Shown: piece after piece, positions 1 through 49,254 of the stretch
Layout of the letters: each line of letters begins with the position of its first letter
Numbering within the stretch: the first letter of the stretch is position 1
Source: Bacteroidaceae bacterium
GTDB lineage: Bacteria > Bacteroidota > Bacteroidia > Bacteroidales > Bacteroidaceae
Assembly (NCBI GenBank): GCA_017541265.1
Contig: JAFXZK010000082.1
Location: forward strand, 1-49,254
Length of the DNA stretch: 49,254 nt
Direction: 5' to 3'
Made by a program: the position numbers and the translations under genes
Notes under the pieces: model-generated
Database searches by the model: none
Told to the model about the DNA's origin: nothing
What the model saw: only the letters and a program-made list of their open reading frames with translations

Positions 1-264
1 GCCCTCACTCTCTTTTGCAAGAGAGAATTGCTTATCGGAGAACAGGCGCACGGCGTATCTCTTGTCAAGCTTCTTGTCAAAGCCGGACAAGAAATCAAGC
101 GCCTTTTGTTTTGATGGGAAATGACGGCGAAGAATCGTTGTGCGAAAGCCTATTGCACATGGGTCAAGTCGCTTAATATCGTGCTTCGTCACAATCTTTC
201 CGGTTGTGGGTGTGAACTCTGCCCAATATATTTTATAGGCAGATAGTATTGGCTTCTTTTCCAT
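1..264 (-). CDS. small hypothetical protein, cut by left edge
   Basis: An open frame of 88 codons runs leftward from an ATG at 264 and leaves the window without a stop, so only the N-terminal part is seen. It begins MEKKPILSAYKIYWAEF and is rich in Lys, Arg and aromatic residues. It starts 6 nt after the stop of the 271-714 gene, the tight spacing expected of an operon. No domain recognised. The even codon use and the spacing make it more likely than the overlapping frames in this stretch. Confidence 0.6.
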   Translation of the reverse strand, partial: MEKKPILSAYKIYWAEFTPTTGKIVTKHDIKRLDPCAIGFRTTILRRHFPSKQKALDFLSGFDKKLDKRYAVRLFSDKQFSLAKESEG

Positions 265-270
265 AGTCCG

Positions 271-714
271 TTATTTCTTGGGTTCGCAAATAATCGTTTT
301 ATTTCTCTCTTGGAGTGCTTTGTAGCGAGCTTCTGCAATGATGTGAACGTCAGGATTGAGGTCGGTCCACCCATCTTCAAGCATCATTTTCAGAAGCTGG
401 ACAACCTGCTGAACACTGAGAATGATGCCAGGCCCGCGATTCTTGCGTTCGTCATCATAGATTCGCTGGCGGCGTTGTACGTCACCTTGAAGTTCGTCAA
501 TAAGCGGTTCAACGGCTGCGAAGTCCCCGACGATTGCCGTCCTTGTCTCGTCAAGGTTCAAGAACGTCATTTGAACGTGCAGGTCTTCTTCTCCGTCGCC
601 GTCGTCAATACCAAGAATATACTTGCGTACTTCTTCCTGAGTTTGTTGATTTTCTCCATGTGGGGTACTGCCGATTTTCTTCTTCGCAGTATTAAAGTCG
701 ATAATTTTTGCCAT
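271..714 (-). CDS. hypothetical acidic protein (147 aa)
   Basis: Starts MAKIIDFNTAKKKIG and has an acidic block (DDGDGEEDL) near residue 37. The C-terminal half is predicted helical. No family recognised. It is the first gene after a Bacteroidetes-type -7 box at 735-742, so the 5' UTR would be only about 14 nt, and it is followed at 6 nt by the gene at the left edge. Size, charge and position fit a small early phage protein, but function is unknown. Confidence 0.6.
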   Translation of the reverse strand: MAKIIDFNTAKKKIGSTPHGENQQTQEEVRKYILGIDDGDGEEDLHVQMTFLNLDETRTAIVGDFAAVEPLIDELQGDVQRRQRIYDDERKNRGPGIILSVQQVVQLLKMMLEDGWTDLNPDVHIIAEARYKALQERNKTIICEPKK

Positions 715-734
715 AATGTTGTAGCTTTCGAGGA

Positions 735-742
735 CAAAGATA
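735..742 (-). promoter_or_regulatory. host-type -7 box TATCTTTG
   Basis: On the minus strand the sequence reads TATCTTTG, matching the Bacteroidetes sigma-ABfr -7 consensus TAnnTTTG, about 20 nt upstream of the 271-714 gene. No clear TTTG -33 element is visible at the usual distance, so this is a partial match. Confidence 0.4.
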
Positions 743-788
743 CATAATTTCTGCGAGCTGTCCTCATTATCTTGCAGAAATCTTTTGT

Positions 789-1031
789 TTAGCCTTTTAA
801 TTGCTCTTTCAAAGCGGCTCTCACTCTGTCATGGAGGGCATAGCCGGTGTAGAAGTCGCTGTCTGAGCGTTTGGCATTATCCTTCCATCCGTCAAGAAGC
901 CTATCAATTAGAAGTAGCTCTGCAAGGTTCTCGACGGTTACTGTTTTCTTTTCTTTTTCTCTCTCAACCTGTGCTGCCAGGTCTTCAATGATATACTGCG
1001 CAGCCTGATGTTCTCTGTCTTTGTGATTCAT
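789..1031 (-). CDS. hypothetical small helical protein (80 aa)
   Basis: Starts MNHKDREHQAAQYIIEDL. The first 40 residues form a charged, probably helical segment rich in Glu and Lys. The start lies in the context AAACGATTATGA, which recurs at several other starts here (7003, 13598) and supports this ATG. No domain recognised. It lies in the leftward accessory gene set, between the 1045-1233 gene and a promoter-like box. Confidence 0.55.
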   Translation of the reverse strand: MNHKDREHQAAQYIIEDLAAQVEREKEKKTVTVENLAELLLIDRLLDGWKDNAKRSDSDFYTGYALHDRVRAALKEQLKG

Positions 1032-1044
1032 AATCGTTTCGTTT

Positions 1045-1233
1045 TTAATTTAGTTCCACAACCTTGATGTCGCAGTAAAGATAGGGCTTGCGTTCCATTT
1101 CCTCGCAAAGCCTATCTACTTCCTCTTCTGCCACATCATGATAAATAACTTCGCCGTCGGACACAATATCATATCGTGTGCCACGTCCATTTGTTCCACT
1201 GAAATTGTCAATGTCATAATCAAGTCTTGTCAT
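1045..1233 (-). CDS. hypothetical small acidic protein (62 aa)
   Basis: The chosen start MTRLDYDIDNF at 1233 lies downstream of the stop of the giant methylase-helicase gene (1277); a longer frame from 1320 would overlap that gene and has unlikely composition. The protein is acidic, with a run AEEEVDRLCEEME in the middle. Function unknown. The 43-nt gap to the gene upstream suggests the same transcript. Confidence 0.5.
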   Translation of the reverse strand: MTRLDYDIDNFSGTNGRGTRYDIVSDGEVIYHDVAEEEVDRLCEEMERKPYLYCDIKVVELN

Positions 1234-1276
1234 AATTTTGAAATTATAAATTTTGAATTGCTGTGTACTTTTGTCA

Positions 1277-4200
1277 TTAGGCAGCCGCCGCATTTGCGGC
1301 AGCTGCTTCCTTCGTTGCATTTAGCTCTGTCTCTATCTTACGGTCGAGGAGATTGAGGTCTGTGCGGAGTTGGCGTAACTCTTCTTCCTTCGCCCAAGGC
1401 TTTCCTACGAGTGCGGCAATCTGTTCTATACGAAGCGTGTTGTCTTCCATCTTCAGTTGCCACTCGTCGATAATTGCGGGAATATGAAGCAGGGCTTTCA
1501 GAGCATTCTCCGACGACAGACGCGGCGATGTCTTTGTCAGCTTAAAAGAGTAGTGCAGACGTGTACCTCCTTCCACAAAGAAGCGGTTCTCATACTGAGC
1601 AATCCCGTCTTTCTTTGCCACTTCACTTGTTCGAACCTGAACGCGGAAGCCGTAGATGCTACCAATGGCAATATATGCTTCACAGGTTTGCATCGTGTCA
1701 GCAATGGAGAGCAATCTTTCTCCAAGTGCCTTGGCTTTGTCTTCCGATGTGAGTGGTTTGCCTTCCGATGTGACAGTCGGCATTTGGAAGCCGTCAATCA
1801 CGAGGTCGTTCAGCACATTGCCTTCCGCATCCAATCGGCGCACATTGTTGAACTTGGCAAGGTCGGCTTTTGCGTCTGCGATGTTACGCTCATGGCATTC
1901 ATTCTCGGCACGGAGCTTCTGCATCTTTTCTTCCTGCTCTCTCTGGTCGCGGAAGTAGTTCTTGCGTTCACTCTCCAAACTACCGATGCGCTTCTCAAAC
2001 TTGGCACGTTCCAAGAGGTCGGTGTTTCCACTGAGCACTGCCATGTACTCGGCGAAGTTCATGCCGTTCTCATCCATAGCACCTTCGTCGATGGTACGAA
2101 TACCAAGCTGACCGCGCTTTAACTGACGGATGAACATCTGCTTGTTGTTGAGAAGATTGAACTTGTAGCTGTCAAGGCTTCTCTCCACTGCATAAACGAT
2201 GACATCAACTTGATTGTCGGCATAGAGCCTTGCCACTTCGTTGCCCTTGCGGATTGCTCTACCCTCTCTCTGTTCGAGGTCGGAAGGTCGCCACGGAGTA
2301 TCGAGGTGATGTACTGCAACAACTCTCTTTTGAGCATTGACTCCAGTTCCAAGCATCTGTGTGCTGCCGAACACCACTCTTACTATTCCTTCGTTCAGGG
2401 CTGCAATAAGTCGTTGCTTTGCCCTGTCGCACTTACATTCCTGTATGAAGCGTATCTCATTGGCAGGGATACCATATTCCTGGACAAGTTTCCGCTTAAT
2501 CTCGGAATAGACGTTCCACGCTTCATTGTTCTGCCACGTAGAGAGGTCGGAGAAGATAAGCTGTGTGCCTTTCTGTGCATCATACTTATCATAATACTCC
2601 TTTACCAATGCAGCACATCGGCTTGCCTTGTTTCTCGGATGGTCGCCATACGACGGGTCAACAAGGCGCATATCCAAAGACATCTTCCTTGCATAGTCAG
2701 TTGCATAGAGCATCTTCGCTTTCTCCTGCTTATCCGTAAACTTATCTATGCCTAACAGCCTTGGATTGCCGGTCTTGGCAAACTCCATAAGACGGAGGAT
2801 GAACTCTTCTTGGTCGGGCGTTGGCTTGATGTTCAGGAGCATCGGGTGCTTCTTCGGGCGTTCAATACCCACATCCTCTGCTGTACGGAAGTCGGTTATC
2901 TCGTTGTAGAACATTGCCAGCTCTGGCACCTTGATGAAGTAGCGGAAACGCTCCTTCAGGATAATCGTGTTCGTTATCGAGAACTCAAACTCGCTGCTCT
3001 TTTTCGTGAAGATTGCAGCCCAAGCATCGAAGCAGCTGACATTCTGTCTTGCCAATGCTTTCGGACGAAGGTACTTGAACAGACAATACAACTCTGTAAG
3101 GCTGTTTGTTACAGTTGTACCACTTAGGAACGTAGCACCGAGGTCTCTGCCTGTCCGCTTTTGTATCGTTCGGATCGCCATAAGAAGATTAAATGCACGC
3201 TTACTGCCTTCAGGATTACCGATGCCTGCCACTCTGTCGTGACGGGTTGAGAACCGAAGGTTTTTGAAGATGTGACTTTCGTCCACGAAGATGTGGTCGA
3301 TGCATAAGAGGTCGAAGTCCACAATATCGTCAGCACGCTTTTTCAAAGAGTCTTGCAATTCCTGTATCTTCTTGCTCATGCTTTTCTTGCGAATCTCCAA
3401 CCCCTTGCGCATTTTCTTTGTGATGTTCCAGCCCCATCCGCTCATTGCTTCAAGGCTGTCTTCCACCTCCTGCAACTCGTCCTGCAACTGCTCCAATTGA
3501 ATGACCTCGCTCTGCGGGATGCGACTGAACTGGTCGTGAGACATGATGATGCAGTCATAGTCATTGTTCTTGGCGTTGTTCAGGAACTCAACGCGGTTAG
3601 CTCCTGCATAGTCGCTCTCCTTTGCGAACAATATCTTTGCCTGCGGATAAGCGGTGCGATACGTCTCAGCGATTGCACTCACATTTGCCTTCATGCCGAT
3701 AATCATCGGTTTATGACACAGCCCAAGACGCTTCATTTCGTGAGCTGCAATACACATGATGAGCGTCTTACCGCTGCCTACCTCATGGTCGCAGATGCCA
3801 CCGCCATTCAGCAAGAGCATCCATACACAATCCTTCTGACTGCCATATATATGCTCAATGCCATACTTCTTTTTCAACCCATCCATATCAATGCCTGGGA
3901 ATGTCTGGTGACTTCCGTCATACTTTGGTTTGACGAAACAGTTAAAGCGACGGTTATAGACACCGGCAAGGTCGTCACGGAACTCTTTCCCCTGACGTTG
4001 CAGCCAATCCACAAAGCCTTGACGTATTTCCTCAATCTTCGTGTTGGCAAGCTGCGTCTTTTCTGCATCTTCTATCTTCACGACCTTATCGTTCTCATCA
4101 TATACCTTGTAGCCTTTTTCGTCTCGCTTGTATTTCATCATCTTCGGGCAAGTGTTGTGCATGGCATGAACCAATAAGGACATTCCGTCTTGATAGTCGC

Positions 4201-6178
4201 TTGCTTCACTGCTTACACAATAATGCGTCCAAATCTTCTCATTGCCACGATGCACATCGGCAGCGTACTGGTCGAGCAAGGGCTGATACTTTATCGTCAC
4301 CTGAGCATCGTTTCCTGGCATACTGAAGAACTCAGACGCAAACCTCTCATAGATGCTGGTGCTTATCCACCTCTCACCAAGATTGAAGTCAAGGTCGTCG
4401 AATGGTATAGGCGTTGGTGTAGCTGCCTCAAGTGCAGCGATGGCATCTGTGAGTTGAGTATTGAACATTGAAGGCTCGTTACCGTGAATGCTTTCATATT
4501 TCTGCTTATATTTCTTTATTTTCTCTACCTTCTCGATAACATTGCCAGAGACAAACTTTGCCTTAATCTCATACTCATTATTGAGTGGGTTATAGAACAC
4601 CTCGCCTTTCAGTTCATCCAACAGCTCGTTACCTTCCATCCCTGTAAGTTTCGACATATAGCCAAGTTTCACGCCGCCATACTCATTCAAGCTCTGTGCA
4701 AGTGCCTCATGAGCTGACATAGGTTCTGTTCGCTCTTCTGTAGCAAAGGCTATAGGCTTCATCATAATGTCGGATTTCTCCCAATGGTTGTCAACCTTGC
4801 GCTCAATAGCCAACACGTCTGTTACATTCAGTCGTTTTGCGGCTTGCTTGTTTGCTTCATTGTTCAGGTCGCCAAACTTGTTCACAAAGGCGTCATAGAT
4901 GGTGTTCAGTTTCTTACGCAATGTTGATTGCTCCGTCTTCTCTATTGCTTCTGTTTCATACAGCTCCTTATAGACTTCTGCCATCTTCAGCAGAGCTTCC
5001 TCATGCTTGGTATATCTCCGCTCTTTGGCAGTGTGGTTTTTACGAGAGGGCCTTGCCGCGTTTTTGTGACCATTCTCGAAGAGGTCAACGTCGATATTCG
5101 CATTTATATCTCTTTCAAGGACGATACCCATATCCCTGGCAATGCCGTCAACTCCGTCGCGATGCTCATACACAAAGCCAGGCTTTCCGTATGGGTCAGT
5201 ATCAATCTTTGTGTCTGTTGCTATCACATGGTCGGGATAACATGTGAAGTACAGATTAGTCGGACATCCGTTGTCTTCGTAGGTTGTCAGCAATAGAGCT
5301 TCATCTGGGGTTAGCGAAGTCCTGCCTTCACATTTCTGTAACATCAACAAGTCAGTGCCAACCTCTGTGTCCGCATCTTTGAAGAGATTGTTAGCCAGTC
5401 GCAAGGCACTTACCAACTTTGCGTTCTTCAATGCTTCACGCAGTTGGTCGCTGTCGCGATTGAGATAGTTCGATGTGATGATGTACGCCTCGATGCCGCC
5501 ATTTCGCAGACAATCAAGTCCTTTCAGTACATAATACTTGTGTATCATCTTCGTTGCTTCTCTTTGTATTGGGCTTGAATATGCAGGGTCATACACGGAG
5601 ATATTGCCAAATGGCACATTGGTCGCTACAAGGTCAAATCGTCCGAGGTCGCTTGCGGGGATAGTCTCAAAGCCCTCTCCGACAACCTTCACAAAGCGTG
5701 TATATGGCAATGCTTTCATGGAACGGTCAAGAACGAGAGAAGTTAACATATCCTTTTCGTAGGCTACCACTTCATTCCCGTCAATACCGACCTGCAAGAA
5801 CGAACCGCTACCAGCCGCAGGGTCAAGGACATGCTTGCTTTCAATGTGAGCATGGATGAGTGCATCATGGATTTTATTCGGGATGATTTTCGGCGTGTAA
5901 TACGCAGTGAGCGTGCTTTCCTTCACACTTTGCATCCAAGCCTTGAACTCGCGTTCGTCCTTGCTCTCATCTTTCAAAAGCTGATGAAGCATGATTGTGT
6001 CAAAGAAGAAGTCGAGGTCACTCTTCGCCCATGCTGCCGTATCAAGAGGGTTAAGGACAAAGTTCAGGCCGCCAAAGCCTGTGTACTTTTTGAGTATGTC
6101 AATGTCATACTCGCTCGTTGATGTCAAAGCGTGACGCAACACCTCGATGTTGTCACGAAGTCTTTGTAATTTACTCAT
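1277..6178 (-). CDS. giant N6-adenine methylase/SNF2 helicase, DarB-like (1633 aa)
   Basis: Seen: an N-terminal adenine methyltransferase with the AYYTP motif (about residues 92-96), the SAM-binding DPAAGSGSF (119-127) and a catalytic NVPF in place of NPPF (187-190). Then a superfamily 2 helicase with GSGKT (about 800), DESH for DEAH (about 966) and an arginine-finger motif [10 protein letters not shown] (about 1304), followed by a coiled C-terminus ending in an Ala-rich tail. Known: this methylase-helicase order occurs in phage P1 DarB, which protects incoming DNA from type I restriction, and in large proteins of Bacteroidetes mobile elements. Inferred: an anti-restriction or DNA-modifying protein. 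The start at 6178 ([10 protein letters not shown]) is preferred to the upstream 6328 because the latter overlaps the next gene. Confidence 0.85.
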
Positions 6179-6207
6179 GTTTTGTTTATTTAGGGGGTTA
6201 AACTTTT

Positions 6208-6555
6208 TCAATGATGTGCTTGTGATTGTTTCAGATAGCCCCGGAATTGTGTCATGTCCGAGAAACTTATAGGAAGGCCACAAAGGTAAGCAAGGATTCC
6301 TCCATTTGCCCGATGGTCTGTTATCCACGAATTGTCGTCGAGCCTGTAACGCAGATAATGTTGACTATAGGAAGTCCAACTTTCTTGAAAGCTGCCGTCT
6401 GAATACAGCCGCTTTTCATACTCATAGCTCCCAGACGCTTGCTTCACCTCTTGCTCAACGAAAGCCTTCGCCTCGTTGTAATTCTCAAAGTAGGCAGTAT
6501 AGATACCGCTACCTTCGTCGGTCTCGTGATGTACCGTAAAGATTGTAGTAAACAT
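6208..6555 (-). CDS. hypothetical protein (115 aa)
   Basis: Chosen start [15 protein letters not shown] at 6555; a longer frame from 6621 adds a low-quality N-terminus. The protein is rich in Tyr, Ser and Glu and looks like a compact alpha/beta domain, but I recognise no family. It lies 29 nt upstream of the giant methylase-helicase and is probably co-transcribed with it. Confidence 0.55.
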
Positions 6556-6643
6556 TGTTGTTCGTTTTTGAATTAAACACTCTTTATTTGCTCCCGCAGC
6601 GCCATCAAAGGCGTAGGTCATAGCCGCTGCGGGATAAGGTAGG

Positions 6644-7003
6644 TTAATGTGCGTCTTCTACTTCGTCTGGCATCACCTTCGTGCCGTCAATCATCATGTA
6701 ATAGTCCAGCTTACACTTTTCACCATGCTCCTGAGTGTGGTGTGCCAGCATAATGTGGATGTTCTTGCCGTGCTTCTTGGAATATACTTCTTGCCCGCCA
6801 TGATATTCCTTCACGCTGGGTACCACCACAATCTCCACGTCGTCGGCTACATGGCAGTCAGGCTCCAAATAGTAGTTATTAGTACACGTCAGCCACTCAC
6901 CGTCAATCTGAGTGAAATACCTTCCCGTTTCCTCACACAAGTAATACTTGCGGCCACGGTAGGCCGACAAGCTCTCGTCAAACTTTACTTTAATCTGTCT
7001 CAT
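6644..7003 (-). CDS. hypothetical protein (119 aa)
   Basis: Start MRQIKVKFDESLSAYRG at 7003, in the recurring context AACGATTATG, is preferred to an ATG 21 nt upstream. It overlaps the end of the Cys-rich gene (6990-7127) by 14 nt, suggesting translational coupling. The sequence is Tyr- and His-rich in the middle (HGGQEVYSKKHGKNIHIM) with an acidic C-terminus. No family recognised. Confidence 0.55.
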   Translation of the reverse strand: MRQIKVKFDESLSAYRGRKYYLCEETGRYFTQIDGEWLTCTNNYYLEPDCHVADDVEIVVVPSVKEYHGGQEVYSKKHGKNIHIMLAHHTQEHGEKCKLDYYMMIDGTKVMPDEVEDAH

Positions 7004-7127
7004 AATCGTTGCATTTATGTCCACTACTCACTTCGCCCTCGTGTTCTTCGAGGTCGCAAAAATAACACTTGTAGCCACCGCAGTGGCAATGCTTGCAGTT
7101 GAAGCAATCTTGATTGGTTGTTGCCAT
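6990..7127 (-). CDS. small Cys-rich, probably zinc-binding protein (45 aa)
   Basis: Starts MATTNQDCFNCKHCHCGG. It has seven Cys in pattern CxxCxxCxC, then CxxC, then a late HxC, typical of small metal-binding proteins with a zinc ribbon or knuckle. It overlaps the next gene by 14 nt. Function cannot be told from sequence, but such proteins often contact nucleic acid or protein. The gene is short but the Cys spacing makes chance unlikely. Confidence 0.6.
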   Translation of the reverse strand: MATTNQDCFNCKHCHCGGYKCYFCDLEEHEGEVSSGHKCNDYETD

Positions 7128-7141
7128 AATTCATTTACCAT

Positions 7142-7258
7142 TTATTGTTCATCACTCTGTATTGTGCTGTCCGTCGTTGGAGGATACACAGTCAAGACCG
7201 GATAAGTCTTTAGATAAGCCTTGAAGCTCCTTCTGAAATTTCGATTAAACCAAGACAT
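7142..7258 (-). CDS. hypothetical small basic protein (38 aa)
   Basis: Start MSWFNRNFRRSFKAYLK at 7258; a longer frame from 7336 overlaps the 7278-7430 gene. The N-terminal half is basic and aromatic (possible amphipathic helix), the C-terminal half polar. No family recognised. It fits exactly between its neighbours, which supports expression. Confidence 0.4.
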   Translation of the reverse strand: MSWFNRNFRRSFKAYLKTYPVLTVYPPTTDSTIQSDEQ

Positions 7259-7277
7259 CGTTCTTTTCTTTTGTTGT

Positions 7278-7430
7278 TTATGGATTCCCTGTCTCACGCA
7301 GAAACTCGTCCTTCTGCCCATCATCAAGTTCTTCATAGAGATAGACGAGGGCTTCTACTCTCTCTTTGTTGTTAAGCTGGCTCCAGCCGCCTCTCATCCT
7401 TTGGTAGCCTTGTTTGTTATATACACACAT
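7278..7430 (-). CDS. hypothetical small acidic protein (50 aa)
   Basis: Starts MCVYNKQGYQRMRGGWSQ and continues into an acidic helical segment (LYEELDDGQKDEFLR). It lies between a terminator-like hairpin at 7469-7500 and the 7142-7258 gene. No family recognised; called from reading-frame quality and from the fit between its neighbours. Confidence 0.5.
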   Translation of the reverse strand: MCVYNKQGYQRMRGGWSQLNNKERVEALVYLYEELDDGQKDEFLRETGNP

Positions 7431-7468
7431 AGTCGATTTAATTAAGAATTAAACTTTGGGATAAAACA

Positions 7469-7500
7469 GCAGCGGCAACTCCGTTTGGAATTGCCGCTGC
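7469..7500 (-). terminator. intrinsic terminator after the aspartic protease gene
   Basis: A 10-bp stem GCAGCGGCAA/TTGCCGCTGC, extended by three inner pairs and closed by a 4-nt loop, is followed on the minus strand by TGTTTTAT. It lies 25 nt after the stop of the 7525-7941 gene. The stem is symmetric, so some action on the plus strand is possible. Confidence 0.7.
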
Positions 7501-7524
7501 CGATTATGATAGCGATAAGATTTG

Positions 7525-7941
7525 CTAAAGCCTGAACATGAAGTTCACACCGCCATTTCCGTCTGGCTTGATAATCGTCAGACCATGGCTCATTACGTCC
7601 ATTCCGATAATGAGTGAAGATTTCATATTAGGCACAGCCACTCCGTCACTGATATGCAACACATCACCAGATGGGAAGCGCAAGTAGAACTGGCATCGTC
7701 GCGCCTGGCCGACAGAAGCACCCATTGTTACTGGTATTTCTTCACCAAGCGGTATGCCAAGTGCAATAGCCGTACTCATCCGTATATTGGTGTTGGTGGC
7801 TCCTGTGTCCCACAAGCCGCGTGTCTGCACAATCTTGGCATGACCTGCGGTTGTCGGATACATAATCTCTACGTCGGAAGTGATACGAATCAAGCTATGC
7901 CCGTCTTTTATGACAGGCACAGCGTTAATTTCAATCTGCAT
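7525..7941 (-). CDS. retropepsin-like aspartic protease (138 aa)
   Basis: Seen: WDTGATNTNI (about residues 44-53), the single-domain aspartic protease active-site motif D-T/S-G-A, and a C-terminal IIGMDVMSHG that resembles the ILG-D segment of retropepsins. Length about 140 matches a one-domain retropepsin that would act as a dimer. Known: such proteases occur in bacteria but are uncommon in phage accessory regions. Inferred: a cytoplasmic processing or host-targeting protease; substrate unknown. It is in one transcription unit with the 44-residue protein, behind a strong host-type promoter and before a terminator. Confidence 0.75.
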   Translation of the reverse strand: MQIEINAVPVIKDGHSLIRITSDVEIMYPTTAGHAKIVQTRGLWDTGATNTNIRMSTAIALGIPLGEEIPVTMGASVGQARRCQFYLRFPSGDVLHISDGVAVPNMKSSLIIGMDVMSHGLTIIKPDGNGGVNFMFRL

Positions 7942-7953
7942 AGTATCGTTGGA

Positions 7954-8088
7954 TTAGATGTCGATAACCTTCAGCGAGTCAATGTCAATGTCTATCTCTT
8001 TGACTTCATTGTCCTCTCTCTCATCAAAAAAGCAAGTAGGGCAAATCTCACCAATGGTTGAAGCAAAATCCTGTTCGTTCTTTTCCAT
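7954..8088 (-). CDS. small acidic protein upstream of the protease (44 aa)
   Basis: Starts MEKNEQDFASTIGEICPTCF and ends in an Asp/Ile repeat (EIDIDIDSLKVIDI). It has one CxxC. It lies about 12 nt downstream of the predicted transcription start of the 8107-8138 promoter and 12 nt before the retropepsin-like gene, so the two form a bicistron. It could be a partner, inhibitor or substrate of the protease; that is inference only. Confidence 0.6.
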   Translation of the reverse strand: MEKNEQDFASTIGEICPTCFFDEREDNEVKEIDIDIDSLKVIDI

Positions 8089-8106
8089 AATTCATGTTTT
8101 CTGCTG

Positions 8107-8138
8107 CAAAGTTAATACTATTTCTTATTCGCACCAAA
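8107..8138 (-). promoter_or_regulatory. strong host-type promoter TTTG-N20-TAACTTTG
   Basis: On the minus strand TTTG (8135-8138) is followed after exactly 20 nt by TAACTTTG (8107-8114), a full match to the Bacteroidetes primary sigma consensus. Predicted start is near 8100, just upstream of the 7954-8088 gene. Confidence 0.8.
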
Positions 8139-8146
8139 TTTTCGAA

Positions 8147-10183
8147 CTATGAATTTTGAATAAGCCGAAGGAATTGTGCTTCGTCAATAATCTCAATGCC
8201 GAGCTGTTCGGCTTTCTCGCGCTTGGCTGGCCCCATGTTAGAACCTGCAAGAACATAGTCGGTATTCTTCGATACGCTACTGCCGTTCTTGCCGCCATAC
8301 TGCTCAATCATGGCTCTGTACTCATCGCGACTATGTTCTTCAAACACACCGCTGATGACGATTGTCAAGCCAGCAAGGGGTTGGCTCTCTCCACCATTAC
8401 TGGAGGCGGTTGGAACGGGTATCTCTTCGTCCATCTGCAAGCCGGCTGTCTGTAGGCGTTTCAATAGCTCAAGGTTCTCTTTATCAGAAAACCACCGGCC
8501 GAGACTTATTGTAGTGTCCACGCCTACCCCGTCAATCTGCAAAAGTTGGTCGGGACACGCCGTAGCAATAACGGCAAGCATATTGATACTGCCGTAGCGC
8601 TTCAGCAGCAGCTTGGCTGTGCTTGCTCCAACATAGCGGATGCCGAGGGCAAAAAGGACGCGGTGCGCAGGGACGCTCTTGCTTTCCGTTCTGGAGAGGA
8701 TTATCCTTGTTGAGAAGAATGTCTCCAACTTTTCGGACTCGTAAATATCCGCAACGTCTTTAACAATGCCGTCGTTTATCCATTCTTCAATCATCTTCGG
8801 TCCGATGCCCTGTATGTTCATGGCTTCGCGGCTAACGAAGTGCTCCAACCTTGCTTGCAGTTGTGCAGGGCAGCTTTCTCCGATGCAATAATAATTGCTG
8901 CCGTCCTTCACCAATGGCGCACCACATTCAGGGCAATACTTCGGATAGGTCACTTCCTTGAAGTCCTTTGTGGCACAGGGGTCAACACCGACAACTATCT
9001 TCGGGATAATCTCGCCGCCCTTCTCAACCTCAATCCGCCCACCGATGGCGATGTGCATCTCATGCAGGAAGTCCGCATTGTTGCCTGTGGCTTTCCTTAC
9101 AAGTGTGCCAGCCAGGGGGACAGGGTCGAAGTGAACGACTGGCGTCACCTGACCTGTCCTGCCAACTTGGAAGGTCACATCTCTTACGGTGGTTATCATA
9201 CGTTCCGCATTGAACTTATAGGCAATCGCCCACTTTGGAGCCTTATAGGTTGCTCCGCATTGGCTTCTGATATGGCGGTCAGCAACCTTGAACACGATGC
9301 CGTCGATGGGATAGTCCATGAGGGGGCGACGAAGCACGAAGTCGTTGATGACATACTCAATACGCTCCTTATCGAAACAATCAACAATGGCATTGTTATA
9401 ATAGCCGACATGGAAGCTCTGTGCCGTTGGCACCCCAAAACGCCAGAGATTGTTCATCAGGTCGCATTGGTCTTGCTCCCATTCTTTCGATGTGAAGCGA
9501 AGTGGCACTTCATAAAGATAGACATCAAGACCGCGTTCCCTTACCACACTGCTTCGGGTGCTCTTCAATGTGCCTGCTGCTGCATTACGGGGATTGGCAA
9601 ACGGTTCTTCTCCGTTAGCCTCTCGCTCTGCATTGAGCTTGGCAAAGGTCTTGAACGGCATCAGCACCTCGCCCCTTATCTCGAAGCGCGACTGAGCCTT
9701 GATGTCAGGCTGGTCGATATAAAGCGGCACACGCTCTATCATCTTCACATTCTCCGTCACATCGTCGCCCTGCACACCGTCGCCACGAGTGACTGCCTGA
9801 GCCAACTTACCAAAGCGATAGATAAGCGAGATAGAAAGCCCATCGTACTTCGGCTCATAAGCAATCGCGACATCTTTGCCATAGACTGCCTTCACACTAT
9901 CATACCATGTCAGCAACTCGTCAACGCTATAGGCATTGGAGAGACTGAGCATCGGTATGTTATGCCTGACGTGCTTGAACTCCTGCTGCAAGTCACTGCC
10001 AACTCTCTGCGTAGGACTATTTGGCATTGCCAATTCGGGGTTCTTCGCTTCAAGCTCTTGCAGTTCCCGCATCAAGCGGTCAAATTCCTGGTCGCTAACT
10101 TCGCTAACATGGTCCACATAGTAGCGATAGTTGTAATGGTTGAGTTGCTTCGTCAACTCTTCGATTCTTTGTTTTGCGTTCAT
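8147..10183 (-). CDS. ligA: NAD-dependent DNA ligase (678 aa)
   Basis: Full-length LigA that seals nicks using NAD. Seen: N-terminal NAD-binding Ia domain with the conserved HxYxYYxxD-type segment (residues 16-24), adenylation motif EPKYDGLSIS with Lys112, OB fold, a four-Cys zinc finger (CPECG and CIGESC, about 400-430), helix-hairpin-helix region, and a C-terminal BRCT domain (about 600-678). Size matches cellular LigA; phage copies are often shorter. The start overlaps the stop of the 10180-10449 gene (ATGA), implying translational coupling. Role inferred: replication or circularisation of the phage genome. Confidence 0.95.
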   Translation of the reverse strand: MNAKQRIEELTKQLNHYNYRYYVDHVSEVSDQEFDRLMRELQELEAKNPELAMPNSPTQRVGSDLQQEFKHVRHNIPMLSLSNAYSVDELLTWYDSVKAVYGKDVAIAYEPKYDGLSISLIYRFGKLAQAVTRGDGVQGDDVTENVKMIERVPLYIDQPDIKAQSRFEIRGEVLMPFKTFAKLNAEREANGEEPFANPRNAAAGTLKSTRSSVVRERGLDVYLYEVPLRFTSKEWEQDQCDLMNNLWRFGVPTAQSFHVGYYNNAIVDCFDKERIEYVINDFVLRRPLMDYPIDGIVFKVADRHIRSQCGATYKAPKWAIAYKFNAERMITTVRDVTFQVGRTGQVTPVVHFDPVPLAGTLVRKATGNNADFLHEMHIAIGGRIEVEKGGEIIPKIVVGVDPCATKDFKEVTYPKYCPECGAPLVKDGSNYYCIGESCPAQLQARLEHFVSREAMNIQGIGPKMIEEWINDGIVKDVADIYESEKLETFFSTRIILSRTESKSVPAHRVLFALGIRYVGASTAKLLLKRYGSINMLAVIATACPDQLLQIDGVGVDTTISLGRWFSDKENLELLKRLQTAGLQMDEEIPVPTASSNGGESQPLAGLTIVISGVFEEHSRDEYRAMIEQYGGKNGSSVSKNTDYVLAGSNMGPAKREKAEQLGIEIIDEAQFLRLIQNS

Positions 10184-10449
10184 TGTTCGTATCCGTTAAT
10201 TGTTTCAAGTTCCCAGAAAATTTCCTCTGCCGTTTTGTCGTCCCAATAATCGGGAGAAAGGTCATTGTCCTGTCCGTATTCGTCCATAAGTTCACTTATG
10301 GCATCCGTCACTTCATCATCAAGCGGACACCGCTCATCACCGACACGACGCACAGCCGCTTCAATCGTTTCAGGATAGACCCTTTCTGTCAGATGCTCTG
10401 CAACAAAAGCCATAGCACCTTCAATGACTGTTTCTACATTCTTTTTCAT
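10180..10449 (-). CDS. hypothetical acidic protein coupled to ligA (89 aa)
   Basis: Start MKKNVETVIEGAMAFVAEH at 10449; longer in-frame sequence overlaps the ArdC-like gene and has poor composition. The protein is strongly acidic and helical at its C-terminus (PDYWDDKTAEEIFWELE). Its TGA overlaps the ligA ATG, so translation is coupled. No family recognised. Confidence 0.6.
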   Translation of the reverse strand: MKKNVETVIEGAMAFVAEHLTERVYPETIEAAVRRVGDERCPLDDEVTDAISELMDEYGQDNDLSPDYWDDKTAEEIFWELETINGYEQ

Positions 10450-10474
10450 ATTGCTTGTATGCTTTAGTTGGTTT

Positions 10475-11545
10475 CTATGCTGCAACTGCGGGGAGCAGCT
10501 TTGGCAATCCCATTGACTTATAGATAGCGTCATATTGACGCAGGATATAGTTCGTGGCACGTTGAACATGGTCGATGACTTTCGGTATGAAGTCGTCTTG
10601 CTCACGGAGAGCTTTACGCCAACTGCTGACATATCCGATGTGCTGTTCATCGAGCAGCTTTCCAACACCAAGCATCGAACAGACACAAGCCGATGTGAGT
10701 TCTGCAATAAACTCTTCGACTGCGTAGTCCTCGTCACCGAAATGACCGTCTTGCGAGCGTTTCAGCTCACGAGCAGTTGAATGAGCCATTTCGTGAATAG
10801 CCGTTCCGTAAAATGCTTCGTCACTTGTGAAGTTCTTGCGCTGCGGAAGCGTGATGCTGTCCTTCGCTGGAGAGTAGAAGGCGCTATTGCCGCCAAAACC
10901 GATCGGACAACGCCACATGCCTGGCTGCATTATCATACGTTCAAGCACAGGGTCGATGACAGTCTGACGATATTCATGCCCCTCGACAGTTGTCATAGCC
11001 TCGTACTCTTCAGGGTACTGCGTCTTGAAGTTTGTCTGGTCGATGTTCCACACATAATAGATGCGGAGCATGAAGTAGCGGCGGCACTCCTCTTGTTCCT
11101 CTTCGGGCAGCTGCTCATAGTCATAGGAAGATATGCTGTTGCCGTCCTTGTCGCGGTAACGCGGCAGGAACTTGAATACAGGGAAGGACTTCTCACGCAC
11201 CATCACTGGCAATCCATTCTTGTCAAACTCTGCATTGCCCTTCTCGTCCAGCCTTACATGAGCATTGAGCGACAGACCGCTATACTTCTTGTTCTCGTCT
11301 GTCATTTCGTTGAAGGTAACGAAATAAGGCGTTTCATAACCGCTGATGCTGCACAGCAGACGCAGCAGGAAGTGATTCACTCCCTGATAGGGTTGAGACT
11401 TGCGATATAAGTTGCAGGGTACACCGTTGTTCGATGATACCCACGGCTTCTGCCAGGCACATGCTTCGCCCTTGTCGATTGCTGCGATGAATAGTTCCGC
11501 ATACTTCTCCTTCATGCGGTCGGTCATTTGTGATAACTTTTTCAT
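10475..11545 (-). CDS. ArdC-like anti-restriction protein (356 aa)
   Basis: Seen: an N-terminal domain with AWQKPW and PYFVTFNEM-type segments typical of the ArdC ssDNA-binding domain, then a zincin motif HEMAH (about residues 250-254) with a downstream Glu-rich segment DYAVEEFIAELTSA as in the metallopeptidase half. Known: ArdC proteins bind single-stranded DNA and protect incoming plasmid DNA from restriction. Inferred role here: defence of newly injected phage DNA, alongside the DarB-like protein. It is 25 nt upstream of the 10180-10449 gene. Confidence 0.8.
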   Translation of the reverse strand: MKKLSQMTDRMKEKYAELFIAAIDKGEACAWQKPWVSSNNGVPCNLYRKSQPYQGVNHFLLRLLCSISGYETPYFVTFNEMTDENKKYSGLSLNAHVRLDEKGNAEFDKNGLPVMVREKSFPVFKFLPRYRDKDGNSISSYDYEQLPEEEQEECRRYFMLRIYYVWNIDQTNFKTQYPEEYEAMTTVEGHEYRQTVIDPVLERMIMQPGMWRCPIGFGGNSAFYSPAKDSITLPQRKNFTSDEAFYGTAIHEMAHSTARELKRSQDGHFGDEDYAVEEFIAELTSACVCSMLGVGKLLDEQHIGYVSSWRKALREQDDFIPKVIDHVQRATNYILRQYDAIYKSMGLPKLLPAVAA

Positions 11546-11619
11546 TTTCTTAAAATTTATGGGTTAGTGTGAAAAGATTATTGGAAATTATTGGAAATGG
11601 TATTGGGGTGGCTCGCAGA

Positions 11620-13113
11620 TTAGCAAGCCACCAGTTTGAGGATTTCCTGCACAGTCTTCTTATGTTTGGCACTGAGTTGTATGCCGCTATACGTCTTGCC
11701 CTTGTGGGTATAGGGTCGCTTCCTGCCCCACAACGTCATCAGCACAGCCTCGATGCGAGTGGTGTTTCCTGCCACCACGATAGACTTGCCGTAGTTGATG
11801 ATGTGCGGAAGCCCTGCCTCTGGCTCTGCCGTGACCGCACTCATTGGAGCGGATTTGGTCGGCTCTGCAGTTTCGGTCGTTATAACGACATCGCTTCCCT
11901 CTGTGACAACGGGTTCTTCTGCGAGTTCTTCGATAGGTTCTTTTGCTTCTGCGGGTTCTTCTTTCGGAGCAATGCGCGGCATTACTCTTGGCTTGACAGA
12001 TGTTGTAGCCTCTGCCGTTGGGTCTTCATTGACTGGCTCCTCCGCTTCTGCGGTTTCTTCTTTCGGAGCGATGCGCGGCAATACTCTTGGCTTGATAGGC
12101 GTCGGGGGTTCTGCCGTCGGTTCTTCATTGGCAGGCTCCGTCACTTCTGTTTCTTCAGTTACATCCGTGCTCTCCGTTGGAGCTTGCACAAGGTCTGCCA
12201 TTCTGACCCTGATGCCCGACCTTACGACCTTCGACATAATTTGCTGAAGCTCGCTGATGGGGAACACACAGATAGGTACATCACCATGCTGTGCAGTCTG
12301 CAATCCAGCAACCTCGCTGACCTTCGTAGCATCATCGCTGATGACGACATATACGCTACCGTTGCGGAAGATAATAACCGCGTCTGGGTTCTTCGCTTTA
12401 GCCTCTTTCCACTGCTGCATAACAGGGTCGTCGCTTTCGGCTTCTTCGACAGGCTCTGCTTTCTCTGTGTCATTAACCTCCTCGAAGTCCGCGTACTCAC
12501 TTTCTGCGGTAGTAGCAGGAGCAACCTCGTCTTTCACGACCTCGCAAGATGTTTCGAGCTTCCATGCTCCGTTAGCGAGCTGTTCCTCCAGTCGCTCTAC
12601 ACTGATAGGCATTGACATTGCAGGCACGCCTTCCTTGTGGAACTCGCCTGTCAGTTGGTCGCCATTGGCACTCTTGATAACGATAGTGGCGATGCCTTCG
12701 CCAACGATGATTGTCTTGCCTACATAGGCTTGGATGTTGTTTGCTTCCATGTTGTTTGTTGTTTGGGTTGTTTGTAAATCGGTTATTTGTGGTGTGATTA
12801 GTTCTGTGATGCCGCGCTTCACGAGTTTTTGCGTGAGCTTCGGGTCTTCCAGCTGGTCGCAGATAGCGACACGATGTTTCGCCCTTATGAGCTTTGGAAG
12901 GTAGGTGTCGAGGGCATGATAGGGGAAGCCTGCCATCTCGAAGCCTGCATTACTTTGTGTGAGCACGATGTTAAGCACTTTAGCACAAACCTTTGCGTCT
13001 TCCTCGTATGCCTCGTAGAAGTCACCGCAACGGAATAACATCAGCGCATCTGGGTGCTTTGCTTTCAGGTCATGATACTGTTTCATGATTGGGGTCTCTG
13101 TTTTTGTTGCCAT
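11620..13113 (-). CDS. MutS domain I-containing protein with two copies (497 aa)
   Basis: Residues 1-85 match the mismatch-recognition domain I of MutS, including the F-x-E-type segment in [13 protein letters not shown]. The clamp, lever and ATPase domains are absent. Residues about 236-320 repeat the same fold in degenerate form ([21 protein letters not shown]). A long Pro/Glu/Ala linker follows, with two copies of KPRV(L/M)PRIAPKEE, then a small C-terminal domain. Known: free-standing MutS-I domains occur in Bacteroidetes mobile elements. Function unknown; DNA binding is plausible. Confidence 0.75.
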
Positions 13114-13139
13114 GATAATAATTCGTTTAATCGTTAATG

Positions 13140-13598
13140 CTATGCTTCCAAATTTATCTCAGTATGAACATGTGGCACTTTATGAATCTCCTGCTCGAAG
13201 AGTTTGACGATGCACCGATAGAATAACTCCGACACAGCTCGACTTGCATAGTCGTTCTCTATCTGATACATCACTCCGCCAAAGAAGTTCATCATCATGT
13301 AGCGGAACTGCGGCCAAGGCATCGCATTCTTCATCAGTCCTGTGCTCTTGCTTTCATAAATGTCGCGTCCTATCTTGCAATAGTTTTCAAAGTCCTCGTC
13401 ATAACTCTTCTCGTCGGGAAGGTCGTTACGTTCATACTGCTCGTTGACACTATACACATTCAGTGTATAAGCGTGTTCAAAATCCTTGCGGACATGTTCG
13501 AGAAACCACTTGTGGACATCACGCTTCGATTCCTCAATGCCATACATCAGACCAGCAGCTCTGATAAACATCACTTTGCTTACTACAAAACTTGACAT
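13140..13598 (-). CDS. hypothetical protein (152 aa)
   Basis: Starts [20 protein letters not shown] in the recurring context AACGATTATG. Helical, Tyr- and Glu-rich, with no signal peptide or membrane segment that I trust. It lies 26 nt upstream of the MutS-I gene in the leftward operon. No family recognised. Confidence 0.6.
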
Positions 13599-13624
13599 AA
13601 TCGTTTGTGTTTATAGGTTAAACT

Positions 13625-14458
13625 TCATGCTACAGCTTCCCAAATATCGCCGTTCTTGCGGACGGCTATAACTTTCACTTCTCCTGGGTCTGTCCAGCCT
13701 CGCTTAATGCGCTCCACCACCTTTTCAGCCGTAGAGCGTGAGGTGTACCGCTTGGCGTGTTGCAGATATGGGTAAGACCATAGGCGACGGGATGACATCT
13801 TGCGGACATAGCTGCCTCGGAATGTTACAACAAAGCCGGTCAGGTGCTCCTTCTTTTCGCGGTGTACCTTTGTCTGTGCTTGGCGCAAATTCCAAAGGCG
13901 TTCTGCTTCCCAATTACTGTAGCCTATCCATACCCTATGACCTGCGTCCTGACCCTCCTTGATAGCTTCCATCAGTTCCGCTTCGTTGCGTGGATAGCGT
14001 TGCTCATAGTGTGGGAATTCCGTACACCAATGAACATTCAGCGTTACCTCGTCGATGTTTACAGCTCGCTCCATACCCTTGCGAAAGAAGTTGCGCAACA
14101 TCTGTGCCGATGTCTTGCCAGTCCATTTCCCGCCGATAGCCAAACCCTCGAAGTAGCCGAACTGCTTTTCCACCTCCTGCTCTGTCCAACGCTCGGTGCA
14201 GTCTTTGTTGTACTTGTCTTTCAGCTTGCCAACATACTGCTCCTTTACACTGTCAATCATCTGCTCAACGCCGTGCATCAACTCAGCACTATTTAGCGTA
14301 TAGTTCTCTCGTGTCAGCCAGCCGCAGTTGTGCCATTCCCTTGCACGACGTTGGCTGCCTGCTTCCCATACATTATTGTCCCCACTCTCAATCATAGGGA
14401 TAAACTTGTTGTCGCTCGTCTTTACGAACATACTGCGATAGAAAATTGTGTAACTCAT
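13625..14458 (-). CDS. hypothetical protein (277 aa)
   Basis: Starts MSYTIFYRSMFVKTSDNKFI. Unusually rich in Trp, Tyr, Lys and Glu and mostly helical, ending in a basic C-terminal segment followed by VIAVRKNGDIWEA. It resembles large unannotated proteins of Bacteroidetes mobile elements in general style, but I cannot name a family. It is one of a run of four genes with gaps under 30 nt. Confidence 0.6.
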   Translation of the reverse strand: MSYTIFYRSMFVKTSDNKFIPMIESGDNNVWEAGSQRRAREWHNCGWLTRENYTLNSAELMHGVEQMIDSVKEQYVGKLKDKYNKDCTERWTEQEVEKQFGYFEGLAIGGKWTGKTSAQMLRNFFRKGMERAVNIDEVTLNVHWCTEFPHYEQRYPRNEAELMEAIKEGQDAGHRVWIGYSNWEAERLWNLRQAQTKVHREKKEHLTGFVVTFRGSYVRKMSSRRLWSYPYLQHAKRYTSRSTAEKVVERIKRGWTDPGEVKVIAVRKNGDIWEAVA

Positions 14459-14479
14459 AACAATGTCAATAATTACGTT

Positions 14480-14872
14480 TTAGTCAATCTCGAAATAGAA
14501 AATCACATTAAGACAGTTCTTCAGCTCGTAAAACTCGACACGGAGTCCTTCGTTTTCGGGACACTCCCAAGCCTTGAACTCTTTACGATAGGCTGCGAAG
14601 ATAGCGTCACGGACAAGCTCGAAATCGTCCGTATTCTCCACCGCAAGCATGGTGATGTGTACGCAGTTGTCGCCAAACTTCCATTTTGCGTCAACGATGG
14701 CATCTGACTTCAGGTAGCCACGCTCATCTTTCAGTAGCTGATGTCCGATAAGGTGGCGTGTTGAGCTTCCGTCTCGGTGGTCGTAGGCTTGATAAAAGCC
14801 GCCAAACATTTCATCCTCGAAGGGGTCTTCGAGAAGATTCTTGTTGTCAATAGGTGCTGGGATGCGTTTCAT
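14480..14872 (-). CDS. hypothetical acidic protein (130 aa)
   Basis: Starts MKRIPAPIDNKNLLEDPFED. Acidic N-terminus, then an alternating alpha/beta pattern ending NVIFYFEID. It lies 12 nt downstream of the PcfJ-like gene, so it is likely co-transcribed with it. No family recognised. Confidence 0.6.
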   Translation of the reverse strand: MKRIPAPIDNKNLLEDPFEDEMFGGFYQAYDHRDGSSTRHLIGHQLLKDERGYLKSDAIVDAKWKFGDNCVHITMLAVENTDDFELVRDAIFAAYRKEFKAWECPENEGLRVEFYELKNCLNVIFYFEID

Positions 14873-14884
14873 TTTCGTTAGGGT

Positions 14885-16297
14885 TTAAGCTGCAATAGCA
14901 GCGGTTTTCGTTTCTGATTTCTTTGTTCCTTTAGTTGCCACTTCGCGGACTTTCAGCAGAGCCTCGATGTCTTTGCGGTGGTCGGTAATGAGTTTGCGTA
15001 TCTCCTTATCACGCTCTGGCACCGCGTTACAAGCCGCACGACATTGTACGATATTGTGCCGCTGCGTATTGTATTCGATAGTCGCCAGCCGCTTGCCTTC
15101 TCCGTCCTTTGCAGACAGAATAAGCGTATTGGGGTGTTGGTTGATGTCCCAATATCTCATTGCATACACGCAATGGTGCATAGCATCGCCTTCCTTCTTG
15201 AACTCGTCGATGCTTTGCAGGGGCTTTATGCTAAGGTTCGTGCCATTGATAGACAAACCGAGAATAGCACCCATCTTTGCAGCCCAGTTCTCTACCATTT
15301 CCTTGTAGAGCCTGTCACGCTCCATGCGTCTCTGCTCTTCTGCAAGCCTATAAGCCGCCAACCGAGCAGCCTCCCTACGTTCATCTTCACGATGCTTACG
15401 CTCATATAGCTCCTGATGCGCTGCCCTCAAATCTTCGGGGCATACATAGTGGGCATTGTGCATGTCGAGCTTGAAGTGCTTCAGCAGCTCCAAGTGGTCG
15501 AGCCACAAAGAGGGGTCGTAGATGTGGTAGTGATTGCGGGTACAGATGTTCAGAGCTGGAACGACATCTTTCGGCGGATACTTATAATGGTTCACAAGGT
15601 AGTCGAAAAACTCATACTGTCCTGTCTTTTGCAAGGTTTCGCCATAGGGTTTAGCGATAACACGCAATACGCTTGTGCTGTTTTTATAGTCAGACATCAA
15701 AGCAGGGATATTCTTGTACTGCCATTGCTGTGTGAGCGACTTGATACGATAGCTATATACATCGAGATTATAGCGCATGGTAGCCTTGTCACTCATGTAC
15801 TTGCCTTCTCGCCTTATCGTCATAGGCGAATAGTAAGACCAGGCATCAAAGTACCACGACATACCCTGACAGCCACGAGCAAACACCTTGCGTTCTCCGT
15901 TTGGCGCATACATAATGCGCTCCACTTCCATCACAGACCAACTCACTTTCTTGCCGAAATGGGTTTCCCTCTCCACAAGATAGAAGCGGCACACTTGCAC
16001 CGCTCCCTTTGCTTCAAGTTCCATGTGATAAGCACGATTGGCTTCTCTGCATCTCTCGTACTTCTCGGGCTTTGCCGCCCACTTTACACCGCATTGCGGA
16101 CACTTCTTCTGCCCGATATACTCCATTTCGCAACCGCACTCGCTACAATAGTGAACAGGCTTGCCGTGCCACTTCCTACTGATAGCACCTGATTGGAAAG
16201 TGCGATGATATATTGCCTCTGCTTGCTTCTGTGTCAAAGGTTTAATGCGCTTATGGATAGCCGTAGCCACAAGCTCAAAGTTTTCTTTCCGTGCCAT
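14885..16297 (-). CDS. pcfJ: PcfJ-like protein (470 aa)
   Basis: Seen: an N-terminal zinc ribbon (CSECGCEMEY then CPQCG, about residues 51-71), a helical middle and a C-terminal PcfJ-type domain with DAMHHCVYAM and LATIEYN segments (about 380-450). Known: PcfJ is encoded next to PcfK on enterococcal plasmid pCF10 and both are widespread in Bacteroidetes mobile elements; their biochemical role is not established. The pairing with the PcfK-like gene 1 nt upstream supports the call. Ends in an Ala-rich tail. Confidence 0.75.
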   Translation of the reverse strand: MARKENFELVATAIHKRIKPLTQKQAEAIYHRTFQSGAISRKWHGKPVHYCSECGCEMEYIGQKKCPQCGVKWAAKPEKYERCREANRAYHMELEAKGAVQVCRFYLVERETHFGKKVSWSVMEVERIMYAPNGERKVFARGCQGMSWYFDAWSYYSPMTIRREGKYMSDKATMRYNLDVYSYRIKSLTQQWQYKNIPALMSDYKNSTSVLRVIAKPYGETLQKTGQYEFFDYLVNHYKYPPKDVVPALNICTRNHYHIYDPSLWLDHLELLKHFKLDMHNAHYVCPEDLRAAHQELYERKHREDERREAARLAAYRLAEEQRRMERDRLYKEMVENWAAKMGAILGLSINGTNLSIKPLQSIDEFKKEGDAMHHCVYAMRYWDINQHPNTLILSAKDGEGKRLATIEYNTQRHNIVQCRAACNAVPERDKEIRKLITDHRKDIEALLKVREVATKGTKKSETKTAAIAA

Positions 16298-16298
16298 A

Positions 16299-16835
16299 TC
16301 ACATTTCTTTTAGCTCGTCCTTCAATGTTTCAGGTTCCTCGTCATAGTAATGCACCGCCAATCCGAAGATTTCGTCAGGCTGCACATACATTCCTACAGC
16401 ATTACTGCCATTGCGCTTCTTCTCTGCACGTTTCCGCATGACGTCGAAGATATAGTCGCAGCAACCTTCGAGACTCTTGTCTCTTGCGTTTAGCTTCTCC
16501 TTCATGTCGGGGCGGTTGTTCAGATAGGTTTCGATAGCCTGCTTGAACTCGGCAGGGATGACATAGTTTGCCCCGCCTTTCGTCTTGGGCGTGTCCGTCT
16601 TGGGCGTGGTTTTTGGTGCAGTTGAGCCGCTCTTTGCGGCAGGCTTCACAATAGGCTTCACAATAGGCTTTGCCGTAGGCTCTGTGCTGACATTTGGCTG
16701 CACTATAGGCGCAACCTTCGGCATTACCTTTGGCTGCACTTTTGGTTTGATACTTGCGCTCTGTGCGCTTGACTGGTTCTCATTGCCCTGCAACTGCGCA
16801 GCAGCTGCATTGATAGCGTCTAATAACGATGCCAT
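16299..16835 (-). CDS. pcfK: PcfK-like protein (178 aa)
   Basis: The N-terminal half is a low-complexity Pro/Lys/Val/Ala linker with repeats such as PKVQPKVMPKVAP. The C-terminal half is a compact domain (AIETYLNNRPDMKEKL, EGCCDYIFDVMRK, DEIFGLAVHYYDEE) that matches PcfK. It directly precedes the PcfJ-like gene (1-nt gap), as in other elements. The linker motif is shared with the MutS-I protein of 11620-13113. Confidence 0.7.
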   Translation of the reverse strand: MASLLDAINAAAAQLQGNENQSSAQSASIKPKVQPKVMPKVAPIVQPNVSTEPTAKPIVKPIVKPAAKSGSTAPKTTPKTDTPKTKGGANYVIPAEFKQAIETYLNNRPDMKEKLNARDKSLEGCCDYIFDVMRKRAEKKRNGSNAVGMYVQPDEIFGLAVHYYDEEPETLKDELKEM

Positions 16836-16862
16836 GATGTTTTGAATTTTGATGGTTGATGT

Positions 16863-16982
16863 TTAAGCTGCCTGAAGGCGCAGGCTGCCCGTTGTGTATT
16901 CGTAAAGGTCGGTTTCTCCGATAGTGTCTCCGTCAAGCATCATACCGATTGCTTGTGGAAAGGATAGTTTCTTTCTTGCCAT
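16863..16982 (-). CDS. hypothetical small protein (39 aa)
   Basis: Frame MARKKLSFPQAIGMMLDGD to stop at 16863. A clean short frame that fits the 150-nt gap between its neighbours, with a start codon in the same ACTATGG context as other starts. Acidic middle, no recognised domain. Confidence 0.45.
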   Translation of the reverse strand: MARKKLSFPQAIGMMLDGDTIGETDLYEYTTGSLRLQAA

Positions 16983-16985
16983 AGT

Positions 16986-17222
16986 TCACGCTGCATTTTT
17001 GAATTTTCTAAGTAGTGCCATAAAACTCTCTTGGGTTATGTTGTTGTCATATACACCCGATACGCGGCAGTCGATATACGAAGGTCCGTCGTTGAACCAC
17101 TCCCGTCCGTTGTCGTGGCGCAAGACTGGCTTGCCGTCCATCATGTAAGTACGAAAAGTTCCGTTAACATAACGCTCCACCTTGCACTGCAAGCGGGGCG
17201 TGACAGTCTCAATAGTTACCAT
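16986..17222 (-). CDS. hypothetical small protein (78 aa)
   Basis: Chosen start MVTIETVTPRLQCKVER at 17222; upstream frame to 17354 overlaps the 17263-18330 gene and is Arg/Ser-rich noise. The protein looks like a small beta-rich domain followed by a helix. Ends 4 nt before the 39-residue gene. No family recognised. Confidence 0.5.
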   Translation of the reverse strand: MVTIETVTPRLQCKVERYVNGTFRTYMMDGKPVLRHDNGREWFNDGPSYIDCRVSGVYDNNITQESFMALLRKFKNAA

Positions 17223-17262
17223 AGTCGTAAATTTCAATGGTTGATACTCGATGCTCCTGGGC

Positions 17263-18330
17263 TTACGCAGCAGCCTTGATGATAGCCTTGAGGAAGTTCT
17301 CCAGCGTGCCCTTGTTGTCCTTAGAGAGATGCGCAGCCTTAGCAACTTCTGCAAAAGCCTTCATAAGCGACTCCTCCGTATAGACGCGAGCCTTCTTTGT
17401 GGCGTTGATAGTCAGCTCCTTCTTTGGTGCTGGCTTCTCGCTCTTAGCCTTTGGCGCAGGTGCGGGCTTAACGCATAGTGCGGCAGCGTCCTTGCACACT
17501 TCTTTCCACTGCTTCTCGGTTGCATCACCACTTGTAAACAGCTCCGCAACACGCTTAGCGATGTCGTCATAGCCTACTGGGAAAGTCACGCAGATTTGCT
17601 CCTTTCCGTCAAGCTCGATGCGTGATTCGATAGCATTGACAGGGCTTGCCTTGCCTTCCGTTCCGCAGATATGTTCGATGCGTGGGTCGCCATAGTAGTC
17701 CCATCTGGGTTGATAGCCGTCAGGCATGAAGCCAACGATAGCAGGGATAATCTGACCCTTTTCATTGGTGCAAGCCATATAGCTGAGGGGATATGTTTCC
17801 TCGAAGGACTTTGTGGCAGGTGCAGCCGTCTTTGTGGCGGGTGCTGACTTTGCCTTCTGTGTCGGCTTCTGTGTACCCTTCTTTGCGGGCTTAGAAGGCT
17901 TTGCACTCTTAGGCTTTACCTCCGTTTTCTTCTCTGCTCTCTGTGCCTCGCTTTCAGCCTTGCGCTGCTGATAGGCTTCTGATGCCTTTGCGCATAATGC
18001 GTCGTAGGCTTCCTGAGTGAGCGTATCCAGGTCATTGACAGTCTTGGCAGCGAGCTTTGCCACCTCGTGCCAGCACTCCGCAGCACCCCACATAACGCAG
18101 GGGGTCATAGTGCCGTCAAAGTTGAGCTGGGTATAGCGTCCATGCACGGCACTCTGTTCTCCGTCCTTGCCGATTTGGGCAATGTAGGCGATGCGCGGGT
18201 CATCCTTGCTCGTGAAGCCTACGAGCACAGGAATAGTCTTGCCGCTCTTTGCGCTTGTATAGGTTACATACTGGAGGCTGTTTGCACTCTGATTGTTCAC
18301 ACTCTGATTGTTGTTATTCTTTGTTGCCAT
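17263..18330 (-). CDS. hypothetical protein with duplicated domain and Lys/Ala/Pro linkers (355 aa)
   Basis: Start MATKNNNNQSVNNQS at 18330 (a start 30 nt upstream is less likely). Two related domains are visible: YVTYTSAKSGKTIPVLVGF (about 22-130) and YMACTNEKGQIIPAIVGF (about 190-295). Each has a DPRI segment and ends in a helical stretch. They are joined by a basic linker (KPSKPAKKGTQKPTQKAK). A C-terminal helical domain follows. Function unknown; basic linkers suggest nucleic acid contact. Confidence 0.6.
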   Translation of the reverse strand: MATKNNNNQSVNNQSANSLQYVTYTSAKSGKTIPVLVGFTSKDDPRIAYIAQIGKDGEQSAVHGRYTQLNFDGTMTPCVMWGAAECWHEVAKLAAKTVNDLDTLTQEAYDALCAKASEAYQQRKAESEAQRAEKKTEVKPKSAKPSKPAKKGTQKPTQKAKSAPATKTAAPATKSFEETYPLSYMACTNEKGQIIPAIVGFMPDGYQPRWDYYGDPRIEHICGTEGKASPVNAIESRIELDGKEQICVTFPVGYDDIAKRVAELFTSGDATEKQWKEVCKDAAALCVKPAPAPKAKSEKPAPKKELTINATKKARVYTEESLMKAFAEVAKAAHLSKDNKGTLENFLKAIIKAAA

Positions 18331-18423
18331 AATAATTGCCCGATGCCGATAGCGCAGCATTAAAAATTTGGTTGTTTGTTTGATGTTTTGTTATGATGAT
18401 ATTTCGTTATGTCGATAGAGATT

Positions 18424-18654
18424 TTATGCGATAACATTCCTTGCGATGCGCTTTTTGCCCATAGTGCTGACTTCCTTCACGCTCAATAGTGCCTGGATGT
18501 CTGCAGGCAGAGGCTTTGCGCCCATGCTGATAAAAGGGGTTGAAAACTCGCCTTCCATGTCGCGCAATGCGCACATAGCAGCTTCATTGTTCACGTTCTT
18601 GCCCAATACGAGGGCAGCAGTTGCCATAGCAACGATAGACTTTGTAGTTTTCAT
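18424..18654 (-). CDS. hypothetical small protein (76 aa)
   Basis: Start MKTTKSIVAMATAALVLGK at 18654. The N-terminus looks like a weak signal or membrane segment, after which the chain is soluble. It lies 55 nt downstream of the 18710-18913 gene, which has a similar MKT start. No family recognised. Confidence 0.5.
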   Translation of the reverse strand: MKTTKSIVAMATAALVLGKNVNNEAAMCALRDMEGEFSTPFISMGAKPLPADIQALLSVKEVSTMGKKRIARNVIA

Positions 18655-18709
18655 TTTGATAAAATTTAGGGGTTGTTTTGATTTATGAATTTTGGTTTTT
18701 GAGTTGTCT

Positions 18710-18913
18710 TTAGGCTGCTCGCTTTGCACGTTTAGCCGCTTTGCGAGCGTTGGTAGATGTTTCGGAACTCGCACCTTCCGCATACAGGAAGGCACACGCT
18801 GCGATGCTGAAGCATACGATAGCCAATAAGCCGTTAGTGAAAGTGTCGCCTGATGCGAACATGATACCCATGCAAGCTGCAATAGTGCCTGCGATTTTAG
18901 ATTGAGTTTTCAT
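18710..18913 (-). CDS. small membrane protein (67 aa)
   Basis: Starts MKTQSKIAGTIAACMGIMF. Two hydrophobic segments (about residues 7-22 and 27-45) separated by a short turn, then a basic tail (NARKAAKRAKRA). This looks like a two-pass inner membrane protein with a positive cytoplasmic tail. It could be holin-like by size, but it lies far from the endolysin and among early genes, so I do not call it one. Confidence 0.5.
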   Translation of the reverse strand: MKTQSKIAGTIAACMGIMFASGDTFTNGLLAIVCFSIAACAFLYAEGASSETSTNARKAAKRAKRAA

Positions 18914-18978
18914 ACTGATAAAAGCGGTTGCCTATACCCCGCAAGGTTTTAGTTGAGAAATAGGTTTTGATAATTCGT

Positions 18979-19050
18979 CAGAGTGAGGGGACTCGAACCC
19001 CCATGCGTACCTGAGTACGCCCATAGCTGTCCGTGATGCTATGCACTCCT
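18979..19050 (-). other. tRNA-like structure with abnormal anticodon arm
   Basis: 72 nt fold as a tRNA: acceptor AGGAGTG/CACTCTG (first pair mismatched, second a wobble), D arm TAGC/GCTA with GG in the loop, and a canonical T arm with loop TTCGAGT. The anticodon arm is replaced by GCGTAC-TCAG-GTACGC, a 6-bp stem with a 4-nt loop. It therefore probably cannot decode; read as a 4-bp stem the 8-nt loop would contain TCA or CAG. It may be the 3' domain of the large RNA. Confidence 0.55.
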
Positions 19051-19756
19051 TCTCCGTCAATACATATACGCCATGCTGCTTGTAGTGCTCCAGACCGGAT
19101 GCCCTTTGCACGTCAGCACAACATATACCTATTGCCTGATAAGTGGTCGTTTTCTCTTGAAGCCTGGGCTGCTGCGACTCTTCACTTAGGTTGTTCACCT
19201 TTGCGTTCTTTCTACCTATTCATGCGTATAGGTGGTCTGCTCTTGCCTTCCCCAGCGGTTGCCTCCTCATTCGATTACAGCTCTTAATTTGGTCTCTACT
19301 CCACAGAAGGATAACCTTCGATAGAGGTCGTTATGCACTTACTTCACTGCCGCGCTCATCTGTTCTCATCCCGCTCCCTATAAGGCATCCCCACCTACAA
19401 ACGTGGTTCATTATAGAGCAGCAGCTTTCCCGTCTGTTTACGTCCTCTATGCTGGCTGCATAGTGGCAGTTTTTCCGACCTTCACTTTGGGGTACACGTA
19501 CCCTCTTGCTACCTTTCCGCCTGACTTCCACTCGTGTACCTATGTCGATACTCGCTTACTTGCCTACTTGCTCTTCACCGTCAGCTTTCTGCTCCAAACG
19601 ATTGCCCTTGAATCTTACTGGAGTGTAGGGGACACCCCTCGGAATTTAACGACTCCCGCAGCCGGATTTATTTGCTTGTCAAGTGCTCTGAAAACTGAGC
19701 TTTTAAGACGTTGGCTAAGTCTTGAAAACCGGACTTTTGCCGCAAATAGAGTTTGT

Positions 19757-19801
19757 AGGTGGGAGGGGTGCGAACCCCTCAAAAGTACGCTCAACCCACC
19801 T
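19757..19801 (-). other. acceptor/T-arm-like minihelix
   Basis: On the minus strand AGGTGG (19796-19801) pairs with CCACCT (19757-19762), enclosing a T-arm-like hairpin GAGGGG-TTCGCA-CCCCTC. There is no D or anticodon arm. It marks the 5' side of the structured region and lies just downstream of the 19817-20500 gene. Confidence 0.4.
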
Positions 19802-19816
19802 TGCCAGTATCAGCCT

Positions 19817-20500
19817 TTAGGCTGCCTTCAGAGCCTCGGTTAGTGCTTCGTCGAGCTGCTTTTTTGTCATTTTGCCCTTGGCAAAGTTCGCCTGAAGCTC
19901 TTGAATTGCCTTGAAAAGAGCACCTTCTACGACCGTCTTAGACTTGCCGCTCTTCTTAGAAGTCTTAGACTTCTTAGAAGCCTTCTTCTTGGCGTCCTTC
20001 CTTGCCTGCTGCCAACTGAATAAGTTGCCGCTTTGCTTTGCCCTTGCTTCAGCGAAGCGAAGCATCATAGATGCTGAGCTTATGATATTCTCGAAGCTCC
20101 AGACCGCAGCAGCCTTAAAGCTATATAGCTTTCCGTCAACGACCTCAGTCCATACGAAGCCGTCTCTCTGATAGAGAGGGGTCATGTCGCTCTCTCCCTC
20201 TTCGAGCTTGACCTCCTTACAGGAGGTTAAGAGCATACCTTGCCTGGCGAAGATAGAACCCCACCAAAATCCCCCTTGTGCAAACGCCTCTTCGAGGCGG
20301 TTGTACAATTCAGTGATACCGATAACGCTCACTTCTTGAGCCTTTTTGAGGTCGGATAGGTCGGTCTCCTTACCTTGAGAAAACTTATTAAGTTTTCTCA
20401 TAAGGTAAGTGGGGTTCGTGTTGATGGCTTTGGCTTCAGCCTTTGCAGCCTTTTTCACTTCGTTGTTTGTCATCACTTTGTAGGTTTTGTTTGTTTTCAT
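19817..20500 (-). CDS. hypothetical basic protein (227 aa)
   Basis: Starts MKTNKTYKVMTNNEVKKAAK. An N-terminal helical Lys-rich part, a middle domain with Trp and Phe (GGFWWGSIFARQGMLL, FKAAAVWSFENI), then a strongly basic Lys/Ser linker (KKKASKKSKTSKKSGKSK) and a C-terminal helix. The basic linker suggests nucleic acid binding. First gene downstream of the hairpin-rich gap, behind a -7-like box at 20581-20588. No family recognised. Confidence 0.6.
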   Translation of the reverse strand: MKTNKTYKVMTNNEVKKAAKAEAKAINTNPTYLMRKLNKFSQGKETDLSDLKKAQEVSVIGITELYNRLEEAFAQGGFWWGSIFARQGMLLTSCKEVKLEEGESDMTPLYQRDGFVWTEVVDGKLYSFKAAAVWSFENIISSASMMLRFAEARAKQSGNLFSWQQARKDAKKKASKKSKTSKKSGKSKTVVEGALFKAIQELQANFAKGKMTKKQLDEALTEALKAA

Positions 20501-20580
20501 ATTATCGGCTTAACCGTGTTGCCGTAGGGCTTAAAATTGATATTTGAAATTTATTGCTCGACTTCCGCTGAAATCTGCTG

Positions 20581-20588
20581 CAAAGGTA
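20581..20588 (-). promoter_or_regulatory. host-type -7 box TACCTTTG
   Basis: Minus-strand TACCTTTGCA, about 80 nt upstream of the 19817-20500 gene, identical to boxes at 23907 and 26335. The -33 element is not clear. Confidence 0.5.
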
Positions 20589-20600
20589 GGTCAAAAACAT

Positions 20601-20633
20601 GCGCGCACAGGAGGACCCTACGGGTCCTCGCGC
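20601..20633. repeat. GC-rich hairpin
   Basis: GAGGACCC (20611-20618) and GGGTCCTC (20622-20629) form an 8-bp stem with a 3-nt loop. Outer GCGCG/CGCGC can pair around a 5-nt bulge. First of six hairpins in the 715-nt gene-free stretch 20501-21215. Confidence 0.7.
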
Positions 20634-20634
20634 G

Positions 20635-20702
20635 GAAATTCCGTGTGTTTTATACACATATTTTTGTGTACAAAAATATGTTACTAAAACACACGGAATT
20701 TC
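20635..20702. repeat. 68-nt near-perfect palindrome
   Basis: 18-bp perfect arms (20635-20652 and 20685-20702) enclose a second perfect 10-bp inverted repeat CATATTTTTG/CAAAAATATG with a 4-nt loop. The long AT-rich symmetric form is more like a cruciform or protein-binding site than a simple terminator. Confidence 0.8.
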
Positions 20703-20801
20703 TTACATGCACAATTTTCAAATTCCGTTTTTTGCCGCTTTTATGACCTGTCAAAATTGCACAAAAAAAGCCAGACGGCAGCAGCACCCAGCCAAAAGTC
20801 T

Positions 20802-20973
20802 CAACAGTGTCTCTATGGAGACTCTGTTGTCAGGATGAGATGCCGCTTGCCGTTGCCGTCAGAACGTCAGCAAGGGAGAGTCTTTACGACACTCCCTTGC
20901 TGTCCTTGCCATTGCAATGTCGAGATGCCAGTCGCATATATGCACCCCTCACTCTATATGAGTGAGGGGTGCA
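20802..20973. repeat. three further strong hairpins
   Basis: Hairpin one, 20802-20829: CAACAG/CTGTTG and GTCTC/GAGAC with a single T-T mismatch. Hairpin two, 20868-20902: 11-bp perfect stem CAGCAAGGGAG/CTCCCTTGCTG. Hairpin three, 20941-20973: 14-bp perfect stem TGCACCCCTCACTC/GAGTGAGGGGTGCA with a 5-nt loop. None is followed directly by a clean T-run. Confidence 0.75.
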
Positions 20974-21082
20974 CCCGTCCAGCGAGGCGGGCGATAAAGC
21001 GTAAGTTCAAAAAAAAAATTGAATTTTTGTCTATTAAAATACAAACATATAATAACTTATATTTAATAAAAGACGAACAAAA

Positions 21083-21115
21083 TTCCGCAAAGGTATTACA
21101 AATGCCTATGCGGAA
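21083..21115. repeat. sixth hairpin of the gene-free stretch
   Basis: TTCCGCA/TGCGGAA outer stem and AGGTATT/AATGCCT inner stem, separated by one A-A mismatch, with a 3-nt loop. It lies in AT-rich sequence upstream of the 21216-21572 gene. An alternating GC/AC tract follows near 21155-21170. Confidence 0.7.
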
Positions 21116-21215
21116 CTGATTATTATTTGATTCTACTATATATTATATAAATGTACACACGCGCACGCGCGAACATTTATCTTTTATAAGCACTCGTTTA
21201 TTCGAGAACGGATGC

Positions 21216-21572
21216 TTACCATGATATACCCAACCTTGCTAACGCTTTCTTTGTTTGTAACATCGTTTCATATCCAACATTTTCCAACCCCAAAACCTCT
21301 CCTGCTGAAAGATTCAAGAATCCTTCCAATGTATGTATTCTATGTTTCATAAGTGCATGCTTTAAGCGGCGGGCAAAAGGTTGTTTCTTTTTGCCAAACG
21401 CTTCATACAAATTTTCTAAAGTATAATTTATACTTATATCCGGCATTGTATCAAAAGGAGAGTTTGACTTTTCAGGTGCTTTACAAAGACCGTCTTGAGA
21501 AAGTGCTTCCCTTATTCCTTTTAATTCTCTTTCGACGCCTTCTATCTTTTCTATAATTTCTATTTTATTCAT
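21216..21572 (-). CDS. small protein with RNA polymerase alpha-CTD-like domain (118 aa)
   Basis: Residues about 75-118 (LEGFLNLSAGEVLGLENVGYETMLQTKKAL... LGISW) match the helix-hairpin-helix fold of the RpoA C-terminal domain: the nodal L-x-x-(I/L)-x-N-x-G segment followed by a long helix. The N-terminus is a coiled segment. Known: alpha-CTD contacts upstream promoter DNA and activators. Inferred: a DNA-binding transcription factor that may modify host RNA polymerase. Its ATG overlaps the stop of the tnpB frame (ATGA). Confidence 0.55.
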   Translation of the reverse strand: MNKIEIIEKIEGVERELKGIREALSQDGLCKAPEKSNSPFDTMPDISINYTLENLYEAFGKKKQPFARRLKHALMKHRIHTLEGFLNLSAGEVLGLENVGYETMLQTKKALARLGISW

Positions 21573-23239
21573 GGGTTAAGTGATATTGTGATATGCTTTA
21601 ATGTTTCGATTATTTTGTTAATATATGAATGCCATACAATGCGGTTTTTCTTCACTATATATGGCTGCATTCCATCTTCATTATGGCCTATCTTTGTTAT
21701 TCTTATCCATTCCTGAAACCTCAGCATAAATAGGTTTACAAATACGGATGGTTCAACTTCTTCAGGTGTTGGCAGCCTTTGAGATAATTCGTCAATAACA
21801 ATACAACGCAGGTATTCGCACTTCTCTTGCATCATTTGATTACGCCAATGGGTACCAATTTGTTTACACATGCTGTTTAGTTGCGCTTGTTTTATATCTA
21901 ATAATTTGCATATTTGTGAAGGACGAATAAAATTAGATAGAATTTGGAGAAATTCTGTTGGTGTGACAGTTCTTACTTCGCTTATACCAGCGAGGCGCGA
22001 GACGTTGTACTTGCTGGCGCCAAGTGTGCAAGCTGACTGAGATTTCTTATATGGCTTCTCAGTCACTTTTACCGCTTCGCGGCAGAACCGATTGGTCTGC
22101 TCCACGGTCTTAACTTCCCTCTCAACGTGAGGTAGGGTCTGTTGGATGCGCCGACCAAGCGCTTTTATGTTTATTGCTGCGTTTATGTCGCGTTCATGAT
22201 GCGTTCCACATTTTGGACATTTCCAATCGCGAATTTTCAAAGACAGAGATTTTCTAATATATCCGCAGACATGACATGTCTTTGATGTTGGCTCAAAGCG
22301 TCCTACTTGTAAAAACTGAGTCCCTGTGCGCTTACATCTGGATTCGAGACGAAAAAGGAAATGCTTAAATCCATAATGATTGATGATATCGTTAATTCTT
22401 CGTCGGTATGGTGCCCTAATCTGCTTTATGTGCTCAATAGCAAGTTTCTCAACGGCTATAGCCCTAAACTTGTTAGTGAGATTTGCAGCAGTCTTGTAAT
22501 GGAAATCTTTCTGTTGGTTTGCCTTATGACTGAGGAATCGTGTTAATCGTTGTTTTGCTTTTTCGTATCTACGACTACCCATTTTTCGTCTGGACACACG
22601 ACGTTGCAAATGCTGTTCGCGATGATATGCTTTCTTATCCCAAATAAATTCCGGATAATCTATTGTTTCTCCATTGCTAAGCATAGCAAAATGTTTGATA
22701 CCAAGATCGATGCCGACGATTTCTGGCATTTGCTCGTTTGGCTGCTGTTCTTGAAGCTCTGTAAGAAAGACTATATGAAATTTTCCGTTATGCTCTTTGA
22801 TGGTTGCAGTTGTGGGATTACCATGCACAATTCGGTAAAAATTACATGGGACTCGTCCTATACATGGTAGATAAGCATGACGGCGGTCAGAACGGTAAAG
22901 AATATCACGGGCAAGGATAGTATATGACACCATATCGTCAAGCTCCTTTCTGCGAGGTTTCTCACATCGCTTTTCAAAATAATTGTCGTATGCGTGACCG
23001 AGGTGGCAGAGTGCTTCGTGTTCTTCACGAGAAACAGGTCTGTGGTGTTTATAATTAAAATGGTGTTGGTATATTTCCTTTATGTCGAAATAAGACAAAT
23101 GACGATGTTCTGACTCCCAGACACGTTCCGTCTCTGCGAGGCCCCAATTGTAGGCTTCGCCTGCCAGAACAAACCGCTGGCGTATCTTTGCGGCTTGCTC
23201 TGGCGTTGGGTGGAGACGGAAGGTCTGGATATACTTCAT
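21569..23239 (-). mobile_element. tnpB: TnpB (IS200/IS605 type, no tnpA) with C-terminal extension (556 aa)
   Basis: Seen: the N-terminal helix-turn-helix typical of TnpB, a RuvC-like nuclease with D in GIDLGIKHF, E in AVEKLAIEHI, the four-Cys zinc ribbon CHVCG/CPKCG and the final D in HERDINAA. All catalytic residues are present. No tnpA is nearby, as in IS1341-type elements. Typical TnpB ends soon after the zinc ribbon; here the frame runs about 150-190 residues further into unrelated sequence (from about TPTEFLQIL) that includes a helix-turn-helix-like segment SQICKLLDIKQAQLNSM. That tail is probably the remains of a phage gene into which the element inserted. Confidence 0.85.
21987..22065 (-). 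ncRNA. putative omega RNA scaffold / right end of the tnpB element
   Basis: Just after the RuvC-coding part lie a perfect 9-bp stem TGACTGAGA/TCTCAGTCA (22034-22065) and a CCAGC/GCTGG stem (21987-22017) in a GC-rich segment. Known: in TnpB elements the guide RNA overlaps the 3' end of the gene and the right end. The guide would lie immediately downstream (below about 21985). Exact element end not determined. Confidence 0.4.
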
Positions 23240-23258
23240 GCTTTATTTGTATATTATT

Positions 23259-23714
23259 TTAATATACGGCGTTCTTTCTCAAATTTTCTTCGTTGCAGCA
23301 GAGGGCAATATCATTGTCGTGCGCATAGTCAATACTGTCGTCCTCGTCAAGTTCCAGTTGGTTAAGTTCAGAATGAGCAATGTCGCTAAGTGTGGACTTT
23401 ACAAGCGTGTCGCCATGCTTCACATAGATAACAGGGGCATGACGGTAGTCAGGCGAAAGCATCTGACCCAAAGCCCATGTTTCTGCGGCTGTCGTATAGT
23501 CGCGCTTCAGCTTTGTAAAAATCACCTCCGGCATCATCTGCGCCAATTCTCGCCGCACCGTCTCAATGTGTTTGAAGTCGAAGTAAACGAGCTGCACCTG
23601 TACTTGGCCGCCATCATGCTCCACATCCAACCCGAAGAGAAACTTGCCGAAATAATCCTTCAGCATCTTCTCGTAGTCGCGTCCGTGCGACTGAGTGGTC
23701 TTAATTCTTTTCAT
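23259..23714 (-). CDS. hypothetical protein (151 aa)
   Basis: Starts MKRIKTTQSHGRDYEKMLKD. Alpha/beta-like pattern, then an acidic segment (NQLELDEDDSIDYAHDNDIA). It follows a 185-nt leader that contains a branched RNA structure (23736-23818) and a -7 box at 23907. No family recognised. tnpB begins 19 nt downstream. Confidence 0.6.
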   Translation of the reverse strand: MKRIKTTQSHGRDYEKMLKDYFGKFLFGLDVEHDGGQVQVQLVYFDFKHIETVRRELAQMMPEVIFTKLKRDYTTAAETWALGQMLSPDYRHAPVIYVKHGDTLVKSTLSDIAHSELNQLELDEDDSIDYAHDNDIALCCNEENLRKNAVY

Positions 23715-23735
23715 AACTCAATCTTTTTAGCAAAA

Positions 23736-23818
23736 TAGGGGCAGTACTGCGCGTTGCTATGGCTGATTGAGCTTTGCCACCGGAGCCTTTCGGCTTACCG
23801 ACGCGACTACTGCCCCTA
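23736..23818 (-). ncRNA. branched structured leader RNA (83 nt)
   Basis: On the minus strand an 11-bp perfect closing stem TAGGGGCAGTA/TACTGCCCCTA is continued by CGCGT/ACGCG. It opens into two hairpins: CGG(TA)AGCC-GAAA-GGCTCCG with a GNRA tetraloop, and TGGC/GCCA with a purine-rich loop. It ends 21 nt before the ATG of 23259-23714. It is either a cis-acting leader (riboswitch or attenuator type) or a stable small RNA. I cannot match it to a known class. Confidence 0.6.
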
Positions 23819-23906
23819 AATGGGTTTAATTCTCTTATATTGGCAGATACAAAAATAGCCGCTTCGCGGCGGCATCGTTTCGTACCGCTCAATCATTTTA
23901 GCAATG

Positions 23907-23914
23907 CAAAGGTA
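23907..23914 (-). promoter_or_regulatory. host-type -7 box TACCTTTG
   Basis: Minus-strand TACCTTTGCA with a weak TTG 18 nt upstream. It would start a transcript near 23900 that carries the structured leader and the 23259-23714 gene. Confidence 0.55.
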
Positions 23915-24065
23915 AGACTTTTTATTGAATATCAAGCATTAAACAATGATATTTCTTGTCCTAATAATGAAAAAAGTTTGATATACATTATTATATTTTA
24001 TAAGAGCAGCAAACATGTTGTTCAGCATATAGCACAGCATACTTATGATGTTTTCCTTCAAAATG

Positions 24066-24097
24066 TTTGCATGGTTTCTGAAAATACCGTAACTTTG
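24066..24097 (+). promoter_or_regulatory. strong host-type promoter TTTG-N20-TAACTTTG
   Basis: TTTG at 24066-24069, exactly 20 nt, then TAACTTTG at 24090-24097: a full consensus match. It points right into a stretch with no ATG-started gene. Confidence 0.8.
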
Positions 24098-24103
24098 CAA
24101 CGC

Positions 24104-24221
24104 ATTTGGGGTCTTGTGTCACTCATAAAGTACACACCTCCTTTCAAAAGAACAGCCACACGCCCTGCCCTCTTCAAGGAACAGAGCAAAGTCCTGGAAG
24201 CCTGTCCTCTGGGGCTTTTTC
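24104..24221 (+). ncRNA. small RNA candidate (about 118 nt)
   Basis: The transcript expected from the 24066-24097 promoter contains no ATG frame and ends at a terminator-like stem GAAGCC/GGCTTT (24197-24218) followed by more T. It carries CACCTCCTTTC (24135-24145), identical to the anti-Shine-Dalgarno end of 16S rRNA as I recall it. It converges on the 24252-25187 gene. Promoter and terminator are seen; the RNA itself is inferred. Confidence 0.5.
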
Positions 24222-24251
24222 ATCCCCGCTTAACACGAGTGTTAATTGTTG

Positions 24252-25187
24252 TCAATCATGGTTAGTTTTGACTGATTCGTAGAATGTGCGGATGCCGCTA
24301 CGGGTGGACGTAAGGCGGATTGGAGCGATACGCAACATGCGGTCATTGCAGAGCACAACGCTTGTCACATCGCTCTTGCGGCTTGGTGCGTTCTGCGTTC
24401 TGACAGGTTCTGTGGCGACATCTGAGAGGTGTCCGAGAATGTCCTTCACAGACAGCCCTTCGCCTGAGCCGATGTTGATGGCTTCATTGATTGCACAGCT
24501 ACGGAGTATCTTCGTGACAGCAAGGGCGAGGTCGTCGATGTAGATATAGTCACGCACCGCGCTTCCGTCGCCCCATATCGTGATAGGCTGGCGGTTGAGC
24601 AGCTTGCCTATGGCGACTGCGACGATTCCCTGCTTTGCGTGCATGTTCTGCCCAATTCCGTATGGGTTTGACGGGCGAAATATAAGATACTGGAGTCCGT
24701 TTATGCGATGCTCGAACCGGATGTTAGCTTCGATAATCTGCTTTGACAATCCATAATAGGAGATGGGCTTCAGCCTGTCTGTTTCGCGGAACGGTTTGCC
24801 ATCCTCGCTCTCGCCATAGACAGCACAGCTGGAGAAAAAGACGAGCCGCACATGGTGACTGCTGCAAAGTTCCAAGAGACGGATAGTTGGACGAACAACG
24901 GTGCGAAGCTCCGTAAGGTAATCTTCATAACTGCTGCCTGGTGTCATGGCAGAGACAAGATGCACGATGCTTGTTATGCGGCGGTCTATGATGGTCTGCT
25001 CTATGAGGTCTGTGTCGTCGAGCGTTCCGTGAACAAGGTTGACATCGCATTCTTTGAGACGTGAAATGTCTGCGTGTGGCAATTCAAGAACGGTAATGTT
25101 CGGATGATTCTCCTGCTGAAGCATTTGACGGATGATGCTGGAGCCGATAAAGCCTGCGCCACCGATAAAGAGATAGTTTTCTGCCAT
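24252..25187 (-). CDS. NAD-dependent sugar epimerase/dehydratase (311 aa)
   Basis: Extended short-chain dehydrogenase. Seen: Rossmann motif GGAGFIGSS (residues 9-17), the conserved FFSSCAVYG with the catalytic Ser, and YYGLSK with catalytic Tyr and Lys (about 144-149), then RPSNPYG. These match the UDP-glucose 4-epimerase group. Substrate cannot be told. It lies last in an apparent late operon behind the spanin candidate, suggesting a role during lytic growth, for example in altering surface sugars. Phage auxiliary metabolic gene. Confidence 0.85.
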   Translation of the reverse strand: MAENYLFIGGAGFIGSSIIRQMLQQENHPNITVLELPHADISRLKECDVNLVHGTLDDTDLIEQTIIDRRITSIVHLVSAMTPGSSYEDYLTELRTVVRPTIRLLELCSSHHVRLVFFSSCAVYGESEDGKPFRETDRLKPISYYGLSKQIIEANIRFEHRINGLQYLIFRPSNPYGIGQNMHAKQGIVAVAIGKLLNRQPITIWGDGSAVRDYIYIDDLALAVTKILRSCAINEAINIGSGEGLSVKDILGHLSDVATEPVRTQNAPSRKSDVTSVVLCNDRMLRIAPIRLTSTRSGIRTFYESVKTNHD

Positions 25188-25228
25188 ATTATGTTAAAAG
25201 TTGTAAATCGTGGTTAGTTTTTCTTGCT

Positions 25229-25531
25229 TCACAACCTGAGCATAAAATCATCGGCTTGAAGGATGCAGCAGTCACGAAGTCGGCGTGTCTGGCCGCTCTG
25301 AGTGAACTGTACGAGTCGGCTGCCCTGTTCTGGATAGACGGCAATGGTAACGCATTCCTCACCACGAATGACATCACCATTAGAGGCGGCCACATACCAT
25401 ACCTTGAACGGAATGCGTTCAAGAACCTGCTCCCGTTTGCCATCAGGCATCTTGCAGCTTACAAGCTTTGTTCGCTCCGCTATGCGGCGGAGTTCTGACA
25501 GGGCAAGGACTTTAAGACGCGGTTTCATCAT
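25229..25531 (-). CDS. hypothetical protein (100 aa)
   Basis: Starts MMKPRLKVLALSELRRIAER. Basic N-terminal helix, then a beta-rich part (KVWYVAASNGDVIRGEECVTIAVY) ending ILQADDFMLRL. No family recognised. It lies 13 nt after the spanin candidate and before the epimerase, all probably transcribed from the late promoter at 26093-26127. Confidence 0.6.
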   Translation of the reverse strand: MMKPRLKVLALSELRRIAERTKLVSCKMPDGKREQVLERIPFKVWYVAASNGDVIRGEECVTIAVYPEQGSRLVQFTQSGQTRRLRDCCILQADDFMLRL

Positions 25532-25544
25532 AGCTTTGCAAGTG

Positions 25545-26069
25545 TTAAAAGAGCTTCTTCAGGAGTGCCAGCCACCATGTTCTTTTCTTGAATACCCACC
25601 ATGCGGCAGCTATGAGAGCTGCGATGAGTACGATGTTTGCAAGGCGTAGCCGCGTTTGTTGCCACCAAGAAAGCTGTTTCTCTATGTATTCAGGAACAGG
25701 GTACGGTTCGGGAACGGTGTCATGTGTAGCGATGTAGGTTGTATCGTGGATCTGTTTCTCAATGTACTTGGTGTGCCACCTTTCCACTTCCAGCCAGATG
25801 GTATCGCCACGTTGCTTCTCCTTGACGTGTGTACTGTCACTTACGAAGATGCTATCGTGCTGGTGCTTTGTGATGAGCACGGTATCCGTGCGGTGCTCGA
25901 TAACCGGCACATACTGCACACTCTTACATCCCGAAAGGAATGCCAGGATGAGCAGGAGAATCAAGACAGCTATAAGAATATGGATGGTGCCCTTCTCAGG
26001 GTCATGCTGACCGCCATCAGGAACGTCCGTCTGGAAGCCGCTATCGTCGTACTGAAAGCGTTGATACAT
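25545..26069 (-). CDS. unimolecular spanin candidate (174 aa)
   Basis: Seen: a hydrophobic segment ending in a lipobox, LAFLSGC (Cys about 48), a polar, largely extended middle rich in Thr, His and Glu, and a C-terminal membrane segment (LANIVLIAALIAAAWWVF) with a basic tail. An outer-membrane lipoprotein with a C-terminal inner-membrane anchor is the plan of u-spanins such as phage T1 gp11, which join the two membranes for lysis. The 27-residue stretch before the signal segment is unusual; a later start is possible. A late promoter lies 24 nt upstream. Function inferred from topology only. Confidence 0.65.
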   Translation of the reverse strand: MYQRFQYDDSGFQTDVPDGGQHDPEKGTIHILIAVLILLLILAFLSGCKSVQYVPVIEHRTDTVLITKHQHDSIFVSDSTHVKEKQRGDTIWLEVERWHTKYIEKQIHDTTYIATHDTVPEPYPVPEYIEKQLSWWQQTRLRLANIVLIAALIAAAWWVFKKRTWWLALLKKLF

Positions 26070-26092
26070 AATACTATGATGGTTGATAACGC

Positions 26093-26127
26093 CAATATAG
26101 ATGCTATTTGGCGTAAAGTCAAGGGCG
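26093..26127 (-). promoter_or_regulatory. phage late promoter, copy 1
   Basis: Minus strand: CGCCCTTGAC (26118-26127), 20 nt after the TTG, then TATATTG (26093-26099). It matches six other copies in this window. It would serve the spanin, 25229-25531 and epimerase genes. Confidence 0.75.
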
Positions 26128-26240
26128 AAACCACTACAAAAGAAAAACCGCCAGCCCCAAAAAGCTACAACATGGAGCCAGCGGAAAAATTATAAACTTT
26201 CTTTTTGCTATGAAAAAGCCAATACGCCTCGCGGCGATTG

Positions 26241-26313
26241 TGGCGGAAGAAGGATTCGAACCTCCGACTTTCAGGTTATGAGCCTGACGAGCTGGCCTCT
26301 GCTCTATTCCGCT
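26241..26313 (-). tRNA. tRNA with CAU anticodon (Met, or Ile if lysidine-modified)
   Basis: 73 nt fold as a full cloverleaf: acceptor AGCGGAA/TTCCGCC (first pair A-C), D arm GAGC/GCTC, anticodon stem TCAGG/CCTGA with loop CTCATAA (anticodon at 26278-26280), T arm GGAGG/CCTTC with loop TTCGAAT. Discriminator A; CCA is not encoded, as usual in Bacteroidetes. The CAU anticodon cannot by sequence alone be assigned between elongator Met, initiator and Ile2. Confidence 0.9.
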
Positions 26314-26334
26314 ACATGAAGAACTTTACAGCTG

Positions 26335-26364
26335 CAAAGGTACGACAAAATATCAATACTGCAA
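26335..26364 (-). promoter_or_regulatory. promoter of the tRNA gene
   Basis: Minus strand: TTG (26362-26364), 19 nt, TACCTTTG (26335-26342). Predicted start near 26328, about 15 nt before the tRNA. Confidence 0.6.
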
Positions 26365-26378
26365 TACTGCGCGGCTTT

Positions 26379-26479
26379 CAGTTGACACCTATATTTTTTC
26401 AATTGACACTGAATGCTTGTAATAGATTGACACCCATCACGTTGCAGGCGAAAAAAATTTTTGCGTTTAAGTTGGCACT
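26379..26479. repeat. short direct repeats (CAGTTGACACC type) in AT-rich gap
   Basis: Four related 11-mers: CAGTTGACACC (26379), CAATTGACACT (26400), AGATTGACACC (26424) and AAGTTGGCACT (26469). Starts are 21, 24 and 45 nt apart, about two or four helical turns. The gap 26317-26960 holds no gene and is very AT-rich. Operator or iteron array is the likely reading. Confidence 0.55.
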
Positions 26480-26929
26480 CAACGAAAACACATATATAAC
26501 ATATTGAGGTACAATAATTTACGAAGTAATTGCGGCGCAAATTAGAACTTTCTTTTATTTTTGAGGTAAATTTGTATTGTAAATTTTTATATAGATTTTT
26601 CTATATATAATATAACTATCTATAAATCAACTTCTTTTCTTCTTTTTATTTACTATTTATATTTTAATTGGGGTACGGGGAATTGTCTCGTATGATGCGA
26701 TTAAATACGTATATAAAATAAGACGAAGAAAGTTGGGTGTTTTTGACCTATTTTACTGAATATGTGCGCAAATGGCTTATAACTTATTGAAAATAAACTT
26801 TTTATTTTTTGAATGACTTTCTAACTGAGAATGCGCAAAATATGTCTATTTTACATTGTAACACATTATAATGCTGCACTTTAAGTAAAATTCAGTTGTC
26901 AATTCAAAAAATATGTGCCAACTTAAACG
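26464..26929. repeat. 15-bp inverted repeat flanking 436 nt
   Basis: CGTTTAAGTTGGCAC at 26464-26478 and its exact reverse complement at 26915-26929. The left copy includes the last of the direct repeats above; the right copy lies 32 nt before the -7 box of the 27009-27644 gene. The enclosed sequence is AT-rich, with no gene seen. Confidence 0.65.
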
Positions 26930-26960
26930 AGGAGTATTTTTTAATCATTGTAGAAAACGC

Positions 26961-26968
26961 TACCTTTG
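26961..26968 (+). promoter_or_regulatory. host-type -7 box TACCTTTG for 27009-27644
   Basis: TACCTTTG preceded at 20 nt by TTTT. Predicted start near 26975, about 34 nt before the ATG at 27009. Confidence 0.55.
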
Positions 26969-27008
26969 TGGCGCAAATACCAATTATCATATATCAATCT
27001 TGACCATT

Positions 27009-27644
27009 ATGCCCAATAACCCCATCATACCTGACAGTTTGCAACGCGCTCAAAAATACATTATTCCTGTCGCATGGCTGCACATAACCGGCTACATGCA
27101 CGATTGGCTGTTCAATGAGTTCGGCGGTTCTGTGAGACTGCACGGAAAGCCGGTTGTTTCCATCTCACACCTGCCAGGCGCACGAGATGTTCTTCGAATG
27201 GAGACACATGATGATATGACGGAACCTGCCACAAACAGGCTGTCACTGTCCTCGATGCGCATGGACTGCATCATGGCAGGTTCCGTCATCAGCAAGGCAA
27301 CCGTCGAGCAAATGTATGGTGTCACCAGTGAGCAAGTGAAGATGTTCATCCCAGTCGAGTGTCCTAAGATGGCTTTAACGAAGTACGGCGTACTACGCCC
27401 GTGGAGCAGGACCATAGCGTTTGGAAAGAGACAGGCTACGGCTCTGTATCGGCTGTTGTTCAACGCTTTTTGGAAACGGGTAGAAGACTACGATGAAATG
27501 CTGCGTGAATCAGGCATAGTGCCAGAAACAGCCATCAGCATGATAGAGGGGTTCTGCGAGGCAACAGGAACAAGCGAAGTATGGGCAGAGGACCTAAGAA
27601 GGGAGTGGCAACGTAGGGTGGCAAGAAAGAAAGCGAAAAGTTAA
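27009..27644 (+). CDS. hypothetical protein beside the replication module (211 aa)
   Basis: Start MPNNPIIPDSLQRAQKYII at 27009 is preferred over an upstream ATG at 26913, which would lie before the predicted promoter. The chain is mostly helical with a possible helix-turn-helix (SKATVEQMYGVTSEQVKMF) around residues 100-120 and a basic C-terminus (RREWQRRVARKKAK). It is convergent with the Rep gene and faces the repeat array, so a regulator or partition role is possible, but no family is recognised. Confidence 0.6.
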   Translation: MPNNPIIPDSLQRAQKYIIPVAWLHITGYMHDWLFNEFGGSVRLHGKPVVSISHLPGARDVLRMETHDDMTEPATNRLSLSSMRMDCIMAGSVISKATVEQMYGVTSEQVKMFIPVECPKMALTKYGVLRPWSRTIAFGKRQATALYRLLFNAFWKRVEDYDEMLRESGIVPETAISMIEGFCEATGTSEVWAEDLRREWQRRVARKKAKS

Positions 27645-27669
27645 AGATTGTAATCTGGAGTTAGTTAAA

Positions 27670-29409
27670 TCACGAAACCCATCTGTAGCCCTTAAAATGT
27701 CTTGCAACAGCCTGATCGAAGTCGGCTGGGTTCCAATAGTATGGCACAGCAAATTCCCTATTGAATGAATGTTTATCATTACGAAGGCGAAGCGCACCTG
27801 CCATGTCGTTGACGCCATCGAGACGAAGCGGGTCGAGCAGCGAAGCAAAACCCTTCTCATCTTCTGTATTACGACTCCATGCTTTGCGAAGGTCAGCCTT
27901 TAGCTCCTGGAATGCTTGCCGCTCCTTTGGTGTGATGCCGCCGTTTATGCGCCATGCGCCGTCTTTCTCTGGTTCTGAACTTGAAGATGGTGACATTGTT
28001 ACTTCAACGGCTGGAGTGAAGCCTCGCTGTTTTGGAAGCTCCGTCGAGAAGAATGTATTGAGACTTTTACATGCCCAATGCTGAACATCATTACGCGGCC
28101 TTTTTGCATTCTCGGCAATAAGGAACTGGAGTTTAACAAGCAAATGGTCGTGGTCGCCTTTCTGTAAGCGACGTATAAATTCATTTATTTGCTCTGCTGT
28201 CAGCGACAGCTCTTCCTTCATAAGTTTGCGGGCTTCTATCTCCTTATTGGCCGCCTCCTTATCTTCGTACAGTTCACGCCCCAAGTCGAGGATGTAAAGT
28301 GTAAATTCCACCTGCACGGGAACCTTACCCTTCGCCCTTCCATCTGCAAATATGGCCTTGTAGTCGAAAGTGAAGTCCGCTATTCCACGCTCCGAGAGGT
28401 CATCAAGTTCTTTTTTTGCTTGGGCAAGATAACGCTTGGCGAACTCTGAATAGTAGGCATACTTCTCTTCTGCCTTAGTGCGGGCTGCTGATAAATACTT
28501 TTCCTTTTCAGACGGTTTAAGGCTGGCCCATACATGGCCGTCTTTCTCTGCGAGAGAGGATGCTGCAGGTTCAATATGCTCGCCATTGATAACCTTGCCG
28601 TCTTCCGATGTATAAAGGCCGCATACGCTGCGCACCTCTATATAGTCTGCAGCGAAGACGATTTGCCCGACCTCGCGGGTTGTCCCATTAGGAAGCTCCT
28701 GTTCCACCATTTCCATTTGTTCGCGCCTGATGCCACGCCATTTCGAGAGCCATTTATAGATACGATTAGCGGTGGCTGTCTTTGTATGCCTGGTGGCAGG
28801 GAAATAGAACTGCGTATATCCGGAGTCCGTAAGGAAGAAATTATGACGAAGGATTTCATTGCGGATACGTATCTTTATCTCGTTACGTTTTAACTTGTTT
28901 CCTTTTGTCATTTTCTTCTCGCCTGTCTTAGGGTCGGTAATCTCACGTTTCTCAAATTCCTCTACAACGTCAATAAGATTTGTTGTGAGAACCCCATCGT
29001 CGGTATGTACTTCCGCAACAGTCTTCACGAGGTCCTTGATAACCTGACGCACCTCCGCATAGTGTTTCGGCGTAATGCCTGGCAAGTCACGGAAACGTAT
29101 AGTCGCCACAAAGTCACCCTCATGCTCGATGGATGTCGCCTTATCCGGCGTGACAAGATAGGCATCTGGATTATTGAAGTCGAAGAGCAACTGTGTCGCT
29201 TCCTTCCCCCTGTTCTCACGTCGTTTTGCGGCTGTATAGAACGGCTGAAGTGTCCATACCAACTCATCCATCGCCCGCTCTGAATAGAGCGTTGGAGTCA
29301 TGCGTAAATCAGTGATTTGATTCGGTTGAGTAGAAAGACCTTTTGCATCCTTTCTTGAAGGCTTACCGATGATGACATCTGCAGTCATACGCTTCGATTT
29401 TCTTACCAT
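27670..29409 (-). CDS. Rep-type plasmid replication initiator (579 aa)
   Basis: N-terminal part (residues about 35-260) has features of Rep_3/RepB initiators: paired winged-helix-like segments, with TANRIYKWLSKWRG resembling the conserved S-x-(R)-x-Y-x-(W/L)-L segment. The C-terminal 300 residues are helical and charged. The gene begins 120 nt from an iteron array, the standard arrangement for iteron-controlled plasmids, and that is the main support. Alternative: a primase-like or unknown DNA-binding protein. It is longer than typical Rep_3 proteins (250-400 aa). Confidence 0.6.
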   Translation of the reverse strand: MVRKSKRMTADVIIGKPSRKDAKGLSTQPNQITDLRMTPTLYSERAMDELVWTLQPFYTAAKRRENRGKEATQLLFDFNNPDAYLVTPDKATSIEHEGDFVATIRFRDLPGITPKHYAEVRQVIKDLVKTVAEVHTDDGVLTTNLIDVVEEFEKREITDPKTGEKKMTKGNKLKRNEIKIRIRNEILRHNFFLTDSGYTQFYFPATRHTKTATANRIYKWLSKWRGIRREQMEMVEQELPNGTTREVGQIVFAADYIEVRSVCGLYTSEDGKVINGEHIEPAASSLAEKDGHVWASLKPSEKEKYLSAARTKAEEKYAYYSEFAKRYLAQAKKELDDLSERGIADFTFDYKAIFADGRAKGKVPVQVEFTLYILDLGRELYEDKEAANKEIEARKLMKEELSLTAEQINEFIRRLQKGDHDHLLVKLQFLIAENAKRPRNDVQHWACKSLNTFFSTELPKQRGFTPAVEVTMSPSSSSEPEKDGAWRINGGITPKERQAFQELKADLRKAWSRNTEDEKGFASLLDPLRLDGVNDMAGALRLRNDKHSFNREFAVPYYWNPADFDQAVARHFKGYRWVS

Positions 29410-29438
29410 AATTGGATTGTTTTTGTTGTAGCTGGGTG

Positions 29439-29470
29439 CAAATTACGGCATATTTTTTCATACTTGCAAA
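29439..29470 (-). promoter_or_regulatory. promoter of the Rep gene
   Basis: Minus strand: TTTG (29467-29470), about 21 nt, TAATTTG (29439-29445), a near-consensus host promoter 30 nt upstream of the Rep start. Iteron copies begin 59 nt upstream of it, so Rep could repress its own gene. Confidence 0.55.
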
Positions 29471-29528
29471 TTTTTTACCATTTATTTTTAGCTTGAATAT
29501 CATAAAATTATAAATAAGAACAAGAAGA

Positions 29529-30170
29529 TTTGTCGAAAACTCATGTACAACTAAGTGAAATGTGATAACTTGTGTCCACTTTTTCGACAAAACCTCCTGT
29601 TTGTGATAAAATTTATTTTCGACAAATTGGAGCGTTTAATATACTTTGAACACCTTTGGAAGTCGCCTTTTCGGATATTTTCGACAAATCGGGGAGTTCT
29701 TAAAGAAGAAAAACTTTATTTATACCTACATCCAATCAAATATCCCCAAAATTGTCGAAAAAACACCCGAATTTGTCGAAATGTTCCCGCATCTGTCGAA
29801 AAGATAGTTTTATCACACCCGTACTTGTCGAAAGTAACACCCCGATTTGTCGAAAACTCACCCACATCTGTCGAAGATTTACCCGTATTTGTCGAAAGCA
29901 TACAACATTATTTTCTGTTTATCAGCACATTATGTGCGTCTATATTCTTATTTTATATTCTATTTATATTATCCTTAATTATATATCCATAATGTAAGAA
30001 TCGAAAAGACTTTTTATTTTTCAATCCTCAAAAGGTTAAATCTTATTAAATATTTATAAAGTAGTTGTGAAGTAAATACGCACACGCGCGTACACGCAGC
30101 CGCGAAGATTTTCGACAAATTGGAGCGTTCTATGCCTCTTGCTATCATCGTTTCTGGTATTTTCGACAAA
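29529..30170. repeat. replication origin with about 13 iteron cores
   Basis: Core TTTGTCGAAA or close variants at 29529, 29751, 29772, 29792, 29824, 29846, 29867 and 29888 on plus, and at 29582, 29617, 29679, 30110 and 30161 on minus. The seven from 29751 to 29888 are spaced 20-22 nt (once 32), one or so per two helical turns, with consensus CACCCGnATTTGTCGAAA. AT-rich DNA flanks the block (29900-30060). No gene in 29410-30243. Confidence 0.8.
29616..29700 (+). repeat. paired-iteron module, copy A
   Basis: Begins TTTTCGACAAATTGGAGCG, then about 40 unlike nt, then TATTTTCGACAAATCGGGGA. The same pair, with different spacer, recurs at 30109-30180. Both face the gene at 30244. Confidence 0.65.
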
Positions 30171-30180
30171 TCGGGGAGTT
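30109..30180 (+). repeat. paired-iteron module, copy B
   Basis: Same boundary sequences as copy A: TTTTCGACAAATTGGAGCG and TATTTTCGACAAATCGGGGA. It ends 6 nt before the late promoter at 30186. Confidence 0.65.
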
Positions 30181-30185
30181 TTTAA

Positions 30186-30220
30186 TGCCCTTGATTATTG
30201 TGTTTTACGGACGTATATTG
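30186..30220 (+). promoter_or_regulatory. phage late promoter, copy 2
   Basis: TGCCCTTGAT (30186-30195), 20 nt after the TTG, then TATATTG (30214-30220). The ATG of 30244-30771 is 24 nt downstream. Confidence 0.75.
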
Positions 30221-30243
30221 CTCTTATAAATAAAGATTGAACA

Positions 30244-30771
30244 ATGATTAACTGCAAGGAATACTCACTTTATGACCTGCTGTCTATTACGGCAATACCG
30301 ATTGCCAAGTACACACCAGCAGGAACTACCATGCTTGCTTCTGTTATAGCAAGTGAAAACTTCAACCCTACTGTTGACAGTTCTGCCATCGTCATCGCCG
30401 GTTCTGCATCCGTAGGTTCACTCATCCCAATAAAGGCTTCGACGTGCAAGGCAAAGGATTCAGAGACTGACAATGTAGCTGGGCGGCTGCATACGGTGAA
30501 TGTGAACTGCGAGATAGATGACCGCGACGCTGATGTGTGGACGACGCTTCAACGGCTTGAACAAACGCCGTCGCATCTCATACTCACATCGAGAGACAAC
30601 ACGCGATTCTTCGTGCAGGGGGCGGAAGACACCTATCTTTGTTCCGTAGAACGTGACGGAGAGAAAACGACCGTAACCATCAAGATGCAGTGTATGATGG
30701 GACTGCAGAGGATAGAAGACGTGACCACTAATGTCATATCCAACGAAGACACGATAGTTGGCCTTGAATGA
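30244..30771 (+). CDS. hypothetical late protein (175 aa)
   Basis: Starts MINCKEYSLYDLLSITAIPI. Beta-rich pattern with TVNVNCEIDDRDADVW and TVTIKMQCMMGLQR segments; it looks like a structural or head-tail joining protein but no family is recognised. It is alone between a late promoter and a terminator, so it is expressed as one gene. Confidence 0.6.
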   Translation: MINCKEYSLYDLLSITAIPIAKYTPAGTTMLASVIASENFNPTVDSSAIVIAGSASVGSLIPIKASTCKAKDSETDNVAGRLHTVNVNCEIDDRDADVWTTLQRLEQTPSHLILTSRDNTRFFVQGAEDTYLCSVERDGEKTTVTIKMQCMMGLQRIEDVTTNVISNEDTIVGLE

Positions 30772-30804
30772 AAAAGGAGCTTGCATATTTTGCAGGCCCC
30801 TTTT
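30771..30804. terminator. bidirectional terminator
   Basis: Stem GGAGCTTGCA/TGCAGGCCCC (one mismatch, one wobble) with a 5-nt loop, flanked by AAAAA on the left and TTTT on the right, so it works for both the 30244-30771 (+) and 30818-31345 (-) genes. Confidence 0.75.
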
Positions 30805-30817
30805 GAGTTTCCGAAAA

Positions 30818-31345
30818 CTACGATTCGCTTGGTTTGATGAGAGCGTTATATGTCTCTCTCAGGTTGGCGATAAAGCGTTCGTTGCTGGATACTATTGCCG
30901 TGAAATGTCCGTTGTGGGCGAGGTTCAGCGCACCATGAACGGCGATGTCAGGAAGCAGGATTGCCGTGTCGTTCTGTTGAACGTCGTGGAGGATGAGACG
31001 TCCAGGATGGGGGTTGTTCTTAACCCATGCAGAAGCAATAGGAGATTTCTTCTTTCGCAGGTCCGTAATGACGGTAAGTCTGGAAATGATGCTGGTTCTG
31101 CCCTTTCCGTTGTCTCCTGCCCAAGCAGCTTTGAGCCATTTCAGAAGCAGCTCTGCCGTAGTATTTGGGAGCGATGGACAGACGAGTGTCATATCCGCTC
31201 CTGAATACCTTGTAAGCATCACAGGAAGCAGTTCCGCAAGCGACAAGTCGCCATAGCCATGAAACATGATTGTGCCGTCTTCTCCGATTCTGTCACGCAG
31301 TGCCGGCCAGTGTTTCTGCGTGCAGCAAGGTTCGATTAAAAACAT
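30818..31345 (-). CDS. hypothetical late protein (175 aa)
   Basis: Starts MFLIEPCCTQKHWPALRDRI. Alpha/beta pattern; the C-terminal part VHGALNLAHNGHFTAIVSSN has spaced His and Asn that recall phospholipase-D-like segments, though no full HKD motif is present. It has its own late promoter (31371-31405) and ends at the bidirectional terminator. Function unknown. Confidence 0.6.
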   Translation of the reverse strand: MFLIEPCCTQKHWPALRDRIGEDGTIMFHGYGDLSLAELLPVMLTRYSGADMTLVCPSLPNTTAELLLKWLKAAWAGDNGKGRTSIISRLTVITDLRKKKSPIASAWVKNNPHPGRLILHDVQQNDTAILLPDIAVHGALNLAHNGHFTAIVSSNERFIANLRETYNALIKPSES

Positions 31346-31370
31346 AATGTCATTTATTTTGGTTTGATGA

Positions 31371-31405
31371 CAAGATAAGAAACACCCTGCCGTGCGTCAA
31401 GGGCA
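31371..31405 (-). promoter_or_regulatory. phage late promoter, copy 3
   Basis: Minus strand: TTGCCCTTGAC (31396-31406), 20 nt after the TTG, then TATCTTG (31371-31377). The upstream element sits in the loop of a 9-bp inverted repeat ACACCCTGC/GCAGGGTGT (31382-31416), which could also terminate the transcript arriving from 31454. Confidence 0.75.
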
Positions 31406-31453
31406 AAGCAGGGTGTAGTGTGGAAAGAGTGGCAGATTGCCGTTCTTTTACGT

Positions 31454-32146
31454 TCAGGGAATCTCCATCAAAGAGTCGTCACTCGCGGCGGAGTCAGAGT
31501 CTTCAGAGTCCGAAGAGGACGAGGGAGAAGAAACGGGGTTGCCATCGTTATCGAAGACGATGTTGTCGTCAGTGTTGTCCTTGAAGGTACTTGCTGGCGG
31601 GTCGTTCTCGGCAACGATAGTGCCGTACCATTTAACCACAGGATAGACCTGATAGCCGCAAGTTACGGTGAAAGTCTGACCGTGGTCGTCAGAACGGGCG
31701 ACGCCACTGTCTGCAGCGACGCTCCACTCGGCTTCGCCGAACTGGTTGCCGACAACCTTGTACTCCGCACCGCGGCTGGTTGTCTTGCCAGTCGGGAAGA
31801 AGTACAGGTACTTGTCGCTGTTGTGGAGAACGCGGCTTACATAAGCCATTGCATCCTCGTTCAGCTCCACGCGACCCGTTCCCGTGTGACTCCATCCAGC
31901 ACCCTGCGGGTTGGCTTCTGACGTCACCTGTCCGGTTTGACTCTTGAAGTCGATACGGAAGCCCTTGAGAGCTTTGCCCTTTCCGGCCTTCGGGATGATT
32001 ACATACTCGTTGGCGCCATCGTGAATACCCATCTTTTGGATGTGGCTGCTGTCAAGAGGCACCACAAAAACATGGTTACTGAGACCAGCTGGGCTCTCCA
32101 GGCACTGCGAGCCGGAGGAGAGTACGTTTTTAAGATTACATGCCAT
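31454..32146 (-). CDS. putative virion structural protein with Ser/Asp tail (230 aa)
   Basis: Starts MACNLKNVLSSGSQCLESPA. Beta-rich body followed by a low-complexity acidic tail of Ser and Asp (about residues 206-227). It directly follows the major capsid gene in the same orientation, so a tail-tube, decoration or head-completion protein is likely. No specific family recognised. Confidence 0.6.
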   Translation of the reverse strand: MACNLKNVLSSGSQCLESPAGLSNHVFVVPLDSSHIQKMGIHDGANEYVIIPKAGKGKALKGFRIDFKSQTGQVTSEANPQGAGWSHTGTGRVELNEDAMAYVSRVLHNSDKYLYFFPTGKTTSRGAEYKVVGNQFGEAEWSVAADSGVARSDDHGQTFTVTCGYQVYPVVKWYGTIVAENDPPASTFKDNTDDNIVFDNDGNPVSSPSSSSDSEDSDSAASDDSLMEIP

Positions 32147-32248
32147 AGTTGGTAAAAATTAAATGTTAGAAATTTGTAATCGTGATTATGTCAGAGGGCG
32201 GCGGCCATGCGGCTGGGGCTATGACCGCCGCTCACCTCGGACAAATGT

Positions 32249-33529
32249 TTAGCCTTGGCTGGAGCTTGAAGAGCTTTCCTCTTCGTCAAACTGAGCAACC
32301 AAGTTCACAACGCCACCTGGGAAGGTGTAGTTGTAGGGGTTCGCTGTTGCGCCATTGCTCCAGCCTGCGAAGACGAAGCCAGACTTCGGCGTAGCAGTAA
32401 CCTGGATGACGTCACCCTCCTGATAGAGGTCCTTCTGGCCGCTGGTGATGGCAACAGTGCCCTCGGTGTTGTCGCTGGAGACGGCAGTGAAGACGTCTGC
32501 GACATACTGGCCTGCAGGAACATCGAAGTTGGTGTTGACGGCATCGTTCGTTGCGAACACCTGTGGGTCATAGTCGCGGATACGCATGGTAGCTGCGGCG
32601 TTGACCTGATAGTCGAACAACGTGAGGTCGGTCTGCACCTGTCCGATACGGATTTTGGCAGTCTGCTCGCGGGTGTCGCAGATGAACTCGATGTTGTCCT
32701 TTACGGTAGCGATGAGCTGACCGCCCTTGCCCATAGCCGAAGAGGTCTTCAGCAGCACGTTGGGCATTTCTGCAAACTTCCAGCCAGCCTGCAGCACGGT
32801 GGGAGCAATCTGTGGATAGGTCTGCATGTAGCCCTTCACGGCGAGGCGGCAGAACTCGTCACTGGCGAGGATGTAGAGTTCCTGTTCGGGCTTCTTCATG
32901 GCAGCAGAGAGGCCACCGTAGAAGTTGGTCAGAATCTCATACACCTGCATGGCGGTCTTGCCATTGATGTCGCCAGTTGCAATCAGGTTGCCGTTTGCGG
33001 CACTGATTGTACCGTCTGTACGACGCTTTGCGATGATGGTATAGATACCATCAAAGAGGGACAGGCCGAGCTTTGCCTGATTCTCGGCGGTGTCGGGGAG
33101 CGTGCGGTTTGCCTTGTTGCCGAAGAACACGTTGGCACGTACATCCTCAGCGGCGTTTCCGCTCAGCACACCAAGGTTGAAGGTGGTGAGCTTCGCTTCG
33201 TCAGCGGCGTTGGCTGCGTTGAAGGGACCCTTCTCGCGGTAACGCTCGATGCTGTCGGCGGCGTGGAGGTAGTAAGGCTCTACCTTTGCAGGGTTGTCAA
33301 CGAGCTTCCCGAGCTGGCTGCTCTTGACGTTTCCTACAGTGTAGGGACGAGCCTGAAGACCCTTGCGGTTGAAGATGTAGCATACGTCGATGTTCTCAAC
33401 GTCTGTCGTCACCTTCATACCAAGGTCCTCAAACATGGAATCGGTGAGCAGGTATGCCTTGGCAACCAACTCATTGTGGATCTGTTCCTTTACGGTCTGG
33501 ATCTCAGCAATACTTAATGCGTAAGCCAT
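32249..33529 (-). CDS. major capsid protein with C-terminal surface domain (426 aa)
   Basis: Placed directly downstream of the protease/scaffold gene and of the right size for an HK97-fold capsid protein; the body (residues 1-330) has long helices and the mixed pattern expected. Residues about 375-418 (VIQVTATPKSGFVFAGWSNG to NLVAQF) match a small bacterial beta-repeat (InlB/Flg_new type), a known display-type domain, and are followed by an acidic poly-Ser end. Capsid role is inferred from order, size and late promoter; the repeat domain is seen. Confidence 0.75.
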   Translation of the reverse strand: MAYALSIAEIQTVKEQIHNELVAKAYLLTDSMFEDLGMKVTTDVENIDVCYIFNRKGLQARPYTVGNVKSSQLGKLVDNPAKVEPYYLHAADSIERYREKGPFNAANAADEAKLTTFNLGVLSGNAAEDVRANVFFGNKANRTLPDTAENQAKLGLSLFDGIYTIIAKRRTDGTISAANGNLIATGDINGKTAMQVYEILTNFYGGLSAAMKKPEQELYILASDEFCRLAVKGYMQTYPQIAPTVLQAGWKFAEMPNVLLKTSSAMGKGGQLIATVKDNIEFICDTREQTAKIRIGQVQTDLTLFDYQVNAAATMRIRDYDPQVFATNDAVNTNFDVPAGQYVADVFTAVSSDNTEGTVAITSGQKDLYQEGDVIQVTATPKSGFVFAGWSNGATANPYNYTFPGGVVNLVAQFDEEESSSSSSQG

Positions 33530-33567
33530 TTTGTAAATTGTTTAGGGTTTGGAAATAGGGTTTGTTG

Positions 33568-33604
33568 CAATAATACTTTCTATGTGTTCTGAGGTCAAGG
33601 GCAG
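33568..33604 (-). promoter_or_regulatory. phage late promoter, copy 4
   Basis: Minus strand: CTGCCCTTGAC (33594-33604), 20 nt after the TTG, then TATTATTG (33568-33575). It lies just after the stop of the protease/scaffold gene and serves the major capsid gene. Confidence 0.75.
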
Positions 33605-33606
33605 GA

Positions 33607-34218
33607 TTATTCCTCCTTCATGGCCTGACGGATTTCTTCGTAGCTCATGCCTGGCTTAATCCTACTACACCTCTGCTTCGGAGCCTCGCCTGTGCCGTTG
33701 TTGGCTGGCACGCCTGCGGCTGCATCTGTCATGGGAGCGGGCTTCTCTGCCAGTTCCTTGATTTCTGCCTCCTTTTCGGCGAGTTGCTTCTTCTGCGTCT
33801 CGATGGTTGCTTTCAGCTCGGCAATCGTCTTGTCGCGCTCTGCAATCTCGATGTCACGGTCGCAAGCATCCTGCTTCAAAGCGTCGATATCTTCTTGCAT
33901 TTGCTTGATGGTCTTGTTGCGCTCTTCAACCAATGCCTCTGCATTGTGCAAAGTCTCGGTGATGCGGTCAATTTCGGCCTCTGCATTGGCAAGTGCCTCT
34001 TCGCTTGGAGCTTCTGCTGGAGTTTCCTCCTCGGCAGGTGCTTCCTCGGTTGCGGGAGCTTCCTCGGTTGCGGGAGCTTCCTCAGTTGCGGGTGCTTCTT
34101 CAGTTGCGGTTGCTTCCTCGGTTGCAGGTGCTTCCTCGGCTGGAGTCTCTGCGGGTTCCTGTGCGGCGGCTTGTGCTGATTCAGCTTCGGCGGCCTTCAT
34201 TTCTTCTTCTTTTGTCAT
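33607..34218 (-). CDS. possible nested scaffold protein (203 aa)
   Basis: An in-frame ATG at 34218 (MTKEEEMKAAEAES) lies exactly where the scaffold part begins, in an AT-rich start context like that of other genes here. By analogy with lambda Nu3 it may give a separate scaffold protein. No direct proof. Confidence 0.35.
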   Translation of the reverse strand: MTKEEEMKAAEAESAQAAAQEPAETPAEEAPATEEATATEEAPATEEAPATEEAPATEEAPAEEETPAEAPSEEALANAEAEIDRITETLHNAEALVEERNKTIKQMQEDIDALKQDACDRDIEIAERDKTIAELKATIETQKKQLAEKEAEIKELAEKPAPMTDAAAGVPANNGTGEAPKQRCSRIKPGMSYEEIRQAMKEE

Positions 34219-35328
34219 AGTGTTACTGTTTTGGGGGGTTGCTAATTCCTTATCTACTGGACCAAACATGGTCTCTTCTGTCGTTTTGACGTGTCCGTTG
34301 TCAACAATCACATCCTTTCCTGCGTTAGCTGCAACGGCGGCTTTCTGCTGGCCGTTGAGCTTGGCGAGGTCGGAAGGCTTTTGTGGGTCTTCCTCTGTCT
34401 CTGGGTCGATGGGGTCTGCTGACACGATGGTACGTGCGGCTGGCAGCGTTCCGTTGACAAGCTCGAATACGGCTTCTATGGCACGGTTATAGTCGCCTAT
34501 CTCATCAACAAGAGCGCCCATCACCTCATCTGCATCGAAGGTCTTGCCTGTGAGGTGTTCCTCCTTGACAAGCGGACGGTTCTTTCTGACTGTCTCGCGG
34601 AACTCCTCGCCCAACTCGTCAAGCTCCGCTTGCAGCTTCTCTGTCTTTCCGTCGCACGCCTCGCGATACTCGGCGTTCTTGTCAGGCGACGTCACGCTCA
34701 CCAATTCGATGTAACGATAGCCGTCACTGTCAACAGTACCGTTTGCGACACCCCAGAAGGCGCACATCGTTCCAATGCAGCCCATCGTGTGACGACCATT
34801 CATCACGATGGTGCGGTCACAGAGAGCGGCAACGAGCTGTCCCGCACTGCAACACAAGCCATCCACCCATGCCACGGTTGCCTTGCCCTTCTCGCGGCAG
34901 TCGGCGATAGCCTGCTCGTAGTCGATGCGGGAGCTTGCCGCACCGCCTGGTGTGTTGATAATGAAGATGTGCCCCTTCACCTGCGGAATGGTGTTGGCAT
35001 AGAGAATCTGGTCGCGATGGTCCTTGGAGCCGTAGGAACAGCCGTCCCCGTCGCGCGTCACGGGTCCGTCAATCATCACAACATTGATAATCTCGTCGTC
35101 TTCCTGAAGCTCTTCGTCTCGCCAGTAAAGACGGTTCTCGATGCGGTGGATATTCCCCACATAGAGCTTGTCTTCAAAGCCACGGGCTTTGCTGATAAAG
35201 AAACCTTGCTGTTTCTCTTCCTCGAAGGACTGTCCCATACGGATTGCCTCGCGGATTGCGTCGGCATACTTCTGAGCTATGTCCACCGGCATGTCATAGA
35301 AGGTTTCCTGAAAATAAGTTCTAAGCAT
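33607..35328 (-). CDS. capsid maturation protease (S49/ClpP type) fused to scaffold (573 aa)
   Basis: Residues about 70-300 are an SppA/S49-like serine protease: IINTPGGAAS, the catalytic Ser161 in LCCSAGQLVAA, and GCIGTMCAFWG. Residues about 370-573 are scaffold-like: Glu/Ala-rich with six or so repeats of ATEEAP, then a long coiled coil. Known: fused protease-scaffold proteins process the procapsid in many tailed phages (as lambda C/Nu3). It precedes the major capsid gene, as expected. Expressed from a late promoter 32 nt upstream. Confidence 0.85.
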   Translation of the reverse strand: MLRTYFQETFYDMPVDIAQKYADAIREAIRMGQSFEEEKQQGFFISKARGFEDKLYVGNIHRIENRLYWRDEELQEDDEIINVVMIDGPVTRDGDGCSYGSKDHRDQILYANTIPQVKGHIFIINTPGGAASSRIDYEQAIADCREKGKATVAWVDGLCCSAGQLVAALCDRTIVMNGRHTMGCIGTMCAFWGVANGTVDSDGYRYIELVSVTSPDKNAEYREACDGKTEKLQAELDELGEEFRETVRKNRPLVKEEHLTGKTFDADEVMGALVDEIGDYNRAIEAVFELVNGTLPAARTIVSADPIDPETEEDPQKPSDLAKLNGQQKAAVAANAGKDVIVDNGHVKTTEETMFGPVDKELATPQNSNTMTKEEEMKAAEAESAQAAAQEPAETPAEEAPATEEATATEEAPATEEAPATEEAPATEEAPAEEETPAEAPSEEALANAEAEIDRITETLHNAEALVEERNKTIKQMQEDIDALKQDACDRDIEIAERDKTIAELKATIETQKKQLAEKEAEIKELAEKPAPMTDAAAGVPANNGTGEAPKQRCSRIKPGMSYEEIRQAMKEE

Positions 35329-35359
35329 AATTATAAGTGTTTGAGTTTGTTACTGCCGG

Positions 35360-35395
35360 CAATATATATAGGTATAGGGAAGCGGTCAAGGGCAG
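35360..35395 (-). promoter_or_regulatory. phage late promoter, copy 5
   Basis: Minus strand: CTGCCCTTGAC (35385-35395), 20 nt after the TTG, then TATATTG (35360-35366). Serves the protease/scaffold gene. Confidence 0.8.
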
Positions 35396-35418
35396 CTTGA
35401 AATGGGGTGTTTCACAAG

Positions 35419-35455
35419 CTGCCCTTGACCAGATGCGTTTGTTATTATAAGTTTG
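35419..35455 (+). promoter_or_regulatory. phage late promoter, copy 6
   Basis: CTGCCCTTGAC (35419-35429), 20 nt after the TTG, then TAAGTTTG (35448-35455). Divergent with copy 5; the two upstream elements form the 16-bp perfect inverted repeat at 35384-35430. Serves 35497 and following genes. Confidence 0.8.
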
Positions 35456-35496
35456 TGGAAGAGATTATTAAACACAAACAGTTAAGATTTAGTATT

Positions 35497-36573
35497 ATGA
35501 TTACGAAAATTGGCACAAATGACTACCTGAAACGCTTCTCAAGCATGACTCTTACGGAGAAGCAGGAGTATCTTGAAAATGTTGTCGAATGGAACAAGAA
35601 CCAGCCCCCTACCCTCTTACGGCATACAGCTGATTCGGTAGCACAGTTCCAGAATATCATCCAGTGCGGCAGCACATGGAACGACAACGAGCAGAAGGCC
35701 GTGTCTGACGGCATAAAACTCCTTACTGCCTTTGCGGGGAGTGATGGAGGTTGGCTTCCAGATGCAGTCTATGTCAAGTCTGCTAAGCGTGCAATTCGAT
35801 GGATATGCAGCGAGCTTCACAAGGTCGCAAGCATGAAGAGCGTTGAGGGAGAACAGGCGAAGACTTCGCCATCACAGCCAACCAAAGCCGAGTCAGTCAC
35901 TCGCGATAGCGGGTTTGTGAAACACGTCGAGAAGAAAAAGGTTGGCAGGCCGAAGAAAGAGGAAATGCACAATGTTCCTACCGATGCAGGCACAACAGAG
36001 ACACCGCAGAGAGAACCAGTTCGCCCGAGGCATATCGACCAGTATGTGCATCTGTTGCCGAAGAAGACACAGGAGCGTGCAGCTATGGTAAAGGACTTGT
36101 TACAACAAGAGGAAGTGGCTCGCGAGAACGCACGCCTACTGATGAATGACCCGAAAAGCTCTGCTGACGACCGTGCTAAGTGGGCTTCACTTGCCACGAA
36201 GTGCGACAAGGCCGTGAGGGAAATCTATAAGGAGCTGGATGCCGAATGGGACAAACTCGTCAAGAGCGGCCATATTATCGTTGATGACCTCGGCAATGTC
36301 AAGGTTGTAAAACCAGAAGAGCCGAAGGATACGGAAGAGGAAGCAGAGACGCCAGCTTCTTCCAAAGGACAGGCAGCAACACGAAGGGCGTTGCGCAAGT
36401 GGCTCGGCGATACCCGTCGCGGCAACGGCAATACGCGCGAAGAACACGTAAAGAAATGGAAGGAGACCTATAAGGAATACCTGAAGATAGAAGGTTCTGC
36501 TGCCGCAAAAGACAGCAAAATTATCGCAGCTGCCAAGCATTATGGAATCAAGCTGTCCGAGTTATCGAAATAA
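35497..36573 (+). CDS. hypothetical late protein with AT-hook-like motif (358 aa)
   Basis: Start MITKIGTNDYLKRFSSM at 35497 is preferred to 35407, which would precede the late promoter. Seen: a helical N-terminal domain, a basic KKKVGRPKKEE (AT-hook core GRPKK, about residues 142-152), a coiled middle, and a C-terminal DNA-binding-like helical domain rich in Lys. Inferred: DNA-binding, perhaps in packaging or genome organisation. It is first in the rightward late operon leading to endolysin and terminase. Confidence 0.65.
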   Translation: MITKIGTNDYLKRFSSMTLTEKQEYLENVVEWNKNQPPTLLRHTADSVAQFQNIIQCGSTWNDNEQKAVSDGIKLLTAFAGSDGGWLPDAVYVKSAKRAIRWICSELHKVASMKSVEGEQAKTSPSQPTKAESVTRDSGFVKHVEKKKVGRPKKEEMHNVPTDAGTTETPQREPVRPRHIDQYVHLLPKKTQERAAMVKDLLQQEEVARENARLLMNDPKSSADDRAKWASLATKCDKAVREIYKELDAEWDKLVKSGHIIVDDLGNVKVVKPEEPKDTEEEAETPASSKGQAATRRALRKWLGDTRRGNGNTREEHVKKWKETYKEYLKIEGSAAAKDSKIIAAAKHYGIKLSELSK

Positions 36574-36601
36574 TGCAATAATGCAATAACACAATAAGAC
36601 T

Positions 36602-37102
36602 ATGACTTTTCACAGTATTGTAAGGCAGTGGTGTCGGACATATAAGCCGATGCTTGACTCTGCGAAGAACAGGCGTTTTTACCTGACAGACAGCATGGCT
36701 GGCATGGTGGAGCTTGCCAAGGGCATAGCCAACTCGTTCTCTCCGTGTGTTGTGATGGAGAGTTCAGTAGAAGGCTATGTTGACTGCGGCAAGATATACC
36801 GAAACTACCCTGTTTATTTCTTCGTCCGTGCTCGCGACATGGCAGACGGCGATGCTGCTGCGGAAGCAAAGGAGGAGGCATGGCTTCATGCCCAGAACTT
36901 CCTCTCATGGCTTCGTAAGCGACATGATAACGACCCGACGACGACAGGCGAGTTCAGCCGAATTGACATGGAGAACAATATTGACGTGCAGACAGTCGGG
37001 CCGATAGAGAACGGCTGGTTTGCCGTGCTCATCCAATTCGAGCGACTGGAACTGCTTGACTTATGCGGGAATCCTGACCTCTATACAGATGTTCAAAACT
37101 GA
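36602..37102 (+). CDS. hypothetical late protein (166 aa)
   Basis: Starts MTFHSIVRQWCRTYKPMLDS. Compact alpha/beta protein with a beta-rich C-terminus (DVQTVGPIENGWFAVLIQFE); size and position suit a head-tail completion or tail-terminator protein. No family is recognised. Its stop is in frame with the downstream 37110-37257 frame (see findings). Confidence 0.6.
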   Translation: MTFHSIVRQWCRTYKPMLDSAKNRRFYLTDSMAGMVELAKGIANSFSPCVVMESSVEGYVDCGKIYRNYPVYFFVRARDMADGDAAAEAKEEAWLHAQNFLSWLRKRHDNDPTTTGEFSRIDMENNIDVQTVGPIENGWFAVLIQFERLELLDLCGNPDLYTDVQN

Positions 37103-37107
37103 CAGCG

Positions 37108-37257
37108 ATGTATTACATTTTCAAATCTGACCCGTGGGGGAAACAAAATCCCCTGCTTTGCATCCCAAGGATGCGATGCTGCAACGCGATTCATCAGAAA
37201 CTCAAAAGACGCCCTTTACGGCTTCTACGTCAAAGGCAACGCAAAAACAATCCTTAA
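37108..37257 (+). CDS. small late protein with apparent -1 frame change
   Basis: The ATG frame begins MYYIFKSDPWGKQ, then becomes Arg-rich and unlikely. The -1 frame is protein-like from about 37140 (KIPCFASQGCDAATRFIRN) to a stop at 37257. The switch lies near TGGGGGAAAC, followed by GGGG/CCCC that can pair. Either a programmed frameshift, a mutation or an assembly error. Confidence 0.35.
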   Translation: MYYIFKSDPWGKQNPLLCIPRMRCCNAIHQKLKRRPLRLLRQRQRKNNP

Positions 37258-37269
37258 TCTTTAATCATT

Positions 37270-37401
37270 ATGGTACACAATCCGACAAGAGCGCAAGATG
37301 CTCAAAAGCCGAAAGGCATCCTCGGTCGTTTGGCCGAGTGGCTTACGAGCCGCAAGAACGTAGAGATTACCAACCATCTTTACCCACCCATGTACGATTG
37401 A
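37270..37401 (+). CDS. hypothetical small protein (43 aa)
   Basis: Frame MVHNPTRAQDAQKPKGILGR to TGA at 37401, ending 1 nt before the endolysin ATG. Helical and basic with an amphipathic stretch (GRLAEWLTSRKNVEITNHL). Its tight spacing supports expression. No family recognised. Confidence 0.5.
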   Translation: MVHNPTRAQDAQKPKGILGRLAEWLTSRKNVEITNHLYPPMYD

Positions 37402-37402
37402 T

Positions 37403-38101
37403 ATGGCAACGGTTTACAAAATAGGGTCGCCGAAGTCAGATGAAGTGGCCCAGATACAGCGTGCTTTACATCTCATTCCGGATGGGATTTTCGGTAAAAT
37501 CACAAGAGAGGCAGTCATCGCCTTCCAGAAGGAGAATGGACTTAACCCTGTAGATGGCATCGTTGGCCCTGCCACACTCGCAAAACTTTTTCCAAAGGAT
37601 GAAACTTCATCTTTTAGTATCAAGAAGAGTAAGCGCAGGATAACAGACATCATCATTCACTGCACCGCCACGCCGGAAGGACAGGCGAAGAGCATAGCGA
37701 AGATTACTCAGGAGCACAAGAACCGAGGGTTTAACACCATCGGCTATCACTATGTCATCATGCTGGACGGCACAATCGCTCTCGGCAGGGACGTTGATAT
37801 TATCGGTGCTCATTGCAGCGGCTACAATGCCCACAGCATCGGTGTGTCATACGTCGGTGGCTTGGAGAACAAACCAGGCGTTCCATACAAGAAGCTCAAG
37901 GCGAAGGACACACGCACCGAAGCTCAGAAAAGCGCACTACGCAACCTACTGATGTTGCTAAAGACAGCCTTTCCAAATGCTGTCATAAAGGGACATCGCG
38001 ACTACAGCCCCGACAAGAATGGTGACGGGCTTATCGAACCAAGCGAGTGGATAAAGAGCTGTCCGTCGTTTTCTGCAATCACTGAATACAAAGATTTATA
38101 A
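37403..38101 (+). CDS. endolysin: N-acetylmuramoyl-L-alanine amidase (232 aa)
   Basis: Cleaves the bond between muramic acid and the stem peptide of the cell wall at lysis. Seen: an N-terminal peptidoglycan-binding domain (residues 10-64, with DGIFGKITREAVIAFQ and DGIVGPATLAKL) and an amidase_2 domain with zinc ligands His86 (IIIHCTAT), His198 (KGHRDYSPD) and Cys220 (KSCP), plus GYHYVI. No signal peptide, so a holin is needed. A terminator follows at 38165. Confidence 0.92.
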   Translation: MATVYKIGSPKSDEVAQIQRALHLIPDGIFGKITREAVIAFQKENGLNPVDGIVGPATLAKLFPKDETSSFSIKKSKRRITDIIIHCTATPEGQAKSIAKITQEHKNRGFNTIGYHYVIMLDGTIALGRDVDIIGAHCSGYNAHSIGVSYVGGLENKPGVPYKKLKAKDTRTEAQKSALRNLLMLLKTAFPNAVIKGHRDYSPDKNGDGLIEPSEWIKSCPSFSAITEYKDL

Positions 38102-38164
38102 CCAGTCGCGTTGGACTGTAATGTTTCAAGAACCCGTCAAGTCGAATCGGGTTAAGCCAATGGC

Positions 38165-38188
38165 ACCGTATGATACTGACGGTTTTTT
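38165..38188 (+). terminator. intrinsic terminator after the endolysin
   Basis: ACCGT/ACGGT stem with a 9-nt loop and six T. An AACCCG/CGGGTT hairpin precedes it at 38131-38153. Confidence 0.65.
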
Positions 38189-38200
38189 AGATGTTCTGAT

Positions 38201-38593
38201 ATGGCAAAAGATAAGGAAGGTGAAGTAAAAACGCCCTCTAAGGTGACGGACATAACGTCAGCAGAAGAGAACATAGAACTGGCCGTGGAAGCCTTCTGCG
38301 AGAAGTGGATTTCACTGCCAAATATGATTATGCCATGCGAAGTCATGGACCAAGGCCAACTTCGCGATGCGATGGGGTTGTACGCCACCATCGACCTTGG
38401 CGACCCGTGGCCGCAGGCAGAAAGAGCATTGCTTCAAGAGGGTTTCAGATGGCATAACCTTGGAGGCTGCCGTGTGATGTTCCTACGAGAGAGGGATGAC
38501 TGCATAGGCGGCGATGGCTGGGAATCAGCAGAAGAACTTGAAAACGAAGAACAAGAATGGACACCGAAACTACTACCTACGAACGTAACCTGA
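38201..38593 (+). CDS. hypothetical late protein (130 aa)
   Basis: Starts MAKDKEGEVKTPSKVTDITS. Acidic, with Trp-containing segments near the middle and an acidic C-terminus (EELENEEQEW). It lies 13 nt after the endolysin terminator and overlaps the next gene by 37 nt. No clear promoter is visible. No family recognised. Confidence 0.6.
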   Translation: MAKDKEGEVKTPSKVTDITSAEENIELAVEAFCEKWISLPNMIMPCEVMDQGQLRDAMGLYATIDLGDPWPQAERALLQEGFRWHNLGGCRVMFLRERDDCIGGDGWESAEELENEEQEWTPKLLPTNVT

Positions 38594-39231
38594 CACCGAA
38601 GCTGAAGATTGCACTCCTGGCACATTTCCAAAACGGCGTGCCTATCATGCGGCTTGGGCTTTCAGAGCAACAGAAGAACATGGTCGCCCGTGTCGAGCAT
38701 GTGTATTGGCAATACTTGAAAAACCCATTTCTCAATGTTCACGCCATGTTCTACGAGTTGGCGAAGCAGCATTATAAAGATGGATATGGAAAAGGCCGTG
38801 CCAATGCCTGCAACTACGCACGGTTCGACGAGAAGGTTTTCCAATTCGTCCTTGATAACAGCAAGCCACCATCGCGCAAGGACAGAGAGACAAAGGTGCG
38901 CTTTGCTGCAGACAAACTGATGCAGCGAGGACTTGCCACAGGAAATGACCGTGCATTGGCTAAGGGTGCTGAGCTAAGCATCAAAATTGACCACCTTGAC
39001 CAGCCAGAGAACGACCAGGCAGACATGAGCAGGCTGTCGTTCCTACCTCCTGTAGTGACGACAAGTGCCAAGGAGGTGGACGAGACGAAAGAGGATGTGA
39101 ATGATGCAGAGATGAAGCGCATCATGTCCAAATATGGCGGCTTTGTGGATGAGAAAGAGGGCGACATTGAAAAGATGGTAGAGGTCATGGCAGCGAGAGG
39201 TAAAAGCCCCCTCTCCGATGGAGAGAATTAA
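38557..39231 (+). CDS. putative terminase small subunit (224 aa)
   Basis: Called by position immediately upstream of the large terminase, size, and a helical N-terminal domain with charged helices (residues about 15-120) that could bind DNA, followed by an acidic C-terminus as in small terminases. No definite motif is visible. It overlaps the preceding gene, so the two are coupled. Confidence 0.45.
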   Translation: MDTETTTYERNLTPKLKIALLAHFQNGVPIMRLGLSEQQKNMVARVEHVYWQYLKNPFLNVHAMFYELAKQHYKDGYGKGRANACNYARFDEKVFQFVLDNSKPPSRKDRETKVRFAADKLMQRGLATGNDRALAKGAELSIKIDHLDQPENDQADMSRLSFLPPVVTTSAKEVDETKEDVNDAEMKRIMSKYGGFVDEKEGDIEKMVEVMAARGKSPLSDGEN

Positions 39232-39267
39232 GAGAGAAGTGAGGGACGACCAGAAAGCATATTATAT

Positions 39268-41193
39268 ATGGGACGAATCGGTGTAAATCCAAATATCAGC
39301 AGTGATACCCTTGAAGCGCGGATGCTGCCAAATGTAGAAGACCCGAAGTTTGAGTCGGATGAGCAAGGCGGCTATGTGGACTATCAGGGTGACGGGCAGT
39401 ACAAAATGTATATGGCTCCGTGGCAGAAGAAAGTGCGCAATTTCGGGTCGCGTTCCACAAAGGTGCTGGCAGGTCGCGGCACAGGCAAGTCGGCGTTCTT
39501 GTCGTTTAACATGGCAGACGTTACCATCGGACTCCCTCGCATGATGGGCGGTTTTTGCGGAGCGAGTGCCAAACAGAACTACACCCGCACGATGCCAAAC
39601 GTGCTGAAGATTATGAACATGCTGGGCTTCGCAGAGGGTGTGTACTACTTCCTTGGCCGCCCGCCTGCCAAGCTGCGTTGGCCTACGCCGCTTGCCAAGC
39701 CGAGGGTGTGGGAAAACTGCGTGAGCTTTGCTAATGGCTTTGTCTGGCAAATGATTAGTCTCGCCGTAAAGGGTAGTGCAAATGGCCTGAACCTCGCGGC
39801 GTTGATGGGTGATGAGACGAAGTATATGCCCTGGCAGCGCGTTAAGGAAGAAGTGTTGCCTACGTTGCGTGGCGACTTCATGCCTCCAGATGCCCGAAAG
39901 GTGGAGCAGAGGCGGTGGGGCTACGGAACTGACCCGAAGGTGAACAACCACTGGCTATCGCAGCTGTGGGTGAGTGATGCCGGACTGAATGCCCGCGAAT
40001 GTCTCTGGGAAAAGGAGGCAGAGTTTGAGACGCACGAGGTGAACGATAAGATAAAGGAGAAGATGGCCGAATTGCGCTACTTGGAACGGTATCACCCGAA
40101 GCAGGCACCGCAGTTGGCTCAAAACGACAACTTCCTGCGCGAACTCTACGCCCTTCGCACACAGTCTGAGAGTTTTTGGCGATTTTCCAGTATTGAGAAT
40201 GCCGCACTTTTGGGAGGGGAAGCGTGGATACGTCAAATGAAGCGTGAACTGCCCGATTTGTTATTCAGACTGCAAATTCTCGGACAGCCTCGCGGCTCTG
40301 CCAAGGATGGGTTTTACTGCAATTATTCCGAACTAAACACCTACGTCAGCGACGAAATAGAGGACGTAGTGTTTGACAAGTACAGCACCCGCATCAAAGG
40401 CCGTGCTCTTGACGGGCAGCGGTGGCCGACGGATTATGAGAGCGAGACGCTGGATTGGGAACAGATGCTGCATGACGGCGAAGATTGTTCGCTCGACCTC
40501 GACCTCGATTATTCTGAACCCTTGCGTATAGCCCTCGATGCCAATGCCGACATCAATTGCTTCGTGGTAGGCCAGACGCGCATCCATCAAGGCCGTACAG
40601 CCGTAATGGTGATGAAGGAGTTCTTTGTGCAAGGTGAAATAAGGCTCAGGGGGCTATCGAAATTGTTTGCTCAGTATTACAAACCATTCTTGCGCCGTGG
40701 CTGCAAGGAAGTCATTTTCTATGTCGCCAGCAGTATCAAGCAGGGAGCCAGCAAAGCCTACGCCCTTGAGGAGTCTGAACAGAGCCGCTTTGACATCGTT
40801 GTAGCAGACGAATTGACCAACTACGGATTCAAGGTGACACGGGCAGAGTTCACATCGTGGCGACACGAGCGCAAATACCAGTTCATTAACGACTGCTTCT
40901 CATTTGTCGAGTCGCCTGCCGTCTATATCAACCGCGAGAGCGGACGCTGTGTTTATCTCCGTGCCGCACTGGAAAACACAGCCGTTGTTCCAGGGACGTT
41001 CCGCAAATACAAGGATACCGAAAAACTGAAATCTGAAGAGGGTATCGGCGGCGACAAGCGCCAGCGCACAACAATAACCGATGCTTTCGACGACCTCATT
41101 ATAGGGATCAAGGAATGTGCTGAATCCTACTCAAAGATAGGTGGTGCATTGAGAGGACGGTACTCCAATATAAATTTTGATGTTTTATGTTAG
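39268..41193 (+). CDS. terminase large subunit (641 aa)
   Basis: ATP-driven DNA packaging motor. Seen: Walker A GRGTGKS (69-75), Walker B LAALMGDE with Asp182-Glu183, and a C-terminal RNase H-like nuclease with acidic residues in IALDANADI (about 422) and AFDDLI (about 608). Length and order are typical. The portal gene follows. Confidence 0.93.
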   Translation: MGRIGVNPNISSDTLEARMLPNVEDPKFESDEQGGYVDYQGDGQYKMYMAPWQKKVRNFGSRSTKVLAGRGTGKSAFLSFNMADVTIGLPRMMGGFCGASAKQNYTRTMPNVLKIMNMLGFAEGVYYFLGRPPAKLRWPTPLAKPRVWENCVSFANGFVWQMISLAVKGSANGLNLAALMGDETKYMPWQRVKEEVLPTLRGDFMPPDARKVEQRRWGYGTDPKVNNHWLSQLWVSDAGLNARECLWEKEAEFETHEVNDKIKEKMAELRYLERYHPKQAPQLAQNDNFLRELYALRTQSESFWRFSSIENAALLGGEAWIRQMKRELPDLLFRLQILGQPRGSAKDGFYCNYSELNTYVSDEIEDVVFDKYSTRIKGRALDGQRWPTDYESETLDWEQMLHDGEDCSLDLDLDYSEPLRIALDANADINCFVVGQTRIHQGRTAVMVMKEFFVQGEIRLRGLSKLFAQYYKPFLRRGCKEVIFYVASSIKQGASKAYALEESEQSRFDIVVADELTNYGFKVTRAEFTSWRHERKYQFINDCFSFVESPAVYINRESGRCVYLRAALENTAVVPGTFRKYKDTEKLKSEEGIGGDKRQRTTITDAFDDLIIGIKECAESYSKIGGALRGRYSNINFDVLC

Positions 41194-41194
41194 T

Positions 41195-41231
41195 CTGCCC
41201 TTGACTAAGGCATCATAATGATGTAATATCG
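41195..41231 (+). promoter_or_regulatory. phage late promoter, copy 7
   Basis: CTGCCCTTGAC (41195-41205), 20 nt after the TTG, then TAATATCG (41224-41231), the weakest -7 match. Serves the portal gene. Confidence 0.7.
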
Positions 41232-41261
41232 TCATAAGAAACAACGAAACATTATCACGAT

Positions 41262-43052
41262 ATGACAAAGAAACTTATCGTTCATCGTCCTAAGACAGAG
41301 AGCGACTTTAAGAAACTCAATCGAGAGTTGAACAGTCGCGGTTTCGTGGCCCTTGACGTACTGAAGCCAGGAACCGTGCGAGACATAACCCTTGGCACTT
41401 CTGACCCAGCGGATAACGGAGCAAAAGACATGGCCGCCACATTTGGCAGCGGATCATGGTGTAGCGGACCTTTGAGACAAGTAGCATGGAGCTTCGACGA
41501 CCACGGTGTAGCACCTGTAAAAATCAGCGGCGCAGACGGGAAGGAACTTGGCCTTGGATATGTGCCTTGGGGCGCAGGCGATAATACCCCATCGACTATA
41601 CCTGTACTGGCGCAGGCTCTGCCATACACTGCTGCACCGCTTCGCTATATCGCCGACCTCACGGCAGGGCTTGGCCCGAAGCTGATGTATCGCTTCGAGG
41701 ATGGGAGGCTTGTTGAGTTCAAGGATGCAGGTACCATTCTATTGGAGCGCATAGAAGCACTTGAAGCATCCGAAAACGAGTCAGAAAAGCTTGGGATTGG
41801 AGAAGATGGCGAATTTGAAGAGACATTGATAAGCATCGACCCTACAGATGAACCAGAGGAGCAAGAATCCCCAGCACTCAAAAGAGCACGTGCTGCTTAT
41901 GAGGATTGGAAGAATACATGGCACGGCTATGAAGCGAAGGAAGGCGATGATGCTACATATATTCCAGGAGCGAAGGAGTTCTTAGAGGACAACAACCTCA
42001 ATCTTCACCTCTCGCAATGCGAGCAGGACGACGTAATGCTCGACATCTATTTCCCGACCGTAGGCTTCCAGCGTGGGCGTCGTGGCAAATGGAATCCGAA
42101 GATTGTACGAGTTGATATGTTGCCGGCACACAGTGTACGCTTGGAGTGCATGAACGAATATCGTCATATCAATCATGTTTATTTTTCCGACAAGTGGCGC
42201 ACAAAGGGCATGGGTGGCGTGAAATCTGTTAATAATATCGACTCAGCAGGTACAGTCATGTATAATGCGGCCATGCCGCAGCATACACTCTCAGACCTTC
42301 GTTATATCGTGGAGAGCAACCAGCGCACACGCATTAAGGACCGCCCCATGTGGGTAGTCTGCCCAACATACTATCCAAGCGGACAGAAGCCCTATTACCC
42401 ACAGCCAGCATGGTGGAGCATCTTCACCAGTAAGGCTTTTGACTTTTCATCGACCATTCTTTATGACAAAGCAAAGGCGAGGGAAAACAAGACCTCTTGG
42501 GGCAAAATCATTTACATAAGCCTTGACTGGCTTAACATGGTATTTGCTGACAAGGGTTATCAGGGAGACGATGACAAGCGTGCAGCTTTCGTGGAAGAGC
42601 TTGATAATAGGATGGAGGAGTTCTTGCAACGACGCGAAAACAACGGAAAGATGATGCGCCAGTTCATGTACACCACCGCTGACGGCAAGGAACACCACAA
42701 TGTAGAGATTGTAGATGTTGCAGAGACAACCAAGGACGCTGCCGCTGCTGGCAAGGACGAGCTGGAACTTTCCACGTCGCCCATCTTCCTTGCCTTGCAG
42801 GTTGACCCGCGTTTGGTGGGTGTTCCTATGGTTCACAGCAGCAATGGCGGAACAGCCCTCAGAGAGATGCACCTTCTGAAACAGCAACAGCTCAATGTCA
42901 AGCAGAGGCTTTATCTCCAGTTCTTGAATACCGTCTGCCGTTTCAACGAATGGAGTGACCGTGCCGAGTTCGTTATTGCTCAGCAAACGCTTACCACACT
43001 CGACAACAGCAAGACGGGAACCGTAGAGACTATTGCCGGAGAGAAGTCATAG
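41262..43052 (+). CDS. portal protein (596 aa)
   Basis: Called from size and position after the terminase, from the LPAHSVRL-type segment and from the long helical C-terminal part with the NGGTALREMHLLKQQQ segment, a pattern seen in portal proteins where helices line the channel. An acidic stretch (about 190-210) is unusual. No single decisive motif. Confidence 0.7.
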   Translation: MTKKLIVHRPKTESDFKKLNRELNSRGFVALDVLKPGTVRDITLGTSDPADNGAKDMAATFGSGSWCSGPLRQVAWSFDDHGVAPVKISGADGKELGLGYVPWGAGDNTPSTIPVLAQALPYTAAPLRYIADLTAGLGPKLMYRFEDGRLVEFKDAGTILLERIEALEASENESEKLGIGEDGEFEETLISIDPTDEPEEQESPALKRARAAYEDWKNTWHGYEAKEGDDATYIPGAKEFLEDNNLNLHLSQCEQDDVMLDIYFPTVGFQRGRRGKWNPKIVRVDMLPAHSVRLECMNEYRHINHVYFSDKWRTKGMGGVKSVNNIDSAGTVMYNAAMPQHTLSDLRYIVESNQRTRIKDRPMWVVCPTYYPSGQKPYYPQPAWWSIFTSKAFDFSSTILYDKAKARENKTSWGKIIYISLDWLNMVFADKGYQGDDDKRAAFVEELDNRMEEFLQRRENNGKMMRQFMYTTADGKEHHNVEIVDVAETTKDAAAAGKDELELSTSPIFLALQVDPRLVGVPMVHSSNGGTALREMHLLKQQQLNVKQRLYLQFLNTVCRFNEWSDRAEFVIAQQTLTTLDNSKTGTVETIAGEKS

Positions 43053-43057
43053 GTGTT

Positions 43058-43528
43058 TCAGACGAAACAATAAACAAATGTAGTCAGCATACACATCACT
43101 TCTGCCCAGAAGAAGTGTCTGCTGACGTCTTTTGCAAACAGCGTGTATCCGACGTAAAGGAACCAAGCCAACAAGCAAAGAGGCTGGTTAAGTGCAACCA
43201 ACACCTGAGAAGCGATTCCACTTACAGCAGCGCATACATAATGGAATATGTTCCTCTCTTTAGCAACCAATGGCGATGCGCCCACGCCAAGTATGCCGCC
43301 TGTCATTAAGAAGGCGAAAACCTGCGTCCGTTCTGTGGAAATCTCCATCAGCACAGGCACGAGAAGGAAGCCAACGGACATCATTACAATGGTAAACACC
43401 CATTGGCACTTTCTCGGAATGAGATACACGGTCTGACTTATGCTTTCCGGTATCTCATGCCCTGCGTAAATCATCGCGCCCATATAGAGTACGATGATTA
43501 TAAGAGCTATAATAACAAGACTATTCAA
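43058..43528 (-). CDS. multi-pass membrane protein, holin candidate (156 aa)
   Basis: Starts MNSLVIIALIIIVLYMGAMI. Four to five hydrophobic segments with short loops and few charges. It overlaps the next gene by 8 nt. By size and topology it could be a holin, but it is in the adhesin/DGR unit and not next to the endolysin; an exclusion or DGR-linked role is equally possible. Confidence 0.5.
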   Translation of the reverse strand: MNSLVIIALIIIVLYMGAMIYAGHEIPESISQTVYLIPRKCQWVFTIVMMSVGFLLVPVLMEISTERTQVFAFLMTGGILGVGASPLVAKERNIFHYVCAAVSGIASQVLVALNQPLCLLAWFLYVGYTLFAKDVSRHFFWAEVMCMLTTFVYCFV

Positions 43529-44021
43529 AACCGAAACTTGTCATGTCAATACTGTCTTTCTCCTGCCAGCCTTCATTCAAGCACTGATTGATATAGGCTA
43601 CAGCGGAAAGGTAGAAGCCCGTCAGTTCCTCTACGCTGGTAAACTCGTGATAGACTGGATTGCCTTCCGCATCCTCACCCAGCTTGAAAGTCATTGGCAG
43701 ACTTTGGCCGTTTGTAATCATCGCCACTCGCTGCGCCTCCGAGAAGTTGCGCTGGTTTTCGTCGGACAGCCATACATTTATGCCGTTCCACACAAAGCCG
43801 CAAAGGATGCGTTCGTCGGTCTTTTGATTGACGTAATCAATAGCAACCTTCTTTAGATAGGCTCTGTCCAGGTGCGGTTCTTTGTGGTCCAGCAGGACTT
43901 CGCTACATTCATAGTGTCCATCAACCTCCTGAATGTCGAAACGCATGATTGTGGTTCTAATCCCTACCGAAACGACTTCCTCGAAAGCCAACGGCATTTC
44001 TTCATAAATCTTCTTTTCCAT
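43521..44021 (-). CDS. hypothetical protein in the DGR unit (166 aa)
   Basis: Starts MEKKIYEEMPLAFEEVVSVG. Alpha/beta style with ...VDGHYECSEVLLDH and VIMRFDIQE-type segments; it resembles small phage proteins encoded next to tail fibres (fibre assembly or accessory), without a firm family. It lies 6 nt after the RT gene. Confidence 0.55.
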   Translation of the reverse strand: MEKKIYEEMPLAFEEVVSVGIRTTIMRFDIQEVDGHYECSEVLLDHKEPHLDRAYLKKVAIDYVNQKTDERILCGFVWNGINVWLSDENQRNFSEAQRVAMITNGQSLPMTFKLGEDAEGNPVYHEFTSVEELTGFYLSAVAYINQCLNEGWQEKDSIDMTSFGFE

Positions 44022-44027
44022 ATTACC

Positions 44028-45485
44028 TCAATTTAACATTCTGTATTTTCTTCTTAGTCTTATACTCTGATAGCTCCCGCGCACATAGAAATACTTGTAG
44101 AAGTTCCCGCCAATGCTTTCTATGCAGGACTTTCTAAAGTTGTATGTCCGTTTCCTCATGCAGAAGCCGAGATAGCTGTTCAGCACCTGTTCTATGCGCT
44201 GTAGCTTTATGACGTCACACTCACATTCGCTCAACAGCTTGCCATAGCCCCTGCATCGCTCCGTCATCCTGCCGCACGTCCTGTTAGAAAGATAGTTCCT
44301 TCCAGGCTTGATGAACGTGCCGACAAAGAGGATGCCGTGACTGACTGGCTGCAAGTATCGTTTGTCCTTATGCAGGCGTAGCTTCAGTTTGTTACGCAGG
44401 AACATGTCGAGCAATGGTATGGCTGCCAAGAGGAACTGCAAGTCGTCGCAGACGACGGCGAAGTCGTCCACGAACTGTGCCATGCCGAAGTTCTTTCTCC
44501 TGAAAAGGAACAGGACGTAGCTGATGAAGAACGACATCAAGAAGTTTGCAAAGAGCTGTGTCGTGAGGTTGCCGATAGGCTCGCCAGTCGAAGACGTGAA
44601 CAGCGACTTGTTCAACTCCATGTGCTCTGACCATAGCCAAACGTCAGAGTTGAGCACGCAGTCCTTTTCAGGATGGTGCATGACAACCACTTCCGTTGAC
44701 CGCAGCAGGATGTCCCAATACATCTCAGGCATATCGAGACGATACCTCTCCCATCCGAAATGGACGGAGCGGAAACGCCATCTCCTGATAAACCTCTCCA
44801 GAAGATACCAAAGCAGCTCCTTGTTGATGCTCATGAAGAAGCCCGATATGTCGCCCTTAAAGACATAGGCCTTCTTATGGTAGTTGCTGCTTACCCTGCG
44901 CATCTCTGCCGCAAGATGTTCTACGGCCTTGTCCGTTCCGAAGCCCTTCCTGCAGTTGAACGACAGGTCGCCCTGATGTCTGAACCGATACTCAAAAAGC
45001 GGCTCCAGTCTTAGGCATATCCAATGATGCACGATGCGGTCTCGGAAGTTGGCGGCAAAGACTTCACGCCACTTGGGATAGCGGACGAGGAAGCAGGTTG
45101 AAGTGCCTGGCTTGTATATGCCAGTCCACAGCTCATGTGCGAGGACGGGGATGTCCGCGTCTGCAATCTGCATGTATTCGAGAGCCTGTGTGGAGTTCAT
45201 CTTTCCTCTCAGGCAGTCGTGATACGCGACCCAGACGGATTCAAGAAAAGAGGGCGGCACAAAGTCGTAGGATGCGGTGACAGGGCGAATGACGTTCGTG
45301 TTATACTTGTTGTTGTTGTTCGCGTTGCCATTGGAGAAGTTCACGTTCCTCGCGTTATTACGGTTATACTCGGTGCTACTCCAGTGGTTACTGCCTTCTT
45401 GCGGATTTGCAACTTCGTAACTGCGAGACTGGTGTCCCGCAGTAATCCGCCCATTCATGCGACTATGTAGCTCTCGATAGTTCAT
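44028..45485 (-). CDS. DGR reverse transcriptase with template in frame (485 aa)
   Basis: Copies the template RNA into cDNA with errors at adenines. Seen: fingers segment (RYPKWREVFAANFRDRIVHH), KGDISGFF (first catalytic Asp), GEPIGNLTTQLFANF (the DGR form of motif 4), and FVDD (about 338-341) as the catalytic YxDD. Residues about 31-72 are the translation of the template repeat and resemble the adhesin's C-terminal lectin fold. The only in-frame ATGs before the fingers lie upstream of the template, so the template region is probably translated. The gene starts 9 nt after avd. Confidence 0.92.
   Translation of the reverse strand: MNYRELHSRMNGRITAGHQSRSYEVANPQEGSNHWSSTEYNRNNARNVNFSNGNANNNNKYNTNVIRPVTASYDFVPPSFLESVWVAYHDCLRGKMNSTQALEYMQIADADIPVLAHELWTGIYKPGTSTCFLVRYPKWREVFAANFRDRIVHHWICLRLEPLFEYRFRHQGDLSFNCRKGFGTDKAVEHLAAEMRRVSSNYHKKAYVFKGDISGFFMSINKELLWYLLERFIRRWRFRSVHFGWERYRLDMPEMYWDILLRSTEVVVMHHPEKDCVLNSDVWLWSEHMELNKSLFTSSTGEPIGNLTTQLFANFLMSFFISYVLFLFRRKNFGMAQFVDDFAVVCDDLQFLLAAIPLLDMFLRNKLKLRLHKDKRYLQPVSHGILFVGTFIKPGRNYLSNRTCGRMTERCRGYGKLLSECECDVIKLQRIEQVLNSYLGFCMRKRTYNFRKSCIESIGGNFYKYFYVRGSYQSIRLRRKYRMLN
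45272..45395 (-). repeat. DGR template repeat (TR), 124 bp
   Basis: Matches the variable region 46019-46142 without gaps. Coding-strand TR is rich in AAC/AAT codons, including four Asn in a row. The 3'-most 24 nt (45272-45295) are the same in both copies and likely include the initiation-of-mutagenic-homing sequence. Confidence 0.95.
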
Positions 45486-45494
45486 TATGCAACG

Positions 45495-45932
45495 TCAACC
45501 GTTAATGCCTATCCCCTGGCTCTTGAAATAGTCTCTGAGCTTGACAGCCTGCCCAGCGACCTTTTGTGCCAGCCTCTTTATTGCTTTCTTCCTGTCCTTG
45601 CCGATGATGCCGAGCTGAGCCATGATGACCGAATCGTCCATGATGTCTTCCGCGAGCACCTTCGCATAGCTCAGGTTCTCAGCACGCACCGATTCGCTGC
45701 CGCTCTCAAGAGCAAGGGCGAGGCTCTGCTTGGCGTTACTCACGGTAACAAGCATCTCGTCGAAATACTTTGCGTATTTGCGTGGCGCATCTGCCATTGC
45801 CTGCACAATGAGGTATTTGAGGTTTGCGGCATCCCTGTAAATCTGGGTCTGCCGCATTGACCTATGGCTGCGCTTCTTTTCCTTGCTCTGCTCCACCACT
45901 TCCTGTGGAATCACAACTTTGTTCTCGTTCAT
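45495..45932 (-). CDS. avd: DGR accessory protein Avd-like (145 aa)
   Basis: Helical, basic protein with four long helices (residues about 28-140), including the segment MADAPRKYAKYFDE, as in Avd, a four-helix bundle that binds the reverse transcriptase and template RNA and is required for cDNA synthesis. Placed between the target and RT genes as in other DGRs. Confidence 0.8.
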   Translation of the reverse strand: MNENKVVIPQEVVEQSKEKKRSHRSMRQTQIYRDAANLKYLIVQAMADAPRKYAKYFDEMLVTVSNAKQSLALALESGSESVRAENLSYAKVLAEDIMDDSVIMAQLGIIGKDRKKAIKRLAQKVAGQAVKLRDYFKSQGIGING

Positions 45933-45952
45933 GTTCGGTTATCTTAGTTTGG

Positions 45953-45978
45953 GGCGACGGTCTTTAATGACCGCCGCC
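45953..45978 (-). other. GC-rich hairpin downstream of the variable region
   Basis: On the minus strand GGCGGCGGTC pairs with GACCGTCGCC through ten pairs (one G-U that would be A-C on the other strand), with loop ATTAAA. It lies 40 nt beyond the variable region. DGR targets often need a hairpin or cruciform after the homing site; it could also be a weak terminator, but no T-run follows. Confidence 0.55.
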
Positions 45979-46001
45979 AAAATAAAAGGAATGGTGTCTT
46001 T

Positions 46002-49000
46002 TTAAGGCACAAATCTGAATGCGGTGACAGGGCGAATGACGTACGTGAGAGACTTGTTGTAGCTGTGCGCGTTGCCATTGGAGAAGCTCACGTACCTCGC
46101 GCCAGTACGGCCATACTCGGTGCTACTCCAGTGGGTACTGCCGGCACTTACAGGAATAGCCCGCCCCCGTGCGATAGCATTGGCGAATAATGGGAGCTGT
46201 GCTTCCAGTTCCACGTTCTCGTCGGCATAGTCCTCAGACGGCGAACCAGTAGAGGCGTAGGTCGCCCTACTGTTGCCGAGGAAGTTGAATATCCTTGCCA
46301 GCAGTCCGCTTGCAGGCAGCCTCCAGTTGCCACGCTTGTAGCTATCATGCAGCTTGCTCTCCTCCACCAGCGAGCCGCTGATGTCGGCAGGGCACCACAC
46401 GTTGCATTTTCTCGCAGCCATGAACAGAAGCTGACGATACCTTGAAGGCTTCGTAGCACCCGCATCCGATGCTTTCTGCACGATAAGCTCTGCCAGGTCG
46501 TACAATGCCTGAGTCGTGGTCGGTATGCCCTCGGACGTACAGCCTGCAGGATAGTCTTCCTGCGTGATGTTCAGGGCTTGCAGGGCTGCTTTCAGCACCT
46601 CGTCGGCGTAGGACATGAGGATGGCGTTCTCTTCCTTCGTCATGAAGTTGTTCATGTACTCCTGTGTAAAGGTGTTATAGCCGTCGTTGCCGTCGTTGTT
46701 TGCATCCTGCATGGCGATGCCGCTGCCAGCCGCCGTTACTGCTGCCGCGTTCTTCCTAATATACTCACCGCCTGCTATGTCTTTAAGCGGCGTGTCGAAG
46801 ATGTCGGTCAAGTGGTCACTCTCGACGGCATAGGAAATGTCGCTCGGCTTTGTCCAGCTCTGCACAGCAAGCAGTATGGCGTTCATCACGGGGTCATTAT
46901 ACGCGCCGTTCGTCTTGGCGTCCGTGAAGCCGTCTGACTGGCTTGTCTGCGCATACAGTCCCCATGAACTCTCATAGCCGCCGCTGACAAGGCTTGACGG
47001 GAATGTCGCGTCCGCAGCCGAGAGAATGTCAAGGTCGAACACATCCTTGCCGTCAACCTGCACTTTCGTCTTGCGGATTACAACGCCTGCCAGCTTCTTC
47101 GATGCGTCATTGGTATTGTCGAACTGTCCGTCCGTCCATGCGTAGTCGCCTACTTCTGGCTCACGGTTCCACAGACCGATGACCTTCACGGCAACCCTCT
47201 CTTCACCGTTGGTGTTTGTCAGCGTGACCCTCACGTTCAGGGTGATGCCCCTTACGGCATTACCCTTCTGTTTCAAGTGCAATACAGGACTGTACGTGTT
47301 CTGGAATTCCGCATAAGAGGAAGTAATCTGTTCCCATCCGCCGTTGCCGTCGTCCTGCACCAAGTCCCACGCCACGTTCGGAACGGTATGCCCCTGGCCG
47401 TCAGTCGCCACGCCGACATCATTACCGCTCGATACGAGGAGGGCAAGCTCGTTGAAGTTGTCGCTGGCGTCGAGGTCGTAGTCGTCGGAAGCAGAATTGG
47501 TATTGATGTATTTCTTACCCTCGATACTCATGGACGATTCGCTGATGCTCGTGCCTGAGAAGCGGATGTATAGCGTATTGTCAGTAGAGCGGATGTTTCC
47601 GTATCTCATGATGAGCTTTGCAACGTCCTCATACGTCAGCCTGCCGTTTACGCCAGTCGTAGTGGCGATGCTTCCCGCCAGATCGCACGCGCCAGTGTCG
47701 CCGATGCCGAGCAGCCACCTTATCACGTCGCCGTCCACAGGCTGCGACAACCAGTCGAGGCCTGCGAGCTTCATGACTGACAAGCCCGTTGACACGCCCA
47801 TCATGGCAAGCACATGAGCACGCACGGAGCCGCCGATAAGTGGTGAACCCGTCACGATGAACTGTGTCAGGCCGTCGTAGCCCTGCATCGTCAGTGTTGA
47901 AAGGGCTGGCTGTGCCACGAGCGACAGCATCGTGAGAGAGCCAGGCAAATGAAGTGTTGCGAGAGTCGCCGTCTCAGGTAGTGTCACGGACTGCATAATG
48001 GTGTTGCGGAGGTCTATCTCTTCGACCAGCGTCAGTCGTGACAAGTTAAACGGCACCATTGCCGTGCTGCCCGTCGTTGTGCAGCCGTTCAGGGACAGTT
48101 TGCGCAAACGTGTGGCTCCGTTCTGGTCGTTGGAAATTTGCAGGTTGGCAGGCTTCGAGAAAGCAGGTGCATAGCCCGCCTTCTGTGCATCGCTGAGTGC
48201 TTCATACTGAGAGCGGGTGATACTTCCACCGCCTTGCGTCATACTGTAGTACGTTGTAGGTTCTGCAATGAACTCCGTCAGGCGCGTTCCCTGTATCGAG
48301 AAGCTGCTTGCGTTGATAGTCTTGTCGCCAAGGTTGCCGACGGAACGGTAGTAGTTCAGTCCGCGAAGCTCAATGGGATAGGTGTTGGCAAACTGGAATG
48401 CGGTCGTATAGGTGAACGCCTCGCCTGGTGCTGTGCGCCTGCGCGTCGCATTCGTCTGGCTCTGCCATGTGAAGACAGGGAAGAGGTATTGGTGGGGCTT
48501 GACCGTGAATGTCTGGTCGGGTGTACCGCCGTTGGGCAGTGCTACGGAGTTGACGGCCAGCGTCGCAACGGCATCGCCGATGCCCGTGCTGCCCGTGCTC
48601 GTGCCGGTTGTGGCAGCAAATTCCCCGAAGCCCGCATAGGATGCCATGTAGATAAGACGGCGTTTCATGAACTGAATCTCCGCCTCCAACTGGTCGCCCA
48701 TAGACTGTGCCAATGGGTCTGCTTCGCCGTTACGACCGATGAATCCAAGCATGGCGGGGAACTCATAGCGTATTCTCGCCGTCTCATTGAAGGCGACTTG
48801 CGGGAAGTAACGCTGTATGTCGAAGAGATAGCGGTTCAAGGTGCGCCATACGCCGCCTTGCGTATTGCTCTCGGCAGAGCCGATGCCGCCCGTGAGACTG
48901 AGCATTGAGTTGAGGATGGAGCCTACGGCGTTGGCAATCGTGCCGTTTTCTTCCCACATCGCCTCCACGAGATCGAAGAGTGTATTGAGCATACCATCGT

Positions 49001-49254
49001 AGCAGGACTCATTCTCAGCCCTCACGGTATCGTTGTCGTCATACGGATTCATGCGGTCAACGTAGTATGGCTTTGTCTGGAAACCGAAGTTGTCCGTTGC
49101 AATTGTCGTGTCCACGTCATCCTGATGCAGCTCAATGAGGTGCGTCACAGGGTCAACAACATAATAGGTGTTCTTTGAGCAGTTGTCCGTTCCTGCAATG
49201 AAATGGTTTTGGAAGGCATAGTGGAAGCGCAAGCTCTTCACGTTAAAATACGCA
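46002..49254 (-). CDS. giant phage adhesin, DGR target (at least 1083 aa), cut by right edge
   Basis: The frame is open to the window end; the GTG at 49241 reads as an internal Val (YFNVKSLRF), so the true start is outside. Seen: a structural N-terminal part, a stretch of leucine-rich-like repeats (about 390-480 of the visible chain), beta-rich domains, then a C-terminal lectin-like fold ending HWSSTEY...FSNGNA...VIRPVTA. The last 42 residues are the variable region. Inferred: a tail receptor-binding protein that is diversified to alter host recognition. Confidence 0.88.
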   Translation of the reverse strand, partial: AYFNVKSLRFHYAFQNHFIAGTDNCSKNTYYVVDPVTHLIELHQDDVDTTIATDNFGFQTKPYYVDRMNPYDDNDTVRAENESCYDGMLNTLFDLVEAMWEENGTIANAVGSILNSMLSLTGGIGSAESNTQGGVWRTLNRYLFDIQRYFPQVAFNETARIRYEFPAMLGFIGRNGEADPLAQSMGDQLEAEIQFMKRRLIYMASYAGFGEFAATTGTSTGSTGIGDAVATLAVNSVALPNGGTPDQTFTVKPHQYLFPVFTWQSQTNATRRRTAPGEAFTYTTAFQFANTYPIELRGLNYYRSVGNLGDKTINASSFSIQGTRLTEFIAEPTTYYSMTQGGGSITRSQYEALSDAQKAGYAPAFSKPANLQISNDQNGATRLRKLSLNGCTTTGSTAMVPFNLSRLTLVEEIDLRNTIMQSVTLPETATLATLHLPGSLTMLSLVAQPALSTLTMQGYDGLTQFIVTGSPLIGGSVRAHVLAMMGVSTGLSVMKLAGLDWLSQPVDGDVIRWLLGIGDTGACDLAGSIATTTGVNGRLTYEDVAKLIMRYGNIRSTDNTLYIRFSGTSISESSMSIEGKKYINTNSASDDYDLDASDNFNELALLVSSGNDVGVATDGQGHTVPNVAWDLVQDDGNGGWEQITSSYAEFQNTYSPVLHLKQKGNAVRGITLNVRVTLTNTNGEERVAVKVIGLWNREPEVGDYAWTDGQFDNTNDASKKLAGVVIRKTKVQVDGKDVFDLDILSAADATFPSSLVSGGYESSWGLYAQTSQSDGFTDAKTNGAYNDPVMNAILLAVQSWTKPSDISYAVESDHLTDIFDTPLKDIAGGEYIRKNAAAVTAAGSGIAMQDANNDGNDGYNTFTQEYMNNFMTKEENAILMSYADEVLKAALQALNITQEDYPAGCTSEGIPTTTQALYDLAELIVQKASDAGATKPSRYRQLLFMAARKCNVWCPADISGSLVEESKLHDSYKRGNWRLPASGLLARIFNFLGNSRATYASTGSPSEDYADENVELEAQLPLFANAIARGRAIPVSAGSTHWSSTEYGRTGARYVSFSNGNAHSYNKSLTYVIRPVTAFRFVP
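46019..46142 (-). repeat. DGR variable region (VR), 124 bp
   Basis: Aligned with the template, 15 positions differ and every one is an adenine in the template coding strand. They alter 12 residues: Asn to Thr, Gly, Tyr, Ser, His or Leu, and Tyr to Ser. Non-adenine positions are identical. Confidence 0.95.

Follow-up and report, generated by a model that had tools for sequence, protein, structure and literature searches.

The seven sites located between positions 26,093 and 41,231 of the window, i.e., the whole stretch of 49,254 nucleotides that was analysed, are real and belong to one promoter class, which, judging from sequence comparisons, is family-wide and common to large plasmid-like phages of rumen Prevotella-type bacteria. 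We consider it probable that these sites are late promoters of this phage family and that the host polymerase needs a phage factor to use them. The motif of the class is (C/T)TGCCCTTGA(C/T)-N18-TATnTT and, seven bases beyond it, an A; it comprises, in order, a TGCCC box (-40 to -36), TTGAC as the -35 element, a spacer fixed at 17 bp and TATnTT as the -10 element. The geometry is of the sigma70 type, with TTGAC and TATnTT 17 bp apart and the predicted start about 7 nt past the -10 box. The sites in the window are:

26094..26127, minus strand: predicted late promoter, CGCCCTTGAC-N18-TATATT, predicted +1 at 26087, gene 25545-26069
30186..30219, plus strand: predicted late promoter, TGCCCTTGAT-N18-TATATT, predicted +1 at 30226, gene 30244-30771
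31372..31405, minus strand: predicted late promoter, TGCCCTTGAC-N18-TATCTT, predicted +1 at 31365, gene 30818-31345
33570..33603, minus strand: predicted late promoter, TGCCCTTGAC-N18-TATTAT, predicted +1 at 33563, gene 32249-33529
35361..35394, minus strand: predicted late promoter, TGCCCTTGAC-N18-TATATT, predicted +1 at 35354, gene 33607-35328
35420..35453, plus strand: predicted late promoter, TGCCCTTGAC-N18-TAAGTT, predicted +1 at 35460, gene 35497-36573
41196..41229, plus strand: predicted late promoter, TGCCCTTGAC-N18-TAATAT, predicted +1 at 41236, gene 41262-43052

All seven copies listed in the original prediction were recovered in place. Six contain TGCCCTTGA exactly, and the copy at 26127 has CGCCCTTGA; the site orthologous to the latter in contig C71, at 23577, has the same CGCCC. 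The predicted distance of 20 nt from TTG to the -10 box also held, with a TA starting there in every copy (TTGACn-N17-TA), and an A was found seven bases past the -10 box in all of them. The box TATnTTG, supposed to be shared by all seven, is exact in four (26127, 30186, 31406, 35395) and is replaced by TATTATTG at 33604, TAAGTTTG at 35419 and TAATATCG at 41195. The -10 box of the site at 35420..35453, which is divergent from that at 35361..35394, is itself a match to TAnnTTTG. An ATG had been expected within about 65 nt; counted from the box's first base, the distance is slightly longer than proposed, at 58-77 nt. The boxes at 8107 and 24066, described as plain host type, are both TAACTTTG with TTTG 20 nt upstream, in agreement with that description.

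We examined five related genomes that were not used for the motif definition. These contain 46 copies of TGCCCTTGA in 622,730 bp, which is far above chance, as compared to a mean of 5.4 and a maximum of 31 for 400 permutations of the word, and the 17-bp spacer was exact in 33 of 43 matches. The expected association of motif copies with gene starts across related phage genomes was also observed: a same-strand gene start, as set by the longest-ORF rule, lies 30-130 nt downstream of 32 of the 46 copies, as compared to 54 of 989 copies of 200 permuted words. Across 12 contigs, 72 sites had the 17-bp spacer, as compared to 0-4 for any of the other spacer lengths between 9 and 26 bp, and the predicted +1 is an A in 59 of the 72. 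An ATG-ORF of at least 45 aa follows 68 of the 72 sites and also 2506 of 4800 random positions, which makes this a weak test, and we therefore relied on the conserved gene families and the permuted-word comparison. A logo of 59 of 94 matches, selected for a gene start 30-180 nt downstream and the 17-bp spacer, contained no information upstream of -41 and no dyad.

The phage family is uncultured, with contigs of up to 145 kb, and its plasmid-like genomes carry Rep3 and ParA genes. The full motif is absent from the 259 kb of other (host) contigs in the assembly, and was found in only nine of 399 related genomes from the same genus, family and order. By itself, TGCCCTTGA is not restricted to the phages, as the 259 kb of host contigs contain 10 copies. 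Of the 10 copies of CTGCCCTTGAC in the assembly as a whole, nine are on phage contigs and one is within an ORF on contig C114. Among the IMG/VR matches, 23 of 58 stretches had no convincing family gene, of which 18 had a downstream ATG-ORF, and seven non-family contigs, picked for their match, carry exactly one site each. Because TTGAC-N17-TATnTT is close to the promoter consensus of many bacteria, the non-family copies may be ordinary promoters with a chance TGCCC. A control search with the wrong spacer returned 10 stretches, none with family genes and one with an ORF.

The sites had been placed upstream of lysis, virion or late-like genes, and the genes behind the motif across the family contigs are mostly virion and lysis genes. 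Those of the window relevant here are:

25545-26069, minus strand: lysis/spanin-like protein of 174 aa, named by reading, no Pfam or PHROG match
27009..27644, plus strand: candidate late factor of 211 aa, in all eight genome sets, host-type TAnnTTTG near its start
27670..29409, minus strand: Rep3-like replication initiator, below the Pfam cut-off (E 5e-4)
30244-30771, plus strand: 175-aa protein, late motif in 8 of 9 contigs
30818-31345, minus strand: 175-aa protein, late motif in 2 of 9 contigs
32249-33529, minus strand: major-capsid-like, from its position behind the protease; no family match proves its identity
33607-35328, minus strand: head maturation protease (phrog_53, E 7e-34)
35497-36573, plus strand: 358-aa protein, in all genome sets
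39268..41193, plus strand: large subunit of the terminase (phrog_2, E 9e-4), with which the phage family was found
41262-43052, plus strand: portal-like, from its position behind the terminase; no family match

The names portal, major capsid, spanin and primase derive from position or reading, not from family matches. In the gene table, the late motif precedes protease genes in nine of nine cases, tail genes in seven of eight and MCP-like genes in seven of nine, and none of the Rep3, ParA, methylase and candidate-regulator genes, several of which carry a host-type TAnnTTTG box. Seven of nine contigs have such a box close to the start of the Rep3-like gene, which has no late motif. The table allows one mismatch per box, so that the portal-like gene of C2 and C71 (TAATAT) was missed. 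We infer late use of the class from these gene types; that the promoters are phage-specific, as originally proposed, is strongly supported by their position, spacing and conservation, by their separation from the promoters of host type and by how nearly absent they are from host DNA.

The phage class and the primary-sigma promoter of the Bacteroidota (-33 TTG, -7 TAnnTTTG) have the TA position and a TTG-TA distance of about 20 in common (20 nt in the seven window sites and the 72 sites, 19-20 in the host sample), but the phage class has an 11-bp TGCCC unit and a fixed spacer, and its TATnTT is usually followed by G or C, not by TTTG. Because the host box TAnnTTTG is missing in 65 of the 72 sites, a phage-encoded specificity factor acting on the host RNA polymerase is likely. 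The class also resembles the E. coli-type sigma70 promoter (TTGACA-N17-TATAAT) in TTGAC, the 17-bp spacer, TATnTT and the A at the expected +1, but adds TGCCC. The E. coli type is reportedly non-functional in Bacteroides (PMC12632263).

According to the mechanism that we propose, the bacterial RNA polymerase would need a phage-encoded factor at the late promoters, the factor would bind TGCCC adjoining the -35 region, and the factor-bound polymerase would accept a -10 box without the host TTTG. Genes for replication and regulation that have promoters of host type, including the gene of the factor, would be expressed first, followed by the operons for virion and lysis proteins. Tentatively, the factor may be the protein encoded by 27009-27644, our leading candidate, which has a predicted C-terminal helical domain, DNA-binding-like by a weak match, with an invariant RREWQR helix. 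It is conceivable, if somewhat doubtful, that this protein represents a new class of phage late transcription factors without a clear structural relative, whose RREWQR helix would read TGCCC beside the -35 and allow the Bacteroidota polymerase to start at -10 boxes that its own sigma refuses.

The original prediction had suggested an activator or a sigma-like factor. While a factor of one of these kinds is likely from the promoter sequence, a recognisable complete phage sigma factor is unsupported, since sigma region 2 was over the cut-off in none of 16 phage genomes, some of them fragments (one sub-threshold match, in G416), and region 4 was over the cut-off only in G003 (PF04545, one of five genomes) and G416 (PF08281, one of 16), not in all promoter-bearing genomes. 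A sigma-like protein rather than an activator, recognising the -10 box and all 11 bp of the -35 unit, would be in line with the single asymmetric unit of 11 bp, the lack of information upstream of -41, the two divergent boxes only 1 bp apart in G006, which leave no room for an upstream dimer at each, and a 261-aa protein in G003 that combines HTH_17, sigma region 4 and alphaCTD. However, no alphaCTD protein was found in G005 or in G007, and together with the region 2 and region 4 results this makes such a protein rather unlikely.

The shared TTG-TA distance, the seven sites that match TAnnTTTG and the 18 of 23 exact single copies outside the family that precede ORFs would all fit with recognition by the unaided host primary sigma, with late timing set by supercoiling, replication or removal of a repressor, and with TGCCC acting solely as a strong -35 extension. 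We find this unlikely, as it gives no reason for the strict conservation of TGCCC, TAnnTTTG serves other genes in these same phages, most of the sites lack that box, and the host contigs contain no full motif.

The closest known systems include two from other phages. Mu C activates late promoters; T4 middle promoters are without a -35 and T4 late promoters consist of a -10 box only. The phage factors MotA/AsiA at middle and gp55/gp33 at late T4 promoters likewise redirect the host polymerase to a class of phage promoters, and the Mu middle and late promoters activated by Mor/C likewise carry a phage-specific element adjoining the -35 at several operons, where the host polymerase is presumed to act. 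In Mu Pm, a dyad centred at -43.5 takes the place of the -35 (PMC4390567), whereas the phage class has one asymmetric box and a near-consensus -35, and no dyad-symmetric activator site near -43 was found in the logo of 59 sites.

A small Mor-like helix-turn-helix protein of 75-98 aa from the structural region, acting like Mu Mor/C, would be a special case of the preferred reading, that of a phage factor aiding the host polymerase, with another protein as the factor. Such a protein was identified in seven of seven large genomes and in 10 of 12 further phage contigs (one with an inner stop, one weak), its gene has a late promoter upstream in G001, G006 and G007, and the Mor profile matches its HTH below the cut-off; nine of 16 genomes contain matches to the Mor/C family PF08765, none of which reached the cut-off and which mainly concern the HTH part. 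That it is the factor seems quite improbable, as it was not found in the assembly of the window, G406 or G421, its HTH has 19-21% identity between two subfamilies, yet the promoter is the same in both, and Mor binds a 16-bp dyad (PMC4390567), of which the sites show no sign. It is hardly credible that the sites are replication, packaging or partition elements that are intergenic by chance, as their dispersal as repeats over a plasmid-like phage genome that carries Rep3 and ParA genes might suggest, given their strand-specific placement before the start codons in the window, a -10 at one spacing only and the frequent A at +1.

No late promoter class of this kind for a Bacteroidota phage was found in searches of the open-licence literature. 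Being recognisable by sequence alone, the class can be used to locate late operons and to predict transcription starts in dozens of contigs of uncultured phages, and one short motif with a short list of candidate genes could lead to how a phage takes over a polymerase with an unusual promoter preference. If silent in uninfected cells, the promoter would be useful as an orthogonal tool in the Bacteroidota.

We also considered whether the motif is common to two unrelated phage types (C41 and C100), which was rejected, as both hold tail-gene homologues of the same family. The exact TGCCCTTGAC is absent from two genomes, G002 and G004, and the forms TGCCCTTGAT or TGCCCTTGAA are present there in the loci examined.

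All seven sites of the original prediction were present in the window, and the proposed fixed distance of 20 nt from TTG to the TA of the -10 box was recovered in 7/7. The shared box TGCCCTTGA was exact in six sites, the remaining one reading CGCCCTTGA, and TATnTTG, also predicted for all seven, was exact in four and not in the other three. All seven carry an A seven bases past the -10 box, and those at 35394 and 35420 form a divergent pair; such pairs occur, with the boxes only one base apart in the pair of the related genome G006. A tRNA-Met (CAT; 26240-26313, minus strand) is located directly upstream of the site at 26127.

A logo of 59 sites displays (C/T)TGCCCTTGA(C/T), 18 weakly biased bases and TATnTT, then often G or C, with the A seven bases past the -10 box in 49/59 sites (59/72 when the gene filter was dropped), an A-rich stretch after it and no signal upstream of -41. 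In sigma70 numbering, TGCCC covers -40 to -36, TTGAC -35 to -31 and TATnTT -12 to -7, with the A at +1.

We searched five large relatives unseen in the original prediction (G001, G003, G005, G006 and G007; 622,730 bp). TGCCCTTGA was found 46 times, as compared to a mean of 5.4 and a maximum of 31 for 400 permuted words. The predicted placement ahead of genes was borne out, in that 32 of the 46 copies are located 30-130 nt upstream of a same-strand gene start (54/989 for 200 permuted words). With a -10 box required and spacers of 8-27 bp scanned, 33/43 matches had exactly 17 bp. With two further genomes and the five contigs from the assembly that contains the window included, 72 sites had the 17-bp spacer and each other spacer yielded 0-4. 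Across all contigs of the viral database IMG/VR, TGCCCTTGAC-N18-TATnTTG was identified in 58 stretches (10 with one wrong spacer), of which 35 encode the phage family, 8 of these from the five contigs already analyzed. An ATG-ORF follows 48-99 nt from the box in 32/35 family stretches, and 18/23 non-family stretches have a downstream ORF. The placement, the geometry and the start-site A make it very likely that these sites represent a promoter class.

The motif was also recovered in a motif-blind search with the 26913 protein as query, which yielded 20 viral contigs. The 14 new contigs contain 1-9 exact sites apiece; five others are the large genomes of the test set, and G004 has two sites. 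The reversed pattern was absent from all 26 contigs in which exact sites were counted. Among relatives with 54-61% identical terminases, weight-matrix matches precede the portal-like and/or 375-aa gene in three of four loci (L173, L174, L175), some of them differing at the ninth base; none precedes these genes in L172, a locus of just 3,148 bp. Outside the phage family, single promoter-like exact copies were seen in L112, L130, L154, L181 (G077) and L131, where the next gene reads like a small terminase.

The window is contig C2 in full (49,254 bp), one of 143 contigs in an assembly of 3.24 Mb. Its right half encodes a terminase, a head protease, an amidase and a Rep3-like initiator, together with further genes read as virion genes by position. 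Judged from its relatives, C2 represents part of a larger genome, because IMG/VR contigs with terminase relatives reach 134 kb and other family contigs 145 kb, and because contigs C100, C41 and C75 of the same assembly encode homologs of other late genes of the family. ParA and Rep3-like genes in 8/8 genome sets suggest a phage-plasmid. The eight relatives with names belong to assemblies of Prevotella, Prevotellaceae, Bacteroidaceae and Bacteroidales, and four of them are titled as rumen; no close named phage record was found, the best match being 25% identical. The phage contig also encodes a full NAD-dependent DNA ligase, a MutS domain I protein, and PcfJ-like and ArdC-like proteins (8147-10183, 11620-13113, 14885-16297, 10475-11545).

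Contig C71 (46,741 bp, same assembly) is collinear with C2, with 73-88% identity in matching blocks. The window has an IS605 OrfB/TnpB-type gene and a sugar epimerase in the region 20600-25536, and in the corresponding region of C71 (19837-22989) an HTH family 27 gene is found instead. Both contigs end at the same base, probably an assembly break, at the tail gene of a diversity-generating retroelement (window 44028-45485 and 46002-49254). The start of the reverse transcriptase ORF (PF00078, E 1e-8) reads like the template repeat, HWSSTEYNRNNARNVNFSNGN, and the tail gene at the contig end like the variable repeat.

We compared the genes behind the late motif with those behind TAnnTTTG, the host-type box.

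Boxes upstream of phage genes (one mismatch allowed in each box of the late motif; up to 9 contigs)
Head protease: late motif 9/9
MFITTQNE gene: late motif 9/9
30244 gene: late motif 8/9
MCP-like gene: late motif 7/9
MEHL tail gene: late motif 7/8
Portal-like gene: late motif 6/9; also C2 and C71, there with TAATAT
Lysis-like gene: late motif 6/9
375-aa gene: late motif 6/9; TAnnTTTG near start 4/9
C100 gene 7012: late motif 6/8
26913 gene: TAnnTTTG near start 9/9
HTH gene (C71 20696): TAnnTTTG near start 7/7
Rep3: TAnnTTTG near start 7/9
ParA: TAnnTTTG near start 4/9

In 10,500 random stretches, the late motif was matched 89 times and TAnnTTTG 495 times. In this comparison, Rep3, ParA, the 26913 gene, the C71 HTH gene, the methylases and the 1,150-aa primase-like gene all lacked the late motif. 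Neither box was found for the terminase and a number of further virion genes, as expected within operons. The types of genes served suggest that the promoters act late. Exceptions carrying the late motif are the MazG-type genes of G003 and G007 and, in three genomes, the small HTH gene; a laxer rule adds the HU-like gene in two.

In 9/10 leaders read upstream of the small HTH gene, three stems are predicted in pseudoknot order (P1 P2 P3 then P1' P3' P2'). The stems, of up to 17 bp, differ widely in sequence between genomes, and a search of 5 leader-bearing loci against Rfam gave no match. In G001 and G006, P1 begins about 10 nt downstream of the predicted late start.

Leaders of the small HTH gene
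G001 99.46-99.6 kb, minus strand (L061)
G006 122.5 kb, minus strand (L076)
G007 98.9-99.06 kb, plus strand (L054)
G003 99.9 kb, minus strand (L067)
G005 95.3 kb, plus strand (L047)
G104 58.4 kb, plus strand (L194)
Further loci: L222, L227, L229

The full late motif was absent from 258,845 bp of the assembly's other contigs, in which TGCCCTTGA by itself occurs 10 times. In 186 upstream regions of host contigs, TTG-N19/20-TAnnTTTG was found 14 times (2 on the wrong strand), and TTG-N20-TATnTTG on neither strand. Among 399 related genomes, the strict motif was identified in nine (14 matches, 9 on contigs of the same phage family). The -7 consensus is given as TANNTTTGY in PMC12632263, where a canonical E. 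coli-type promoter is reported as non-functional in Bacteroides. The phage late class resembles the canonical E. coli type rather than TANNTTTGY, and only 7/72 late sites match TAnnTTTG. The literature searched (published papers only, open-licence ones and few subscription titles) yielded no paper on such a late promoter, an absence that is weak evidence.

A phage-encoded factor probably acts at the late promoters, judging from their poor fit to the host box and from the strict conservation of TGCCC. This part of the original prediction is retained on the promoter sequence. No complete phage sigma factor was identified: sigma region 2 gave no score over the cut-off in 16 phage genomes, and region 4 exceeded it in G003 and G416 only. 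Predicted alphaCTD domains, which are not universal among these phages, indicate that some have the capacity to carry RNA-polymerase parts. Three proteins were noted in this context.

G003 66600-67385, minus strand (L066): 261-aa phage protein with an HTH_17-like domain, sigma region 4 and an RNA polymerase alpha C-terminal domain
C100 33943-34464, minus strand (L013): phage protein with alphaCTD (PF03118, E 4e-14)
Window 21216-21572, minus strand: 118-aa protein that reads like an alphaCTD protein, without a Pfam match
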